Source: Paramacrobiotus metropolitanus (lineage: Eukaryota; Tardigrada; Eutardigrada; Parachela; Macrobiotidae). Taken from it: a stretch of DNA of 64,000 bases. Position numbers and translations under genes: made by a program. Below the pieces are notes generated by a model. The model saw only the letters and a list, made by a program, of their open reading frames with translations. It had not been told where the DNA came from and did not search any database. How positions within the stretch are numbered: the first letter of the stretch is position 1; each line of letters opens with the position of its first letter. The DNA lies in contig NW_026570223.1 of assembly GCF_019649055.1 (NCBI RefSeq), forward strand, positions 1,612,001 to 1,676,000, read 5' to 3'. This document shows positions 1 through 64,000 of the stretch, piece after piece.

Positions 1-9
1 TTTTTTCAG

Positions 10-649
10 GGCAGCTACCGAAGCTAAACCGGATAATCCTTTGCTGTTTGCTGTGGGTAGGTTCTTCTATTTTCTATGAAGTAACGATTATCCCGGATTC
101 CCGACTATCCGTAAAACGTATATTATCCGTATATTATGCACAATTTACGTAGAAGTGTATTTGCATATTGTGCAAAAGCCAGATTATTTCAGAAAAAGGT
201 CCAATACAAAATACTTCGATCATTAATGCTGGTGCGAACCGTTGTGTCAAATTGTAAAGATGATTTTCCGCATGTAACCGCACTTGACCGTATTCGGAGT
301 TATAACTAGTATAAAATATTTGATCTTTACTTGGAGTATAAAAGTAATAAAACGTTATGAAATCAATATGACATTGTGCGCTTTCGACGGTGTTTAATAT
401 TTTGATTCCGCAGATTATTTGGCGAGTGACCACTTGAAAGAACGCGTCATGGAGCAGGTTCGAAAATATCGCTTGGACGAAACCGCACACCGACGAATGC
501 ATCAACTGGAATATGCAGGAAATGTGCCCTTTGATACCGAGCCGGCTCTCATCCTGGGAAGACCATTGCCCAGCAAAGCGATCGACTCGTCGACCACAAC
601 CAGACCGCACCGGCTCGTAAATCGTCTGGCGGAGTATCAAGTCGTTTAA
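10..649 (+). CDS. 3' end of an unrecognised protein-coding gene (last two exons)
   Basis: Two exons are visible, at 10-56 and 414-649. The first follows a T-rich tract ending in CAG at 7-9 and ends before GTAGGT at 57. The second follows CCGCAG at 408-413 and ends with TAA at 647-649. Joining them makes a split GAT codon and one open frame reading PDNPLLFAVDYLASDHLKER across the junction. The rest is charged and basic (RKYRLDETAHRRMHQ) and ends in AEYQVV. The PxNPLxFxxDYL pattern loosely recalls short helical docking segments of the DPY30 or MYCBP kind, but this is only a resemblance. The gene starts outside the window. The exon join is well supported by frame and splice consensus; the function is unknown. 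A 228-residue open frame on the opposite strand at 134-820 is taken as a shadow. Confidence 0.5.
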
Positions 650-872
650 CGTAGAATTTTGTTGACTTTGCCAAAATGTAACAATCGAGAAAATGCAGAC
701 GAGTTTCATGTGGGCAGAAAACTGGATATTTGATACTTTTACTAAGTTCTGCTGATGTTTCTCGCGCTTACATCGTGTAAAGTACCCTCTACCTAGTCGC
801 ACGTCACGTATGCGTGCCACGAGTTGTCGAGTTTATTTAATATGTTATCGTTACGAATTTCACGGTGTTGAT

Positions 873-1841
873 TCTGCTAGTAAGTACGAGTAATAAATAA
901 CACGCAACCCGGCAGAAACATAATTATAACGTTATTCCAAATTTCCAGTTTACAAGATTTCTACGAAGACAATTACAGTTCTCGAAACGCTGTGGATAGG
1001 AGACATAGTAGCAGTAATACATAGCACTAGCAGCATCTTGTAGACTTCATAAATAAATACTGAAAATAAACCGTACATTTCCTATACGAGTAAATAAAAA
1101 ACTGTATATTCTCTATATGTAAGTAGTTTCTATATGTAGATGCACTGTGCTGAGTGCTCAAGCCATTTTTATTTCACCTTTCACTGATATTCTATTATTT
1201 GTAACCGTTTTTATATGTACTGGAAAAAAAATTGACAGCGAAACATAATTATATTAAATTTCTATTTCATCTTTCGATGAGGTTTCAAACCACTGAAATT
1301 GTGTGCATATTTCGCGTGCTTTATTACAATTTACAACCAACTCGAAGCATTTATCGTTTTCTGTAAGTACAGTAATAATAACACGCAACCCGGCAGAAAC
1401 ATAATTATAACGTTATTCCAAATTTCAGTTTACAAGAATTCTACGAAGACAATTACAGTTCTCGAAACGCTGTGGATAGGAGACATAGTAGCAGTAATAC
1501 ATAGCACTAGCAGCATCTTGTAGACTTCATAAATAAATACTGAAAATAAACCGTACATTTCCTATACGAGAGAAAATAAAAAACTGTATATTCTCTATAT
1601 GTATGTAGTTTCTATATGTAGATGCACTGTGCTGAGTGCTCAAGCCATTTTTATTTCACCTTTCATTGATATTCTATTATTTGTAACCGTTTTTATATGT
1701 ACTGGAAAAAAATTGACAGCGAAACATAATTATATTAAATTTCTATTTCATCTTTCGATGAGGTTTCAAACCACTGAAATTGTGTGCATATTTCGCGTGC
1801 TTTATTACAATTTACAACCAACTCGAAGCATTTATCGTTTT
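873..1841. repeat. Tandem direct duplication, unit about 481 bp
   Basis: Two adjacent copies at about 873-1360 and 1361-1841. The ACACGCAACCCGGCAGAAAC block lies near 900 and again near 1381, and the whole intervening stretch recurs with only a few substitutions and 1-3 base indels (for example a CAAGATTTC to CAAGAATTC change). Both copies end with ACTCGAAGCATTTATCG. The unit is AT-rich with no credible coding frame. The near identity means a recent duplication or strong homogenisation. Confidence 0.95.
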
Positions 1842-2023
1842 AAAATCGAAGATATACGAAAACGGAAACAGCGGTCATGCTTATTCAGCACAAATAAATT
1901 TAAAATCTTCGTGGCAGAAAAAACTCTGGAAAGAAAGAAACCCATTAACATGTTAAAAATCCACCTACAAAACTGGCCACAGACTGAGTGAAAATTCGAA
2001 ACAGAAAAAAATCTCCAACATTA

Positions 2024-4113
<2,090 letters not shown>

Positions 4114-7100
4114 ATGGAGAAAGAAAGCGAAAATGGGGAGTCTAATCAAGAAGAGCGCAACCAGAAGGAGCCTGCGAGCGATGTTAACAACGTAAGGGTT
4201 GAAATTTTGCGTTCATAACTTTACATTATAATCGAATACGATGACACATCCATATTACAGTATAAAAGTTTGTTTGTAAAAGTTGTGTTAAGGGTATGCA
4301 TCAATGTTGCGGTTTGAAAATTGTAACCAGTATTGTCGACGAATTCTTTGCCTAATCTTCAGGCTTAATGGAATCCTTTTCACATACTACGACGCTATGC
4401 ATACGGTTTTGTTGAATTTTTTGTATTGGTGATTTATGGTATTTGTAACTACATCTTAATCAATGACTTTATTTTAAGAAACGTACGCTGTTGATTTTTT
4501 TCAGGCTCCCCTTTCAAATCCTGCTGATGGACGAAGCACTCCGGATCAGAAAAAGAAGATTCCGGTTAGTTGTTGAAAGGAAATATCATGTGTTTACTCT
4601 CGCTGAGTTGATCACTCTACAGATACTGTACCTAGTCGATAGCCATCATTATCTGACGTTAATGAAACATCATTTCCGCTGCCACTTTATATCGTTTCGT
4701 GTAATATCCTTTCGTATTTTTCAGGTGGAATCGCTCGGAAAGGACGAACTGGTTCAGCAATGCAAGAAGCAAATGCTCTTGCTGCAGAAGATGAAGGCGC
4801 GATATGATGGTAAGGGAAGGCTTCCGTTTCTCACGCATTCGTTTTTATGCACCAGCGGTGTACAGTTTTAACTGACAAATTGTAAATCTGGGCGAACATT
4901 CTGTCCGTTAGTTACTGAACTTGAGAATATGAAAATTCAGGAAATCTTTCTGTGCTTAGCTGTAAAATGTAATAATGCAACCAAAATTACCGCTCGGCAG
5001 TTTTATTTTACGCATTTTGTTTATTTGCGCCCAGTATTTTTTGTTTACCATTTCTAAATGCCGGTTAATGGACCAGTGAGATTGATGCGATTTTTATGCA
5101 GGAATCAAGTTAGTTACCTTAATCATTTGTGAGTTGTTTTACTTGTTCTAATTATTGGATACGCGTATTTTATGTTTAAGTGCATATGGCATTTGCTTGT
5201 GTAAGTTCGTATAAATAAAAAACAGTTTGTATTGATCAACTGCCAATGAAACTTTTTGTAACAAATTTGAATGATTGAAAACTGGAATATAACGTAGACA
5301 CGGTCTGCGCTTTGACTGAGTGTGAGTAATCTTGTGATGGCAGTTTCACGAATCGCCATTGTTCCAGATCTGCAACAGAAGCATACCGATCTCACGCAGC
5401 AGCACGATACCTGTACCCAGCTTGCCACGGAACACCAATCCGTCCTCCGTCGGGTATCCGCCCTCGAAGCTGACCTCAAATCCGAACGGGAAATTCACCG
5501 TAAGACCAAAGAGCAGGTAGCCCGCCTCTCGCAACATTCCGTCGCCGAACTGGAAATCCGCGATTACACTCGCACCATCGACCAGCTGAACGAGAAGCTG
5601 ACAGTGAAGGATAACTGTCTGGTGCGCGCCACGGAGCAGCTGCATAAACTGGAAAAGCAGGTGGAAGAAAAGGATGCCATGATCAATGAGCAGGATTCCC
5701 GTATCATGCAGCTAGCGGAGCGCTGTTCAGAGTTAGAAGTCACGATTGTGGAAAGTCGAAAGGAATGTCTGGAACGCGAGAGGGAGATCGGTGCGCTACG
5801 GGATGATGCCATACAGCTAAAGGAACAAATGGCAGCTTTAGAGGGAAAGATGTCTGATCAGGAAAACAATCAGTCTGAGATAGTTAAGAATCATTCCGAA
5901 TTACAGGTACAGTAATTTTAGAATTTTATATTGGTCTTGGTGGTTGTTAAAAGTTCGGTGTTTTATTTAAGTAATGTTTTATTTAAGTCAATGTAGGTGC
6001 AATCATTATTGTGTTCTTTCGAATTTGTCGTACAGCAGTTTCTTCCAAAGCGTCCTAATATTTTTTCTCGTAATGTGTTTATTTTTTTGGTTGCTTATTC
6101 CCAAGAGAATTTTCATTCAAAATACATATATTTTATTAAGGCTTGCTTTCGTCGTGTATCTGAGGGATTGTATTCTTGATTTCTTACTTATACGCTTCAC
6201 AACAATGCAATCCAACCATTGCTTGCTGTACAAGCGGTAAACGGCCAATGAACTGAGGATCTGATGTATTGTATTGTTTATTGATACTTTGATCGCGTGT
6301 TGTAGAAAAACTTGGAGGTTGAGCGGCGACTGGTTGCCCAGAAGAACACGGAGATTTCCCGCCTAACAGTTGATCTGTCACATACCAAAACCCAGCATGA
6401 GCACATACTGAAGGATTTTGAGGAGTACAAAGTGCGAGCGCAGGCGCTTCTAAAACAGCAGAAAGGCTCGAGCGATCGAGCCACCCATCAGAAGGAGCTG
6501 GACGAGCTGACGGGTCGTATCATGGATCTGGATGCAGAGATTACAACATTGAAGATACAGAACGAGGATTTGTCGGCGGAGTTGAGCCGCGAACGGCTCG
6601 CGACGGAGGCCGGCAAACGGTCATCGGAAGCCGAGCGTATCCGGTGGGAAAACAGTCTTCTGGAATGCGAAGAGCGTATTCGGGCGCTGGATTATGCGAA
6701 AGTACGTATATTAGTTGTGGTTCGAACAGTGTATTTTCCTAAAATGGATATTTATGCAGAAGCGCAGTGAAATGGGTAATAGGTAGCTTATAACTTTATA
6801 CAATGTTGTTCGTTGTTTTTAATGCATCTCGACTTCGTTTTTTTGTACAAGTCGGTTTTTATTATCTGTATTGTTACCGCTATACTTTTGTGCTGCCAAA
6901 TTGGTTGTCACATGTTTTTTGATCTGGCATTGATAGCAGCACTAATCCAGCGACTCAAGATAGTGTGAATTGTTAATAATTGTTGATTTGTTTTAGGAAT
7001 CCGCCCATCAGGATTATCGGAAAACGCTCCGACTGCACGAATCGGAGATGTCCGCTTTGAAGGATCTCCATGCATCGACCAATCACAAACTGTTGGAAGA

Positions 7101-7737
7101 AATGCGTGCTCTCCGCCAGGAAAACGAATCCCTTCGTCACAATCAGCGTCCCGCGACGCCGGTGGAGAAGCCCGACTCCACGAACGATCCTCCGCTACGT
7201 CGCAGTGAATCCCTGGAACTGAACGACGTCTTCGATACCGGTGCACCGGACGCAGAATCCTCGGGCTCATCGGAACTACCATCATTCCATCGCACCATCA
7301 GTGTCTCTGCTAGTGAGATTGTCGCCGTCCCACCGCTGGAAAAACTAATCGCCATCCCTCCTTCCAGCGCCGACCAAAATGACCACAAGCGGATGAAGCA
7401 TTTATCGGAACTGCTGCACGAAAGCGAGAACACCAATGTCCGCTTGAGTGAGCAGATCAAGGTGCTAAAGCATGAGCTGCGGAGGACGGAGAGTAATACG
7501 GAACGAGAGAAACACGCGGGGTCGATGGAATATTTGAAGAATGTTTTAATGAAGTTTCTTACGCACCGGGTCGCACAGGCCGAACAGGAGAAACTGATCG
7601 AAGTGATGACGACGATACTGAAGTTAACGGTGGAGGAGCGCCAGCAGCTGGCTAAGGCGGGAGCGGCCAGCTACATTCCGGAGAATGTCAGGGCGTGGGG
7701 TGCCTATTTGAATCCGTGGAAAGGCAAAGAAAGTTGA
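4114..7737 (+). CDS. GCC1: GRIP-domain golgin, GCC1/GCC88-like coiled-coil protein
   Basis: Trans-Golgi tethering protein. Six exons fit by frame: 4114-4191, 4505-4564, 4725-4809, 5368-5906, 6306-6701 and 6997-7737, giving about 632 residues. ATG at 4114 opens MEKESENGESNQEERNQK. Exon 3 encodes LGKDELVQQCKKQMLLLQKM, the short N-terminal helix seen in GCC-type golgins. Residues about 75-450 are heptad-rich coiled coil. DFEEYKVRAQALLKQQK at about residue 291 is a family hallmark. The C-terminal GRIP domain at about 563-608 starts EYLKNVLMKFL and continues to LKLTVEERQQLAK; GRIP domains bind Arl-family GTPases on the trans-Golgi. A Ser/Pro-rich segment at about 435-500 breaks the coil. All splice junctions are GT-AG and phases match. 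The GRIP call is strong; GCC1 rather than another GRIP golgin rests on the EEYKVRxxxxLKQQK motif. Confidence 0.88.
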
Positions 7738-8306
7738 GGAGCAGTGTTTGGTGGTTTTTTGGTACGGTGAGGAAAAGAATGTTATCGCGGATGTAGGTCG
7801 TCTTTCAGTTTGCGTAAATGGTTAATTTTCTAGGGATATCAGTGCCTTATTGTGAAATTTGAAGCTTTTTTGTTGGTGTGAATTCAGAAAATATTTATGT
7901 GCTACCTTTCTGGGGCTTATTTTGTGCTCAAAGAGCCACCTAGTTTGGTAGATTGGTCGCTAATCTGTTGATCTAAGCTTTCAGTTTTGTGCTAGTGAAC
8001 TTGTACGTAGTTACTATTAAAGGTCAACAAGTGGAATAGCGCAAATTGCTATTATTGACTGTCATTAATACCGCAATCACTGTCCGACTCCGATGTGCGA
8101 AAAGTTCAAATGTACCTATTCTCAAAAATCTGGAAAAACAGAGTGAAAAAAAGTACTCCTACAGAAAATGGGAACAAACACCGATGACTGAACAATATAC
8201 TGTACCATAGACATAATAGTGTACAATACATATTATATACGCTAGCAAACTGTTGCAAACGCTGCTGATGTTAAATACGATCTGCATGCTGCAACTGTAG
8301 GATTAA
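7738..8306. other. Intergenic, nothing recognised
   Basis: Convergent intergenic space between the golgin gene and the first small-protein gene. AT-rich, with no credible open frame, repeat or RNA gene visible. It presumably contains both 3' untranslated regions. Confidence 0.5.
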
Positions 8307-8854
8307 CTATTCACTGCCGCTGTGGCGTCTGTAGTTGTAGTCACCAATTTTGTTGGCCAGATCCCGGTCAGGAAAATGTCCCAGGGCTCGCTCCATGGAG
8401 TTGTTTTTATCGGGATAGTATTCGCTCTGCGCTCGTTCGGCATCGCATTCTTCGGCATTGATGCCCATGATATCGCCAATCGGCCGGCCGCGATTCATGT
8501 CGGACTAAAATCACAAGCATATGCTGCTTCCATTTCAAGTTGTCACAATCATCAATAAACTAGATTTTATTTCGGATAGGCGAATTATTTACTGTACGTT
8601 GATTTTCCCGGGAATCAAGGATAAGCATCACAATTTAATTCCGTAATTAATATAAATACCGGTAACAGTCACTGTGTCAGGAGAGTCAGGCCACAAAATA
8701 AAATGCTGCTGTCAGCAACTAAGGTTTTAATTAATCATATAAATACGATTAGCACTGCAACTGGGCACAGACACGTGCACGCAGTTATACTTTAACTTAC
8801 CGCGACACCGCGAAGCGACGCTAGTTCATCGGGCTTTGCTAATTGGCGATCCAT
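8307..8854 (-). CDS. Small hydrophilic protein family, copy 1 (two exons, about 83 aa)
   Basis: Exon 1 is 8801-8854 (18 codons, MDRQLAKPDELASLRGVA) and exon 2 is 8307-8504 (65 codons plus TAG). The intron starts GTAAGT and ends TTTTAG, phase 0. Exon 2 carries the family core: CDAERAQSEYYPDKNNSMERALG. It starts SDMNRGRPIGDI and ends in YRRHSGSE. There is no signal peptide or membrane segment; the composition is charged and glycine-, asparagine- and glutamine-containing, suggesting a disordered soluble protein. This copy has the most divergent exon 1 of the four long members. Four related copies lie at 20.6, 24.3, 32.1 and 34.3 kb. I do not recognise the family. It is weakly reminiscent of plant seed-maturation (SMP/LEA) proteins in composition and in an Asp-Ala-x-x-x-Gln-Ser pattern, but that is speculation. 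Confidence 0.82.
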
Positions 8855-9563
8855 AAATAAAAACTTCAGGAAATTTGAGGTTGATAAAACTGATTAAGCG
8901 TTGAATCGTGCAGATATTTCGGCTTGCCCCTAATAATTTAACAGAATAATTACAATTCGCAAAGTTGCAGTATGAATTTGCTTACGAGCACTACCAGCCA
9001 GCTTATATATTGCCTTTTGATCTATAAAATTTTTGCTGATCTAGATATGGGAATTCTCCATGTTTATATTTTATTGTTGGCTGTACATGGCTGATCAGCT
9101 GAGACACCATTGCTTGACCTTTCGCAGATTCATACTCATTCAAATGTGGGCCTGCTATTTATAATTCACACTTTGTTCGTGTCTCCGACTCTCCTGCATG
9201 CACTTATTAACTGGTTCATATTTTCAACACATCTAGCATGCATCTGCCGGCACTCATGTTCCTAAACCGCGGCCAAAGTTATGTAAATACTGAGCATTTA
9301 ATAAGCGTAGTTCATTCAGCTTCCAGGTCTCTCGCACGCGCCAATACAGCATCATGTCAAAATAAGCCTGTGCCTTATCAATGTGCAAATGGGCATGTGC
9401 CTTATCGGTGTACAAATATTTCCGTAAGTATCACTAGTTGTCAGTTAAAAAAATCTTCCATACTTCATTGGCATAAGGAAAAACTAAAACAAAAGTAAAA
9501 ACGAAATTTCCGCGATAAGACATGCGAAAATGAATTAGGCTGTAAAAAAATTAGCCAAACAAT
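8855..9563. other. Intergenic, promoter side of small-protein copy 1
   Basis: Contains the TATA-like box of copy 1 and the 3' flank of the decayed VWA gene. A plus-strand 86-codon frame at 9238-9498 has no splice or similarity support. Nothing else recognised. Confidence 0.45.
9003..9010 (-). promoter_or_regulatory. TATA box of small-protein copy 1
   Basis: TATATAAG on the minus strand, about 150 bp upstream of the copy 1 ATG. The position matches TATA boxes found at similar distances in all other family members, which is the main support. Confidence 0.5.
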
Positions 9564-11145
9564 TTATTGCACTTTCTCGAAGAAAGATTGCAAATTCTTC
9601 AGTATAACGCTTTCTCTGTTAGGAGAAATGAGCTTCCGGATAAACGTAAGCGCCTTATTGGCAATGGCCTGCCAAATCGGCATTTGACCGGCATGTTTAG
9701 CATGCAGATAAGCCACCAATAACAGCGTAGCCTACACCGCGGCATCCAGATTCCCACCGGCTTGCTTATCCGCATCGTTCTTGGTAACGCCCAGAATGCT
9801 TTCCAAGTTTCCTGAAAACTCCCAGCTACCGTTCCACCGCTGCAGATTTAACACTTGATTCAAAACCGGCTTGGGAGCAGCGTCGATGCTTTGCGGCTTC
9901 TCGTCTACAGCTAGGTCTCCGTCGTCGTCATCCAATGGCGTTTCACATTTCTTTCCGCCCACTTCCGCCTCATAGGAGTGCACCACAGTATACCTGTTTC
10001 CGACAGCATTGCTTAACTCATCGTCGCTCGACGCCTCACCGATGGCCTCAATGTACGCCATTTTTCTGCTTTTGCTGCCCACTTGCGTCTTATGGTTCTT
10101 AGAATACAGGTTTTCAGTCGTAGCATCGTTGCTTAGCTCTTCGTCGCACGACTCCACATCGCTGTACAGCCTGTACTGAATGCATGGCCGTTCTTTTTCT
10201 CTTACGACTCCCACCAACTTTGGCCGGAGAGCTCAAGGCAGAAGAATACCTTGATGGCATTCGCATCACAGACGTACGGTTGTCGCAAAAGGTCGCGCCC
10301 AACTGGACAGGAATTTCGCGCAATTGCATCTCCTTACCCTCCCAGCCTTCTCGCTGTTCAATCGCTAAAAGCGAAACATACTTGGACATCACGCCGTATC
10401 GCAAGCAAATGCCAATGATTTTATCTTTATGATCTGAATTAATTTTTTCCGTCTTCGTGCCTGACGGTTCGACGTTACGGTGCTGTAACGATCCATTGCT
10501 GACGGACGAGTGTACATCTACTGGTGAGGTTCCCAGGTATTTAACTAATGCTCTCCCTGCTAATATGGCTACACTTCGAGCTTTGTCAGGGCTTCTACCG
10601 AAGGGATATGCAAAAGCTATCTCGTTCTTCACCTTGTCATTTAGTTGTAATACAACTTTTTGACTCTGATCAGTTTTTTCAATTTCGAAGAACGCGTAAG
10701 CGATTTGCCGGTCACCACGGAAGACGGGCGGCAGAAAATAAGGCACTTGTTGCATGTTCTTCACTCCTTCCCACAAAACACTCCCTTTCACAACGGCAGG
10801 CTGCAACGCTCGTTCCAGATGGCGACCAATTTTGTCCTCCAGGATTTCTCCGTGTTTGCAAAATTCCGATTTCCCGTTGCCGGCGAGTGCGATTCTGTTG
10901 ACCAGTGAGCGACTGCAACTATCGCCGATGCCGAATGAGAATACTCTGAAATTCGACGTATTTTTCCTAACTAGATCGATGACTTGTTCTGTGATTGTCG
11001 ACTTCACCATCAGTCAGCACAAATAAATGCCGAGAGAAACCGGAAAAAGGTGCGGTTTTAAATATCTTGTTCAGAGGTTTCAAAATTTCGGTTCCTCCTA
11101 ATCCTGCTTTAGTGGTATCAGCATACTTTTTTGCCACTTCGAACG
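9564..11145 (-). pseudogene. Decayed, 5'-truncated VIT/VWA protein gene
   Basis: Homologous to exon 2 of the two intact genes at 11.4-14.1 and 15.7-18.7 kb. Recognisable blocks in order: YADTTKAGLGGTEILKPLNK, LFVLTDGEV, RVFSFGIGDSCSRSLVN, GKSEFCKHGEILEDKIGRHL, VPYFLPPVFRGDRQIAYAFF, YGVMSKYVSLLAIEQ, and the C-terminal WNGSWEFSGNLESILGVTK. The VIT exon and the first part of the VWA domain, including the DxSxS metal site, are missing upstream of about 11145. Frame changes occur near 10995 and near 10210, and an in-frame TAG at 9732-9734 interrupts the C-terminal domain before LLLVAYLHAKHAGQ. With a missing start and three disablements it cannot make the full protein. It is a dead third member of the tandem array, and its order and strand match the intact members. 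Confidence 0.88.
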
Positions 11146-11442
11146 AATACCAACATCAAAACATAGAGTCGCTTTGTTTTCCAAATTTTTATTCAGGCAA
11201 ATAGCCATTTTTTAAGCGCTTGATGAACAGGTATCCATTTGCGGTGCATCACACCAAATAACGAATAAACCAAAATATTTAATAACTTGTACTCAATTGT
11301 TTTGAATTTTTATGCGTTGCTGTAATTATATTTTGAATATAAGCAAAATCTGTAATTCGTCAGTACAAAACGAAAATTACTCTAGGAAAAGGAAATGTCA
11401 GAAAACCAGTAGACATATAAAGCTTCTAGGTTCAGTATCTTT

Positions 11443-14068
11443 TTAAAACAAAGACTTGAAATTGTTAAGTACAGTGCTTTCTTGGTCGGTAGTAATCTGC
11501 TTCCGGACGAACGTCAATGCTTTGTTAACAATGGCTTGCCAAACCTGCACTTGACCGGCATGTTTGGCATTCAGATAGGCCACCACCAGCAGTGTAGCCA
11601 AGACAACTGGATCCAGCTTTTCCCCGGCTTTCTGTTCTGCAACGCCCTTAGTAACGCCCAGAATATTTTCCAAATTTCCTGAAAATTCCCAGCTGCCATT
11701 CCACTGTTGCAGATCTAACACTTGATTTAGAACCGGCTTTTGAGTGGAATCGATCATGTCTGCATCCTCACCTTTCGACTCATCGTTGCGACGTCGTGAT
11801 TTTTTCTTGACAACTGCTCCTTCGTTCATGCTTTCGCAAACTGCTGCTTCTTCTTCGCATTCCATTGCATCGCAGTCTGCATCCATGCTCATGCATGCGT
11901 CAGCTTGAATCGCCGCCCGTCCTCTATACGAATTTCCAGATCCTTTTTTCGCCCTAAAAGCAGCGCCGGATGGCATACCCATAAGAGGTGCGGCGCAAGC
12001 CATCCGCGCCATCCTCATTCCGTACATCGGCATCGGCCTATGAAGCATCGGCGTGGACACCTGTACAGGAATCTCTCGTAACTGCATCTCTTTTGCTTGT
12101 CCACCTACTCGCTTTTCAATCGCCAAGAGCGAAACATACTTGGACATTACACCATATTTCAAAGAAATGTCCGTTATCGCATTTTTGTTGTCCGTATCAG
12201 TTTCTTCCTTCTTCGAGTCAGGCAACTCCACATTTCGCTTTTGTAACGACCCACTGCCACCGAGAGAAGCTGTTCCAGTTGGAGCGGTTTCCAGATACTT
12301 AATCAAAGCTCTCGCTGCCAATTTGGAAATGCCTTGATTTTTGTCAGAACTCATGGGATACTTAACAGTTGCTTGACCCTTCAATTTGTCATTTAGTTGT
12401 AGTACAACTTTTGGACTCTGCTCTATCTCTCCAATTTCGAAGAATGCGAAAGCGATTTGCCGGTCACCTCGGAAAACAGGCGGTAGCACATACGGCACTT
12501 GTTGCACGTTCTTCACTCCTTCCCACAAAACACTCGCTTGTACAACGGCAGGCTGCAACGCTCGTTCCAGATGGCGGCCGATTTTGTCTTCCAATATTTC
12601 TCCATGTTTGCAATACTCTGATTTCCCGTTGCCGGCCAACGCGATTCCGTTGACCAATGAGCGACTGCAGCTGTCGCCGATGCCGAATGAGAACACTCTG
12701 GAATTCGACGCATTTTTCTTGACCAGATCGATAACTTGTTCTGTGTTGCTGACTTCTCCGTCGGTCAAAACAAATAACTGGCGGGAGTATCCGGAAAGAG
12801 GGGCGGTTTCAAATATCTTCTTCAGTGGTTGCAAGATTTCTGTTCCTCCCAAATTGGCAGCTGTGGCATCAGCATAGCTTTTTGCAGCTTTGAACGTTTC
12901 CTCAGAGTAAAGTTTGCTTTCAGGAAACAGAGATTCAAAAGTGCTACCGAATCGGTAAAAGTTGAAATAACAACCCTCCGGAATGCTTCGCAGAAAAATT
13001 TGCATCGCTCGTTTCGCGTCTTCGATTTTATCTCCTTCCATCGATCCGGAGCAGTCCACGACAAAGACCAGTTCACTTTGCACTTTTTGGTCATCTTTTT
13101 CGAACTGCGGGACAAACGCGTACATCCCAACATACTGATCACCGTCGACGCGCTCCACGAAAACGTAATGTTGAGGATTATTCTGGATCTCAATATCGAT
13201 TACCAAATCACGGTCAACTGGTTGCTGCTGCGCACCGAAAGTGACCTGCAACCAAGAATCAAATTATGTATTATCGAATGGGCCATTGCACGTAATTAGA
13301 ATTATAAGCAATGTACTGTAGTTTAATCTACACATTCACAGCTACACGCAAATACGAGTACAGTATTACGCTGAATAGATGTTATCCAATGTAGAAACGA
13401 CAGTTGACACTGCGAAAATTAAAGCATACCTGAACGGATCTCTCTCCAGTAATGTTAACAGCAATCGGATGCGATACAGAAGAAACTGACTTTACTATAT
13501 CCAGCGTTTCAATTTTGGCATCCAGCGTCGCTTTATACGACACCGTTGCAGCATATTTTTCCGGCGGCGCAGTTGTCCCACTCGTGCTTTCCGGATTGGG
13601 ATTGTATCTCGGGAAGAGCGCCATGGGAATGAGGAGTCGCTGCTTCGTCTCGCTGACGCTGTCCAATGTGCAGACGTAATTGATGCTAACCACGCACTCC
13701 TTCCCGGGCGGCAGTCTGCCCACACTCAGCACGAAGGTGTCGTCGCTGCGATCCGCCTGGTCCAGAAGATACGCGCCGTCTCCGCGTTGCAGCGCGGCGT
13801 TGTATTCCTTGAAGGCTTCCTCCTTCTTCTTGAACTGACTGATCAGTGTGCGGTCGTCGATCTTCACTGTAAATCCTGTGACAGCGGCTTGGTCGTTCAT
13901 CGGGAATCCGTACACGCATTCCAGATCCGTGGATTCGACGTTCTGGAATGTCTGGTTAATAGTGATGGAACCGGCAAATCCTTTCACATCCACATCGTAA
14001 TGAACAGCGGTCAGCGGAATCGGTTTATTTGATTCGGCAATAAATAACCCACAGCATGATTTTTCCAT
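11443..14068 (-). CDS. VIT + VWA domain protein, VWA5A-like (copy B, about 813 aa)
   Basis: Two exons: 13430-14068 (213 codons) and 11443-13245 (600 codons plus stop), with GTATGC..TTGCAG splice signals, phase 0. Exon 1 is a VIT domain (residues about 1-140) with family phrases such as SITINQTFQNVES, ECVYGFPMNDQAAVTGF and VGRLPPGKECVVSINYVCTL. Exon 2 holds the VWA domain (about 270-450). Its MIDAS motif DCSGS is at about 277-281, with a threonine in GGTE at about 348 and the aspartate of LTDGEV at about 375, so metal binding is probably intact. A low-complexity linker at about 620-710 is Met/Arg-rich, then Cys/Glu/Asp-rich, then basic (VVKKKSRRRN). The C-terminal domain LDLQQWNGSWEFSGNLENIL to KHAGQVQVWQAIVNKALTF matches the WxG-type end of VWA5A proteins. 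No signal peptide, so probably cytosolic. Exact substrate or partner unknown. Confidence 0.9.
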
Positions 14069-14197
14069 TTTCTGACAGTATGTCCAAGAAAATTACTTTC
14101 TCATCCAAATGTAAATTTGTTCCAGAAGTGGAAACTGAATTCTTGTTCTCCTGACTAGACTACTACAAGTAAATCCGTCAGCTGCTACCGGAAGGCT

Positions 14198-14205
14198 GTT
14201 TTTAT
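14198..14205 (-). promoter_or_regulatory. TATA-like box of VWA gene copy B
   Basis: TATAAAAA on the minus strand about 130 bp upstream of the ATG at 14068. Placement resembles that in the neighbouring small-protein genes. Motif only; no transcription start evidence. Confidence 0.4.
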
Positions 14206-15698
14206 ATGTGAAACTGCTTTCTTCAAGTTATCATATCGTGTTTCGTGAAGTCTGGCTAAAGATAGCTGAGAAACCGCTTTTGTAAGATATGTTAGTCATG
14301 AAAATCAATGATCTCATTCGGCCGAAAACACAGGAGGGTGCTCTGTGTGGTACACAGTAAAGCGTGATTTAAAGTACTCGTACTACCGTGGTGCGGCTCG
14401 TTTACCAGAAGTTTGCAGCTGGCAACAGTGCGTAATGCCGAAAGGCTCGGTTATTTACGGTATTACGATGTTACGATGTTTACTCCGAGAACTGAATGCT
14501 CCAACCATGCGATCGCGAGTGTACAAGTACATGTGATATGAATAATGAGTAAACGATCGATGATATCTGTATGAATTTATATGAACTCAACGTCAGATGC
14601 TGCCGTATTACTACAGAGCCCTGTATACTGCACTATTGTGAGCTGTACATGTGAATATAAATATAGATACTTCAAAGTATACAAAAATGTTTATTGTACA
14701 GCCAACCTTTGCCTGGCAGTACACAATCTCTGTACAGTGACAATTATCCGCATTTTGGTGCGCAAATAAGCTGGTTTTGAATACGTCTTGCATTACATGA
14801 CTCTATTAATTAAGTCTTCAGATGCAGTACTGTGCTGAACGCTATCAAATAACTTTTACTGTGCTTATTTTTATTTACAGTACTTTCCCATGTGTTGTAC
14901 CAACTGTGAGTTCATCCAAGAACACTGTATATATTCAAGAATTATGTTTATTCCCGGAAACTTCAAATAAATTTTTAGGAGAACATATTCTTTTACAGAA
15001 TAATTTTACTTACTATATACCGGTATCTGTGGTTACATGTACTGCAGTGCCGTTCTTGGTTAATTCACATTTACCGCCGGGCGCCGGCAAGCTGGCATAC
15101 GCTGTACTAAGTTTGTAACGCAGTAACAAAGTACTGTGCGTTTGTGGTTCGGGATGCGAACCATGCGCAGTGGTTGCCGCGAATGATGTTTTTACGTTAT
15201 GAGTCTGCGGTTGTAGTTCTCGGATTTTGCAAGAAATCATCATCGTGACTTTCAGTTAAAACATACACAATAAAGTCATGTGAATACTTCTAGATACAAG
15301 TCTACATTGTAAATACATAAATTGCACTCGAACAGGCACTTCGCAAATCTCCTCTAGGCTCTAGCTAGAAATTTGTCCTAAAGTTATTTTAGAATCTGGC
15401 GTACGTATATCAGCTGTGTTAATATTGCCGCAATTAATGCACATGAATTCAGCTGATTGTACTCGTATTTCCAGGCCAATTAAAAATTTACTCAAAACAA
15501 GATCATATGTAAGATGAACATTTACGGTAAAAGAAAAAAAAACAACGCCCTGGGAATTCCAAACTGATAGCCTTAGAAGCGAGCCAGAATCACTGCTAAT
15601 TCTGTAGTTTCTTCGGTTAAATTTTTAGTAACTACACTGTACGTGTGCGCTATACAAACTCAAAACTAATAAAGAAAAACAAATCTTTCAAACTCTGT
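14206..15698. other. Intergenic between VWA copies B and C
   Basis: AT-rich spacer with several 60-100 codon open frames on both strands, none with coding character. GTAC/TACAGT words are frequent. A short inverted repeat GGTTCG..CGAACC occurs at 15147-15162. No gene recognised. Confidence 0.45.
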
Positions 15699-18693
15699 TT
15701 AGAACAAATTTTGCAAATTCTTTAACACGACAGCTTCCTTCTCAGCAGAAATGTGCTTCCGAACAAAGGTCAACGCTTTGTTAGCAATGGCTTGCCAAAT
15801 GTGCACTTGACCGGCATGTTTAGCATTCAGATAAGCCACAACCAGCAATGTCGCCAGGACAACCACATCAAGCATCTCGCCGGCGTTATTCGCTGCGGAA
15901 TCCTGAGTGACACCGAGAATTCGCTCTAAATGCATCGAAAATTCCCAGGTGCCGTTCCACTGCTGTAAATCCAAGACCTGGTTTAAAACCGGCTTGTGAC
16001 ACAGTGTTGCGTCGAACATCTCCACGTCGCCGGTTCGCTCCATGTCGGAATACTGCTGCTGCTGCTGCGCGGGCTGATGTGATCCAAAATCGGTTTGTGC
16101 ACCAGAATTTTCATACTGTACGCCAGCACTTCCAAACGATGTAGCGGACGGTGTAGCAGAATTCTGAAGCTCGGATAAGATATCGATGGCAGCAGCAGAA
16201 TCTTTCGACAGTTCATGAGCGAAGGGAGCAGAATAGTGTGTCCATGTTCCTGCATTTCCAAACGAAAAACCAGCAGTGTTTGCAGTCGTGCTGGCTGATG
16301 TTGAACTGCCAAATAAAGATTGTGCCCCAGAATTTCCGAACAATTGCGTTCCGGCAGTTGCAGACGCCATCGAACGTCCAAAAGTCGGATGATTTCCAGA
16401 ACTGCCAAATGTCATACCTCCAAAGCTGGAAAATGGTTGCGCTCCGAAATTCCCAGACGAGCATGGAGTACTAATATATGAGCCAGAACTTCCGTAGACA
16501 CTTCCAAACAATGGTGGACCACCTGACTGAGACAAAGCCTGTCCAAACTGGACCGGCGCTGAATTTCGGAACCAACCTCCAATTGCCTGTTGAGATTGTT
16601 GATAGCCTTGGAAGACACTTGTGGGCGTAGCCTTGTATCCTAAACCAAACTGCGAGCGCGACGCTGACATTTGCACAGGAACTTCTCTTAACTGCATCTC
16701 CTTTGCTATACCGCTTACTCGCTGTTCAACAGCTAGGAGCGAAACGTACTTACACATTACACCATATTTTAGGGATATTTCTGTAATTTTTTTCTTATTA
16801 TTCGGATCACTGGCTGCCTCCTGCATCATTTGTATCGGATCATTATTTCGTCTTTGTAATGAACCACCGTTGGCAGCCAAATAGCTCCCACTTGGAGCTG
16901 TCTCAAGGAATTTTATAAGGGCTCGCGCTGCGAGTTTTTGGATGCCGGGACTGCTTTCGTTCACTGGGTACTTGAAAGGCGTTTGCTCGGCCACTTGGTC
17001 TTTGAGCTGCAGGATGACCTTTGGACTCTGCTCTGTCTCTCCAACTTCAAAGAACGCATAAGCGATTTGCCGGTCACCGCGGAATACGGGAGGTAGCACA
17101 TACGGCACTTGTTGAACGTTCTTCACTCCTTCCCACAAAACACTCGCTTGTACAACGGCAGGCTGCAACGCTCGTTCCAGATGGCGGCCGATTTTGTCTT
17201 CCAATATTTCTCCGTGTTTGCAGTACTCTGATTTCCCGTTGCCAGCCAACGCGATTCCGTTGACCAATGAGCGACTGCAGCTGTCGCCGATCCCGAATGA
17301 GAACACTCTGGAATCCGACGCATTTTTCTTGACGAGATCTATTACTTGTTCTGTGTTGCTAACTTCACCGTCGGTCAAAATAAATAATTGCCGAGAAAAA
17401 CCGGAAAGCGCAGGAGTTGCAAAAATCTTGTGCAACGGTTGAAGGATCTCTGTTCCTCCCAAATTGGCAGCTGTGGCATCAGCATAGCTTTTTGCAGCTT
17501 TGAACGTTAATTCAGAGTAGAGTTTGCTTTCAGGAAACAATGATTCAAATGTACTACCAAAGCGGTAAAAGTTGAAATAACATCCTTCTGGAATGCTTCG
17601 GAGGAAAATTTGCATCGCCCGCTTCGCGTCTTCGATTTTATCTCCTTCCATCGATCCGGAGCAGTCCACGACAAAGACCAGCTCAAGCTCACTCAGGACT
17701 TTTTGGCTATCTGTTTCGAGTTGTGGGACGAACGAATACATGCCGACAAACTGATCACCGTCGACGCGCTCCACGAAAACGTAATGTTGGGGATTATTTT
17801 GGATCTCAATATCGATTACCAAATCACGGTCAACTGGTTGCTGCTGCGCACCGAAAGTGACCTACAACGAGAATTAGTTTGGGAGCGGTTCGGTGAATTT
17901 AGCAACAGAAATCTACTGGGTTAAAGTTCACACCTGTATGGGCGTAAATTAGAAATTAAACATTTGCATAATTCAATAAAATTAGCAAAAAATATATTAC
18001 AACAGCTAACAGGTCGAGCCCCTTAAAAATATTAGGCAGGCTGAAATCCAAACGTACCTTAACAGATTTGTGTTCAATAATGCTAACAGCAATCGGATGT
18101 GAGACAGAGGAAACTGATTTCACTTTATCCAAAGTTTCGATTTTGGCATCCAGCGTCGCTTTATACGACACCGTTGCAGCGTATTTCTCTGGTGCAGCAG
18201 TTAAGTCGAGTACACCTGCCGGATTCGGATTGTATCGCGGGAAGAGCGCCATGGGAATGAGGAGTCGCTGCTTCGTCTCGCTGACGCTGTCCAGTGTGCA
18301 GACGTAGTTGATGCTGACCACGCACTCCTTCCCGGGCGGCAGTCTGCCCACACTCAGCACGAAGGTGTCGTCGCTGCGATCCGCCTGGTCCAGAAGATAC
18401 GCGCCGTCTCCGCGTTGCAGCGCGGCGTTGTATTCCTTGAAGGCTTCGTCCTTCTTCTTGTACTGACTGATCAGTGTACGGTCGTCGATCTTCACGGTGA
18501 AGCCCGTGACAGCGGCTTGGTCGTTCATCGGGAATCCGTACACGCATTCCAGATGATCCGTGGATTCGACGTTCTGGAAAGTCTGGTTAATAGTGATGGA
18601 ACCGGCAAATCCTTTGACGTCCACATCGTAATGAATAGCGCTCAGTGGAATCGGTTTGTTCGATTCAACAGCAAATAATCCACAATTCAACAT
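15699..18693 (-). CDS. VIT + VWA domain protein with FG-repeat linker (copy C, about 932 aa)
   Basis: Two exons: 18058-18693 (212 codons) and 15699-17861 (720 codons plus stop), GTACGT..TTGTAG, phase 0. The VIT exon is nearly identical to copy B. The VWA MIDAS motif DCSGS is at about 278 and LTDGEV is conserved. What differs is the linker. Residues about 610-825 form a Gly/Ser/Gln/Phe-rich tract with about 12 FG dipeptides in contexts like PPLFGS, SSFGGMTFGS, TQLFGN and SLFGSS, ending in a QQQQQ run. This looks like an FG-nucleoporin segment, not the Met/Arg and acidic linker of copy B. The C-terminal domain (LDLQQWNGTWEFSMHLERIL to the end) is shared with copy B. The gene structure is intact and complete. 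Function unknown; the family fold suggests a cytosolic protein-interaction role. Confidence 0.9.
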
Positions 18694-19519
18694 TTTCAGA
18701 ATTTAACTTTTAACAGTCTTTGTGGACAGAATAGGCTCTGAACGGGTGTATTTCCAGGCGCTGAACCCGTTATACGTATGTTGTGTCTGCAGTAAAATGA
18801 AACCAATAAATCGTAGAAAAATGTCCGACCCTGTGCTTAGCTAGCCAACGTTTTTGAAACGATTTGCGATGCTCCAGTTTGCTGTCTTGTACTGCACTAA
18901 CCACAGCAGAGCTCGGCTGCTTTGGACCTAAAGCATAGAATCTGATGATACCAAACCGATACTGGGACGAAAAACTAATCTATAGAAGTAAGTATGATTA
19001 TGTAGATTTGATTTCCGAACCGGATCTGACTGTGTTATGTACGTATGGCGTCGTATGCAGATGACGAAGAATACTAACAGGCGCTTTAAAGTGCAGGAAG
19101 TACGGTAATATAAAGGCATTCGGCAAACATTATAAAAATGTCGGAGGACCGAAGATAACTACAGTACAGGGCCGAAGATAACTAAAGTACTGTATCTGTA
19201 CTGAGTAACCTTGTTCGGGCTTGGCTTGCCGAGCCTGCAGCAAGCAATCGTAGGACGATCACTGAATTGGTTTTGTACAGTAGAATGCGCATGCATATTG
19301 TTTACGGGGACGGTCTGCTTTCCATTTCCTGATAGGTAGGACATGTCTTTGTAGTTTGTACGCGGTACGGTGTATGCGTATACTTCTATTCAAGAATATC
19401 AGTCAGATGTATGACGCATCAGTGCTTTGAACTGTTCCTTTCCGCTTACGGCCGGGAATTATGGTGGTGTCGTTTACCGTTAACTATGCCGAATGTGATA
19501 ATTATGATCTCATAATTAT
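18694..19519. other. Intergenic upstream of VWA copy C
   Basis: Presumed promoter region of copy C. No clear TATA box (only GTATAACG near 18770). At 19141-19185 the phrase ACCGAAGATAACTA is imperfectly repeated. No gene recognised. Confidence 0.4.
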
Positions 19520-20024
19520 GAGCACTTCGTGAATACTGTAATCAGAGCATTTATATTACGAGTACTTATAATCTAGATTCTTGAAATACTGCAGTAGCTT
19601 TTGTACATATCTACTGTACTTCGCATGTGTAAGAAAACGGCGACTTGATTTCTTTACGCTACGAAGGTGTAGAATGCTAATATTATTCAAATAGTATACT
19701 TCATACAGAACATAGTATGATTGCATTGTCCTAACTACCAATCTTCTTTCGTAAAGATGGGCTGTAGATGGATTTTATTTTTTGTATGAAGGATACTATT
19801 TGAATCATAACAGCAAAATAATATTCTACACCTTCGTAGCGTAAAGAAATTAAGTCGCCGTTTTCTTGCGCATGCAAAGTACAGTAGACACAAAGCGACT
19901 GCAGTATGTACAGATAGCTTGAGAATCTACAGTAGATTGTACTCTTAATATGAAAGCTCTGATTATATTACCAGGAAGTGCTCATCTTTACGAAGGACGA
20001 TTAGAACAATGCAATCATACTATA
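19520..20024. repeat. Nested inverted repeat (arms A-B-A'-B', about 200 and 45 bp)
   Basis: Arm A (19520-19707) and arm A' (19783-19983) are imperfect reverse complements along their whole length. Examples: TTCTTTACGCTACGAAGG at about 19649 against CCTTCGTAGCGTAAAGAA at about 19834, and GAAAACGGCGACTTGATTTC against GAAATTAAGTCGCCGTTTTC. Segment B (19712-19759, ATAGTATGATTGCATTG..GTAAAGATG), which lies between the arms, reappears inverted as B' (19983-20024) directly after A'. A single transcript could fold into a long, mostly double-stranded hairpin. It resembles a foldback element or a palindromic rearrangement. Confidence 0.9.
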
Positions 20025-20571
20025 AAACTCCAATTAACGCACAAACGATAATTTCAGAAAATCATTTATGCTGTTTTAACAGTAGAAAATGATCAGTAAT
20101 ATTCGTGCATGCTGCGCTCGAGAGTCGAAACTCGTAAGTATAGTGATCTTCAATGCTTTTTACTACTGCATTTCAATAGTTAATGCGAAGGTGCACGAAA
20201 GTATCATCGCAGTTACTCATCTCTTGCTATTTTTTCTAAGCTTCTTTATTGTATGTATGCATGTATTGCTTCACCCTGGAACATCCCGTTACTGTTTTCT
20301 GTAATTCCGATTTGCGCGCCGGGTTTCTATGGCATAATTTTTATTCGTCCACTGCGCACTATAACGTGCAAAAATATGTTTTCTGAACGTTCTTCAACAA
20401 GAACAAATTCAAGTCATCTATGTACGTATGCGCGATAAAAATATGATGACTGAGTGCAGGAATCGATTAAACAAACTAAACGAACTAATTAAACATGAAT
20501 CATCTGATTAATAAAAGTTAGCACTTGAAAATGTTCTCCAAATCAAGCCGAATAAAATAAATTACACGGTG
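20025..20571. other. Intergenic, nothing recognised
   Basis: AT-rich DNA 3' of small-protein copy 2. Short open frames only. Confidence 0.4.
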
Positions 20572-21822
20572 TTATTCGCTCTCGCTGCGACGTCTTTGAT
20601 TGTAGTCTCCCATGCGGCCCTCCAGGTCTTGGTCAGGAGCGTGACCCAGGGCACGCTCCATGGAGTTGTTGCGGTCGGGATAGTATTCGCTCTGTACACG
20701 CTCCGCATCGCACGTGTCGGCATCAATGCCGGATACGTCGTTGATGGGGCGGCCCAAGTCCATATCCGACTGAAAATTAATAAACTCACTGTCAAATTCA
20801 AATCAAATAAAAGTACCGTACTGTAATGACCACATCAGCATATGCATGTGCAGTGCGCCGCAATATATAGCACCTATTTGTTATGATAATGTCCACACGC
20901 ACTGTACATCAATAATTATACCAATTATATAACAAAGTTATCAATTTATCATGCGCACTAAGCCACTAAGTAAGAAAAATAATTACACACGACTATAACG
21001 CAGGCGCTCCAACGATATACTCTACTTGTATTATCCATGCATTTAGAAACAACCCTCAGATTATCAGTTCCGCGAAAGGTAAACTTTTTGAAATTTGTCC
21101 ATATGCAAAACAAATCAAGAATTCAGGATTGATTACTGTAAGTACAAGTGCGCAGTTAAACCTGCGGAAATGAAGAAATTAAAGGTCACTTTGTAGCAGA
21201 CTTTATTATCAGCCGAAAGAAATTGCTAGTTTATGAAATCTTGCTTACTACCGAAACACAAATTTTATTGTGAGTTTTACAGCAGTGCTAGCAACAGAAG
21301 TATTAAAGTTATTTTAGCAGTACTTGTCTTAGGTGCATATAGTACATTCGCAATATTAATTGCACAAATGCGCAATAACAACAATATTCTCCGTCCTTAT
21401 AATTCGTGCTCGCATAATTAATAGTAAACACCTAACAATACTAATTACACATTGTAAGCGATTTAAAGTTTTCACAAATCTAAATCAGTAAGTAGTGTTA
21501 AGCACGATCGGTAGTTTAACAAGTACTCTGCGCTTAATGCTACATACAAAACCAGTTGGCCGATTCACTTTTAAAATGGCAGTCAGGAATGTTTCAATCT
21601 AATAATGCTTACAATTTTAAGCTAATAGCTAGGATTATAAGTATATGGCTAAGGTTAATGTGGGTAAAACTTAAAGAAATTAAGACATCGGAATTTAGTC
21701 TTACCAACGAAAATACAAGCATGTTTTGCTCTTAATAATAATATATTAACGCTAAAATATAAACTTACAGCGGCACCGCGGAAGGCAGCCGGTTCACCTC
21801 CTTGTCTCGTTTGACGGTCCAT
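20572..21822 (-). CDS. Small hydrophilic protein family, copy 2 (two exons, 83 aa)
   Basis: Exon 1 is 21769-21822 (18 codons, MDRQTRQGGEPAAFRGAA) and exon 2 is 20572-20769 (65 codons plus TAA). The intron is about 1 kb with GTAAGT..TTTCAG, phase 0. Exon 2 begins SDMDLGRPINDVSGID, carries QSEYYPDRNNSMERALGH and ends RRRSESE. Exon 1 matches copies 3 and 4 (GGEPAAFRG), which suggests that it is the typical form and that copy 1 has diverged. Hydrophilic throughout, with no membrane segment. It is divergent to copy 3, whose ATG lies about 2.4 kb away on the other strand. Confidence 0.85.
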
Positions 21823-21954
21823 AACTGCTTGGTTAAGACGAATTAATTGCTGATAAAACTGTAAAGAGTTATTCTGATTTGATGCAACTGGTAAAGCTTA
21901 GAAGTTTTTCCTTTCAACTTTAATGAATGCAGTTTAGCTGGTGCACTACACCGA

Positions 21955-21962
21955 TTTATATA
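21955..21962 (-). promoter_or_regulatory. TATA box of small-protein copy 2
   Basis: TATATAAA on the minus strand, about 135 bp upstream of the ATG. Same relative position as in the other four copies. Confidence 0.55.
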
Positions 21963-24127
21963 CGTTGATTTTGTTTGATTTGGAACGCGCTGATGCAAGA
22001 ACTGGAAATTTCTATGTTTGAATAAATGAAGAGTTTTGTTATGATTACAATTCGTATGGAAGAGCGGGCACACGTTCACGGTCACACGCTGTTGATTGAA
22101 CTTTATACATGGAGTGTTTTCGATTCCTACAAAATACGAATGTTGGTACGAATGTTGTGATTCTATTCCTGTCGCGATATTTTTTCACAATTTTGACCTG
22201 CCATATGTTAATTTGCCCTTGACATATACTCGGTAAAAGTTGGCAGGATTGAGTCACATAATCCTTTGATACGAGGACGTCGAGGAGTTTACAGCTTATA
22301 CGCTGGGTGTCTGCCGATCATTCTCGAATTCTTGGCAACTGTTCTGCGAAACGCTTCGGATTATGACTTCCGCATAAGTCAGCGACAGATGCCCGTACTG
22401 ATGATTCTGATGATTTCTGATGATTCAGCGGAGCATCCGATAAGTTAAGAACTAATGATTTGAAAGATATGACAAATTATACGTAATATTAATATTCAAA
22501 AATAATAATATGCATATTTAAAGATCGTCAACATGTGAATTCTGGAATAGTACATACTCTAGGCTTTTAACAGCAGTAATGCAAGCAGTGCTTTATTTTG
22601 CCTCTAATCTATACTCGTATTAAAGAAACAAATACGCACATATTATAAAGTGTTTATTTATATATATATCAATAATCAACCTTTATTGAGTTCCGTTTGC
22701 TGTTACGCGGCAAAAAAAACCCTATTACAAATTAACCGAAAGGCGCGCATAAGTTCATAACGTATTCTTTTTCGAAAGTTTTGTAAACAAAACTCGTGCA
22801 ACGGAAGCAACGATAAGGTAAAACACCGCTTTCTCCTCTATTTTACACATGAATCTTTTTTTGGTATTTTCTAGAAGGATTTTAAAAAAAGCAGAGATTA
22901 CAATTACTTGATAAAACAAAACGGCATTAAATCAGACGGTCAGGAGAGAAAGGGTGATCGGGTAGAATATTGGCAAATTTCCGTCGGAAACGCCGAATAT
23001 TTGGTGATCACGCGCAAAATAATGATTTTATCACTCTAATTGAAAGCGTGCAGCACGGTGCGAGCAATGGTTAAGAGTTAAGACTGACCATGAGCAATGG
23101 TCAAAACTACAGTATACAGCGTGTTGCATGTGAAATTTTGTCGGAGAACTTTCCGATATTGTTTGGCTGCTACAAAACCTAGCTAGAACTTTGCTAAGAA
23201 TTCATTAATTCATTTTACACTTGCCTATTGTAGATTTAGTGATCGACAACAAATGCCATGTTAAACAACACTTCGACACAGTTATAAAAAAAAGGTACAG
23301 TACTTGTACCCGTAGTCATGACCACATTGAACGCCAGCTGCTACGTATTACAGATCAGGGAGATCACTAATGTACATCTGTGCGAAAAAGAACAAAAAGA
23401 GCCGGGCAGTGAGTTAATTATGTTTCAACAGGTCTTCGGCATAAATTACAATAATTATTAATTTCTATTTCATGACGAAAACATCCTGCTACACGCAGGC
23501 CGACCAAAACAATTTTTGAACGGTCACAAGTCACAACCATCAGAACACTGAAAAAAGTTCTGTGTTCTGATGAAAAAAAAAAGTGAAAAGTGGTTTACTT
23601 AAAAGGGTGCCAAATTACCGTAATAAGATAAACGAGATCATGCGTGTAGTTTTACTAAATAATTTTATCTACTGAGAATTTTTTGTGTCCCAAATTTGCC
23701 CGTTAATTTTTACGTTTCTGCTTTACATCTGCCAAATGCAGTTCCCGGCGTTCTAGGATCGTACACAAGTAATGTTCCGCGGAGTCACAATAATATCTCT
23801 TCAGACCCTGGAACGTTCCGTTACAATGCTTAGACCTTAGAGTAGCCGCGCAAAATGCATGATTGCAGTTACAGCGGTTTACTTGTACTTGTACATACAG
23901 TACGAGTACAAATAATCAGTCGCGGTAAGATGCGAGTTTGAAAAACAATCTAAATTTAGAAAAGTCATATGTACAAGTGCATATCAGTTCCCTTACCACT
24001 AGATAGGCAAAAGCACGCATGTTTCCGTTGAATTTACTGCATGGATCTTTCCATGGTACTCAGAAAACAACCTAAGGATCTTTTTCTGGTACCGGGGCTG
24101 GCAGCAGAATCGTTCAGCAACTACGAG
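21963..24127. other. Divergent intergenic region between small-protein copies 2 and 3
   Basis: About 2.2 kb of AT-rich DNA flanked by two divergent members of one family, so it should contain both regulatory regions. No open frame of coding character and no transposon ends were seen. A short exact repeat TTCTGATGAT occurs around 22406-22424. Confidence 0.45.
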
Positions 24128-24134
24128 TATAAAA
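24128..24134 (+). promoter_or_regulatory. TATA box of small-protein copy 3
   Basis: TATAAAA 140 bp upstream of the ATG at 24268, the same distance as in copy 4. Confidence 0.6.
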
Positions 24135-24267
24135 CAGCGGCTGCAGCTGTGAGGAACATCACAAAATTAAATAGTAAAAACTGAATTATCTGAGGCTAAG
24201 AAATAAGTCCGATCGTTAATTAGATTTTTTGTGTGACAGTTTTTATCACTCGTAACCTTTCAGTATC

Positions 24268-24843
24268 ATGGACCGACAATCGCGTGATGGTGGTGAGCCA
24301 GCGGCGTTCCGCGGCGGTGCGGTAAGTACATGTGCGAATTATTACAATGTTAAAAGTTTCGAATTGGCTTTTCTTAAATAGTAGTTTTTCTTTGGTTCGA
24401 TCATACTTTAATCATCTAGCGATCTGTTTTTCAATTTTTTCAATGTTGCTTATCAGCCGATAACTTTACAAATCCATTTTGCCTACCATGCAGGTTTTAG
24501 TTTTTCAAGTTTCTTTGTTTTTATTAATACTAATGTTGCATGGGGCCAGCGTCTTTTGTACGCCTCTGCGAATACCGTCTGTACTTATGGTATCTAGTGG
24601 AACCTAGTTTAAGTTAAACAGGTAGAATAAATTTATTTGTAATTACAGTACGACATGGATCTTGGCCGTGCCATCAACGATGTAGCAAACATTAATGCGG
24701 AGACGTGCGATGCCGAGCAAGCTCAGTCCGAATACTATCCCGACAAGAACAACTCCATGGAACGCGCTCTAGGCCGCCAACCGGAAGGACTCCAGGACTT
24801 CCAAAACCAGCAACAGAACCGTCGACGCAGCGAGACGGAATAA
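24268..24843 (+). CDS. Small hydrophilic protein family, copy 3 (two exons, 82 aa)
   Basis: Exon 1 is 24268-24321 (MDRQSRDGGEPAAFRGGA) and exon 2 is 24649-24843 (64 codons plus TAA), with GTAAGT..TTACAG splice sites, phase 0. The protein runs YDMDLGRAINDVANINAET, then CDAEQAQSEYYPDKNNSMER, then ALGRQPEGLQDFQNQQQNRR and RSETE. The predicted protein is identical to copy 4 over all 82 residues, although the coding DNA differs at 12 synonymous sites. The Gln/Asn-rich, Arg-rich tail and lack of hydrophobic stretches point to a disordered protein. The function is not known; the strong TATA promoter and multiple copies would suit a gene that needs high or rapid expression. Confidence 0.87.
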
Positions 24844-24923
24844 GGCGGTGGTTTCCATGCAGTTTACGTCATGGCATGTTTATGACCTTTGCTTGTTAAA
24901 CAGTTGTAGTACGTTGAATACTT

Positions 24924-24959
24924 GTGTACATATCTTTCCTTTAATGTGATATGTAGCAC
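24924..24959 (+). promoter_or_regulatory. 3' flanking hairpin of small-protein copy 3
   Basis: TACATATC at 24927-24934 pairs with GATATGTA at 24948-24955. The stem extends by GTG/CAC around a single bulged G. The loop begins TTTCC. A matching hairpin sits after copy 4, so the element is conserved in the family's 3' flank. Confidence 0.6.
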
Positions 24960-25849
24960 ATATCGACAGCTCAACCAAATGTTCATTTTCTGTTACATTA
25001 TTACGCCTGCTGCTAATTATAAGTTCCTTTCTTGTAAATGAAATTTCATGAAATTAACCTAAATATTATGCGCTCAACCAGGAAATAAAATAAATTACAA
25101 TGACTTGCTGAAGCCGACTTCACAATGATAGGGGCGTGAGCTGTATTACGACTACATTGCTTCTGCAGAATGTACTGGTAAAAATATGATAGTGTACCAG
25201 AGTTTAACAAGTCTTTTTTCAAGTTGAGTACGTACATGAGAGCCCAGAAAGGTCTCACGAGTTTCCTAAGGAAAAAGCAACTAACTGTAGTTACCAAAAT
25301 TTTATGCTAACAGACCGTAGAAGGGCCAAAGTTGAACATTTTCAGGTTTGTTTCTTAAATGGCATTTTATAGTGCGGCTAGATTGTGTATATAGTGCTAG
25401 AACAGAAATTCAGTTCAGTAGTTCCCCCGGTTCCGCATACCGCTGTTTCTGTCTGTGCATCGTACTGGAACAGAAATTCGAACGCCGCATACGAATTTCA
25501 GTACAAGCCCAGCACGGATGAATATTGGCCGATGATTATTAAAAAATAAGTAATTCCAAGGATGTTTTGCTTTGCGGTCGCTCACAGACTGTCATAATAT
25601 TAATAAACCCGTACCTATGTTTAGTAATATCTATATTATGATACACTTTACATAGTTCAATCGAAACACTGACTGTTTACTTGTACAGTACATAACTTGC
25701 AGTGATGACTAACGTGATTTTGACTAACGTGTTAAGTTACATGAATTTTTTACTTTGTACTGTACTCGTACTTATTGTTAAGTAGCAGCTCAGATATATT
25801 TCTACTGTTCTGGGTCAAGTTGTGTTAGAACAGTGTGCATTCTTATCGC
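24960..25849. other. Intergenic with one copy of the long-repeat end motif
   Basis: Mostly featureless. At 25511-25529 it carries AGCACGGATGAATATTGGC, the same motif that ends both long-repeat copies at about 27123 and 28786. A minus-strand 83-codon frame at 25046-25297 has no support. Confidence 0.5.
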
Positions 25850-27149
25850 GTCCATGGTAACAAGCTTATGATTGACCACTGGACCTGAACAAATGATCTT
25901 GGCAAAAAGTCAACAATCTTGGATCCACCGCTACACCTAGAGAATTTTGATGTACTTTAAAGCAACAAAATTGGTGAAGTAGAAGCCGAGATCCTTTGCC
26001 TCAAAGGACAGGTCCCGAAGTTCTGGCACAGATAATCAGTATTCATATAACCAGTTTACGGGATCTACATCCGTACACAAACTTCTGCGGCGCAAGTCTG
26101 TTACAAAATGCACACTTCGCAACGGTTAATCGCATTGGTCACAGCCGCTAAGAAAACTACGAAATTTAAGAAAGAGAAAATTTAAGAAAACTTGAGAAAC
26201 CCTAAGAAAGCCTAAGAAACCTAAGATACCTAAGAAACCTAAGAAACCTGAGAAATTTAAGAATACCTAAGAATGCCTAAGAAACCTGAGAATACCTAAG
26301 AAAACCTAAGAAACCTAAGAAACGTGAGAAACCTAAGAATACCTAAGAATACCTAAGAAACCTGAAAGTACCTAAGAAACCTAAGATATCTAAGAAATAT
26401 CGTATATGAAAGAATACGAGGTATATCGATCACGCTGGTGGGATTGACTGCGATTACTTTTTGCACATGTTTCTTAAATTTCAATACTTTGTAACGTGCC
26501 GATGCCGAAGGCCGCGGTCTGTCTCGGTTTTTCCGAACGGTCCGCGAACCGACAATGTATTTACCATGTATGTCTATGGGGGCCCATGGCAACAATTTGT
26601 TTTTGGGGCTACTCTTCCCTTTTGGGGCGTATCGATGGCGCAATAGCGTAAGAACATTCGCGCCGTTGAGACGAATTTAACGCACTTGGCCGCGTCGAAA
26701 TCGGTTCAGCCGTTCGCCCAAACATTGGCTACATTATCAATCGTGTATACGTGGTTACGGATGTAGATAACCAGTTTACGGAGCACTACATCCGTAACCA
26801 ATTTATCGGCTTCGGCTTTTGGTGATTAATTAATCTTGTTTTTGTTCGCATCGAGGCCGGTGGCCGAGGCGTGTCGTGTCATTTACGCACATGGGAACAA
26901 CTTGTCCATGTATGTCTACGGAGGCCCATGGTAACAACTTTCCTTTCCGGTCCCCTTTTTTCCCCTCGAGGCGCATCGTCTCGGTAATAGCGTAACATCC
27001 ACCGCGTCGTTGCAGCGGGTCTGGCGCACTTGACCGCGTTGAAATCGGCCTACCCGTTCTCCCAAACATAGGTTTTTTAACTTTACTCTGTCACGGTTGT
27101 TACGGATGTAGTTAACAAGCTGAGCACGGATGAATATTGGCTTACGACG
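25850..27149. repeat. Long interspersed repeat, copy A
   Basis: Homologous to 27415-28812. Order of shared blocks: TCCATGGTAACAAGCTT with TGACCACTGG (about 25852-25885), TATTCATATAACCAGTTTAC (26040), TTGTTACAAAATGCACAC-type block, the CCTAAGAAA minisatellite (26160-26395), and two diverged internal sub-repeats. Each sub-repeat reads GCCCATGG(C/T)AACAA then a block ending in CGTTC(G/T)CCCAAACAT. A 14-bp stem GGTTACGGATGTAG / CTACATCCGTAACC (about 26753-26799) follows, and the copy ends with AGCACGGATGAATATTGG. Small minus-strand frames starting MFGRT recur in both sub-repeats of both copies but are short and lack known motifs. Probably a non-coding or decayed mobile element. Confidence 0.85.
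26160..26395. repeat. Degenerate minisatellite, CCTAAGAAA-type unit of about 9-10 bp
   Basis: About 25 head-to-tail variants of CCTAAGAAA or CCTGAGAATA with frequent 1-base changes. Embedded in long-repeat copy A at the same place as in copy B. Confidence 0.9.
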
Positions 27150-27414
27150 ATTTTAAGAAAACTTTGTATTTCATATGCAGTATACGTATTATTGTTTAGG
27201 ATGTAATTTAGTTTCCCGAAAAGTCGGAATGGAAAAGCCAAACAACTGCTCAGGATGGTTGTCCGCGACGTGCGTACTGCGTTGTTGACCTTTAACACCT
27301 AGGGCTTGTTTTGTTTTTTGCTCGCCTGGTAGGTCTCTGCTCATTTTGCCGTATTCTGAAATTGCCGAATTAATAAGCTGCTTTAGCCAGTAAAGTGGCC
27401 GAAATTATCTGTTC

Positions 27415-28812
27415 ACTCAGCCCGTAAACAGAAGAAACGCAGAGGCAAAGCCGAAGCTTTTCTTGTTATTTGAGTGCAGTATATAATGTGCCCGTGGTAA
27501 CCGGCCAGCCATGTTAGCCTTATGGCATCCATGGTAACATGCTTTTGAGTGACCACTGGGTTTGATATTGTGAAGATAGCAAACAACGACTGGCCTTAGA
27601 TCACCCGCCAGACCGCGACGTTTTTAGAACACTTTGAAGCAGTAAAATCGGATGGGTAGAAGGTGAGATTACCGCGGTCTAACGGGAGATGCCGAAAACC
27701 TGCAAGAGATGTTTAGTATTCATATAACCAGTTTACGGGATCTACATCCGTACACAAACTTTTGCGGCGCAGATTTGTTACGAAATGCACACTTCGCAAC
27801 GGTTGATCGCATTGGTCCCAGCCGCTAGGAAAACTACGAAATTTAAGAAAGAGAAAATCTAAAAAAATTTGAGAAACCCTAAGAAAGCCTAAGAAACCTA
27901 AGGAAACTAAGAAACCCAAGAAATCTAAGAAACCAAAGAAACCTAAGAAACCTAAGAAACCTGAGAATACCAAAGAAACCCTAAGAAAGCCTAAGAAACC
28001 TAAGAAGCCTAAGAAACCTAAGAAAACCTAAAAAATCTAAGAAACCTAAGATATCTAAGAAATATCGTATATGAAAGAATATGAGGTATACCGATCACGC
28101 TGGTGGGATTGACTGCGATTAATTTTTGCACATCTTAAATTTTCAATACTTTGTAACGTGCCGATGCCCAAGGTCGCGGTCTGTCTCGGTTTTTCCGAAC
28201 GGTTCGCGAACAAACAATGCATTTACCATGTATGTCTATGGGGGCCCATGGCAACAATTTGTTTTTTGGGGCTACTCCTTCCCTTTTGGGGCGTATCGAT
28301 GGCGCAATAGCGTAAGAACATTCGCGCCGTTGAGACAAATTTAACGCACTTGGCCGCGTTGAAATCGGTTCAGCCGTTCGCCCAAACATTGGCTACATTA
28401 TCAATCGTGTATACGTGGTTACGGATGTAGATAACCAGTTTACGGAGGACTACATCCGTAACCAATTTATCGGCGTCGGCTTTTGGTGATTAATTAATTT
28501 TGTTTTTGTTCGCATCGAGGCCGCTGGCCGAGGCGTGTTGTGTCATTTACGCACATGGGAACAACTTGTCCATGTATGTCTATGGAGGCCCATGGTAACA
28601 ACTTTCCTTTCCGGTCCCCTTTTTTCCCCTCGAGGCGCATCGTCTCGGTAATAGCGTAACATCCACCGGGGCGTTGCAGCGGTTCTGGCGAACTTGACCG
28701 CGTTGAAATCGGCCTACCCGTTCTCCCAAACATAGGTTTTTTAACCTTACTCTGTCACGGTTGTTACGGATGTAGTTAACAAGCTGAGCACGGATGAATA
28801 TTGGCTTACGAC
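27415..28812. repeat. Long interspersed repeat, copy B
   Basis: Second copy of the element at 25850-27149, with an additional conserved 5' block (GAAACGCAGAGGCAAAGCCG at 27432, then GCATCCATGGTAACATGCTT). The copy includes its own minisatellite, both internal sub-repeats, the inverted pair GGTTACGGATGTAG / CTACATCCGTAACC (about 28418-28462) and the same end motif. Identity to copy A is high from about 27715 onward and lower before it. Confidence 0.85.
27838..28055. repeat. Degenerate minisatellite, CCTAAGAAA-type (copy B)
   Basis: Same unit as at 26160-26395 but with a different internal order of variants, so the array has been rearranged since the two copies separated. On the minus strand it yields a spurious FLGF-rich open frame. 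Confidence 0.9.
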
Positions 28813-29461
28813 TGGGTAAATAGACTAAATTCAAAAGTTGCAGTGTGTTCGAGGAGACAGTAGTTACGATTTCATAGTTTAGCAGTTATGACTGTATTCG
28901 AGGAAGCAGTAGTTATTTAACAGCAGTTATGAATTTGTTTGAAACCAGTTAATTTCAATACGAGTATAAGACAACAGGTCGCCTTCAGTTTATTAGATTT
29001 AACTGGTGACATCGAGAATGCTCTGCGGTCAACTTGCGTTTGAATCAGCTGAAATTTTTCCTGTTTCTGCATTTAGTTTGGTGACTAGTCAACAATCGGA
29101 CGTTTACTGGCATTAGCTAGACTCGAAAGGCACTTTAAATGCGTTCTGTAAGATACAGAGCCGGAAGTTCTGTAATTTTTCGATCACACCCCCCTACCTC
29201 TGATTGGACGACCGAGTTAAAGTGTTCTGTATCTAAAAGGAACTCTCCTGCTCCGTTATGATACAGAACTCGCTTTTTTCACCACAAGTGACCAAGTCAA
29301 AAGAATAATTTGTCAAAAGATTTCGTTGTGAATTTTTTCATGTGCCAACTGTACGTAGAAAATTGAGTTTTGAGTTTTCCTTTGAATTTTGATTTAAATT
29401 GAGTTTAGTTTACCTTGGATTTTGAAGTTAACATATTGATACGCTATTAGAATAGTGTAGA

Positions 29462-29758
29462 ATGAGCACGCGAAGACCCCGCTTTAGTTGGAAGAAAGAA
29501 TGCGCAGACTTGTTAATTGCATGGCTTACGGAGCCTGGCAATTACGACAGGTGGAAGTCCACTGCTGTGCCTACTGGTCCGGGAAAGACTAAACGTGTGT
29601 CTGGAGATAGTAAAAGACAGATCGCAGCGGAAATTGCAACGCTTCTTCGAGAAAAAGGCTTCGATCACTGGCAACTTCCAGTTTTTCCATCCAGTCATGC
29701 CTCTTCGGGACAACGGTTCGGTCAAAAACAAATCGTTTACTGGATAAAAAGGCAGTGA
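29462..29758 (+). pseudogene. Transposon Myb/SANT-like protein, N-terminal part
   Basis: The frame opens MSTRRPRFSWKKECADLLIA and continues WLTEPGNYDRWKS, a pattern common in transposon-linked SANT-like domains (aromatic, acidic helix, then PGNYxRW). After about codon 63 the frame runs antisense to the transposase fragment, so its C-terminus (from about 29650) is probably not native. Interpreted as the 5' half of a gene fused to foreign sequence by an internal deletion of the element. Confidence 0.5.
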
Positions 29759-29918
29759 ATTCCAGGATCTGATCTGTTTCGCTCTCTGACGATTCGCTGG
29801 AACTTTCAGATGAGTCGTCGCTACTGATGCTGCTCGAAGACTCATCGAGCGCTTTTCCAGCGATCTCCAGCTCACAAAGGGTTTGCAAGTCGCGCAGGAG
29901 TTTTTTACGAGAACTCAT
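29589..29918 (-). pseudogene. Harbinger-type transposase N-terminal fragment
   Basis: ATG at 29918 opens MSSRKKLLRDLQTLCELEI. A Ser/Asp/Glu-rich stretch is followed by SSKRFVFDRTVVPKRHDWME and then SLFLEEALQFPLRSVFYYL, resembling the segment before the DDE domain of PIF/Harbinger transposases. The frame stops there, with no DDE catalytic domain. It overlaps the end of the plus-strand fragment, which is expected if an internal deletion joined two convergent genes. Confidence 0.5.
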
Positions 29919-30207
29919 ATTGGAACACGTTTGTAAAAATCTAACAAATAGGAAAGGAAACTACGTGTCAAAAAAGAAGTGTTGAAAAGCAAAACAAAGT
30001 GTGACTTATCTGAAATCACCGACACATGGTGAAAGATAAATTTAAAATTAATTCGAATTACTAGTAACTGTACGGGCACACATTCTGAGTTAGTCTCGAT
30101 GCTCTGTAACGCTCTGTAAGATTCAGTGGTGCAGGATTGGTAAATTCACTTTTACAGAACTTTCGGCTCTGTATCTTACAGAACGCATTTAAAGTGCCTT
30201 TCGAGTC

Positions 30208-30387
30208 AGCCTATTATCTATTACGTTAGCAGTTGGCACTTTTTCTTATGAGGTGAGGTCGATCAGGCCAGTATCTAGATCTGATGCCCGGTTCTACAAA
30301 TGTTGACCTTTCGCCATTAAAGTTTGTTTCGCTTGTGCCTTGGCTGCTAGTTTTCATTTTATTCTATAACTAACCGAATCATTCGTT
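30208..30387. other. Spacer between transposon and repeat copy C
   Basis: No feature recognised. Confidence 0.4.
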
Positions 30388-30710
30388 CACTCGGTACGTG
30401 GTCCACAAGAAACGCAGAGGCGAAGCCAAAGCTGTTTCTTGTTAAACCCTAAATTGGCCGTGGTGACAGACAAGCGTATGTTAGCCCTATGGCATCCATG
30501 GCAACAAGCCTTTGAGTGACCACTGGGCTTATCCTGCTTGTGAGAGTGAAAAAACTACTAGCTTTGTTTTACTCTACGTTTTGAAAGGATTCTGTGAAAA
30601 TTTAAAGCTGCAAAATCGGCTCAGTGGAAGCTGAGAACATATGTAGGTAACAAACGGGAGAGGCCGAAAACCTGCAAGAGATGTACAGCATTCATATAAC
30701 TACTTCAATG
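30388..30710. repeat. Long interspersed repeat, truncated copy C
   Basis: Matches the 5' part of copy B: AAGAAACGCAGAGGCGAAGC (30409), GCATCCATGGCAACAAGCC, TTGAGTGACCACTGGG, GGCCGAAAACCTGCAAGAGA and CATTCATATAACTA. The homology stops where copies A and B continue into the minisatellite. Confidence 0.8.
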
Positions 30711-31935
30711 CAACGAAACTCGGAACCCTTCTCAGCTGCGGCAATAGCCACTTCTAATCTCGGCCGACAACTGTTTTATAGTTGTTACTGAATATAAGCT
30801 CGGTGCAGTTTCTAAAAATATATTGTTGGCATTCTTTGGGGGAAAATCTATCCAGTCTGTATCACAAATGACTGCTGCGCGAATCCGCTAAACTGAGCCC
30901 GAGAATTAAGAAAGGAGCACAGGACAGCCTTATGCGATTTTGGTCTCCAGTTTTACAGTAATTCTGAAAACGGCTTTTGGGACCGGGTCTGTAAATCTGT
31001 AGATTGAAAAAAGACCATTCATGCAAAAGCTAGGTGTTCTTCTTGTCAGTATTCCATCTGGCCAGCTTGAATAATTCATGAACAATATCGATATCGCGCA
31101 TGTTATGCAGGTTACAGAGCAACTGGTTTGCATAATTCGAATATCGAGGATTGACTCTCTATACTGTACTCTGCAGAATTTATAATCATAATTTATGTAG
31201 AATTTTGCTTAATTGCTTACTAAGGTATTCATACTAATTCGAACACTAAAGAAACCTACCTTACTGTAGAATTTCGTTCGCCAAGGAATTTTACACTGAC
31301 CTATGTTAAATGCTTAAGTACTAGTGGTGACAGATATTTCTTTTTTATGTTTAAGTAGTAGCAATGTCAGATACGAGTACGTACATTAAAAAATTGTGCG
31401 TAATTGTGCAATACGTAAACGCAAATAACCGCCGAACACAATCGACTTCTTTTGCCGTTTGGCCAGTACAGTACAAAAATAATTTGATCCAAAATCGAAC
31501 AGAACAGTGCAAGACATTTTGTATCTTTTTTATCTTTCTTCTGACACGCGCTTACATGTGAGATTGTTTTCGTTTTCAGTCGTCTGCGCTTCTCACTAAT
31601 GATCAACCCTCAACAACATCCGTCAGATGCATATTTTGGCATCGGAAGATGCCATATTAACGAACCATGCCATGCCGATCGAACGCCTCATTTGTAACTG
31701 AGAAAGCCGGCTGTGTTTACGCAATGGTTATAACAAACTAAATTTAGAAAATCATATGGGACACCGTTGACAAGATGACCCATCAGACTAGTGCGAATAT
31801 TCATAGAATCTGATGATCTTTCCACAATACGCAGAAGCAAAGTATATATAAGCAATACGCAGAAGCAAAATATATATACGAGTATATGCAAAGTCAATGG
31901 GTAACTTTTGGCATCTAAACAAATCGTCCAGCGGC
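30711..31935. other. Intergenic, upstream of small-protein copy 4
   Basis: No gene recognised. A short tandem duplication GCAATACGCAGAAGCAAA(G/A)TATATATA lies around 31828-31880, about 60-110 bp upstream of the copy 4 TATA box. Confidence 0.5.
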
Positions 31936-31943
31936 TATAAAAA
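31936..31943 (+). promoter_or_regulatory. TATA box of small-protein copy 4
   Basis: TATAAAAA 140 bp upstream of the ATG at 32076, exactly matching the spacing in copy 3. Confidence 0.6.
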
Positions 31944-32075
31944 CACCGGGTGATGTACGGAACGTCGTTAATTTGAAAACTGCAAATTGAATACTTAAAT
32001 TAAGTCTGATCGCTTTGATCTGGTTTTTCTGTCTGAGATACAACAGTTGATACTCCGTCGTAACCTTTCTTTACC

Positions 32076-32737
32076 ATGGACCGGCAATCGCGTGACGGTG
32101 GTGAACCAGCGGCTTTCCGTGGCGGTGCGGTACGTAGTGGCAGTTTAATATTGCTCTAGCTATTAACTACTCTATAATTAAATGTATTCGCCATAAACTT
32201 GGTTAATTTTTCAAATCCTTTCCATTTAATCAAATCGCGGTTGCACCGGTAAATTTCGCTGGCAGTACAATGCAAAGTATAACGCAGTAAACATGTTAAT
32301 AATAATCTCAGAGTTTGAATGATTCCATATTATATGGTGCATTCAAAGGTCGTTCCCTATTTCCTTTTTTTACCTAATGTGTGGGAATTTTTTGTATTTC
32401 ATTTCTCTTTTTCAGTTTTTGTGTTCACAGTGCATGTATCTACATCAGGATCTTACATGTGTGGTAGTCTTGTGGAATTCAGAATAATCCGATCAATGCA
32501 TCAAACGCGCATGAGAAAACATAATTCTATTAATAATTATAGTACGACATGGATCTTGGCCGCGCTATTAACGACGTAGCGAACATTAATGCGGAGACGT
32601 GCGATGCCGAGCAAGCTCAGTCCGAATACTATCCCGACAAGAACAACTCCATGGAACGCGCTCTGGGCCGCCAACCGGAAGGACTCCAGGACTTCCAAAA
32701 CCAGCAACAGAACCGTCGACGCAGCGAAACGGAATAA
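32076..32737 (+). CDS. Small hydrophilic protein family, copy 4 (two exons, 82 aa)
   Basis: Exon 1 is 32076-32129 and exon 2 is 32543-32737, with GTACGT..TTATAG splice sites, phase 0. The encoded protein is identical to copy 3 (exon 1 MDRQSRDGGEPAAFRGGA; exon 2 with CDAEQAQSEYYPDKNNSMER). Five synonymous differences fall in exon 1 and seven in exon 2, with no amino-acid change. The introns have diverged in sequence and length (about 413 against 327 bp). Thus coding sequence is held by selection, by gene conversion confined to exons, or both. A stretch of about 110 bp in the middle of exon 2 has no differences at all. Confidence 0.87.
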
Positions 32738-32814
32738 GGCTTGTCGGCACCAGTTCACGTCAAAGGACAATTTACTTTTAAAGTGACCTTAATGTGACAC
32801 CGTTCACGAATGTC

Positions 32815-32820
32815 AATAAA
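32815..32820 (+). terminator. Polyadenylation signal of small-protein copy 4
   Basis: AATAAA 78 bp after the stop codon and 12 bp before the conserved hairpin. Motif only. Confidence 0.5.
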
Positions 32821-32831
32821 CACCCCTGCGG

Positions 32832-32866
32832 TTGTACATATCTTTCCGAAAGTGTGATATGTACAA
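32832..32866 (+). promoter_or_regulatory. 3' flanking hairpin of small-protein copy 4
   Basis: TTGTACATATC (32832-32842) pairs perfectly with GATATGTACAA (32856-32866), an 11-bp stem with a 13-nt loop. The loop region also contains the small palindrome CTTTCCGAAAG. It lies just downstream of AATAAA, near where 3' cleavage would be expected. Counterpart at 24924-24959. Confidence 0.65.
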
Positions 32867-34190
32867 AATATGTTCGATATTATTGTAATTGTTGTAATTT
32901 TATACGTCACTTAAACTGCATTAATTTTGTGCGATTTGCGCATCGGAAATGGCTGTAATAAAGGAAACAATATTGCTTTCCGGCTTTTAACTTTCACCGA
33001 CCCTTATGGACCATATGTATAACCGATTATTTACTTCAAAAACTTTCGATCAAAATCCGAAATGCACAAATTTAAACATCAGAGTGAAACATGAGTCATC
33101 AACAATATTCTGCTAAGATAAAGTACGTAGACAATAGCGTCTTTAAAAGTACTGTAAATCACCTGCATCGCAAAATTTTCTGTTCAGAATACGACTACGA
33201 GTAGCGGAGTAGGTGAAATCATTCTTGTATTCTTGTGCACAAACCATGTACTGTGTAGTGTGTACTGTGTAGTGTATAAGCGTGCGACAAAACCATTTAT
33301 TACTGCACTAAATTTATTTATGCCAGCGTTAACACGATGTATTATTTCTCGTTTACACTGGATTAGCTTTAACGCAATTATCACAACGATACTTAAAAAC
33401 TCAGTACTTACAATTTACTCAGTAAGTCGCCCTGTTTTTATGAATTTTTCCCAATTATTAATTATTCTTATTCGCATTTCTGCAAATGGGTCCTTGTTAT
33501 ACGAATACTAATGAGCTGCGCCAGGATTTTCGTTTTCGGCGGCTGACTTCTGTTCCCCTTAACCAATTTTCATAGAATAAAGGGCTTTAGAATCCTCTCA
33601 ATGTAGTGATGGTTATCGGCTAGTTAAATTTTTCGAATACATCTGTTTCGGAAGTCCAGTGGACATTGAAACTTTACTGCCAATTATAATTAACCGCACG
33701 TCTGTTATCTACGTTCTCTTGTCAGCAACCGACACGTATGCTTACTAGCAAATATTATTGTATAATTGTAAATTTGTAACAGGCAAATTCTACAGTATTA
33801 ATTTTCGTTTGGTACTTTTTGCAAAACCTTTATTATTTTTAAATGTTCAGCAGCGATTTATAAATTTTGGATTACAGAGCGGACTACTTAGAATGCAATG
33901 CACTGCATAGCGGCAACTTCCGTTGGTTCCAAATCCGAATATCTTAAAATAGAATCATGTTAGTCATCAAATATTAACACAAAGATGCCGGGTCAGCCTG
34001 TATCACACCTCCCCGATGTTTCAGCGAGTCCCCATCGCGAAATGCAGTCTCATCGGTTTAAAAGAGGGTGTGTTTATGGATAACACCGCGTATTGCAACC
34101 CGCCAACTGCAGAGTTTTCGGTAGCTTCCGGCCAGCCGGGAAATGTTCCGCGGAGGCTGTCTACGGATTAACTGCAACGACATTCCGGGG
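32867..34190. other. Intergenic between small-protein copies 4 and 5
   Basis: No gene recognised. A 14-bp tandem motif (GTACTGTGTAGTGT) recurs at about 33248-33275. Open frames on both strands at 33184-33511 have no coding character. Confidence 0.45.
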
Positions 34191-34197
34191 TATAAAG
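34191..34197 (+). promoter_or_regulatory. TATA box of small-protein copy 5
   Basis: TATAAAG about 109 bp upstream of the ATG at 34300. The DNA just upstream is GC-richer than its surroundings (CCGGCCAGCCGGG). Confidence 0.55.
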
Positions 34198-34299
34198 TGA
34201 GACGATGGTAAAGTTCACCAGATCATTCGGCTTTCCATGTTCTTAATAAAGCTTTGCTTTAATCTGAGCGATTTTTCTCAATAACTGTTACTTTGTAAA

Positions 34300-35069
34300 A
34301 TGGATAAGCAGACCAAGCAAGGAGGTCCTCCAGCCAAAGGCGTAAGTAGATCACCAACGAGCTAATGATTTAATTATTTAGTATTTTTGGAACAAGGGTA
34401 GCTTAGTTTTCAAAAATAATTAACTTGCTGGCCAGAACTTCTTAGTCCAGTCAGAAACTCACTGCATCGGCCTCAGTTATAAGTGCGTTCTTTCACATTG
34501 CAGCACTGATACTGCTCATACAGATAAACCATACAGTACTGTTGAAAACTGTGTTTTTAAAATTTCCTTAAGTTTCTGAATCTTAAAATTTTAATGTGTG
34601 CGGAGCTAATGCATTCGTTCTTCGCCCTCTAACGGAGCTGCTATTAATTGACCTTTCTTATTTGCCGCTAACCTAGTAGGGTAACAACGAACAAGTGACC
34701 AGCTATAGTACCCGTAGTAAATATAGCTACTTGTTTATTTACTTTAGGTGTATTAACGGAATTACTCTATTCTGTAATTATCAGAATTTTGTTATATAGT
34801 ATGTACGTTCTGTTAAATAATAACATACGTGTTCCACCGTTTATTGAACTACTGTTGGTCCATGTACCTGTCTAACATATTAATCACATTGTTATGGCGA
34901 TAAATTTTTTACGGCGCGGGTTTTACAGGAAGATGGCACGGAAGAGCGGTCCATTAAGGATGTACAAGACATCGATCCCGAAAAAACCGCGGCCGCAAAA
35001 GCCCAGAGCGAGTACGTTCCCGACAGCAATAACTCCATGGAGAAAGCACTAGGGCATGGACCGAAGTGA
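34300..35069 (+). CDS. Small hydrophilic protein family, short divergent copy 5 (about 60 aa)
   Basis: Exon 1 is 34300-34341 (14 codons, MDKQTKQGGPPAKG) and exon 2 is 34929-35069 (46 codons plus TGA), with GTAAGT..TTACAG splice sites, phase 0. Exon 2 reads EDGTEERSIKDVQDIDPEKT, then AAAKAQSEYVPDSNNSMEKA and LGHGPK. It keeps the exon layout, the MDxQ start, the D-I/V-x-x-I-D segment and the AQSEYxPDxNNSMExALG core. It lacks the Gln/Arg-rich tail after ALGH. The protein is Lys/Glu/Asp-rich. It is the most divergent copy and so the most useful for defining the conserved core. Confidence 0.8.
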
Positions 35070-35524
35070 AACCGTCGATTTGCACACTTTTGTTGCCGTT
35101 TTCAACGGATTTTTGTACTGATACTGCAAAATGGATAACCCTAAGGCTTCTCGTATCACGTCATTCGTATGTACCGGCACATGCACGCCCAGAGAGCTTC
35201 GATTGTGTAAAATGTGAAATCAATAAAAATATGCGAGTTCGTACCCAAATAAAAATACTTGTTGCGTTTACATAGTTTCAGGTTTTGGGATAGTAAATAG
35301 TTTATTATTGATACGAAATATCGAAACCTGACATCTGCACCAACTTGCAGTACGATTACATTATGGAGAGTGAACCGATATCGATGGCAGTTGTTCTGTA
35401 TATAATAAGGAAGTGGATCGTCTGAAATAATGATAAAATTTGCAAACAGTCTTCTTGTTCGTAATTCCATATGCTACACAGATCATATAAACTACTAAGT
35501 CGGATGTGGGTCATGTGGCTGTTT

Positions 35525-35672
35525 CCACCACCTCGCATCACCTTTTGGCTATTCTCACGACCTTTCACCAACCATTTAGTTATTCGCACCACCTTTTAAG
35601 AATGAATTCTGACACCACCTTTTGACTATTGCCACCGCCTTCGGATACCTCTTTCGGCTATTCTCACCTCTT
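35525..35672. repeat. Degenerate tandem repeat, CACC..CTTTTGGCTATTCTCA-type
   Basis: About four imperfect units of roughly 35 bp containing CACC(A/G)CCTTTTGGCTATTCTCA-like text, for example near 35525, 35577, 35620 and 35650. Confidence 0.6.
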
Positions 35673-36661
35673 TACTGAACTTGTTACACAATTAGTTATT
35701 TACACATAAAAGACTGCGACAGATTGTCAGAGCTTTGCCATTAGCGGCGTTTTTTCTTTACAACTGGGGCCGGAAAATTATCTAGGCGCATTTTTTTCTG
35801 TGCTGCAACTGTTTGCCAAATGTTCGGGACTGCGCAATGGGTGTTTTTGCTTATCTGCTAGTACTTATTAATACCGACAAATATTACCGGCGTTTTAAGG
35901 TCACGAACACATAATAATGTTAAGTATACGAATGTCATTATTATAATTTTTTTAAAAGAAACTTTCCGCAGAAATTTTCCGTAGCAACTAAAAGTATTAC
36001 TTACTGTATATAGATTATAGGATATTATATATAGAACTGTATGATATAAGGACACAGCGGCACATTTTGATTTAATATTCACCTTTTGAAGTAGATTATG
36101 AGCAACGAAGCATACAAGTATCGATCGTACAATTTATTAGTGGTATGAGTCACTGGTATGTCCTAAAATTATAATAATCTAATATGAATACTCTTACATA
36201 TACAGTAAAGATGAGTTATATAGAAGTCTCCAAGTCTGTAATGAAGCAGTAGGCAGTACTCCTGCCTGTCTTAGATTATTTATACGAGTATTAGAAAAAA
36301 GTGAACAAAGCTAAAGAAAACTGTTAGTTTTATTTTTTGCTTTCTGATATTTATAAATTAATTTTGTATTTTCTTTTCGACGTCAGGAAAGCATATAATA
36401 ATAAAAAACTAACTGTTATGAGCTGGTTTTCATGTCTGGGCTGTTTGTATTGCGTCCTTTGTGGTCATCCGTCATAGACTCATAGTGGAAGGGGTTAACC
36501 TTTAATAAGTATCATGATACGAGTACAAACTATGTACCAAAACGAAACAGCATTTATAACAGAAACACTTCCTCTATGCTATCTTGATCGGGGATCGTAC
36601 CCATTACACAAATCGCGTTTCCCCGTTGTACAATATTTGCATAGATATTCGCTGCTTAAAA

Positions 36662-36718
36662 ATTCATAGTGGATACAGTTCATAGTGGATACAATTCATA
36701 GTGGATACAATTCATAGC
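36662..36718. repeat. 17-bp tandem repeat (TTCATAGTGGATACAAT)
   Basis: Three full near-identical units and part of a fourth, with one G/A difference. Confidence 0.85.
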
Positions 36719-36849
36719 AAACAATTGCGGAAATCAAAGAAACAGATAACCAAATATTACTTGCTCGAAGAAATCTCGAAGAAACAATTGTTTCAATTAA
36801 TATTTGCGTGACTAATAATTAGCCAGGTGTATGTCAGATTGTCGGTCAT

Positions 36850-36866
36850 AGAAATTTCTCGAGTTC
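36850..36866 (+). promoter_or_regulatory. Possible heat-shock element upstream of polyubiquitin
   Basis: AGAAATTTCTCGAGTTC contains the two inverted pentamers nGAAn-nTTCn followed by a weak third (CGAGT). It lies about 360 bp upstream of the polyubiquitin ATG, and polyubiquitin genes are commonly heat-shock induced. A CCAAT-type ATTGG occurs at about 36926. Motif evidence only. Confidence 0.35.
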
Positions 36867-37211
36867 TTTATGATTATCGCGTTGTCCAACCCTACGGATG
36901 CGATTTCATCCTTCGACGCGTCTGATTGGCCCGTAAAACGCACAGTCATGTTCATGCCGTTCATGTAGCGCGTATGATACAGCAAGCTGGGTAGAAGCCC
37001 GAATAAAAACCATGTTTCTGCATAGCGATCCGTCAGTCACAACTCACAAGTGTTTTACGCTGGAGAGAAGTTGCCAAGCTTTCTAAACTGCAGATTTTTG
37101 TGCTCTGTATGACTGTATCGTAGCGTTTTAATTGTTGCCAGTGACCTTTGAAATAGCTCTGTACTATTTCCTCTTTTCATTAAACCTAGTTCCTAAAAAA
37201 ACCCATCCACC

Positions 37212-39110
<1,899 letters not shown>

Positions 39111-40139
39111 TCTCTTTGTTTTTTGACAATTTTTTCTCTGTATTCTCTCGTCATCGATAAGTGGTTCACTCAAGGTTTCGATTTTCCATTTTGTGTAGTA
39201 CAAGGATTAAACATGCTTGTTTTCGTTGGTGGAATTATAATGATTTGTTTGTACAATTCTTGACATCAGTGCATGGTTGAAACATTCGAGAACGATGGTT
39301 GGTAATGAAAACAATGATCACTTGCTTGGGTGAGGCTGTAAGTTGCGCGGAAATGCAGTAACGCATTGCTTACAGTTAGCCATTAGGTTAGGAGAAAATA
39401 CCGATGTTTTTGTTTTGTGTACCAGCTACATATGTACCAATGTTAGTTTTTTGTACCGATGTTAGTTCGAGTTGTTACAGAATACAGCTAAGGGCATTAT
39501 TGGAAGTGCAAGTCTTTTTGTTTTAACAGTTTACTACTACAAGTTGTCAAACACAGTATCGTCGAAGTGCAAAGGCAGCCGGAAGCGGCAAAAAAGATTA
39601 CCCAACGGGTCAAGATCATACATGCTTCGAAGTATGCGTACTGTATCCATGATGAGGAAGTTCATCTTTATGAAGTCCACTACTGTACTTTAAATTTTAA
39701 TTTCATGGAGTTTGCTAATACCGTGCGATCAGCGAATACAAAAACTCGCTTATTCGTGGAGCACTCATGGTCAGCACACCGGCACGGTGCCGGCGTCAGA
39801 CCCGCCCGATCAGTCTGTGGCTCTGGGCTTGATAGTTGCACTTTAAAACTGGCTTCCAGCGACTCGGCCTGCTTCATCAATCATCAGCTGTGACATCATT
39901 AGCATACTGATAAGGAGTGTTCTTTCTTTATCCGTTTATTCTAGCATAGAAATATCGAAAACATTAATATTATTATTGTCTTCATCAAAACCCGCGCGTT
40001 TATCGGTTCTGCGCTTATTAACAAAGGTTTGCGTGCAGTTGCTGCTTCAACTCACTGGATGGCGAAAACTCCTGCAGCGTGACTACTAGGTGTACTTGCC
40101 TTCCGGCGTCTGGATTCTGGAAGATACAATATTAGAATC
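39111..40139. other. Intergenic between polyubiquitin and Dicer
   Basis: 3' flank of polyubiquitin and 5' flank of Dicer. Overlapping open frames at 39472-39893 on both strands lack splice or similarity support. Nothing recognised. Confidence 0.45.
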
Positions 40140-43100
40140 ATGTCAGCCATACAATCATCAACGGAGAAGTTTATAGCTCGTCCTTATCAGGTAAGTTGAA
40201 ATGATAGCCGGATAGTGTGGGTCTTATAAAGTTTAAATATTGCTGGTATGTTGATGGTTATTGCATGTAGTTGTTTGATATAAATCTTACTTTACCACAG
40301 AGCGTTTGCAGTTTTGCTAGCTTGTAGATTTCTGCTGCCATTTTTCCTGAGCAGCTAGGGTATAAAAGTTTAGTCCTACTGGAAATTCCGAACGTCGATC
40401 TGTTTTTATTTTAGGATGAACTGATTCAAAAAGCACTGAAAGAGGACATTATCTGCGTGCTCGGAACTGGTACGAGTATTTTACTTAATTATTTAGTTGT
40501 GTTTTACGTTGCTTGCATTTACTGTTTACTCTGTAGAAGAGGATGCATTTAACGTTTAATATGTTAATCAAGGTACTGGAAAGACTTACATTGCAGTCCA
40601 GGTCATACAGCATGAACGTCATGAATTGATAGAGGATTTGGAAAACGGAGGCAAACGATCAGTTTTCCTTGTTCCAACAGGTTGCTTCCCAACGTTCACT
40701 TACGTTCGCACACAATGAGCATTGCTCGATTTATTTTAGTCGCTCTTGTGGAGCAGCAGGGAACCGTTCTTTGCAGACATACTGGGCTTAGCGTCGGAAG
40801 TAAGGAAATTCCGTGGAAACTGTGAGAGGCAAAAATCATGTTTGCTTATCGCCTGATACTTATACTTTTCAGAGTACTGCTCGTCGGAAAACATCGATGA
40901 TTTGGATAAATCGGGATGGCAGAACGAATTTCGGACGAAGAAGATCCTTGTAATGGTACCAGATGTACTGAAATATTTGCTGGAAAAGGCATTTCTGTGT
41001 ACGTAGAAACAACTATCCCGGGTTGATTTGATTGCTATCCAGATCTGTTTTCTAGCAGGTGTTATAGTTTTTATTTGCTGGAATGGTCAGTTGTGAAATA
41101 CCAAACATTCGTTATAACTAAAAAGTGCAGTCGCATGATGGTTCGAATATTTTTTAGTGCCAAAACATATTAATCGGCTAATCGTTGACGAATGCCATCA
41201 CGCAGGGGGAGAGGAACATCCTTATCGGCAAATTATGCGTATCTTTCTACGTGCCCGCACGGATGGTGGTCCGAGAATTTTAGGCTTGACGGCGTCTGGT
41301 ATTAACATCAGGCTGAAGAAGAAGAACATGTCTCCACAAGATCAGCTGGAAGATGAAATCAAGCAACTGGAGGCTTGTCTTGGTTGCAAAGTTGTGACAT
41401 CTCTGGATGAGTCCCTCAACGAGTACGGAGCTCGTCCCAGCCCGGACATTGTGACATTTGAGGTGCGGTAATCTGAAGTGGTTCCCTTGTTGTTAGTACA
41501 AACTGATTCTTTATTTTTTACGTTTTGTATCGCCTGATACGGCCTCGGGAGTCCCTGCATACTCAGTGTGTCAAGAATAAATTGTAGTTTCGGTTCTGTG
41601 AAATAATACCGTTGCAACTTTTGTCAATTGGTTTCGTACCTTACAACTGTTGTAGTTGTGTGTTTATTTCAGGTCGTCCAACCCAACGGTACGGACCACG
41701 AAATCCTGAAACGCGTTGAGGAAACCGTAAACTGGCTGGATAGTGCAAGGAAAAGGAATTTTTCGTCGCGCCCGGCAAATCTGAACGCTTCACCACTCGA
41801 CAGCGAAAAATGGGTTAAGGATTCGATAAAGGAGATTAAAAATGCGGTTTTTCAAGTGCAAAATACTTTGACCACTATGGGGATTTACTGCGCCTATATA
41901 GTAAGTGTTGAATTGTTATAAGTGAAGTCATAAAATTAATTTTACACAAAATTTCAACATGATACGTGCTAAATAATTTAATTAATATGTTCTTATTTAG
42001 TTTTGTTGATAGAGGTGCGTGAACAGCTTGTTTTTTTAGACATGTCAGCAATTGCTAAAGGATCTGAAGATGATGCTGGGCCGAGGTTTGTTTCGACTAG
42101 AGCTCTCCGCGCTGGTCCGCGACTGTATCTGTCGACTTCGGCAAATCGGCAATTCGTTCGAGGCGGCATACTCTATTCAGCAAGCACAGGCAAACTGCAG
42201 TGAGCTATTCCTGCTTGGGCTTGTGACACCGAAAGTGATGAAGTTGTTGGAATTGTTTCAACCGTATTCCTTAGCTTCCACAGCTGCCGGGGGTATGTTC
42301 GTAGTTAGTACAGAGTATGTAACCTTAGTTCCACACTAGAAAATAGCAAGCACTGGCAAACGTGTTCGTGCTGGGCGTGAAACCGTCTTACATCAGTTAC
42401 CGGTATTACTTAGCTCAACAGTTGAATGTTCGTAGTTAGTACAGAGTATGTAACCTTAGTTCCACACGGTGTTTTATTTGTAGAAAATAGCAACGAACTG
42501 TGTTGCATCGTGTTCGTGCAAGAGCGGTATAGCGCGTGGGCCTTACATCAGTTTTTGCGGCTCCTACGTACTACTAAGGAGAAGAACTACGAATGGATCA
42601 ATACCGGATTTTGTGTGGGACAGCTGGATGAAAGTGGTTCGGAAGGCAAGTTTTCCATTTCGCGTCGGTTTTTCTATACAGCTGATTTATGGCATTTTTC
42701 CTGGTTTCCAATTTTACGTTGTCGTGGCTTGTAGAAACCATTGGAAATAAGATCGGCTTGTCTGCCACACAGTTGAAAGCGACTTTATCAAAATTCCGCA
42801 GCGGAGATTTAAATGTTTTAATCGCCACGGATATTGTGGAGGAAGGTTTTGATGTCCGCGAATGCAATCTAATTATAAGGTGGTTTCCTCTAAATATTAA
42901 GCATGTTTGAAATTTTACGTATTTAATGACCAATGCTCAGCTAATGCCTGACAGTTTATTTTTAATTTCGTCATATGCTTAGCTCGACTATCCATGGAGG
43001 TTTTGTTTCTGTACTTTCGTTAGCGTCTTCTTGTGCAATCGTCCCTCGTCGTATCGTTTTGCCGTTGTATCAGTTGATTTAACTAGATAGGTTGTCCTTT

Positions 43101-46100
43101 TTACAAGTATTAATTTGGTGTTTTACTAGATTCAATGAACCCACGACTTACCGGTCGTACGTGCAGTCAAAGGGAAGAGCAAGGGCAAAAAATTCCAAAT
43201 TTTTGATGATGATCTGTTGCGACGAGGTGGAACGCTTTCGAAATGGCAGACTACATGAATTCCAGCTGGTGGATGTAGTGTTGAAAGATCACTGCGTGGA
43301 TCGAAGCAGTCCCACTGAGCAGGATCGCATTGATCATTTTTCCGATGAGAAGTATCCTCCGTATCGGCCTCAAGGGAGCAGTGCTTGTGTAACTTTGGGT
43401 AGTGCATTGAATTGTTTGCAAAGGTTGGTGGCGCTTGTTGACTGTTGGAGTGATGTGAACCCGAAGACTGTAATGGGCCTTTTAAGTGGAAATGTACACC
43501 TCTTTCTTTTTTTTCAGATATTGCAATTCATTGCCGAATGACAAGATGACAACCTGTTTGGTGGTGCCAGATATCATTAATCTCCCAGCGGGCGGTTCAT
43601 CTGTAAATTGTATTTGCCTAAAAATGCGGCAATAGAAAAGGCAGTTGAGGTAAGACTGAAAATAGGTTCTGTTGGTGATTCTGCAATGATCTTGCATGAT
43701 TAACTGATTACTTTGCATTTGCGGATGTTGTATATTTGGGGAAGTTTTTTCGTGTGGTAGTACGACATTTTTACGGGCACGTAATTTATTTGGGCGATTG
43801 AAAGAACAGTTTTCTACGTTACAGGGACCAGAAATGGAATCCCCCGTTCTGGCGAAGAAGGCTGCGGCACTTGTTTGTTGTCAAATGCTTCACGAACGCG
43901 GTGAACTGAGCACCGAACATTTACTGCCAAAAGACGACGGAGTTGAATGGAAAGATGCCGTGGCCCAATTCGTAGGGTATCGTGAGAAGGAACCAGTACC
44001 AGCCGGGTCGGCACAACCCGGTACCCGTCGTCGTTCGCAATTTTACCCGAGAACCGTATGCATGAAATTCGGATGTTTCTTGCATGCCTGCGTGTTCATC
44101 CTGATGTTCGCATGTTTGCAGATGCCGTCCACTCTGAACGGATCCACTCCTGCCGTTGGACGGATGTTTTTACATCAGATTGTTTGGAAAAAAGCCGGAA
44201 GAATTGCAGCAAATATGGACACGATTGTGAACCTCAATATGGATTTCCCTGTGGGATTTCTCAGTGGTCGACAGCTGATGCCAATGCCGAATTTCCCGCT
44301 TTGTCATGGACTGAACCAGTACGAGGTGGATGTGCGATTTATCCGATGGGTGGATGGTGAAATAACGCCTGCTGCACTGCAGCGTTTACAAGAATGCCAT
44401 CGCTGTATATTTGAGGATATTCTCGGTTTCGGTAAAGACCAGTGGAAGTATGCTCCAGAGTTGTTAGCGGATTCGATAGTTATAGTTCCATTATCCTGCA
44501 ACGGGGTTTGCTCCGTGAATTGGAGTCTCGTAGACCGGCTGATCCGTCCTGGTGCTTTTGTGATAAATCAGTCCATGGCAGCAGCTGATCGGGCGCGGAT
44601 GGCCATGGATGCTAATTCATATCGGCATGCCGTGGTCGTCACATCATATAAACCGGAAGAGCCATCAGGGCGTTATTTTGTGATGGATATTCCAGCAGGA
44701 TACACGCCGACGAACTACATTGTAAAGGAGAAAAACAACGTAGTGCAGCATATGATGGGAAAATACGGATACTCTGTCCAACATCCACACTCCCCCTTGC
44801 TCCATGTTCGTCACATCTCAAAAGAGTAACTACTGAGCTTGCTAAATTTACTAGATAGCATTGGCGTTATATTGGATTTAATATTATTTTAAGATTTTTA
44901 ACTGCGATTTTTTAGACTGAACTTTACACCTAAACGTTCGGATGTGAAAACCGCCCCGAAGAAGGATATTCATCTACCAATGGAGTTTTGCCATGTTTTG
45001 CCATTTTGCGTTCAGTGGTATCAATCTTTTCGGATTCTTCCTTACGTTTTGTATCGCTTGCGCACCATGCATAATGTTTACGATCTCTACCAAAAGATCG
45101 GAACGGCCTTGTGGGGCGTCGTTTATCCTCCGGAACGTTGGAAACCACTTGTCTATCATCCAAAATATCACGATGTATATATGCGGCCACCACCACCCCC
45201 CACATCATCAGATTCTCTTCCATCATTAACCGGATCGAGAGACTCAGAAAGCTCGCCTGCTGAAGAACACGGTATATTTTACGAGAAATTCAGGCAGATG
45301 ATGTATTATAAAAGCCGGGAACGGAAAAAAAATCAGCCGGCTAAGCGTTGTCCATCATCAGCGCTACCGGTGTCCTCTTTTACTCCATTTGCCACGCCGA
45401 ACCAAATTGCTACGGCAAATGGATCTTTGAACAACTTGGTCGCACCACCGCAAACGTTTGACCATGAATTTTCTAGCACTGCAAAGACTTCGTTGCCGGA
45501 AGTAACATCATTTGTCAAATCAGTTACGACCGCATGTGCCGGCGATTGTTTCAATATGGAGCGCATGGAGACGATCGGGGATGCATTCCTGAAGATGACC
45601 ACCTGTTTGTATTTGTTTATGGAATATCCAAAATATCACGAAGGCCGGTTGACGGAGATTAAAGGTATTCAAGTGTCCAACTACAACTTGTACCGGCTTG
45701 GAAAACTGAAAAATCTGGAGAAGTATATTGTGAACTTCAACGTTATGGGTGATGTGCGACGTTACTATTTACCGCCAGGGTTTATTCCTTTGGATTCTTC
45801 ACAAGAGCCTGAACGGTGCACTCAATCTTTGCGCGATAAAAGTTTGGCTGATGTCGTGGAAGCTCTCATCGGTATGATGCTTCTGGAGGTGAATGCTTAT
45901 TACGCGCAGCGCTTTATGGAATGGATGGGACTAAAAGCAATCCATTCCCGGGGAACGATTGGTAGTGGGCAGATTAATAAAACATTTAGCTCTTTGCGAA
46001 GGACTGAAGACGATCCGCTCTTCCAGGAGCTTTCTACACTTGTGGCTCCATTTGCAGACTTCGAGAAACGGATTGGATATATGTAAGTTGCAATAAATTT

Positions 46101-47367
46101 AATTTAATACATGGGCACACACTACACACGTTGAAAATCGATACCAAAGAAGTGTAATATGATTATGAAAGTCAGTATTCAGCGACACATTTCGATTCAT
46201 ATTACTCGCTTGAAAGTTATATTCTGCAATGGCATTTCTTTCAGATTTCAGGATAAATCTTACCTGCTACAAGCTTTTTCGCATAATTCAGACTTCCGAA
46301 ATCAGTTGACCGATTGTTACCAGCGTCTAGAATTCTTGGGTGATTCAATTCTGGACTACCTTGTAACTCGGCACATACACGAAGCAGATCAAACCTTGAG
46401 TCCGGGAAAATTGACAGATGTGCGCATGGCTTTGGTTAACAACAAGACATTTGCGAAGCTGGCGGTGAAGTACGGATATCACCAGTACGTCCGATATCAA
46501 GCTCCGAAAATGTTTCAGTTGATTTCTCGTTTTGCCGAAGAAGTGAAGAAGGAGGATCCCGATGTGGAAGTTCTGCAAGCTAGTGATGTGGTATGCGGAT
46601 GTTCGTCTAGACTTGTGGACTTATTGTTTCTGTGATTCATTAAGCTTAATATACGTATCCATTTAAATAGACTGGAACAATTGTCTGCTGTATTCGGAAT
46701 TTAATTTCGGCTGTGCTTGCCTGTAGTTATTAGCTATCTAACGTTTTTTACCGCTGTTTTGAACGTATCGTATTTACAGCAGTTGCATTTTGCAGTATGC
46801 TGACTTTGAAGACGATGAAGAGGAAGTTCACACCGATATCTATGAAGCTGCTGAAACGCCAAAAGTTTTGGGGGATATCTTTGAATCTGTGGCGGGAGCA
46901 ATATTTTTGGATAGCGGACTTTCCTTGGATGCGGTTTGGAAAGTTTATTATAACCTCATGCGCAAGCGAATCGGTAACATAACGTTGTAGCTTTTCACAG
47001 TTTTAATTTTGACACGAAAAAAACAAATTCGTTAAGAATAATATCGCCTTCGACTTTTTATTTTTGTAGATTTCTGTTTGAAGCATTGTCCAAAGAATTC
47101 GGTCCGAGTGTTGCTGGAATACGACCCCAATAATGTTCATTTTTCGTAAGCAGTGTTGCTTTCTTTTATTACATCAATTTCGGTAATAACTTCCGACTCT
47201 CGTAATACAGATTGGAGGGCACCGATAAGGGCAAAATGGTTGCGACGGTGGAAATCACCGATAAGGGAGTCTTTCGTGGACAGGGGAACAACAGTCGCGC
47301 TGCCAAGTGCAATGCGGCCATCGAGGCTTTACGCGCTTTGTATCCTGAATCTCTGCCGTGTGATTAA
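40140..47367 (+). CDS. DCR: Dicer ribonuclease III, 18 exons, about 1611 aa
   Basis: Cuts dsRNA or pre-miRNA into small RNAs. Exons by frame: 40140-40190, 40415-40469, 40573-40680, 40740-40799, 40873-40998, 41158-41462, 41673-41900, 42040-42292, 42484-42636, 42735-42879, 43130-43423, 43518-43649, 43825-44825, 44916-46082, 46245-46590, 46796-46973, 47070-47145, 47211-47367. Domains: helicase with Walker A GTGTGKT (34-40), DECH box (144-147), [10 protein letters not shown] and QSKGRARA (about 507); Dicer dimerisation fold (YCNSLPNDK onward); PAZ (about 860-970, GRYFVMDIP); RNase IIIa with [13 protein letters not shown] (about 1180) and LADVVEAL (about 1281); RNase IIIb with [14 protein letters not shown] (about 1385) and [12 protein letters not shown] (about 1501); C-terminal dsRBD (about 1535-1605). 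All acidic catalytic residues of both RNase III domains are present. Oddities: one base is missing at the AAA run 43605-43607, restoring LYLPKN when read past. An in-frame 66-bp stretch at 44056-44121 has GTATGC..TTGCAG ends and may be an intron. Confidence 0.93.
42294..42481 (+). repeat. Partial duplication inside Dicer intron 8 with a decayed exon copy
   Basis: ATGTTCGTAGTTAGTACAGA and the following 22 bases occur at about 42295-42336 and again at 42426-42467. Between them, TAGAAAATAGCAA followed by GTGTTCGTGC and TTACATCAGTT is a degraded, deleted echo of the start of exon 9 (42484 onward). So part of the intron plus the next exon was duplicated and the upstream exon copy has decayed. Confidence 0.75.
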
Positions 47368-47996
47368 GTTGGTGCTCAAAAATGTTTTGTGATGGAAGAC
47401 GTTCGTTGGCGTACTGTGGTGGATTGGTGATGTCAGTCCGCGGTGCTTTCATATAATATGATTCATTTTGTTTTGTACGACGTGATTATTTGGTTCTTTT
47501 GTAGAAATTTTCTTGTTTTCCTTCAGGATTTTTATCGTACTTTTATAGATATAATATAGATATAAGTTTGTATTTTTGTGAATTACCGAGGACTTATAAA
47601 GTGCGGTGCGAGCTAATTACTGTACGAGTATTATCAGCTTTCAGTTTCTTGCTGTGTATTGAAGAATTATTGCTAAGCGTGTTAAAATGTTGAAAACTGT
47701 AAAGACCAGAAGTAGAAATTTATACGGATAGTGTATATGGTCCTGATCTTATACCAAGAATTTCTGGTCAACATAAAATTTCAGTAAAGGCATATGCCTA
47801 ATACTTACACATTCTGGATCTGACGCTGCAGATCATACAGTCGCATGAACTCGTTTGTTATACTTCTACAGTAGATTACACTCATCGTAGACCTGTAGTG
47901 TACCTGACTTATTTTGTGTTTTAGCGCACTGTGGTTTTTTTGAAAGTAAATTTTTTTTTATAATGAGGAAGTAACGTGTTAATACTCGTATTATCG

Positions 47997-48046
47997 TAGT
48001 ACAAGAAACAGCTACGTCTTCGCCTCCGCGTTTCTTGTGATCCACG
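47997..48046 (-). repeat. Fragment of the long interspersed repeat, inverted
   Basis: Reverse complement of the CACAAGAAACGC(G/A)GAGGCGAAG..GCTGTTTCTTGT block found at 27432 and 30409. The block itself can form a stem between ACAAGAAAC and GTTTCTTGT. Confidence 0.7.
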
Positions 48047-49481
48047 GGCAGTTTGAACGAAGAATTTCGTTAGTTACCAACCTTAAATGCATACAGTAGT
48101 TAAATGCATAGTTCAATGCATAATAAATGTAATGCATACTAATGTTAGGTGCATATTGCATAATTAAATGGACTGGATAATGATGGTACCTCGGTTACAG
48201 TTTTAAGATGGTACGTACTACGTAATAGCTTTTTCTTAACCTGGACAGGGACATGGGATTGGTGTAGAACTGTAAATTTGCGCTGTTGATTAACCGAGCC
48301 GCATTTTACGTTCAGCTTGTTAAGAACGCTTGAACAGAAGCCATACATTTGTAAACTCAGCTCTATATAGCGAGTAATTGGAGAGCGGTTCTAGCAAAAT
48401 CAAACAGCCCGATAAGACTTTTCAGACTTGTACAGCAATGTACTTGTATAGTTATGTACGTTAGACTTGCTATTAGAACCTTGAAACGGTGTACAAAAGT
48501 GCCGACAACGGAAGCCGGGAGGCTAACTTCTGATTAATTTTGTGCTTGGTGATGCACGAAAATAGGTACAATTTATTTATTTTTCGGTTTAATTTGTGTT
48601 TTTAATAATTATGTAGTAATTTACGTTTATGTTAACAAATAACAAGTAAGTTATTGTAATCAAAATATTTCATATCTATATAAATAAAATAGATCTTTTT
48701 AAGAAGCACTGTACTTTCTTTAGTGTGATTGTAGTTGTACACTAGACTGTACAAAAACACAAGTGCACAACAAATGCGCGTAGTTCAACATGGTGCAGAC
48801 TTGCAATCTTGCAGTTCTGTATAAAGTATTGTACTTCCGGTGGGGCTCCAAAAAGGAAGATCGCGTGCATGCACGAAACTTTCGTTGATTTATACGAGAA
48901 CTGTATACAGATGGCGCTTTGCGAGACACGTCTACAATAGTACTTGAGTTGGAAACCGATGAGCTTTGCCAACAACCTACTCTAATTTTGTCGACATCGG
49001 CAGAAACAAACATGCGTTTCGGCATACAGAATATTAATATGAAATGACACATGGTGCATCGTACAAGCGGTACCACTACCACCGGCATGCGCCAAGCTCG
49101 CATTCCTGCTGCAGTAGAAGCGGTAGGTGGTGGAGTTGGCTGCACCACCTGGAAAAAATGGATGAAAGCACGATTTATGATTTCGTTCGCCGGAAATAAA
49201 ACCACACGTGTGTGGTTATGCCGTTCCATATTGCGGTACAAGGCAAAAACGCAAGAATTCGCAATTTTTTCGTTTCCGGTGTAATTTTAATTTTTGTTTT
49301 AGCTCAGGGTCATCATCGAATGTAAATACATCTATTTATTATCACCGCATAGCTTTTTGGGGATGTAACTTATCTTCACCCCGAAGAAGGATGTTCGTGT
49401 CGCGGTGCCTGTTAAAATCGATAAAGTCGGCAGACTACCGCACGGTTTTAATAAAGAACCTGTACTCGTATACGTGTAGTC

Positions 49482-49522
49482 GTGTACGTACGCGTACAGT
49501 ACAGTACGCGTACAGTACAGTG
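49482..49522. repeat. GTACAG/GCGTAC microsatellite
   Basis: Short run of ACGCGTACAGTACAGT repeated nearly twice. Confidence 0.7.
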
Positions 49523-49711
49523 ATACGGTCAATGTCAACCCGTGTATCAGGCAAGCAGGTTGAAGCGAAACACAGCTCTCAGTCGCACGCAGTCTTGCGT
49601 TTTGGCTTTGACTGGCTTTCTTGTCAGTGCGAGACAGCAGCTGTTAATAAGCGAGACGAGGCAAACAAATTTTGGTCTCTATAATAAACAGCAGTCGGTC
49701 GTGGAAAAACT

Positions 49712-50166
49712 ATGGACCACTCCAGTCAGCATCATTCAAATACCCTAAACTGCAACGATTTCTGGAGTTTTCGTACCAACGACACCACGGTATCGGCCAT
49801 GCCTCATCGACGGGATTTTCACATGGATAATATTTTTGCCGCGGAGCGGGCGATCATTTCCGCACCGTACCATTTCGGGCCGCTGGATGACTTGGTGAAG
49901 ACGCATATCACAGCGTTCCCAGGTAAGGAAGAATGTGCCGTAATGTTTTCTGTCTACCGACTAGAAAAACAAGGCGTGCTGCGCGTTGGCGTAAACAGTT
50001 TTCTCTATCAGATTCTTCGTGCTATCCAGTTGCCAATTCCACGTTGGAGGATCTCCATCAGCAGGTGATGAGCTTTCACCATCCCACGGTGAATTTCTCC
50101 GGGAACGTACCGAAATCGCTGGATATTGACGAATTCCTGGGTCAGCATAAATTGTACAATTATTAG
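49712..50166 (+). CDS. Unrecognised two-exon gene, about 121 aa
   Basis: Exon 1 is 49712-49922 and exon 2 is 50012-50166 (TAG), with an 89-bp intron GTAAGG..TATCAG, phase 1, making a GAT at the junction. The protein begins MDHSSQHHSNTLNCNDFWSF and has AERAIISAPYHFGPLDDLVK. It ends with SGNVPKSLDIDEFLGQHKLY-NY. It is His/Asn-rich at the N-terminus with two amphipathic helical stretches, and has no signal peptide or membrane segment. The coding-like GC and codon use against AT-rich flanks, clean splice sites and continuous frame support a real gene. No family recognised. Confidence 0.6.
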
Positions 50167-50925
50167 GCTAATATTTGTTTATACTAACAGTTGGCTAGAG
50201 AAAGCATTATAACAAGTAGCTAGAATAATTTGCATGCTTTAATCGCAGAATTTTTATTGGCGTATAAAAGAGAAAATAATTATTTTTACCGGTTAGATGC
50301 ATGTTACTTTCTACCATGATTGATCAATTTTTTGAAGATTATTTTTGTCGTTCTCATAAAGGCAAAAAGTACCGCATCATAAATTAAACAGTTGTGTGAA
50401 TAAGTAAAATTTTATCTTATCACGATGCTGGTCCAAAATACGACAGTAGGCACTATTTATTAAAAGCACATCATAAAAACGTTTCTGTCATTAGTTGCAT
50501 GGAGTGACTTGCCAGTACTTATCTAAATTTCTAACATTTAACACGATATATGCGGTTTGCCTAAATTGGCATTATCTGAGGTGCTCTGTTGAGTACTTAT
50601 TTATAAAGGCAGTCTTAAAAACGCGAGTGCAGGTATCAGATGAAAAATAAAAATAGAATCAAATTGGTAGCAAATTGGCATCGTGCACGTGTCTGTAGCA
50701 TGACGTGTTACGTAAGTGTGTTCAACTAATAAACATGTAGAAAGGTTACTAGTATTGAGTTTGTTACACTGATAATGGTGACACAAAATCGTCATCATTA
50801 ATCCATTTGGAGTGCATGTTATCGATCAATTGATTAGCTTTTTGTAGCGGCAGATACAATACGCCGATTTTTTTCCTGGGTTTCGCTGGTCGATTACTGT
50901 GAGAAACCTGCCCGTTTTTATTTAG
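50167..50925. other. Intergenic, nothing recognised
   Basis: AT-rich. It may hold a 5' exon of the following CENP-B-like gene, whose ATG I cannot place. Confidence 0.4.
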
Positions 50926-53900
50926 ACGAGGTTTTCGAGGACCGGAGTCGAGCACCGCGAGCCATTCGCAATGGTGAAGTGGAAGGGATTTTCCAGCCGC
51001 CGCCGTCGTTATCTTCGATACAGCCGCAGCAGCAGCATCAACAACCAGCGGCACAGCCACAGCCCCCTCCACCGCCGCCGCTGCAACAGCAGCAGCCGCA
51101 GTTAATCCTTCCGTGCACACCACCGGCATCCGTAGCAGCAGCAGCTGCCAAACCGGAAGCGCCACCGAAGAAGCGTGTTACCAAGGCCTACTCGCCCTGC
51201 CAGAAGATCCAGTATGTCGATATGTTCCGTCGGGAGCATGAGGAGAAGGGCCGCTCCTTCTCGCAGCGCCAATTCGCCAGGAAATACCAACTCAGCCATG
51301 CGCGCTTTTCAGCCTGGTGCAAGTATGTCAGATTCTACTTGTACTTATAGGAAATCATTTGCATGCTAATGACGATTGCAAATTAAGTAGGCGAAATCAA
51401 CGAAGCCGACAACATTTCCCGTTTTTGTTGTATCGTATCAAATCAGTATTATTCACCATTCAGAATCATATTCGCGTGCACGGTTCTTGTTACGCTTCTG
51501 CTTAATCGTTTTAACTGGTTTATACAATCTCGAGATATAAACAAAATAAATATAGCTCAGTAAGAAATACAAGAAATTTACAAGAAAATTTCGCTTATCT
51601 ATTGACGTAGTGCATATTTATGGTCTTCTCAAAAATGTGGAATGTCATTGCGGATTAAGCTATTAATATTTTTTCCTCTAATAAGATGCCGGGGTGTTAT
51701 GGATTATTTGATTAAGGCTAAAGGCACCTTGAAGACTTGAATCACCTTTTTGTATTGCTGAGGATGCATAAACCAATGTGGTTCATGCTTTTCCGGGAAT
51801 CCCCATTGTGTATCCTTCGTTATAAACGAAATTTGATTCATTAATGATGTTTCCAATAGGGACACACTACGACACAGTGTGTACCTGCATGGTCTCTTTA
51901 TTATCCTTGACCTTTTGAAAATTCACTATATTGACCAGCAGAAGCGCTTACAAAAACAAGACGCTGGTCGGGTCACAGTAAAATGCTTTCGAGACATCGA
52001 AATGTCTCGGTTGATTTTGGTTTCGTTCGTGCTGGGCGCGGAATGGTGTTCCATGCCTAGTAGAACGCGTTTGTTCCAAATTCCATAAAACACAGCCCCC
52101 AGCCAGTTTCGTTTACTGAGTGAATTATTTTTGCGTTAAGAAACGATTCCGTTTAGTCAGCGGCACATCCCATGACGGTCATTGAAAGCAGGTTTCGTTT
52201 TTGGCTTACATAGTGTTATGTCAAAACTATACGCTTGTACTTAATGGAAGTTTTCCTTAATTGAGACATCGCAAGATGTTTTTATTATTAGAGAGGATTA
52301 ATGATCAACATCCGCTCCATGACTAGAGTATTGTTCCTTGACCGTACTAATGAACTGTATTCTTTTGGTTTTCAAAAATTGTAATAATGCAGTATTTAGT
52401 GATATTATGTTATTAGGAATGTTAATAATTGCTATGACAGGACTTCTGAGGAATTGTGTGAGCCGGCGGTAATATCATCGCAAACCCAAGACTCTTCCGT
52501 GCTTAACTGCAGATATATCGCGTATAAAAATATAAGGATATATCCATTTATTGCTGATTGCAAAACGACGTCTTTTAACTGGAATCAGTGCCGCATGAGA
52601 AAGTAATGTCACAGCAGCCGCATTGCACCGAAAACACTCCATTTCTCTTTCGGCTGACTGCGGCTTAATTTGAAGCCAGCAACTGTGCTACTACCGCACC
52701 GCAGTGCATACGTATATCGCGGTATACGTGTTGTTAAGGTTGGTGTATGTTAGCCGGGAGCCATATGTTGGCGAATCCAGCTGGAAAATTCGACATTTAC
52801 GCCGATTCAATGCTAGCATTCAACAACACTGCTCGTTGAATCAGGTCGAGCGTACCGCGACGGCATGCGCTGACGGCGTGGCCCGCGTGGGTAGTGTGGG
52901 GACAGAATAGAATACATATTATACGCGCGCGCGCCGGTGTTGACGTCGCTCGAGGATCGAACAAATTACCGCTAGGGATTACCGATTTTAGCATCAATTA
53001 AGTCCCCGCTGTACTCCGCCGGTAAACAGACGGGATGGAGAGAGCGCGCAACATTTTCCTTGAAATCTCATCGGAGGAGAGAGATCGGGGATGAAGAAGA
53101 TAACAGGCATTGTAATTTTGGTATTCCTACACGCGCACCGGATGATCATGATGCTGATGATGCGAAATAGCTAGCTGCCGTTGCCGCTGATTATTAACTT
53201 TACAGATATCGATCGCACTGAGCGATCGCGCTCTCCCGCGATAAGGTCACTCGGGGATGGGAGGGTTGGTGTTTTCGTGCAGTCAGTTTTATAAACACTA
53301 CATGATGTTTAGGGAAAATTCCGGTGGCTTCGCTGGCTCTGCGAGTTGGACGGATGTTCCTGTTAACCAACCGATAATGATTTTCTCATTTAGCCGCTAA
53401 CGAGTTTACATGCCGGGTCGATTACCAAACACGGTTTTAGGCTAATTGGTACGCAGTCTGACGTAGGTTGGCACCGCGCTTCATCTTTTATTAAAAGATT
53501 TAATTTTGGGGAAAGCCGGATAAAGGGATGGTTCTTGGATTTCCGCCAGTTCGATTTTTGTGCTGTATGGGACAAAGTGTCTTACATAGCGAAATATTTA
53601 ATGCACAAGAAATTCTGTTGGGATATCTGTTTTTTTACAGTTATCCCAATCTGTATCCAAAGTAGCTGTAATTAACTGACAAATTGATCAAACCGGATTC
53701 TTAGTAACCCCATCGGAATTAATTTCTTTTTATTTTTAGGGTAGCAGATGATTATATTTCTCGTTAGTGGGTGTTCTGTATGTGCGGAAATGTCGAAGCC
53801 GTTCTCAGAGGAAACAATTAGCGTTGGCCGTATACGGCTTATATGACAAATTCAGTATTTTCGTGTCCGTCGAGCCGGTGGTTGACATTTGACAGTAGTG

Positions 53901-56160
53901 TTGTCGAGCAAATTTAATAGAAATTTTCAAATTGAAATACGAGTTCATTTTGTCGAATTGCGTAACGACGATGGTGATCTTGAATAGCTACGTATTCTCT
54001 GCGTGTCGATACAGTTGCCAGTGTTGAACTTGAAGTGATATTAATTTTGAAACAGACTTCAAGCAGTGTCGTAGATTTGCCGTCGCATGGTATCGGTATA
54101 ATTCCTACATAGCTTTTGCAGAAACCAGTACAACGTGACGTCGCTTAAATAACCAGGCAGTGACGTTAGATGTATTTTTAGACCGGCATAAATTGTGACT
54201 TGGTGAAGTTTTTTCTTATTAATACTCAGCTAGTTACAGATTATTGTACTGCAGACATTTTGCGCTTCCAAATGACCCTGAAAACACGTACTCATACTTA
54301 CGGAATGCGGATTAGTCTTGCAGCCGAAGTGTAGTGTAAAATCGGTAGAAGTATGCTACGCCATACTGTAGGAAACATGACAAATCCAGAATTATCGGAC
54401 TCATCCTTACAGAAGAAAACCCATTTCATTGTGCTCAAGCATCGATAATCGACCATGAGAAGGAGTTGCGTAAAAGATGAACCGCGTGCACGTTCGTGTA
54501 CCGCTTTCCTTTTGCGAAACTCCCGATCGATAATTTATAAATTGAAGCAGTATCTTGCAGACGATAAGGTGCTAATGAAATTATTACCACAGGTTACAAC
54601 TTTCAGATAAGCATAAGCGCTATCTAATAATTCATAAATAATTAATCTTATTCCTTGTTCTAATAAATTGAGTTTTTTACTCGCGTTGTTGCTGTTTAGT
54701 ATTACATGATGGTGTTGATCGTAGATACTAGATTTGTATTTTATTATTTATTCTTTTGAAGAAAAGTATTCTGTAGCAGCGTTCCTAGACTAAATGATGA
54801 GCCGACAGAAAAGATGAAATGAAAGAGTTAAGGTTTCAAAGAGGGAACAATATTAAACTGTTAATAACAAACAATTAAGAAGTTTCTTACTTCATTTGAT
54901 ATTGTCGTTATGTATATCGTATTGGCTTGAGCTCTGTATTTCATCTTTTATCTTGGGTTAAAATTAAGCAAAGCTTTCGTATCCCTGTGCGGCAAGAAAT
55001 GACATCGTTAATTATCTGTCACAGAGAGTACGATAAACTGAAATCCCTGGACGCCTCCCAGCTGATGGTCAGCCGCGTGCGCATGCCGAGCGCCCGTTTC
55101 CCGGTGCTGGAATCCCGCGTATCCGAATGGATCGAAGAGCAGCGGGCCGCCGGCCACGATGAGCCGACCATCAAAGCCATCCAGACGTTCGCCCGCGATC
55201 TGGCCACCCGCCTCGGCATCATCGATTTCGTGGCGTCCAACACGTGGGTAGAGCGTTTCCGGCGGCGCTGTGACAATAAACCGCCGCCGCCCGTGACGGT
55301 GGTCCGGTCCCCGGACAGTGAGGTGACGCTGTCGAGCTCGCCGCGACCGGTCCACAATCCCCCGGAGCGGATGATCGGACATATTCTGCATGATTATCTG
55401 GAGCGCGGCGACACCCGCCAGTCGCCGCTGGAGATGGCCGGGTTGGGATTGGCGCCCGGCATGAAGATGGGTGGGGAAGAGGACACCGGGAAGGGACGAC
55501 GGGTGTACACGGAGGCCGACCGGGAGAAATTCCTGGAGCTGTACCGGGCGGAGAAGCTCGACCGGGGTCTGCAGTGCTCGTTGCGGCTGTTCTGTAAGCG
55601 GCACAATGTCAGTCGCACGCGAATGACGGCGTGGCTAAAGTAAGTAAAGTGGAGAGATGAGAAATTTCTTTGCCAACCAGAAGCTATTAACACGTTATTT
55701 AATGTTTAATGTTTGGCGTTAATTTATTTAATGTTTAAGATTTAGAATTCTGTGACCGTGTATTTCCTTATTTGTTGTCCGAGCTTTTACCGGCTTCGCA
55801 CTTCCCGAAACGTTCAAGCGAACCTTTTAATTGGTTATTTTTTACTGCATAATGGAATTTTTTACCATTTTACAGCTACTATTAGTTATGTGCATAATGA
55901 GTACTGCTAGGATGAATAGGTTCATTACGTTATTCGATTTATTTGTTTTGCGAGATGGAATGCAGAAAATCGTAGAACGATGGCATAGGATGGAAGTTAA
56001 CAAAATGGCATGCCTTAACAAAATGTTGCGAACGTAGATTCAGTGCTGTGTTTTCCGAATTGCAAATACTTACTTAAATGTTGGGATAATATTTTTTTCC
56101 ATGTATAATCATGTATATTTTTGCAGGCAAGAAGACGTTATTGTGGATGAGCCTATGTGA
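50926..56160 (+). CDS. CENP-B/pogo-type DNA-binding protein without transposase domain (5' end uncertain)
   Basis: Three exons that join in frame: 50926-51322, 55025-55639 and 56127-56160, with an intron of about 3.7 kb (GTATGT..TCACAG). The first exon starts in mid-codon after TTTAG; an earlier exon or an ATG at 50979 (MEGIFQ) could supply the start. Order: a Pro/Gln-rich segment; a first helix-turn-helix, KIQYVDMFRREHEEKGRSFS then QRQFARKYQLSHARFSAWCK; a CENP-B/Tc5-type helix-turn-helix, FPVLESRVSEWIEEQRAAGH to ASNTWVERFRRR, created partly by the exon join; a Pro/Ser linker; and a third HTH-like block, CSLRLFCKRHNVSRTRMTAW-LK. It ends KQEDVIVDEPM. The first two domains together match the bipartite DNA-binding region of CENP-B and Tigger/pogo transposases. 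No DDE catalytic region follows, so it looks domesticated: a nuclear DNA-binding factor. Confidence 0.7.
51323..55024 (+). other. Large intron of the CENP-B-like gene
   Basis: Noncoding by inspection, AT-rich except a GC-richer patch around 52850-53110 (GCGCGCGCGCCGG at about 52925). No transposon ends, RNA genes or supported exons seen. An unrelated gene in this interval cannot be excluded. Confidence 0.45.
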
Positions 56161-58261
56161 TGTCGAAAAGCGGTGAATGATTTACTGTACTAATCCCATC
56201 CGTCCATTCTGGAAACGTGGCAGTATTTTTTGACAAGATGGAAGATATTTATAAAGATTAGGTGAATAAAATGTGGTATTTAAAATAAAGTTTGCTCTGT
56301 TAGTTCCAAGATATAATTATTGTCTCAGCGAACGCATTTCAGAGTGGTTTTTTGGTTCGTTATATAGTGACAAAAGATTTACACGATATGATTGGCAGTC
56401 GTTTACCGGTTTACCGGTATATCACAAGATTGCTTTTTATGTTTTCTTGCCATATTTTCTAAAGAAAGTATGATGGATCGGTGTTGTTAGTCGGTGTGTT
56501 TTTATTGTTCATTGTGAGGAGTTAGTTGGATAATTTATTCCATAATTTATTTTTGATGGGATGAAGCTTTGTTCGGCATCAATAAACCAAAGATGAAACC
56601 GAGCAATCTGCGTAGGTCGTGTAAAGGTGAAATCCCGCTGCCTACCCGTTAACAATGCGATTGTTCGATAATTCCAAGTCGATTATTTTCTATTATGAAA
56701 TGGGAACGCCGGTAACAAGTACCAATACGAATCAATCAATACGATTACACGACATCCCAGTTCCCATCCCAGTTTCTTGCGCGTGATGCTTCCATGGTTC
56801 GTGATGAATAATTTATAAATTATTACTTTTTATGTTTATTATTGGTAATGAGGCTTTTGATTCATAACATTGGGAGCCAGCTTGTCAATACACCCCGCAG
56901 ACAAGTACGTGTATACAGAGGTGTACTTGTTCGTATTATTATTATCGGTGTAATTTAAAGCAAGCCTATGCAAAAATACACTGTGCAAAAGGCCAAAATA
57001 TATAAAAAGTATGATATATAAATATGCCTCTGCAGTAAGAACAAAGAAGTACATTTTAGTACATAATATGGTATGTTACTTTTACGCGAATGATAAGTTC
57101 GTCGCATGCAGTAATTTGTGGCCTCTTCCACAGTGTTTTCTGCACAAAAGCCAAAATGGACGATTGTAGGTAGAAGCTACTTCCAGATTTAATCCTTCGA
57201 AATAAAAATCCGCGCATTGCTTCGAAGCGCTTTTCTTCGCATGTTTGCTTTCTTTGATTTTTTATGCCCGATAAGGGCTGGTGCTAGTTTTTTGACGCTT
57301 TACATTCCAAATTTTATGCGCCCGGATAGCCACCGTCCGCCACCGGTGGTCAGAGCCGGGCAGTAAAGATTCGGAGCCGCACAACTGGACGACCGCTGCA
57401 CCAAGCGGTTTTGCCAAGTTAGATGCGTTTTTAGGGTTGCTTTGTTTTTTAATGGAGCGAAGTCACCGTGGCGGCAGCAACGATCGTCGAAAAACACTGA
57501 TATTTACACAACAAACCATACTTGGTCAATATTTTCACCGGAAACCATAATCATTAGTCTGCCGTAACGTTATCCGGCAACGGCAGTGTAGATGTCATAA
57601 ATTGAATTTATCCGCTGAATTCGGAAGGTTTTCATTCAAATTTTCAAACTGGCGAATTTGGAATTCATTAGGCTTTTATGCAGGATAAACAAGCGTGTAA
57701 GGCCAGGAAACAATGCAAACTTCCGATCTTTTGGCCTAGTTATAAAACATTACGGTCATATGCAATAAATATGCATAATGCGATAAAGCCCATGCGTAAA
57801 TGCACTACTGTGTACAACATGTTTGTCGGCTTTGATTTCAAGTGCTACTGTCTGGCAGATACTGATAGAACTTGCAAGTGCATATAACAGCCAATTGCAC
57901 AAATTAATAAATTATATATCTACGTGTAGATTAACAACATTAACATCATGTAGATTAGGTAAATTAACATTATGTCAACATGTGAAATGTAAATAAATTT
58001 TAATTACATTTCGTATAATAAATCGCAGTTTCCGTTATATGAAATTCTGCACCGGATTTTATTTTAATTTTTTGAATTTGCGAAAGTAATAACGTAAAGA
58101 ACTTACAGCGTAAAAAAAGTACAACTATTTCGCGACTTTTCGTTAGTCGCTGCAGGTTTATTTGAACTAATTCCCTTTAAAGAAAATTTGTTTGTTGAAA
58201 TCACAGATATTGTTTAACGATGTCCTATTGAGGCTATTGTTATCGGTGGCACTTTGTAACT
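56161..58261. other. Intergenic, nothing recognised
   Basis: AT-rich, with many short open frames but none with coding composition. A GC-richer patch at 57315-57400 (CACCGTCCGCCACCGGTGG, partly palindromic) stands out. Confidence 0.4.
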
Positions 58262-58690
58262 TTAACCGGCTGTGCTATTCTTTTCGGCAACACTGCCGCA
58301 CCGCGCGTACATACCGCGAAATATTATTTGTACAGACAGCGTGTCATTTTCACTTAAATTACACCAATCCATCATATCTGCATAAATTAACCCCAGCCAG
58401 TCCTCCAATAGCCGTTTAGCAGAGTGAAGCATTCTGTTGTCCGCATCACCCAACAACAGCAGTTTGTTGCCTTTTTGCCCGGAAGGCATGTAATCAACGG
58501 TAAGAGGAAAAGTTTCACAGCCCAGACGAGAGCGTTTTGTGTTAATACGGCCAGCGCGCGCTGTTTGTCATTTTTCACGTATACGATAACCGTTGATCGC
58601 GACGACTGATGGCTTCCGTATGACACCACAATGACATCTGCCCACTGACTTTCCCAGGCTTAATTATCTTGGGAACCATGTTACGCATTC
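58262..58690 (-). pseudogene. Possible decayed coding fragment, family unknown
   Basis: On the minus strand, frame 1 reads ADVIVVSYGSHQSSRSTVIV then YVKNDKQRALAVLTQNALVW and AVKLFLLPL. One base later another frame continues DYMPSGQKGNKLLLLGDADN and RMLHSAKRLLEDWLGL before running out. Both segments have protein-like composition and meet within a few bases near 58490, as if one base were lost. Upstream at 58679 MVPKIIKPGKV starts in yet another frame. This suggests a broken gene or a relic of one. I do not recognise the protein, and chance is possible. Confidence 0.3.
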
Positions 58691-58777
58691 CTTACACACC
58701 TCATCCACTGCATTTAATTTAATTCTAATAATCGGTATAATTGTTAAGTAATATTTTTGAGTTAATTTTTATTCGGT

Positions 58778-60506
58778 ATGTCGATTCGTACGGCGGAAAC
58801 CGGTGATATGGACCATCTGGTGCCCATTGCCGCGCCACCCCGTCGCATCGTCCAGTTCAACTACGAATGGCGGATTGGGAATTTTAAGCGGGCCGCCATG
58901 AAGGAGGAAGTCCTGCGCTCCCAGCCGTTTGCCTCCAAAGATCCCCAGAAATGTAAATGGATTCTGGAATTATACCCGCACGGCGCACCGGACGTGTACA
59001 ATCAGGGCTACACCTCCGTCTTCCTCGTGCTAAAAGACTGCTTCCCGGAATCCCACATTGTAGCGGTGACCGTCCAGTTCGGCATCCGGAAATTCGGCCC
59101 CGACATCAAGGATGTGTACTTCGAGGCGTCGGACGTCGATTTCGAGAAGGAACGCCGGTTCGGCTTAATAAAATTCATGGCGCATCCGGAGCTGTTCGAG
59201 AAGGAGAACCACTTCCTGCATCATGATTCCGCGACGATTCTGTGTGATGTGAAGATCACCAACGCCTTCGAGTCGTCGACACCGCCGCCGCCACTCCCGC
59301 CGCCCCGGGAGACCTTCATTAAGCGGACCGCCTCGTTCGGCAGTCCGAAGAACTTCTTCCGCTCCTCCACCCAGAAACGTCACGATGAACGCCCGATCCT
59401 CCAATCGGATATCCACTCGAATAGTGTGTATGATAGCGGGGTGGCCACGGCATCACCCCGTTCATCCACACCGCTGAACGACCACACCGGGGTGGTGGTG
59501 GCACCACCGCCGGCCCCCCGCCATGACCCCGGGGTCATTCGGGGCATTGACATTCCGCGCGATTCCCTGCTGGATGATATGGTCCAGCTGCTGAGTAAAG
59601 GACGCTATTCAGATGTGACGCTGGATGTGGGGAAGCGGGAATTCCATGTGCATAAAGCCATTTTGGCGGCCCGCTCACCGGTATTCGATTCCATGTTCTC
59701 CAATCCGGCCAACGCGACATCTAATCATTTTGTTATTACGGATGTCACGTCACGGGGTATGAAGGAACTGCTGTATTTTATCTACACGGGGCATATCGAT
59801 AAGACGGAGAATATTGTGGAGGAGGTGCTGGAAGCCGGGCAGAAGTACCAGGTGGCGCAGTTGCAGGTAAATTTTCCCAGCACTGCCGTACTTTGTGAAA
59901 AAGTTAGAAATTCTGTCTTATTTCCTGTGTGCGTTTTTTTTCTTTGGCTACTTCTGTATCTCCTTGTGAATGCGAGATGGCGTAGTGTAGTGGTTCACTA
60001 TACCTTTACGACTTCGTTATTTGGTGAACGTTGACAAGTAATGCACTTCTATTTAGTTTTTGGTATTGTACTATTATAAACAATATAAAGTAGATATAAC
60101 CAGAGAAAATACTAGTCAAATAGTGTTTTACCATTATATCCGAGAAAATACGAGTTAACTAGTATTTTCTCTAATATACAGTATCTGTAAAGTGTATAAA
60201 AAATACTTCAGTCACTTGTTTACATAACAGTTACACTCGTTCTTCAGAAGTCGGCATCCCAATTCTTGCTGAAATTTTTTTATGTTGGTGTAGGCAATCT
60301 GCGAAAGCTTAATTCTGCGTGAACTGAATGTGGACAATGCCATTAAGACACTAATCCTCGCCCACGAACATAAAGCTCTTCAGTTGAAAGAAATTGTCCT
60401 GGAGTTTATTGCGCGTAATTTCCAAGCGGTTAAACGTACCGAAGGCTGGAATGTGCTACGGAGTAGTCATACGGATTTATATGGCGATATTATCGAGTAT
60501 ATGTGA
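58778..60506 (+). CDS. MATH-BTB protein, SPOP-like with a long linker (433 aa)
   Basis: Probable substrate adaptor for a cullin-3 ubiquitin ligase. Exon 1 is 58778-59866 (363 codons) and exon 2 is 60294-60506 (70 codons plus TGA), GTAAAT..GTGTAG, phase 0. The MATH domain is at about 25-168, opening VQFNYEWRIGNFKRA and including RRFGLIKFM. The BTB domain is at about 272-370, with GRYSDVTLDV, EFHVHKAILAARSPVFDSMF and ELLYFIYTGHI. The BACK-like C-terminus is in exon 2 (KYQVAQLQ-AICESLILREL, NVDNAIKTLILAHEHKA, ending GDIIEYM). Unlike SPOP, a Pro/Ser-rich linker of about 100 residues (PPPPLPPPRE, TASPRSSTP, VVVAPPPAP) separates MATH from BTB, and there is no C-terminal nuclear localisation tail. 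The GC-rich first exon makes many open frames on other strands, all shadows. Domain calls are strong; the one-to-one relation to SPOP is uncertain. Confidence 0.9.
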
Positions 60507-61811
60507 TGTTCCTTATTAAACCGGCACCATCGCGCTGCACGGCAGTGCACGAGCGACATAATGTTCAAAGTATTTATGAGAGAGAGAGAATATTATTACA
60601 TAAAAGTGAAACCTTACCGGCCCGGTTGGTTGGGTTCGTTAGAAAAGCAAATTTCCCTTCCAATATGCCGGGCGTGTTCGGCGTTCTTGGTTTTGTGACT
60701 AATAAAAAATTCTTCAGCATGCGCTGAATTGTTAATGAGTTACCGCGGCGTTCTTTGTATCGAATTGTCTGTCTATACGCGTGGATGCGTTACAATGCAT
60801 ATAATGCAGTTGGTTTATACGTGTTGCTAATTGCGCCGCGCACCATGATTCATGCTGCCGTATATATGTGCACCTGAGCTTCCGATTGGGCATTCCAAGT
60901 TTGGAAATGTATGTTGCTCCAGTTTTCCTTGCGCATTGCCCAGCCGGCGCAGAATAAGAAAAGCCGACAATTACGAAAGACAGCGATTTAAAACGATTAA
61001 CACTTGGCTTTACGTAAGAAATAACTTACTGAACGGTTTCCGATGATTTTCCGTCGTTTTTGTATTGCACGCAACGTCCATCAAGAGTGCGGTAGAAATT
61101 ATTGATAGCGAATTTATGCAGGACATTCGTAACCCATTAATTACATTGTGTATTGTCTATACTCAGAAACGAATTGCTGAAAAATTCGGAACATACTACT
61201 TTTTACACTGATAAAGGGCACTGTAATTTGTCCATATAATAACATATTTGTAAAAAGTTAACTTTGTCTTACTAATTTTTCTATCAGAAAGTTGCCGTAC
61301 TGTAGTAGAGTTGAATTAACACTGAATCGTAGAGGAATGTCAAATCAAGAGCAATGCCCACCATTTAACTGTAATTATTCTGACTAAAAAGTACCCTATA
61401 AACGTCTAGCTTTGCTTTACGTTACAACCATTTTAAAAAATAATGAATGTACATTTTCTTAAAATTTTTGCTCGTACTACGGCGTTTTTGCCTTTCTTTA
61501 TCCTGCATATTTATATTGATAGTACGGTGCAACTAAAAACCACTGCTGCATTATTTAAGCGGTCATTTTATCGAAACTCCGCTGACCAATTTTATAATCG
61601 AATCGAACCTTTTAAAATTTCTTTCTTCACCGTAGAGACTATTCGTACGCATCAGCATTACAATTACATCAACTCGAGTCCGCAAAACTATTAAATTTAT
61701 AATGATCACCATCAAAACAAGGTAAAATTTAAAACCACTCAAAACATTCCAAGTAAAAGCCGACATCTTAATCTCACAGTCAAGAGAATTCCACGCGCTC
61801 AGAATACTTAT
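60507..61811. other. Intergenic, convergent spacer
   Basis: 3' flanks of the MATH-BTB gene and the glycosyltransferase gene. Open frames at 60503-61694 are short and AT-rich with no support. Confidence 0.45.
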
Positions 61812-63381
61812 TTAACAAGGAACAACATAATTCACACACGTATCATTCCACATTTTCCACATCTTCGAGTCATCCACGTAGTGCACCGCCAAATGTGCTC
61901 CCTTACTGCATCCCTTATTCCAGGCGCCGCCCTTGGGATCGTACCCGCCTAGGCCAATATGCGGGATCTGGGCGGCGCGGGCCGCCAGACCGGTGAGAAA
62001 GACATCATCGTGCCATAAATACTTTAGCGTCCTGGCTGCGTGGGCCAGCGGGGCAAGAGTCAGACGGTGGAATGTGTAGAGAATCCCGGACATGTAGGGC
62101 GGGAAGTGCTTCTCCGGGAAGTCGGCCACCGGGACAGCCCATTTGTTCTTCGGGTCACGGATCACCGGGGCCCCGGCCGGCCAGAAATGCCCGAGGATGG
62201 AGGGTGTTTTGTCCTCGGCGTGCCGCAAACTACTGAGGAGGAGGGGTGGATTGATAAAGCAGTCGTCGTCGGCTTTGGCCACGAAGGTGGCTTGTGGGCA
62301 GTGGAGAAGGCTCCAGTGAATCAAGGCCAAACCTATCGCGAGTACCGTGATAGATCAAGAGGAATAAGAAATAGCGAAGAAAATATGATGTAGTTCAAAA
62401 AACAGAATATTTTATTTACTTTATGTACGAGTACATCTGAAGCGTGCCAAGCCATACGCATTATTTCCATTTTCCGAAATGTATGTAAGTCCAATCACTT
62501 ATGCCATTGTACTACGAAATACTCCCGTTCACATATCCTTGGCGAAATGAGAGTGTTAGCTACGAGTAGTCTCTGCATAATTGCATTCAAGCGGGCATTC
62601 TAATACACATAAACTGTATCTGTATTCAACAGTTTACAATTGCGTAAATTTAAAAAAAAGTTTTTTCCATGGGAGTTACTAGGTAGAAAAAACTCATACC
62701 GTATCGTACGGCGGTACGGGCATGGCCACGTTATAAATTTCGAAATTCTTTCTCTGTTTGCTTAGCGCTATGCAGAACCAAATCTGTTGTCTGTAAACTG
62801 CTGCATATAACCAACTAAAAAATTTGACCGAGCTGACTACCAGCACAGAGCACACACAGTGACCGTATTTAATCTGGTACAACCCTGATAGCAGCCGGAA
62901 AGAACATTATTCTAAACATCCACTGGCAGCTAGGACAATATTTACCTTTGCGTGTGGCTTGACCGTAGTCGTCGACGAACGCCTCTGTCTGAATAATGTC
63001 ACCGGTGCGAGCGGCCTCGTCAGCGATTCCCCTCTGAATAGCCCCGGACACAGTCAGACCGACAATAAACAACAACCGAAATCCCAGCGGCACACCGCGG
63101 CCCGCATCCGGTCGGCCGTGTGAGCAGGTGTGCCGGTGTGTGCCGCTTTCCACGGCCAGTGAGCCGTATGTGCGTCGGATGGTGTCCCGGCGGAGAAAGG
63201 CGTCGGGACGCGTGAAGACGATGAGCAAGACAAACGGCGGCGTGCTGTTTGAGCATGGCAAGGGTGAGATGGCGAAACGGTCGAAGGCGTCGTAGGAACT
63301 GATTTCGGCTGGTGCCGATGTTGAGGAGGATAAAGGATCTGCAGGCACGGCTGGATTATTGACATTTTTACTTTTATTCAT
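61812..63381 (-). CDS. Beta-1,3-galactosyltransferase-type enzyme (GT31), N-terminus uncertain
   Basis: Transfers a sugar from a UDP donor in the Golgi. Two exons: 62946-63381 and 61812-62332, with GTAAAT..GCGATAG splice signals, phase 1, joining at RK-GLALIHW. GT31 motifs in order: FVLLIVFTRPDAFLRRDTIR then RTYG, LLFIVGLT, GDIIQTEAFVDDYGQATRK, the metal- and donor-binding KADDDCFIN, FPPYMSGILYTF, and HDDVFLTG. The visible ORF has 318 residues, near the catalytic-domain length of the family. The ATG used (63381) gives MNKSKNVNNP without the type II membrane anchor expected for such enzymes, so an upstream exon encoding it is likely, possibly beyond 63400. The exact sugar linkage cannot be read from sequence. 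Confidence 0.87.
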
Positions 63382-64000
63382 TATAATTTTGTCCGTTCTA
63401 ACACGGTTTCATACCTATCCCAATAAAACTAATTTCCACAAAAAATTTTCGTATTGCTGTACTTGTCAGATCACCTCATGGCCTTCTAAAATGCATCTAT
63501 GATCTCTATTCAGTTCTCGTTGCATTCTGTTATACACCGTAAACAGTAAGTGAAGACATAATAATTAATATAGCATTCGCAGTTCACCCATAAAGGACAC
63601 TGATTGCAATGCTACAAGTTACAGCAAAAGAAAGAAAACTTTCGTATCTTGGATAACAAAATTAAAACGAATTAAGTAAATTAAACCCAAACATTTTTAA
63701 CCAAAATCTGCGAGCATTATCATCTACACTAAAACCGAAGAAACATGAATTCTGTCAAGCAAATGGGATAAGTACTTACTACAACACCCGCCTGGTTGAG
63801 AGTCTTGAGCACGCCATTGTACTCGTACTACGATCAGACGAGCAATATCTATACGAATTACGAGGTACAGTTTATCATTAATTTACGCTCGCGCCGCATA
63901 ACAACCATTCCCAGTGGCGGCGGTGAAGTACCGTAACTTGAAAACAGAAAACATCTATTCCTTTCAACCAAAATCCTCAAAAGTGACTACAGACTACAAG
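63382..64000. other. Upstream of the glycosyltransferase, no exon confirmed
   Basis: Should contain the promoter and possibly a 5' exon. A minus-strand ATG at about 63816 is followed by 36 open bases and a GTAAGT-type donor at about 63778, but the peptide (MACSRLSTRRVL) is not a membrane anchor. Confidence 0.3.

Follow-up and report, generated by a model that had tools for sequence, protein, structure and literature searches.

A single-locus family of five small hydrophilin-like proteins with a conserved core in Paramacrobiotus metropolitanus

The locus examined here is a window of 64,000 nucleotides (the whole stretch of DNA that was analysed) from contig NW_026570223.1 of the tardigrade Paramacrobiotus metropolitanus, and it raises the question of whether five short, related reading frames within it are real genes and, if so, what kind of protein they encode.

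Five coding genes in one cluster

A sequence-only reading had proposed five genes of two exons each, with a phase-0 intron and an MDxQ start, and this architecture was recovered intact in all five (G1 to G5), each having an ATG, a GT donor, an AG acceptor, an intron in phase 0 and a reading frame that stays open once spliced. The genes span 8.3-8.9, 20.6-21.8, 24.3-24.8, 32.1-32.7 and 34.3-35.1 kb, with G1 and G2 on the minus strand and G3, G4 and G5 on the plus strand; their introns are 296, 999, 327, 413 and 587 bp long and the spliced proteins 83, 83, 82, 82 and 60 amino acids. All of the proposed positions were occupied, a small correction being that exon 1 of G2 sits 1 kb beyond the 20.6 kb given for that gene. 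The exons are as follows.

8801..8854, minus strand: G1 exon 1, MDRQLAKPDELASLRGVA, with ATG, GTAAGT donor and phase-0 junction
8307..8504, minus strand: G1 exon 2, with core AQSEYYPDKNNSMERALG and stop codon, open spliced frame
21769..21822, minus strand: G2 exon 1, MDRQTRQGGEPAAFRGAA, spliced frame, matched weakly by the G3 query (E 0.077)
20572..20769, minus strand: G2 exon 2, with core VQSEYYPDRNNSMERALG and stop codon, open spliced frame
24268..24321, plus strand: G3 exon 1, MDRQSRDGGEPAAFRGGA, spliced frame
24649..24843, plus strand: G3 exon 2, with core and stop codon, open spliced frame
32076..32129, plus strand: G4 exon 1, spliced frame, protein the same as that of G3
32543..32737, plus strand: G4 exon 2, with core and stop codon, 12/12 coding differences from G3 synonymous
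34300..34341, plus strand: G5 exon 1, MDKQTKQGGPPAKG, spliced frame
34929..35069, plus strand: G5 exon 2, with core AQSEYVPDSNNSMEKALG, short C-terminus and stop codon, open spliced frame

Exons that begin with MDxQ and end in frame at a GT have exactly five start points in the whole window, one per gene. G5 is without the C-terminal tail (19 alignment columns are missing) and its protein stops four residues past the core.

The G3 and G4 proteins are identical; the two genes have 12 coding differences, 12 synonymous and 0 nonsynonymous, an outcome expected with p = 1.6e-8 in the absence of constraint (from site counts). The strong local match between them over exon 2 (94.5%) stops 3 bp past the stop codon and the introns are unalignable (z -0.1 against 30 shuffles); the flanks keep some likeness (z 11.2 over the 300 bp upstream and z 4.8 downstream). 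Gene conversion between the G3 and G4 exons could have taken place, and would account for synonymous sites that are closer than the introns. In the other nine pairs dN/dS was 0.17-0.31 and dS 1.1-2.2, the latter indicating that the family is old. Over-prediction is easy for proteins this short, but chance open frames or dead copies are scarcely credible as an account of five spliced frames that share one architecture, of a G3/G4 difference confined to synonymous sites and of a match that ends with the reading frame. The five genes are real coding genes under purifying selection as proteins.

Bias towards C-ending codons was raised in the family (z 7.7 for G1, G2, G3 and G5 together, against a VWA and Dicer background). 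This was rejected as proof of high expression because the bias is also raised in unrelated exons of the window (SURF4 6.6, Tc5 4.8, MATH-BTB 4.3, GRIP 3.2, VIT 2.5 and 3.2).

Three protein queries (two of them taken to E = 10) found no sixth member in the assembly (169.8 Mb, 533 contigs), and neither did a pair of degenerate patterns. The pattern YxPDxNNSME gave five matches, which are the five genes, and 0 elsewhere in the 169.8 Mb, with 0 for the reversed control; a second pattern with one mismatch allowed gave the same five and one further, mismatched place, its control giving 1 place. As both patterns were built from the five genes, the weight of this result rests on the absence of other matches. 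Unassembled stretches could hide a further member; in the genome as assembled, the five genes form one tandemly expanded cluster. The GC content of the window is 37-45% in 4-kb steps, an Rfam scan of it gave 0 families at the gathering threshold and a tRNA scan found 0.

Relatives and known systems

The proteins had been described from their sequence as an unrecognised family, a description to which a match with a described family would run counter; none was found in Pfam, NCBIfam, the PDB or the prokaryote and viral sets. Four distinct members had no match at E <= 10 among the 24,736 Pfam families, drawn from all of life (HMMER filters on), and NCBIfam returned a single match at E 0.1. Nothing was significant in a PDB profile search, where the best matches, Sla1 SHD2 (E 0.09) and then an esterase (1.5), were both judged to be due to chance. 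The SAM-like fold of Sla1 SHD2 was considered over the 34 positions of that non-significant match and rejected, since the part that follows the core is missing from G5. An origin by horizontal transfer, from prokaryotes or from viruses, was likewise rejected, as a tblastn search found 0 encoding a relative among 73 stretches with the peptide pattern in bacterial and archaeal genomes and 35 in viral contigs.

One explanation for these results is that the proteins belong to a described animal family, or to one that is common in other tardigrades. This is a question of what the family should be called, and it overlaps with the readings of function discussed below. "Unrecognised" here refers to the sets named above, in which the sole eukaryote genome was that of P. 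metropolitanus itself, animal and plant proteomes lying outside them, and many lineage-specific families are missing from curated libraries. We nevertheless consider this explanation rather unlikely, given the absence of matches in Pfam and the fact that the four core peptides, as letter strings, occur in 0 of 5.39 million open papers. It may well be that these genes are listed as uncharacterised proteins in the RefSeq annotation of the species. Judged by sequence, the family belongs to none of the described families tested and is apparently lineage-restricted.

Several known systems invite comparison. The genome has 20 matches, at up to 71% identity, to a CAHS D query, and 0/20 lie on contig C3, so that homology of the family to CAHS was not found there. 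CAHS proteins and the family are alike in being hydrophilic, predicted to be disordered and present in the same genome, whereas three CAHS open frames, taken with their flanks, have 181-282 amino acids and 2.5-5.0% glycine and the family members 60-83 amino acids and 8.4-10.0%. TDR1 (tardigrade DNA damage response 1) is also a small tardigrade protein without a known domain, but it has 146-291 amino acids and is rich in basic residues (PMC11233135), which sets it apart from a family that is far shorter and acidic, with a pI of 4.6-5.1. Dsup is described as either missing from this lineage or too divergent for BLAST to recognise (PMC11233135, PMC13389832).

Another possibility raised by the sequence was membership of the SMP/LEA proteins. 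The segment D-A-x-x-[VA]-Q-S gives the impression of a vague likeness to plant seed maturation proteins (SMP, PF04927), and both are hydrophilic. This was rejected, as the members had no Pfam match and a genome search with PF04927 gave nothing over the cut-off and nothing in the window, with one weak match (E 9.9) on another contig; LEA families other than PF04927 were covered by the Pfam search of the members.

Hydrophilin composition and a constrained core

Hydrophilins are defined by glycine above 6% and a hydrophilicity index above 1, and their genes are described as induced by osmotic stress (PMC7448490, PMC11277543). All five members pass both cut-offs, with 8.4, 9.6, 8.5, 8.5 and 10.0% glycine and indices of 1.12, 1.33, 1.44, 1.44 and 1.39 for G1 to G5. 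As controls, none of 67 tiles of 80 amino acids from other exons passed both; 10 did among the six-frame set, and so did 10 of the 475 segments that are open in any of the six frames of the window, 3 of these 10 being the second exons of G1, G2 and G5; exon 2 of G3 and of G4 fail when taken alone and pass as spliced proteins. GRAVY is -1.12 to -1.44 and the charged fraction 0.32-0.35, and together with the hydrophilin thresholds these values agree with the initial description of small, charged proteins without a hydrophobic core. By composition the family groups with the hydrophilins, which are a physico-chemically defined class. The cut-off does not equal a protectant, as 0/3 of the CAHS open frames pass that for glycine.

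The family resembles the hydrophilins, of which yeast Hsp12, Sip18 and Stf2 are examples, in passing both thresholds (5/5 members) and in being small and charged, a comparison of class features; it differs in having its constraint focused on one core and in lacking a Pfam match. Hsp12 appears to be the only yeast hydrophilin that mediates desiccation tolerance (PMC7139818); Sip18 and Stf2 are credited with it too in another account (PMC11277543).

The charge-hydropathy margin places 5/5 members and 3/3 CAHS open frames on the disordered side, and the FABP-like, VWA1, Dicer RNase III and MATH-BTB open frames on the folded side. An AlphaFold2 model of exon 2 had low confidence (pLDDT 58, pTM 0.19) and showed two helices, a short one at SMERA in the core and another in the tail; it was built from a five-row alignment in which two rows are identical, so that disorder is not demonstrated by it.

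The sequence-only reading was silent on the concentration of conservation in one short core. It had given an AQSEY core for the family, and the core is indeed present in all five, although that of G2 begins VQSEY. In the 18 residues of the core, AQSEYYPDKNNSMERALG in G1, 14/18 columns are invariant across G1, G2, G3 and G5, following the pattern Y-x-P-D-x-N-N-S-M-E-x-A-L-G, and outside it 11/65 are (11/42 if only ungapped columns are counted). Pairwise identity among the same four is 87% in the core, 55% in the first exon, 49% in the stretch before the core and 42% in the tail, and the focusing of invariance on the core had a permutation p of 0.003 (columns 1-64 shuffled 20,000 times, those with gaps treated as variable). 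Such concentration in a short core suggests that, besides bulk composition, binding to a specific partner matters.

A generic LEA-like shield, in which composition alone matters, would account for the hydrophilin composition and the predicted disorder. It would leave unexplained a core that is near-invariant at high synonymous divergence (pS 0.54, pN 0.126) beside tails that drift (pN 0.426), and with no LEA or SMP match found in Pfam we regard it as quite improbable.

The main rival of a protectant reading is a regulatory family unrelated to stress, made up of disordered adaptors or inhibitors whose core would dock on a single enzyme or scaffold, with a phosphoswitch at the C-terminal RR[RH]S; they would serve in development, in signalling or in the germ line. 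This motif, a possible kinase site, is present in 4/5 members, and a core identity of 0.87, against 0.42-0.55 in the three other regions, resembles a binding motif more than an effect of bulk composition. Against this reading, 5/5 members pass the hydrophilin cut-offs, and the putative phosphosite is wholly missing from G5; regulation unrelated to stress is accordingly a possibility that we take seriously but somewhat doubt.

Promoters and a possible role in water loss

A TATA box (TATAWAD) had been reported 110-155 bp upstream of all five genes, and one was located in front of each at 109-155 bp from the ATG.

9003..9009, minus strand: TATA box TATATAA of G1, 155 bp upstream of the ATG
21956..21962, minus strand: TATA box TATATAA of G2, 140 bp upstream of the ATG
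24128..24134, plus strand: TATA box TATAAAA of G3, 140 bp upstream of the ATG
31936..31942, plus strand: TATA box TATAAAA of G4, 140 bp upstream of the ATG
34191..34197, plus strand: TATA box TATAAAG of G5, 109 bp upstream of the ATG

TATAWAD lies 105-156 bp upstream of 4.4% of random positions in the window and 6.0% of those at 19-37 kb, figures to be read with the paralogous promoters not being independent of one another. At other genes a TATA box was found at -132 of one CAHS start and at -92 of the FABP-like gene, and none within 400 bp of a second CAHS start. Boxes at a similar distance in CAHS and FABP-like genes indicate that the layout is not special to the family, and it may be the usual promoter layout of this genome. 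Heat-shock control was rejected: in the 600-bp upstream regions exact elements occur in 0/5 and elements with one mismatch in 2/5, and no heat-shock element common to all five promoters was found.

The setting in a eutardigrade with 20 CAHS matches, taken with the composition, makes a role in stress or desiccation the more plausible. We tentatively favour, at something just short of even confidence, a lineage-restricted eutardigrade family of hydrophilin-like proteins that would be disordered, fold at the core on a partner, be induced by stress or water loss and protect that partner. Starting from the gene structures, purifying selection, single cluster, hydrophilin composition and constrained core, we infer the remaining steps. 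The TATA promoters would allow strong, switchable expression of small intracellular chains that would be mostly disordered and stay soluble. On a particular partner, which might be a client protein or a complex, the core would fold into a short helix; on water loss or stress the proteins would shield or hold that partner, beside the CAHS proteins, and the RR[RH]S motif, presumably a kinase consensus, may serve as a kinase switch. A narrower proposal, which we think unlikely as it stands, is that these are sequence-specific stress or desiccation hydrophilins of tardigrades, perhaps of Macrobiotoidea alone, whose core folds on one conserved partner such that a chosen target is protected, as opposed to a bulk shield or gel.

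Tardigrade drying tolerance is explained so far by a small number of protein families, of which several are lineage-specific, and it is suspected that components have been overlooked (PMC9145152). RNA-seq data for P. metropolitanus are public (DRR144971-DRR144973 and DRR144978-DRR144980, as given in PMC9592077). Sharply different outcomes in dehydration RNA-seq are expected from the protectant and the regulatory readings, and a compact family of five genes at a single locus, in a species with public data from hydrated and dehydrated animals, makes the choice between them quickly testable. If stress-induced, the family would represent a protectant of an unusual sort, one whose recognition motif is under constraint.

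Genes within and beside the cluster

Three other genes lie among or beyond the five two-exon, hydrophilin-like small-protein genes (G1-G5):

9572-18693 (-), VIT plus VWA gene (inter-alpha-trypsin/vault-like), tandem copies between G1 and G2
37212-39107 (+), polyubiquitin gene
43798-46635 (+), Dicer-like gene

The tandem VIT plus VWA copies share 71-89% DNA identity over local matches. Immediately downstream of the cluster is the polyubiquitin gene, interrupted by introns and with five LRLRGG repeat ends, its identity being read from the sequence letters alone. Domain matches in the Dicer-like gene comprise the dimerisation and platform domains, with a PAZ match under the cut-off; its RNase III domains are found in two additional open frames.

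Repeats and a transposase domain match

25842-28812, direct repeat of 1.3 kb between G3 and G4, 89% identity
880-1841, 481-bp unit, two copies head-to-tail, 97% matching
54927-55643 (+), Tc5 transposase DNA-binding domain in an open frame (domain match)

Shorter repeats of 215 bp are nested in the direct repeat, and the same G3-G4 interval (25842-28812) also has arrays of units resembling TAAGAAACC.

The G3/G4 pair

24236-24846 and 32043-32740 (+), matching regions of G3 and G4 (sequence comparison)

G3 and G4 encode identical proteins and their second exons, which carry the 18-residue core and the stop, share 94.5% DNA identity, whereas no alignment could be obtained between their introns. 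Gene conversion limited to the exons, or selection at synonymous sites, would explain how such similar exons flank unalignable introns.
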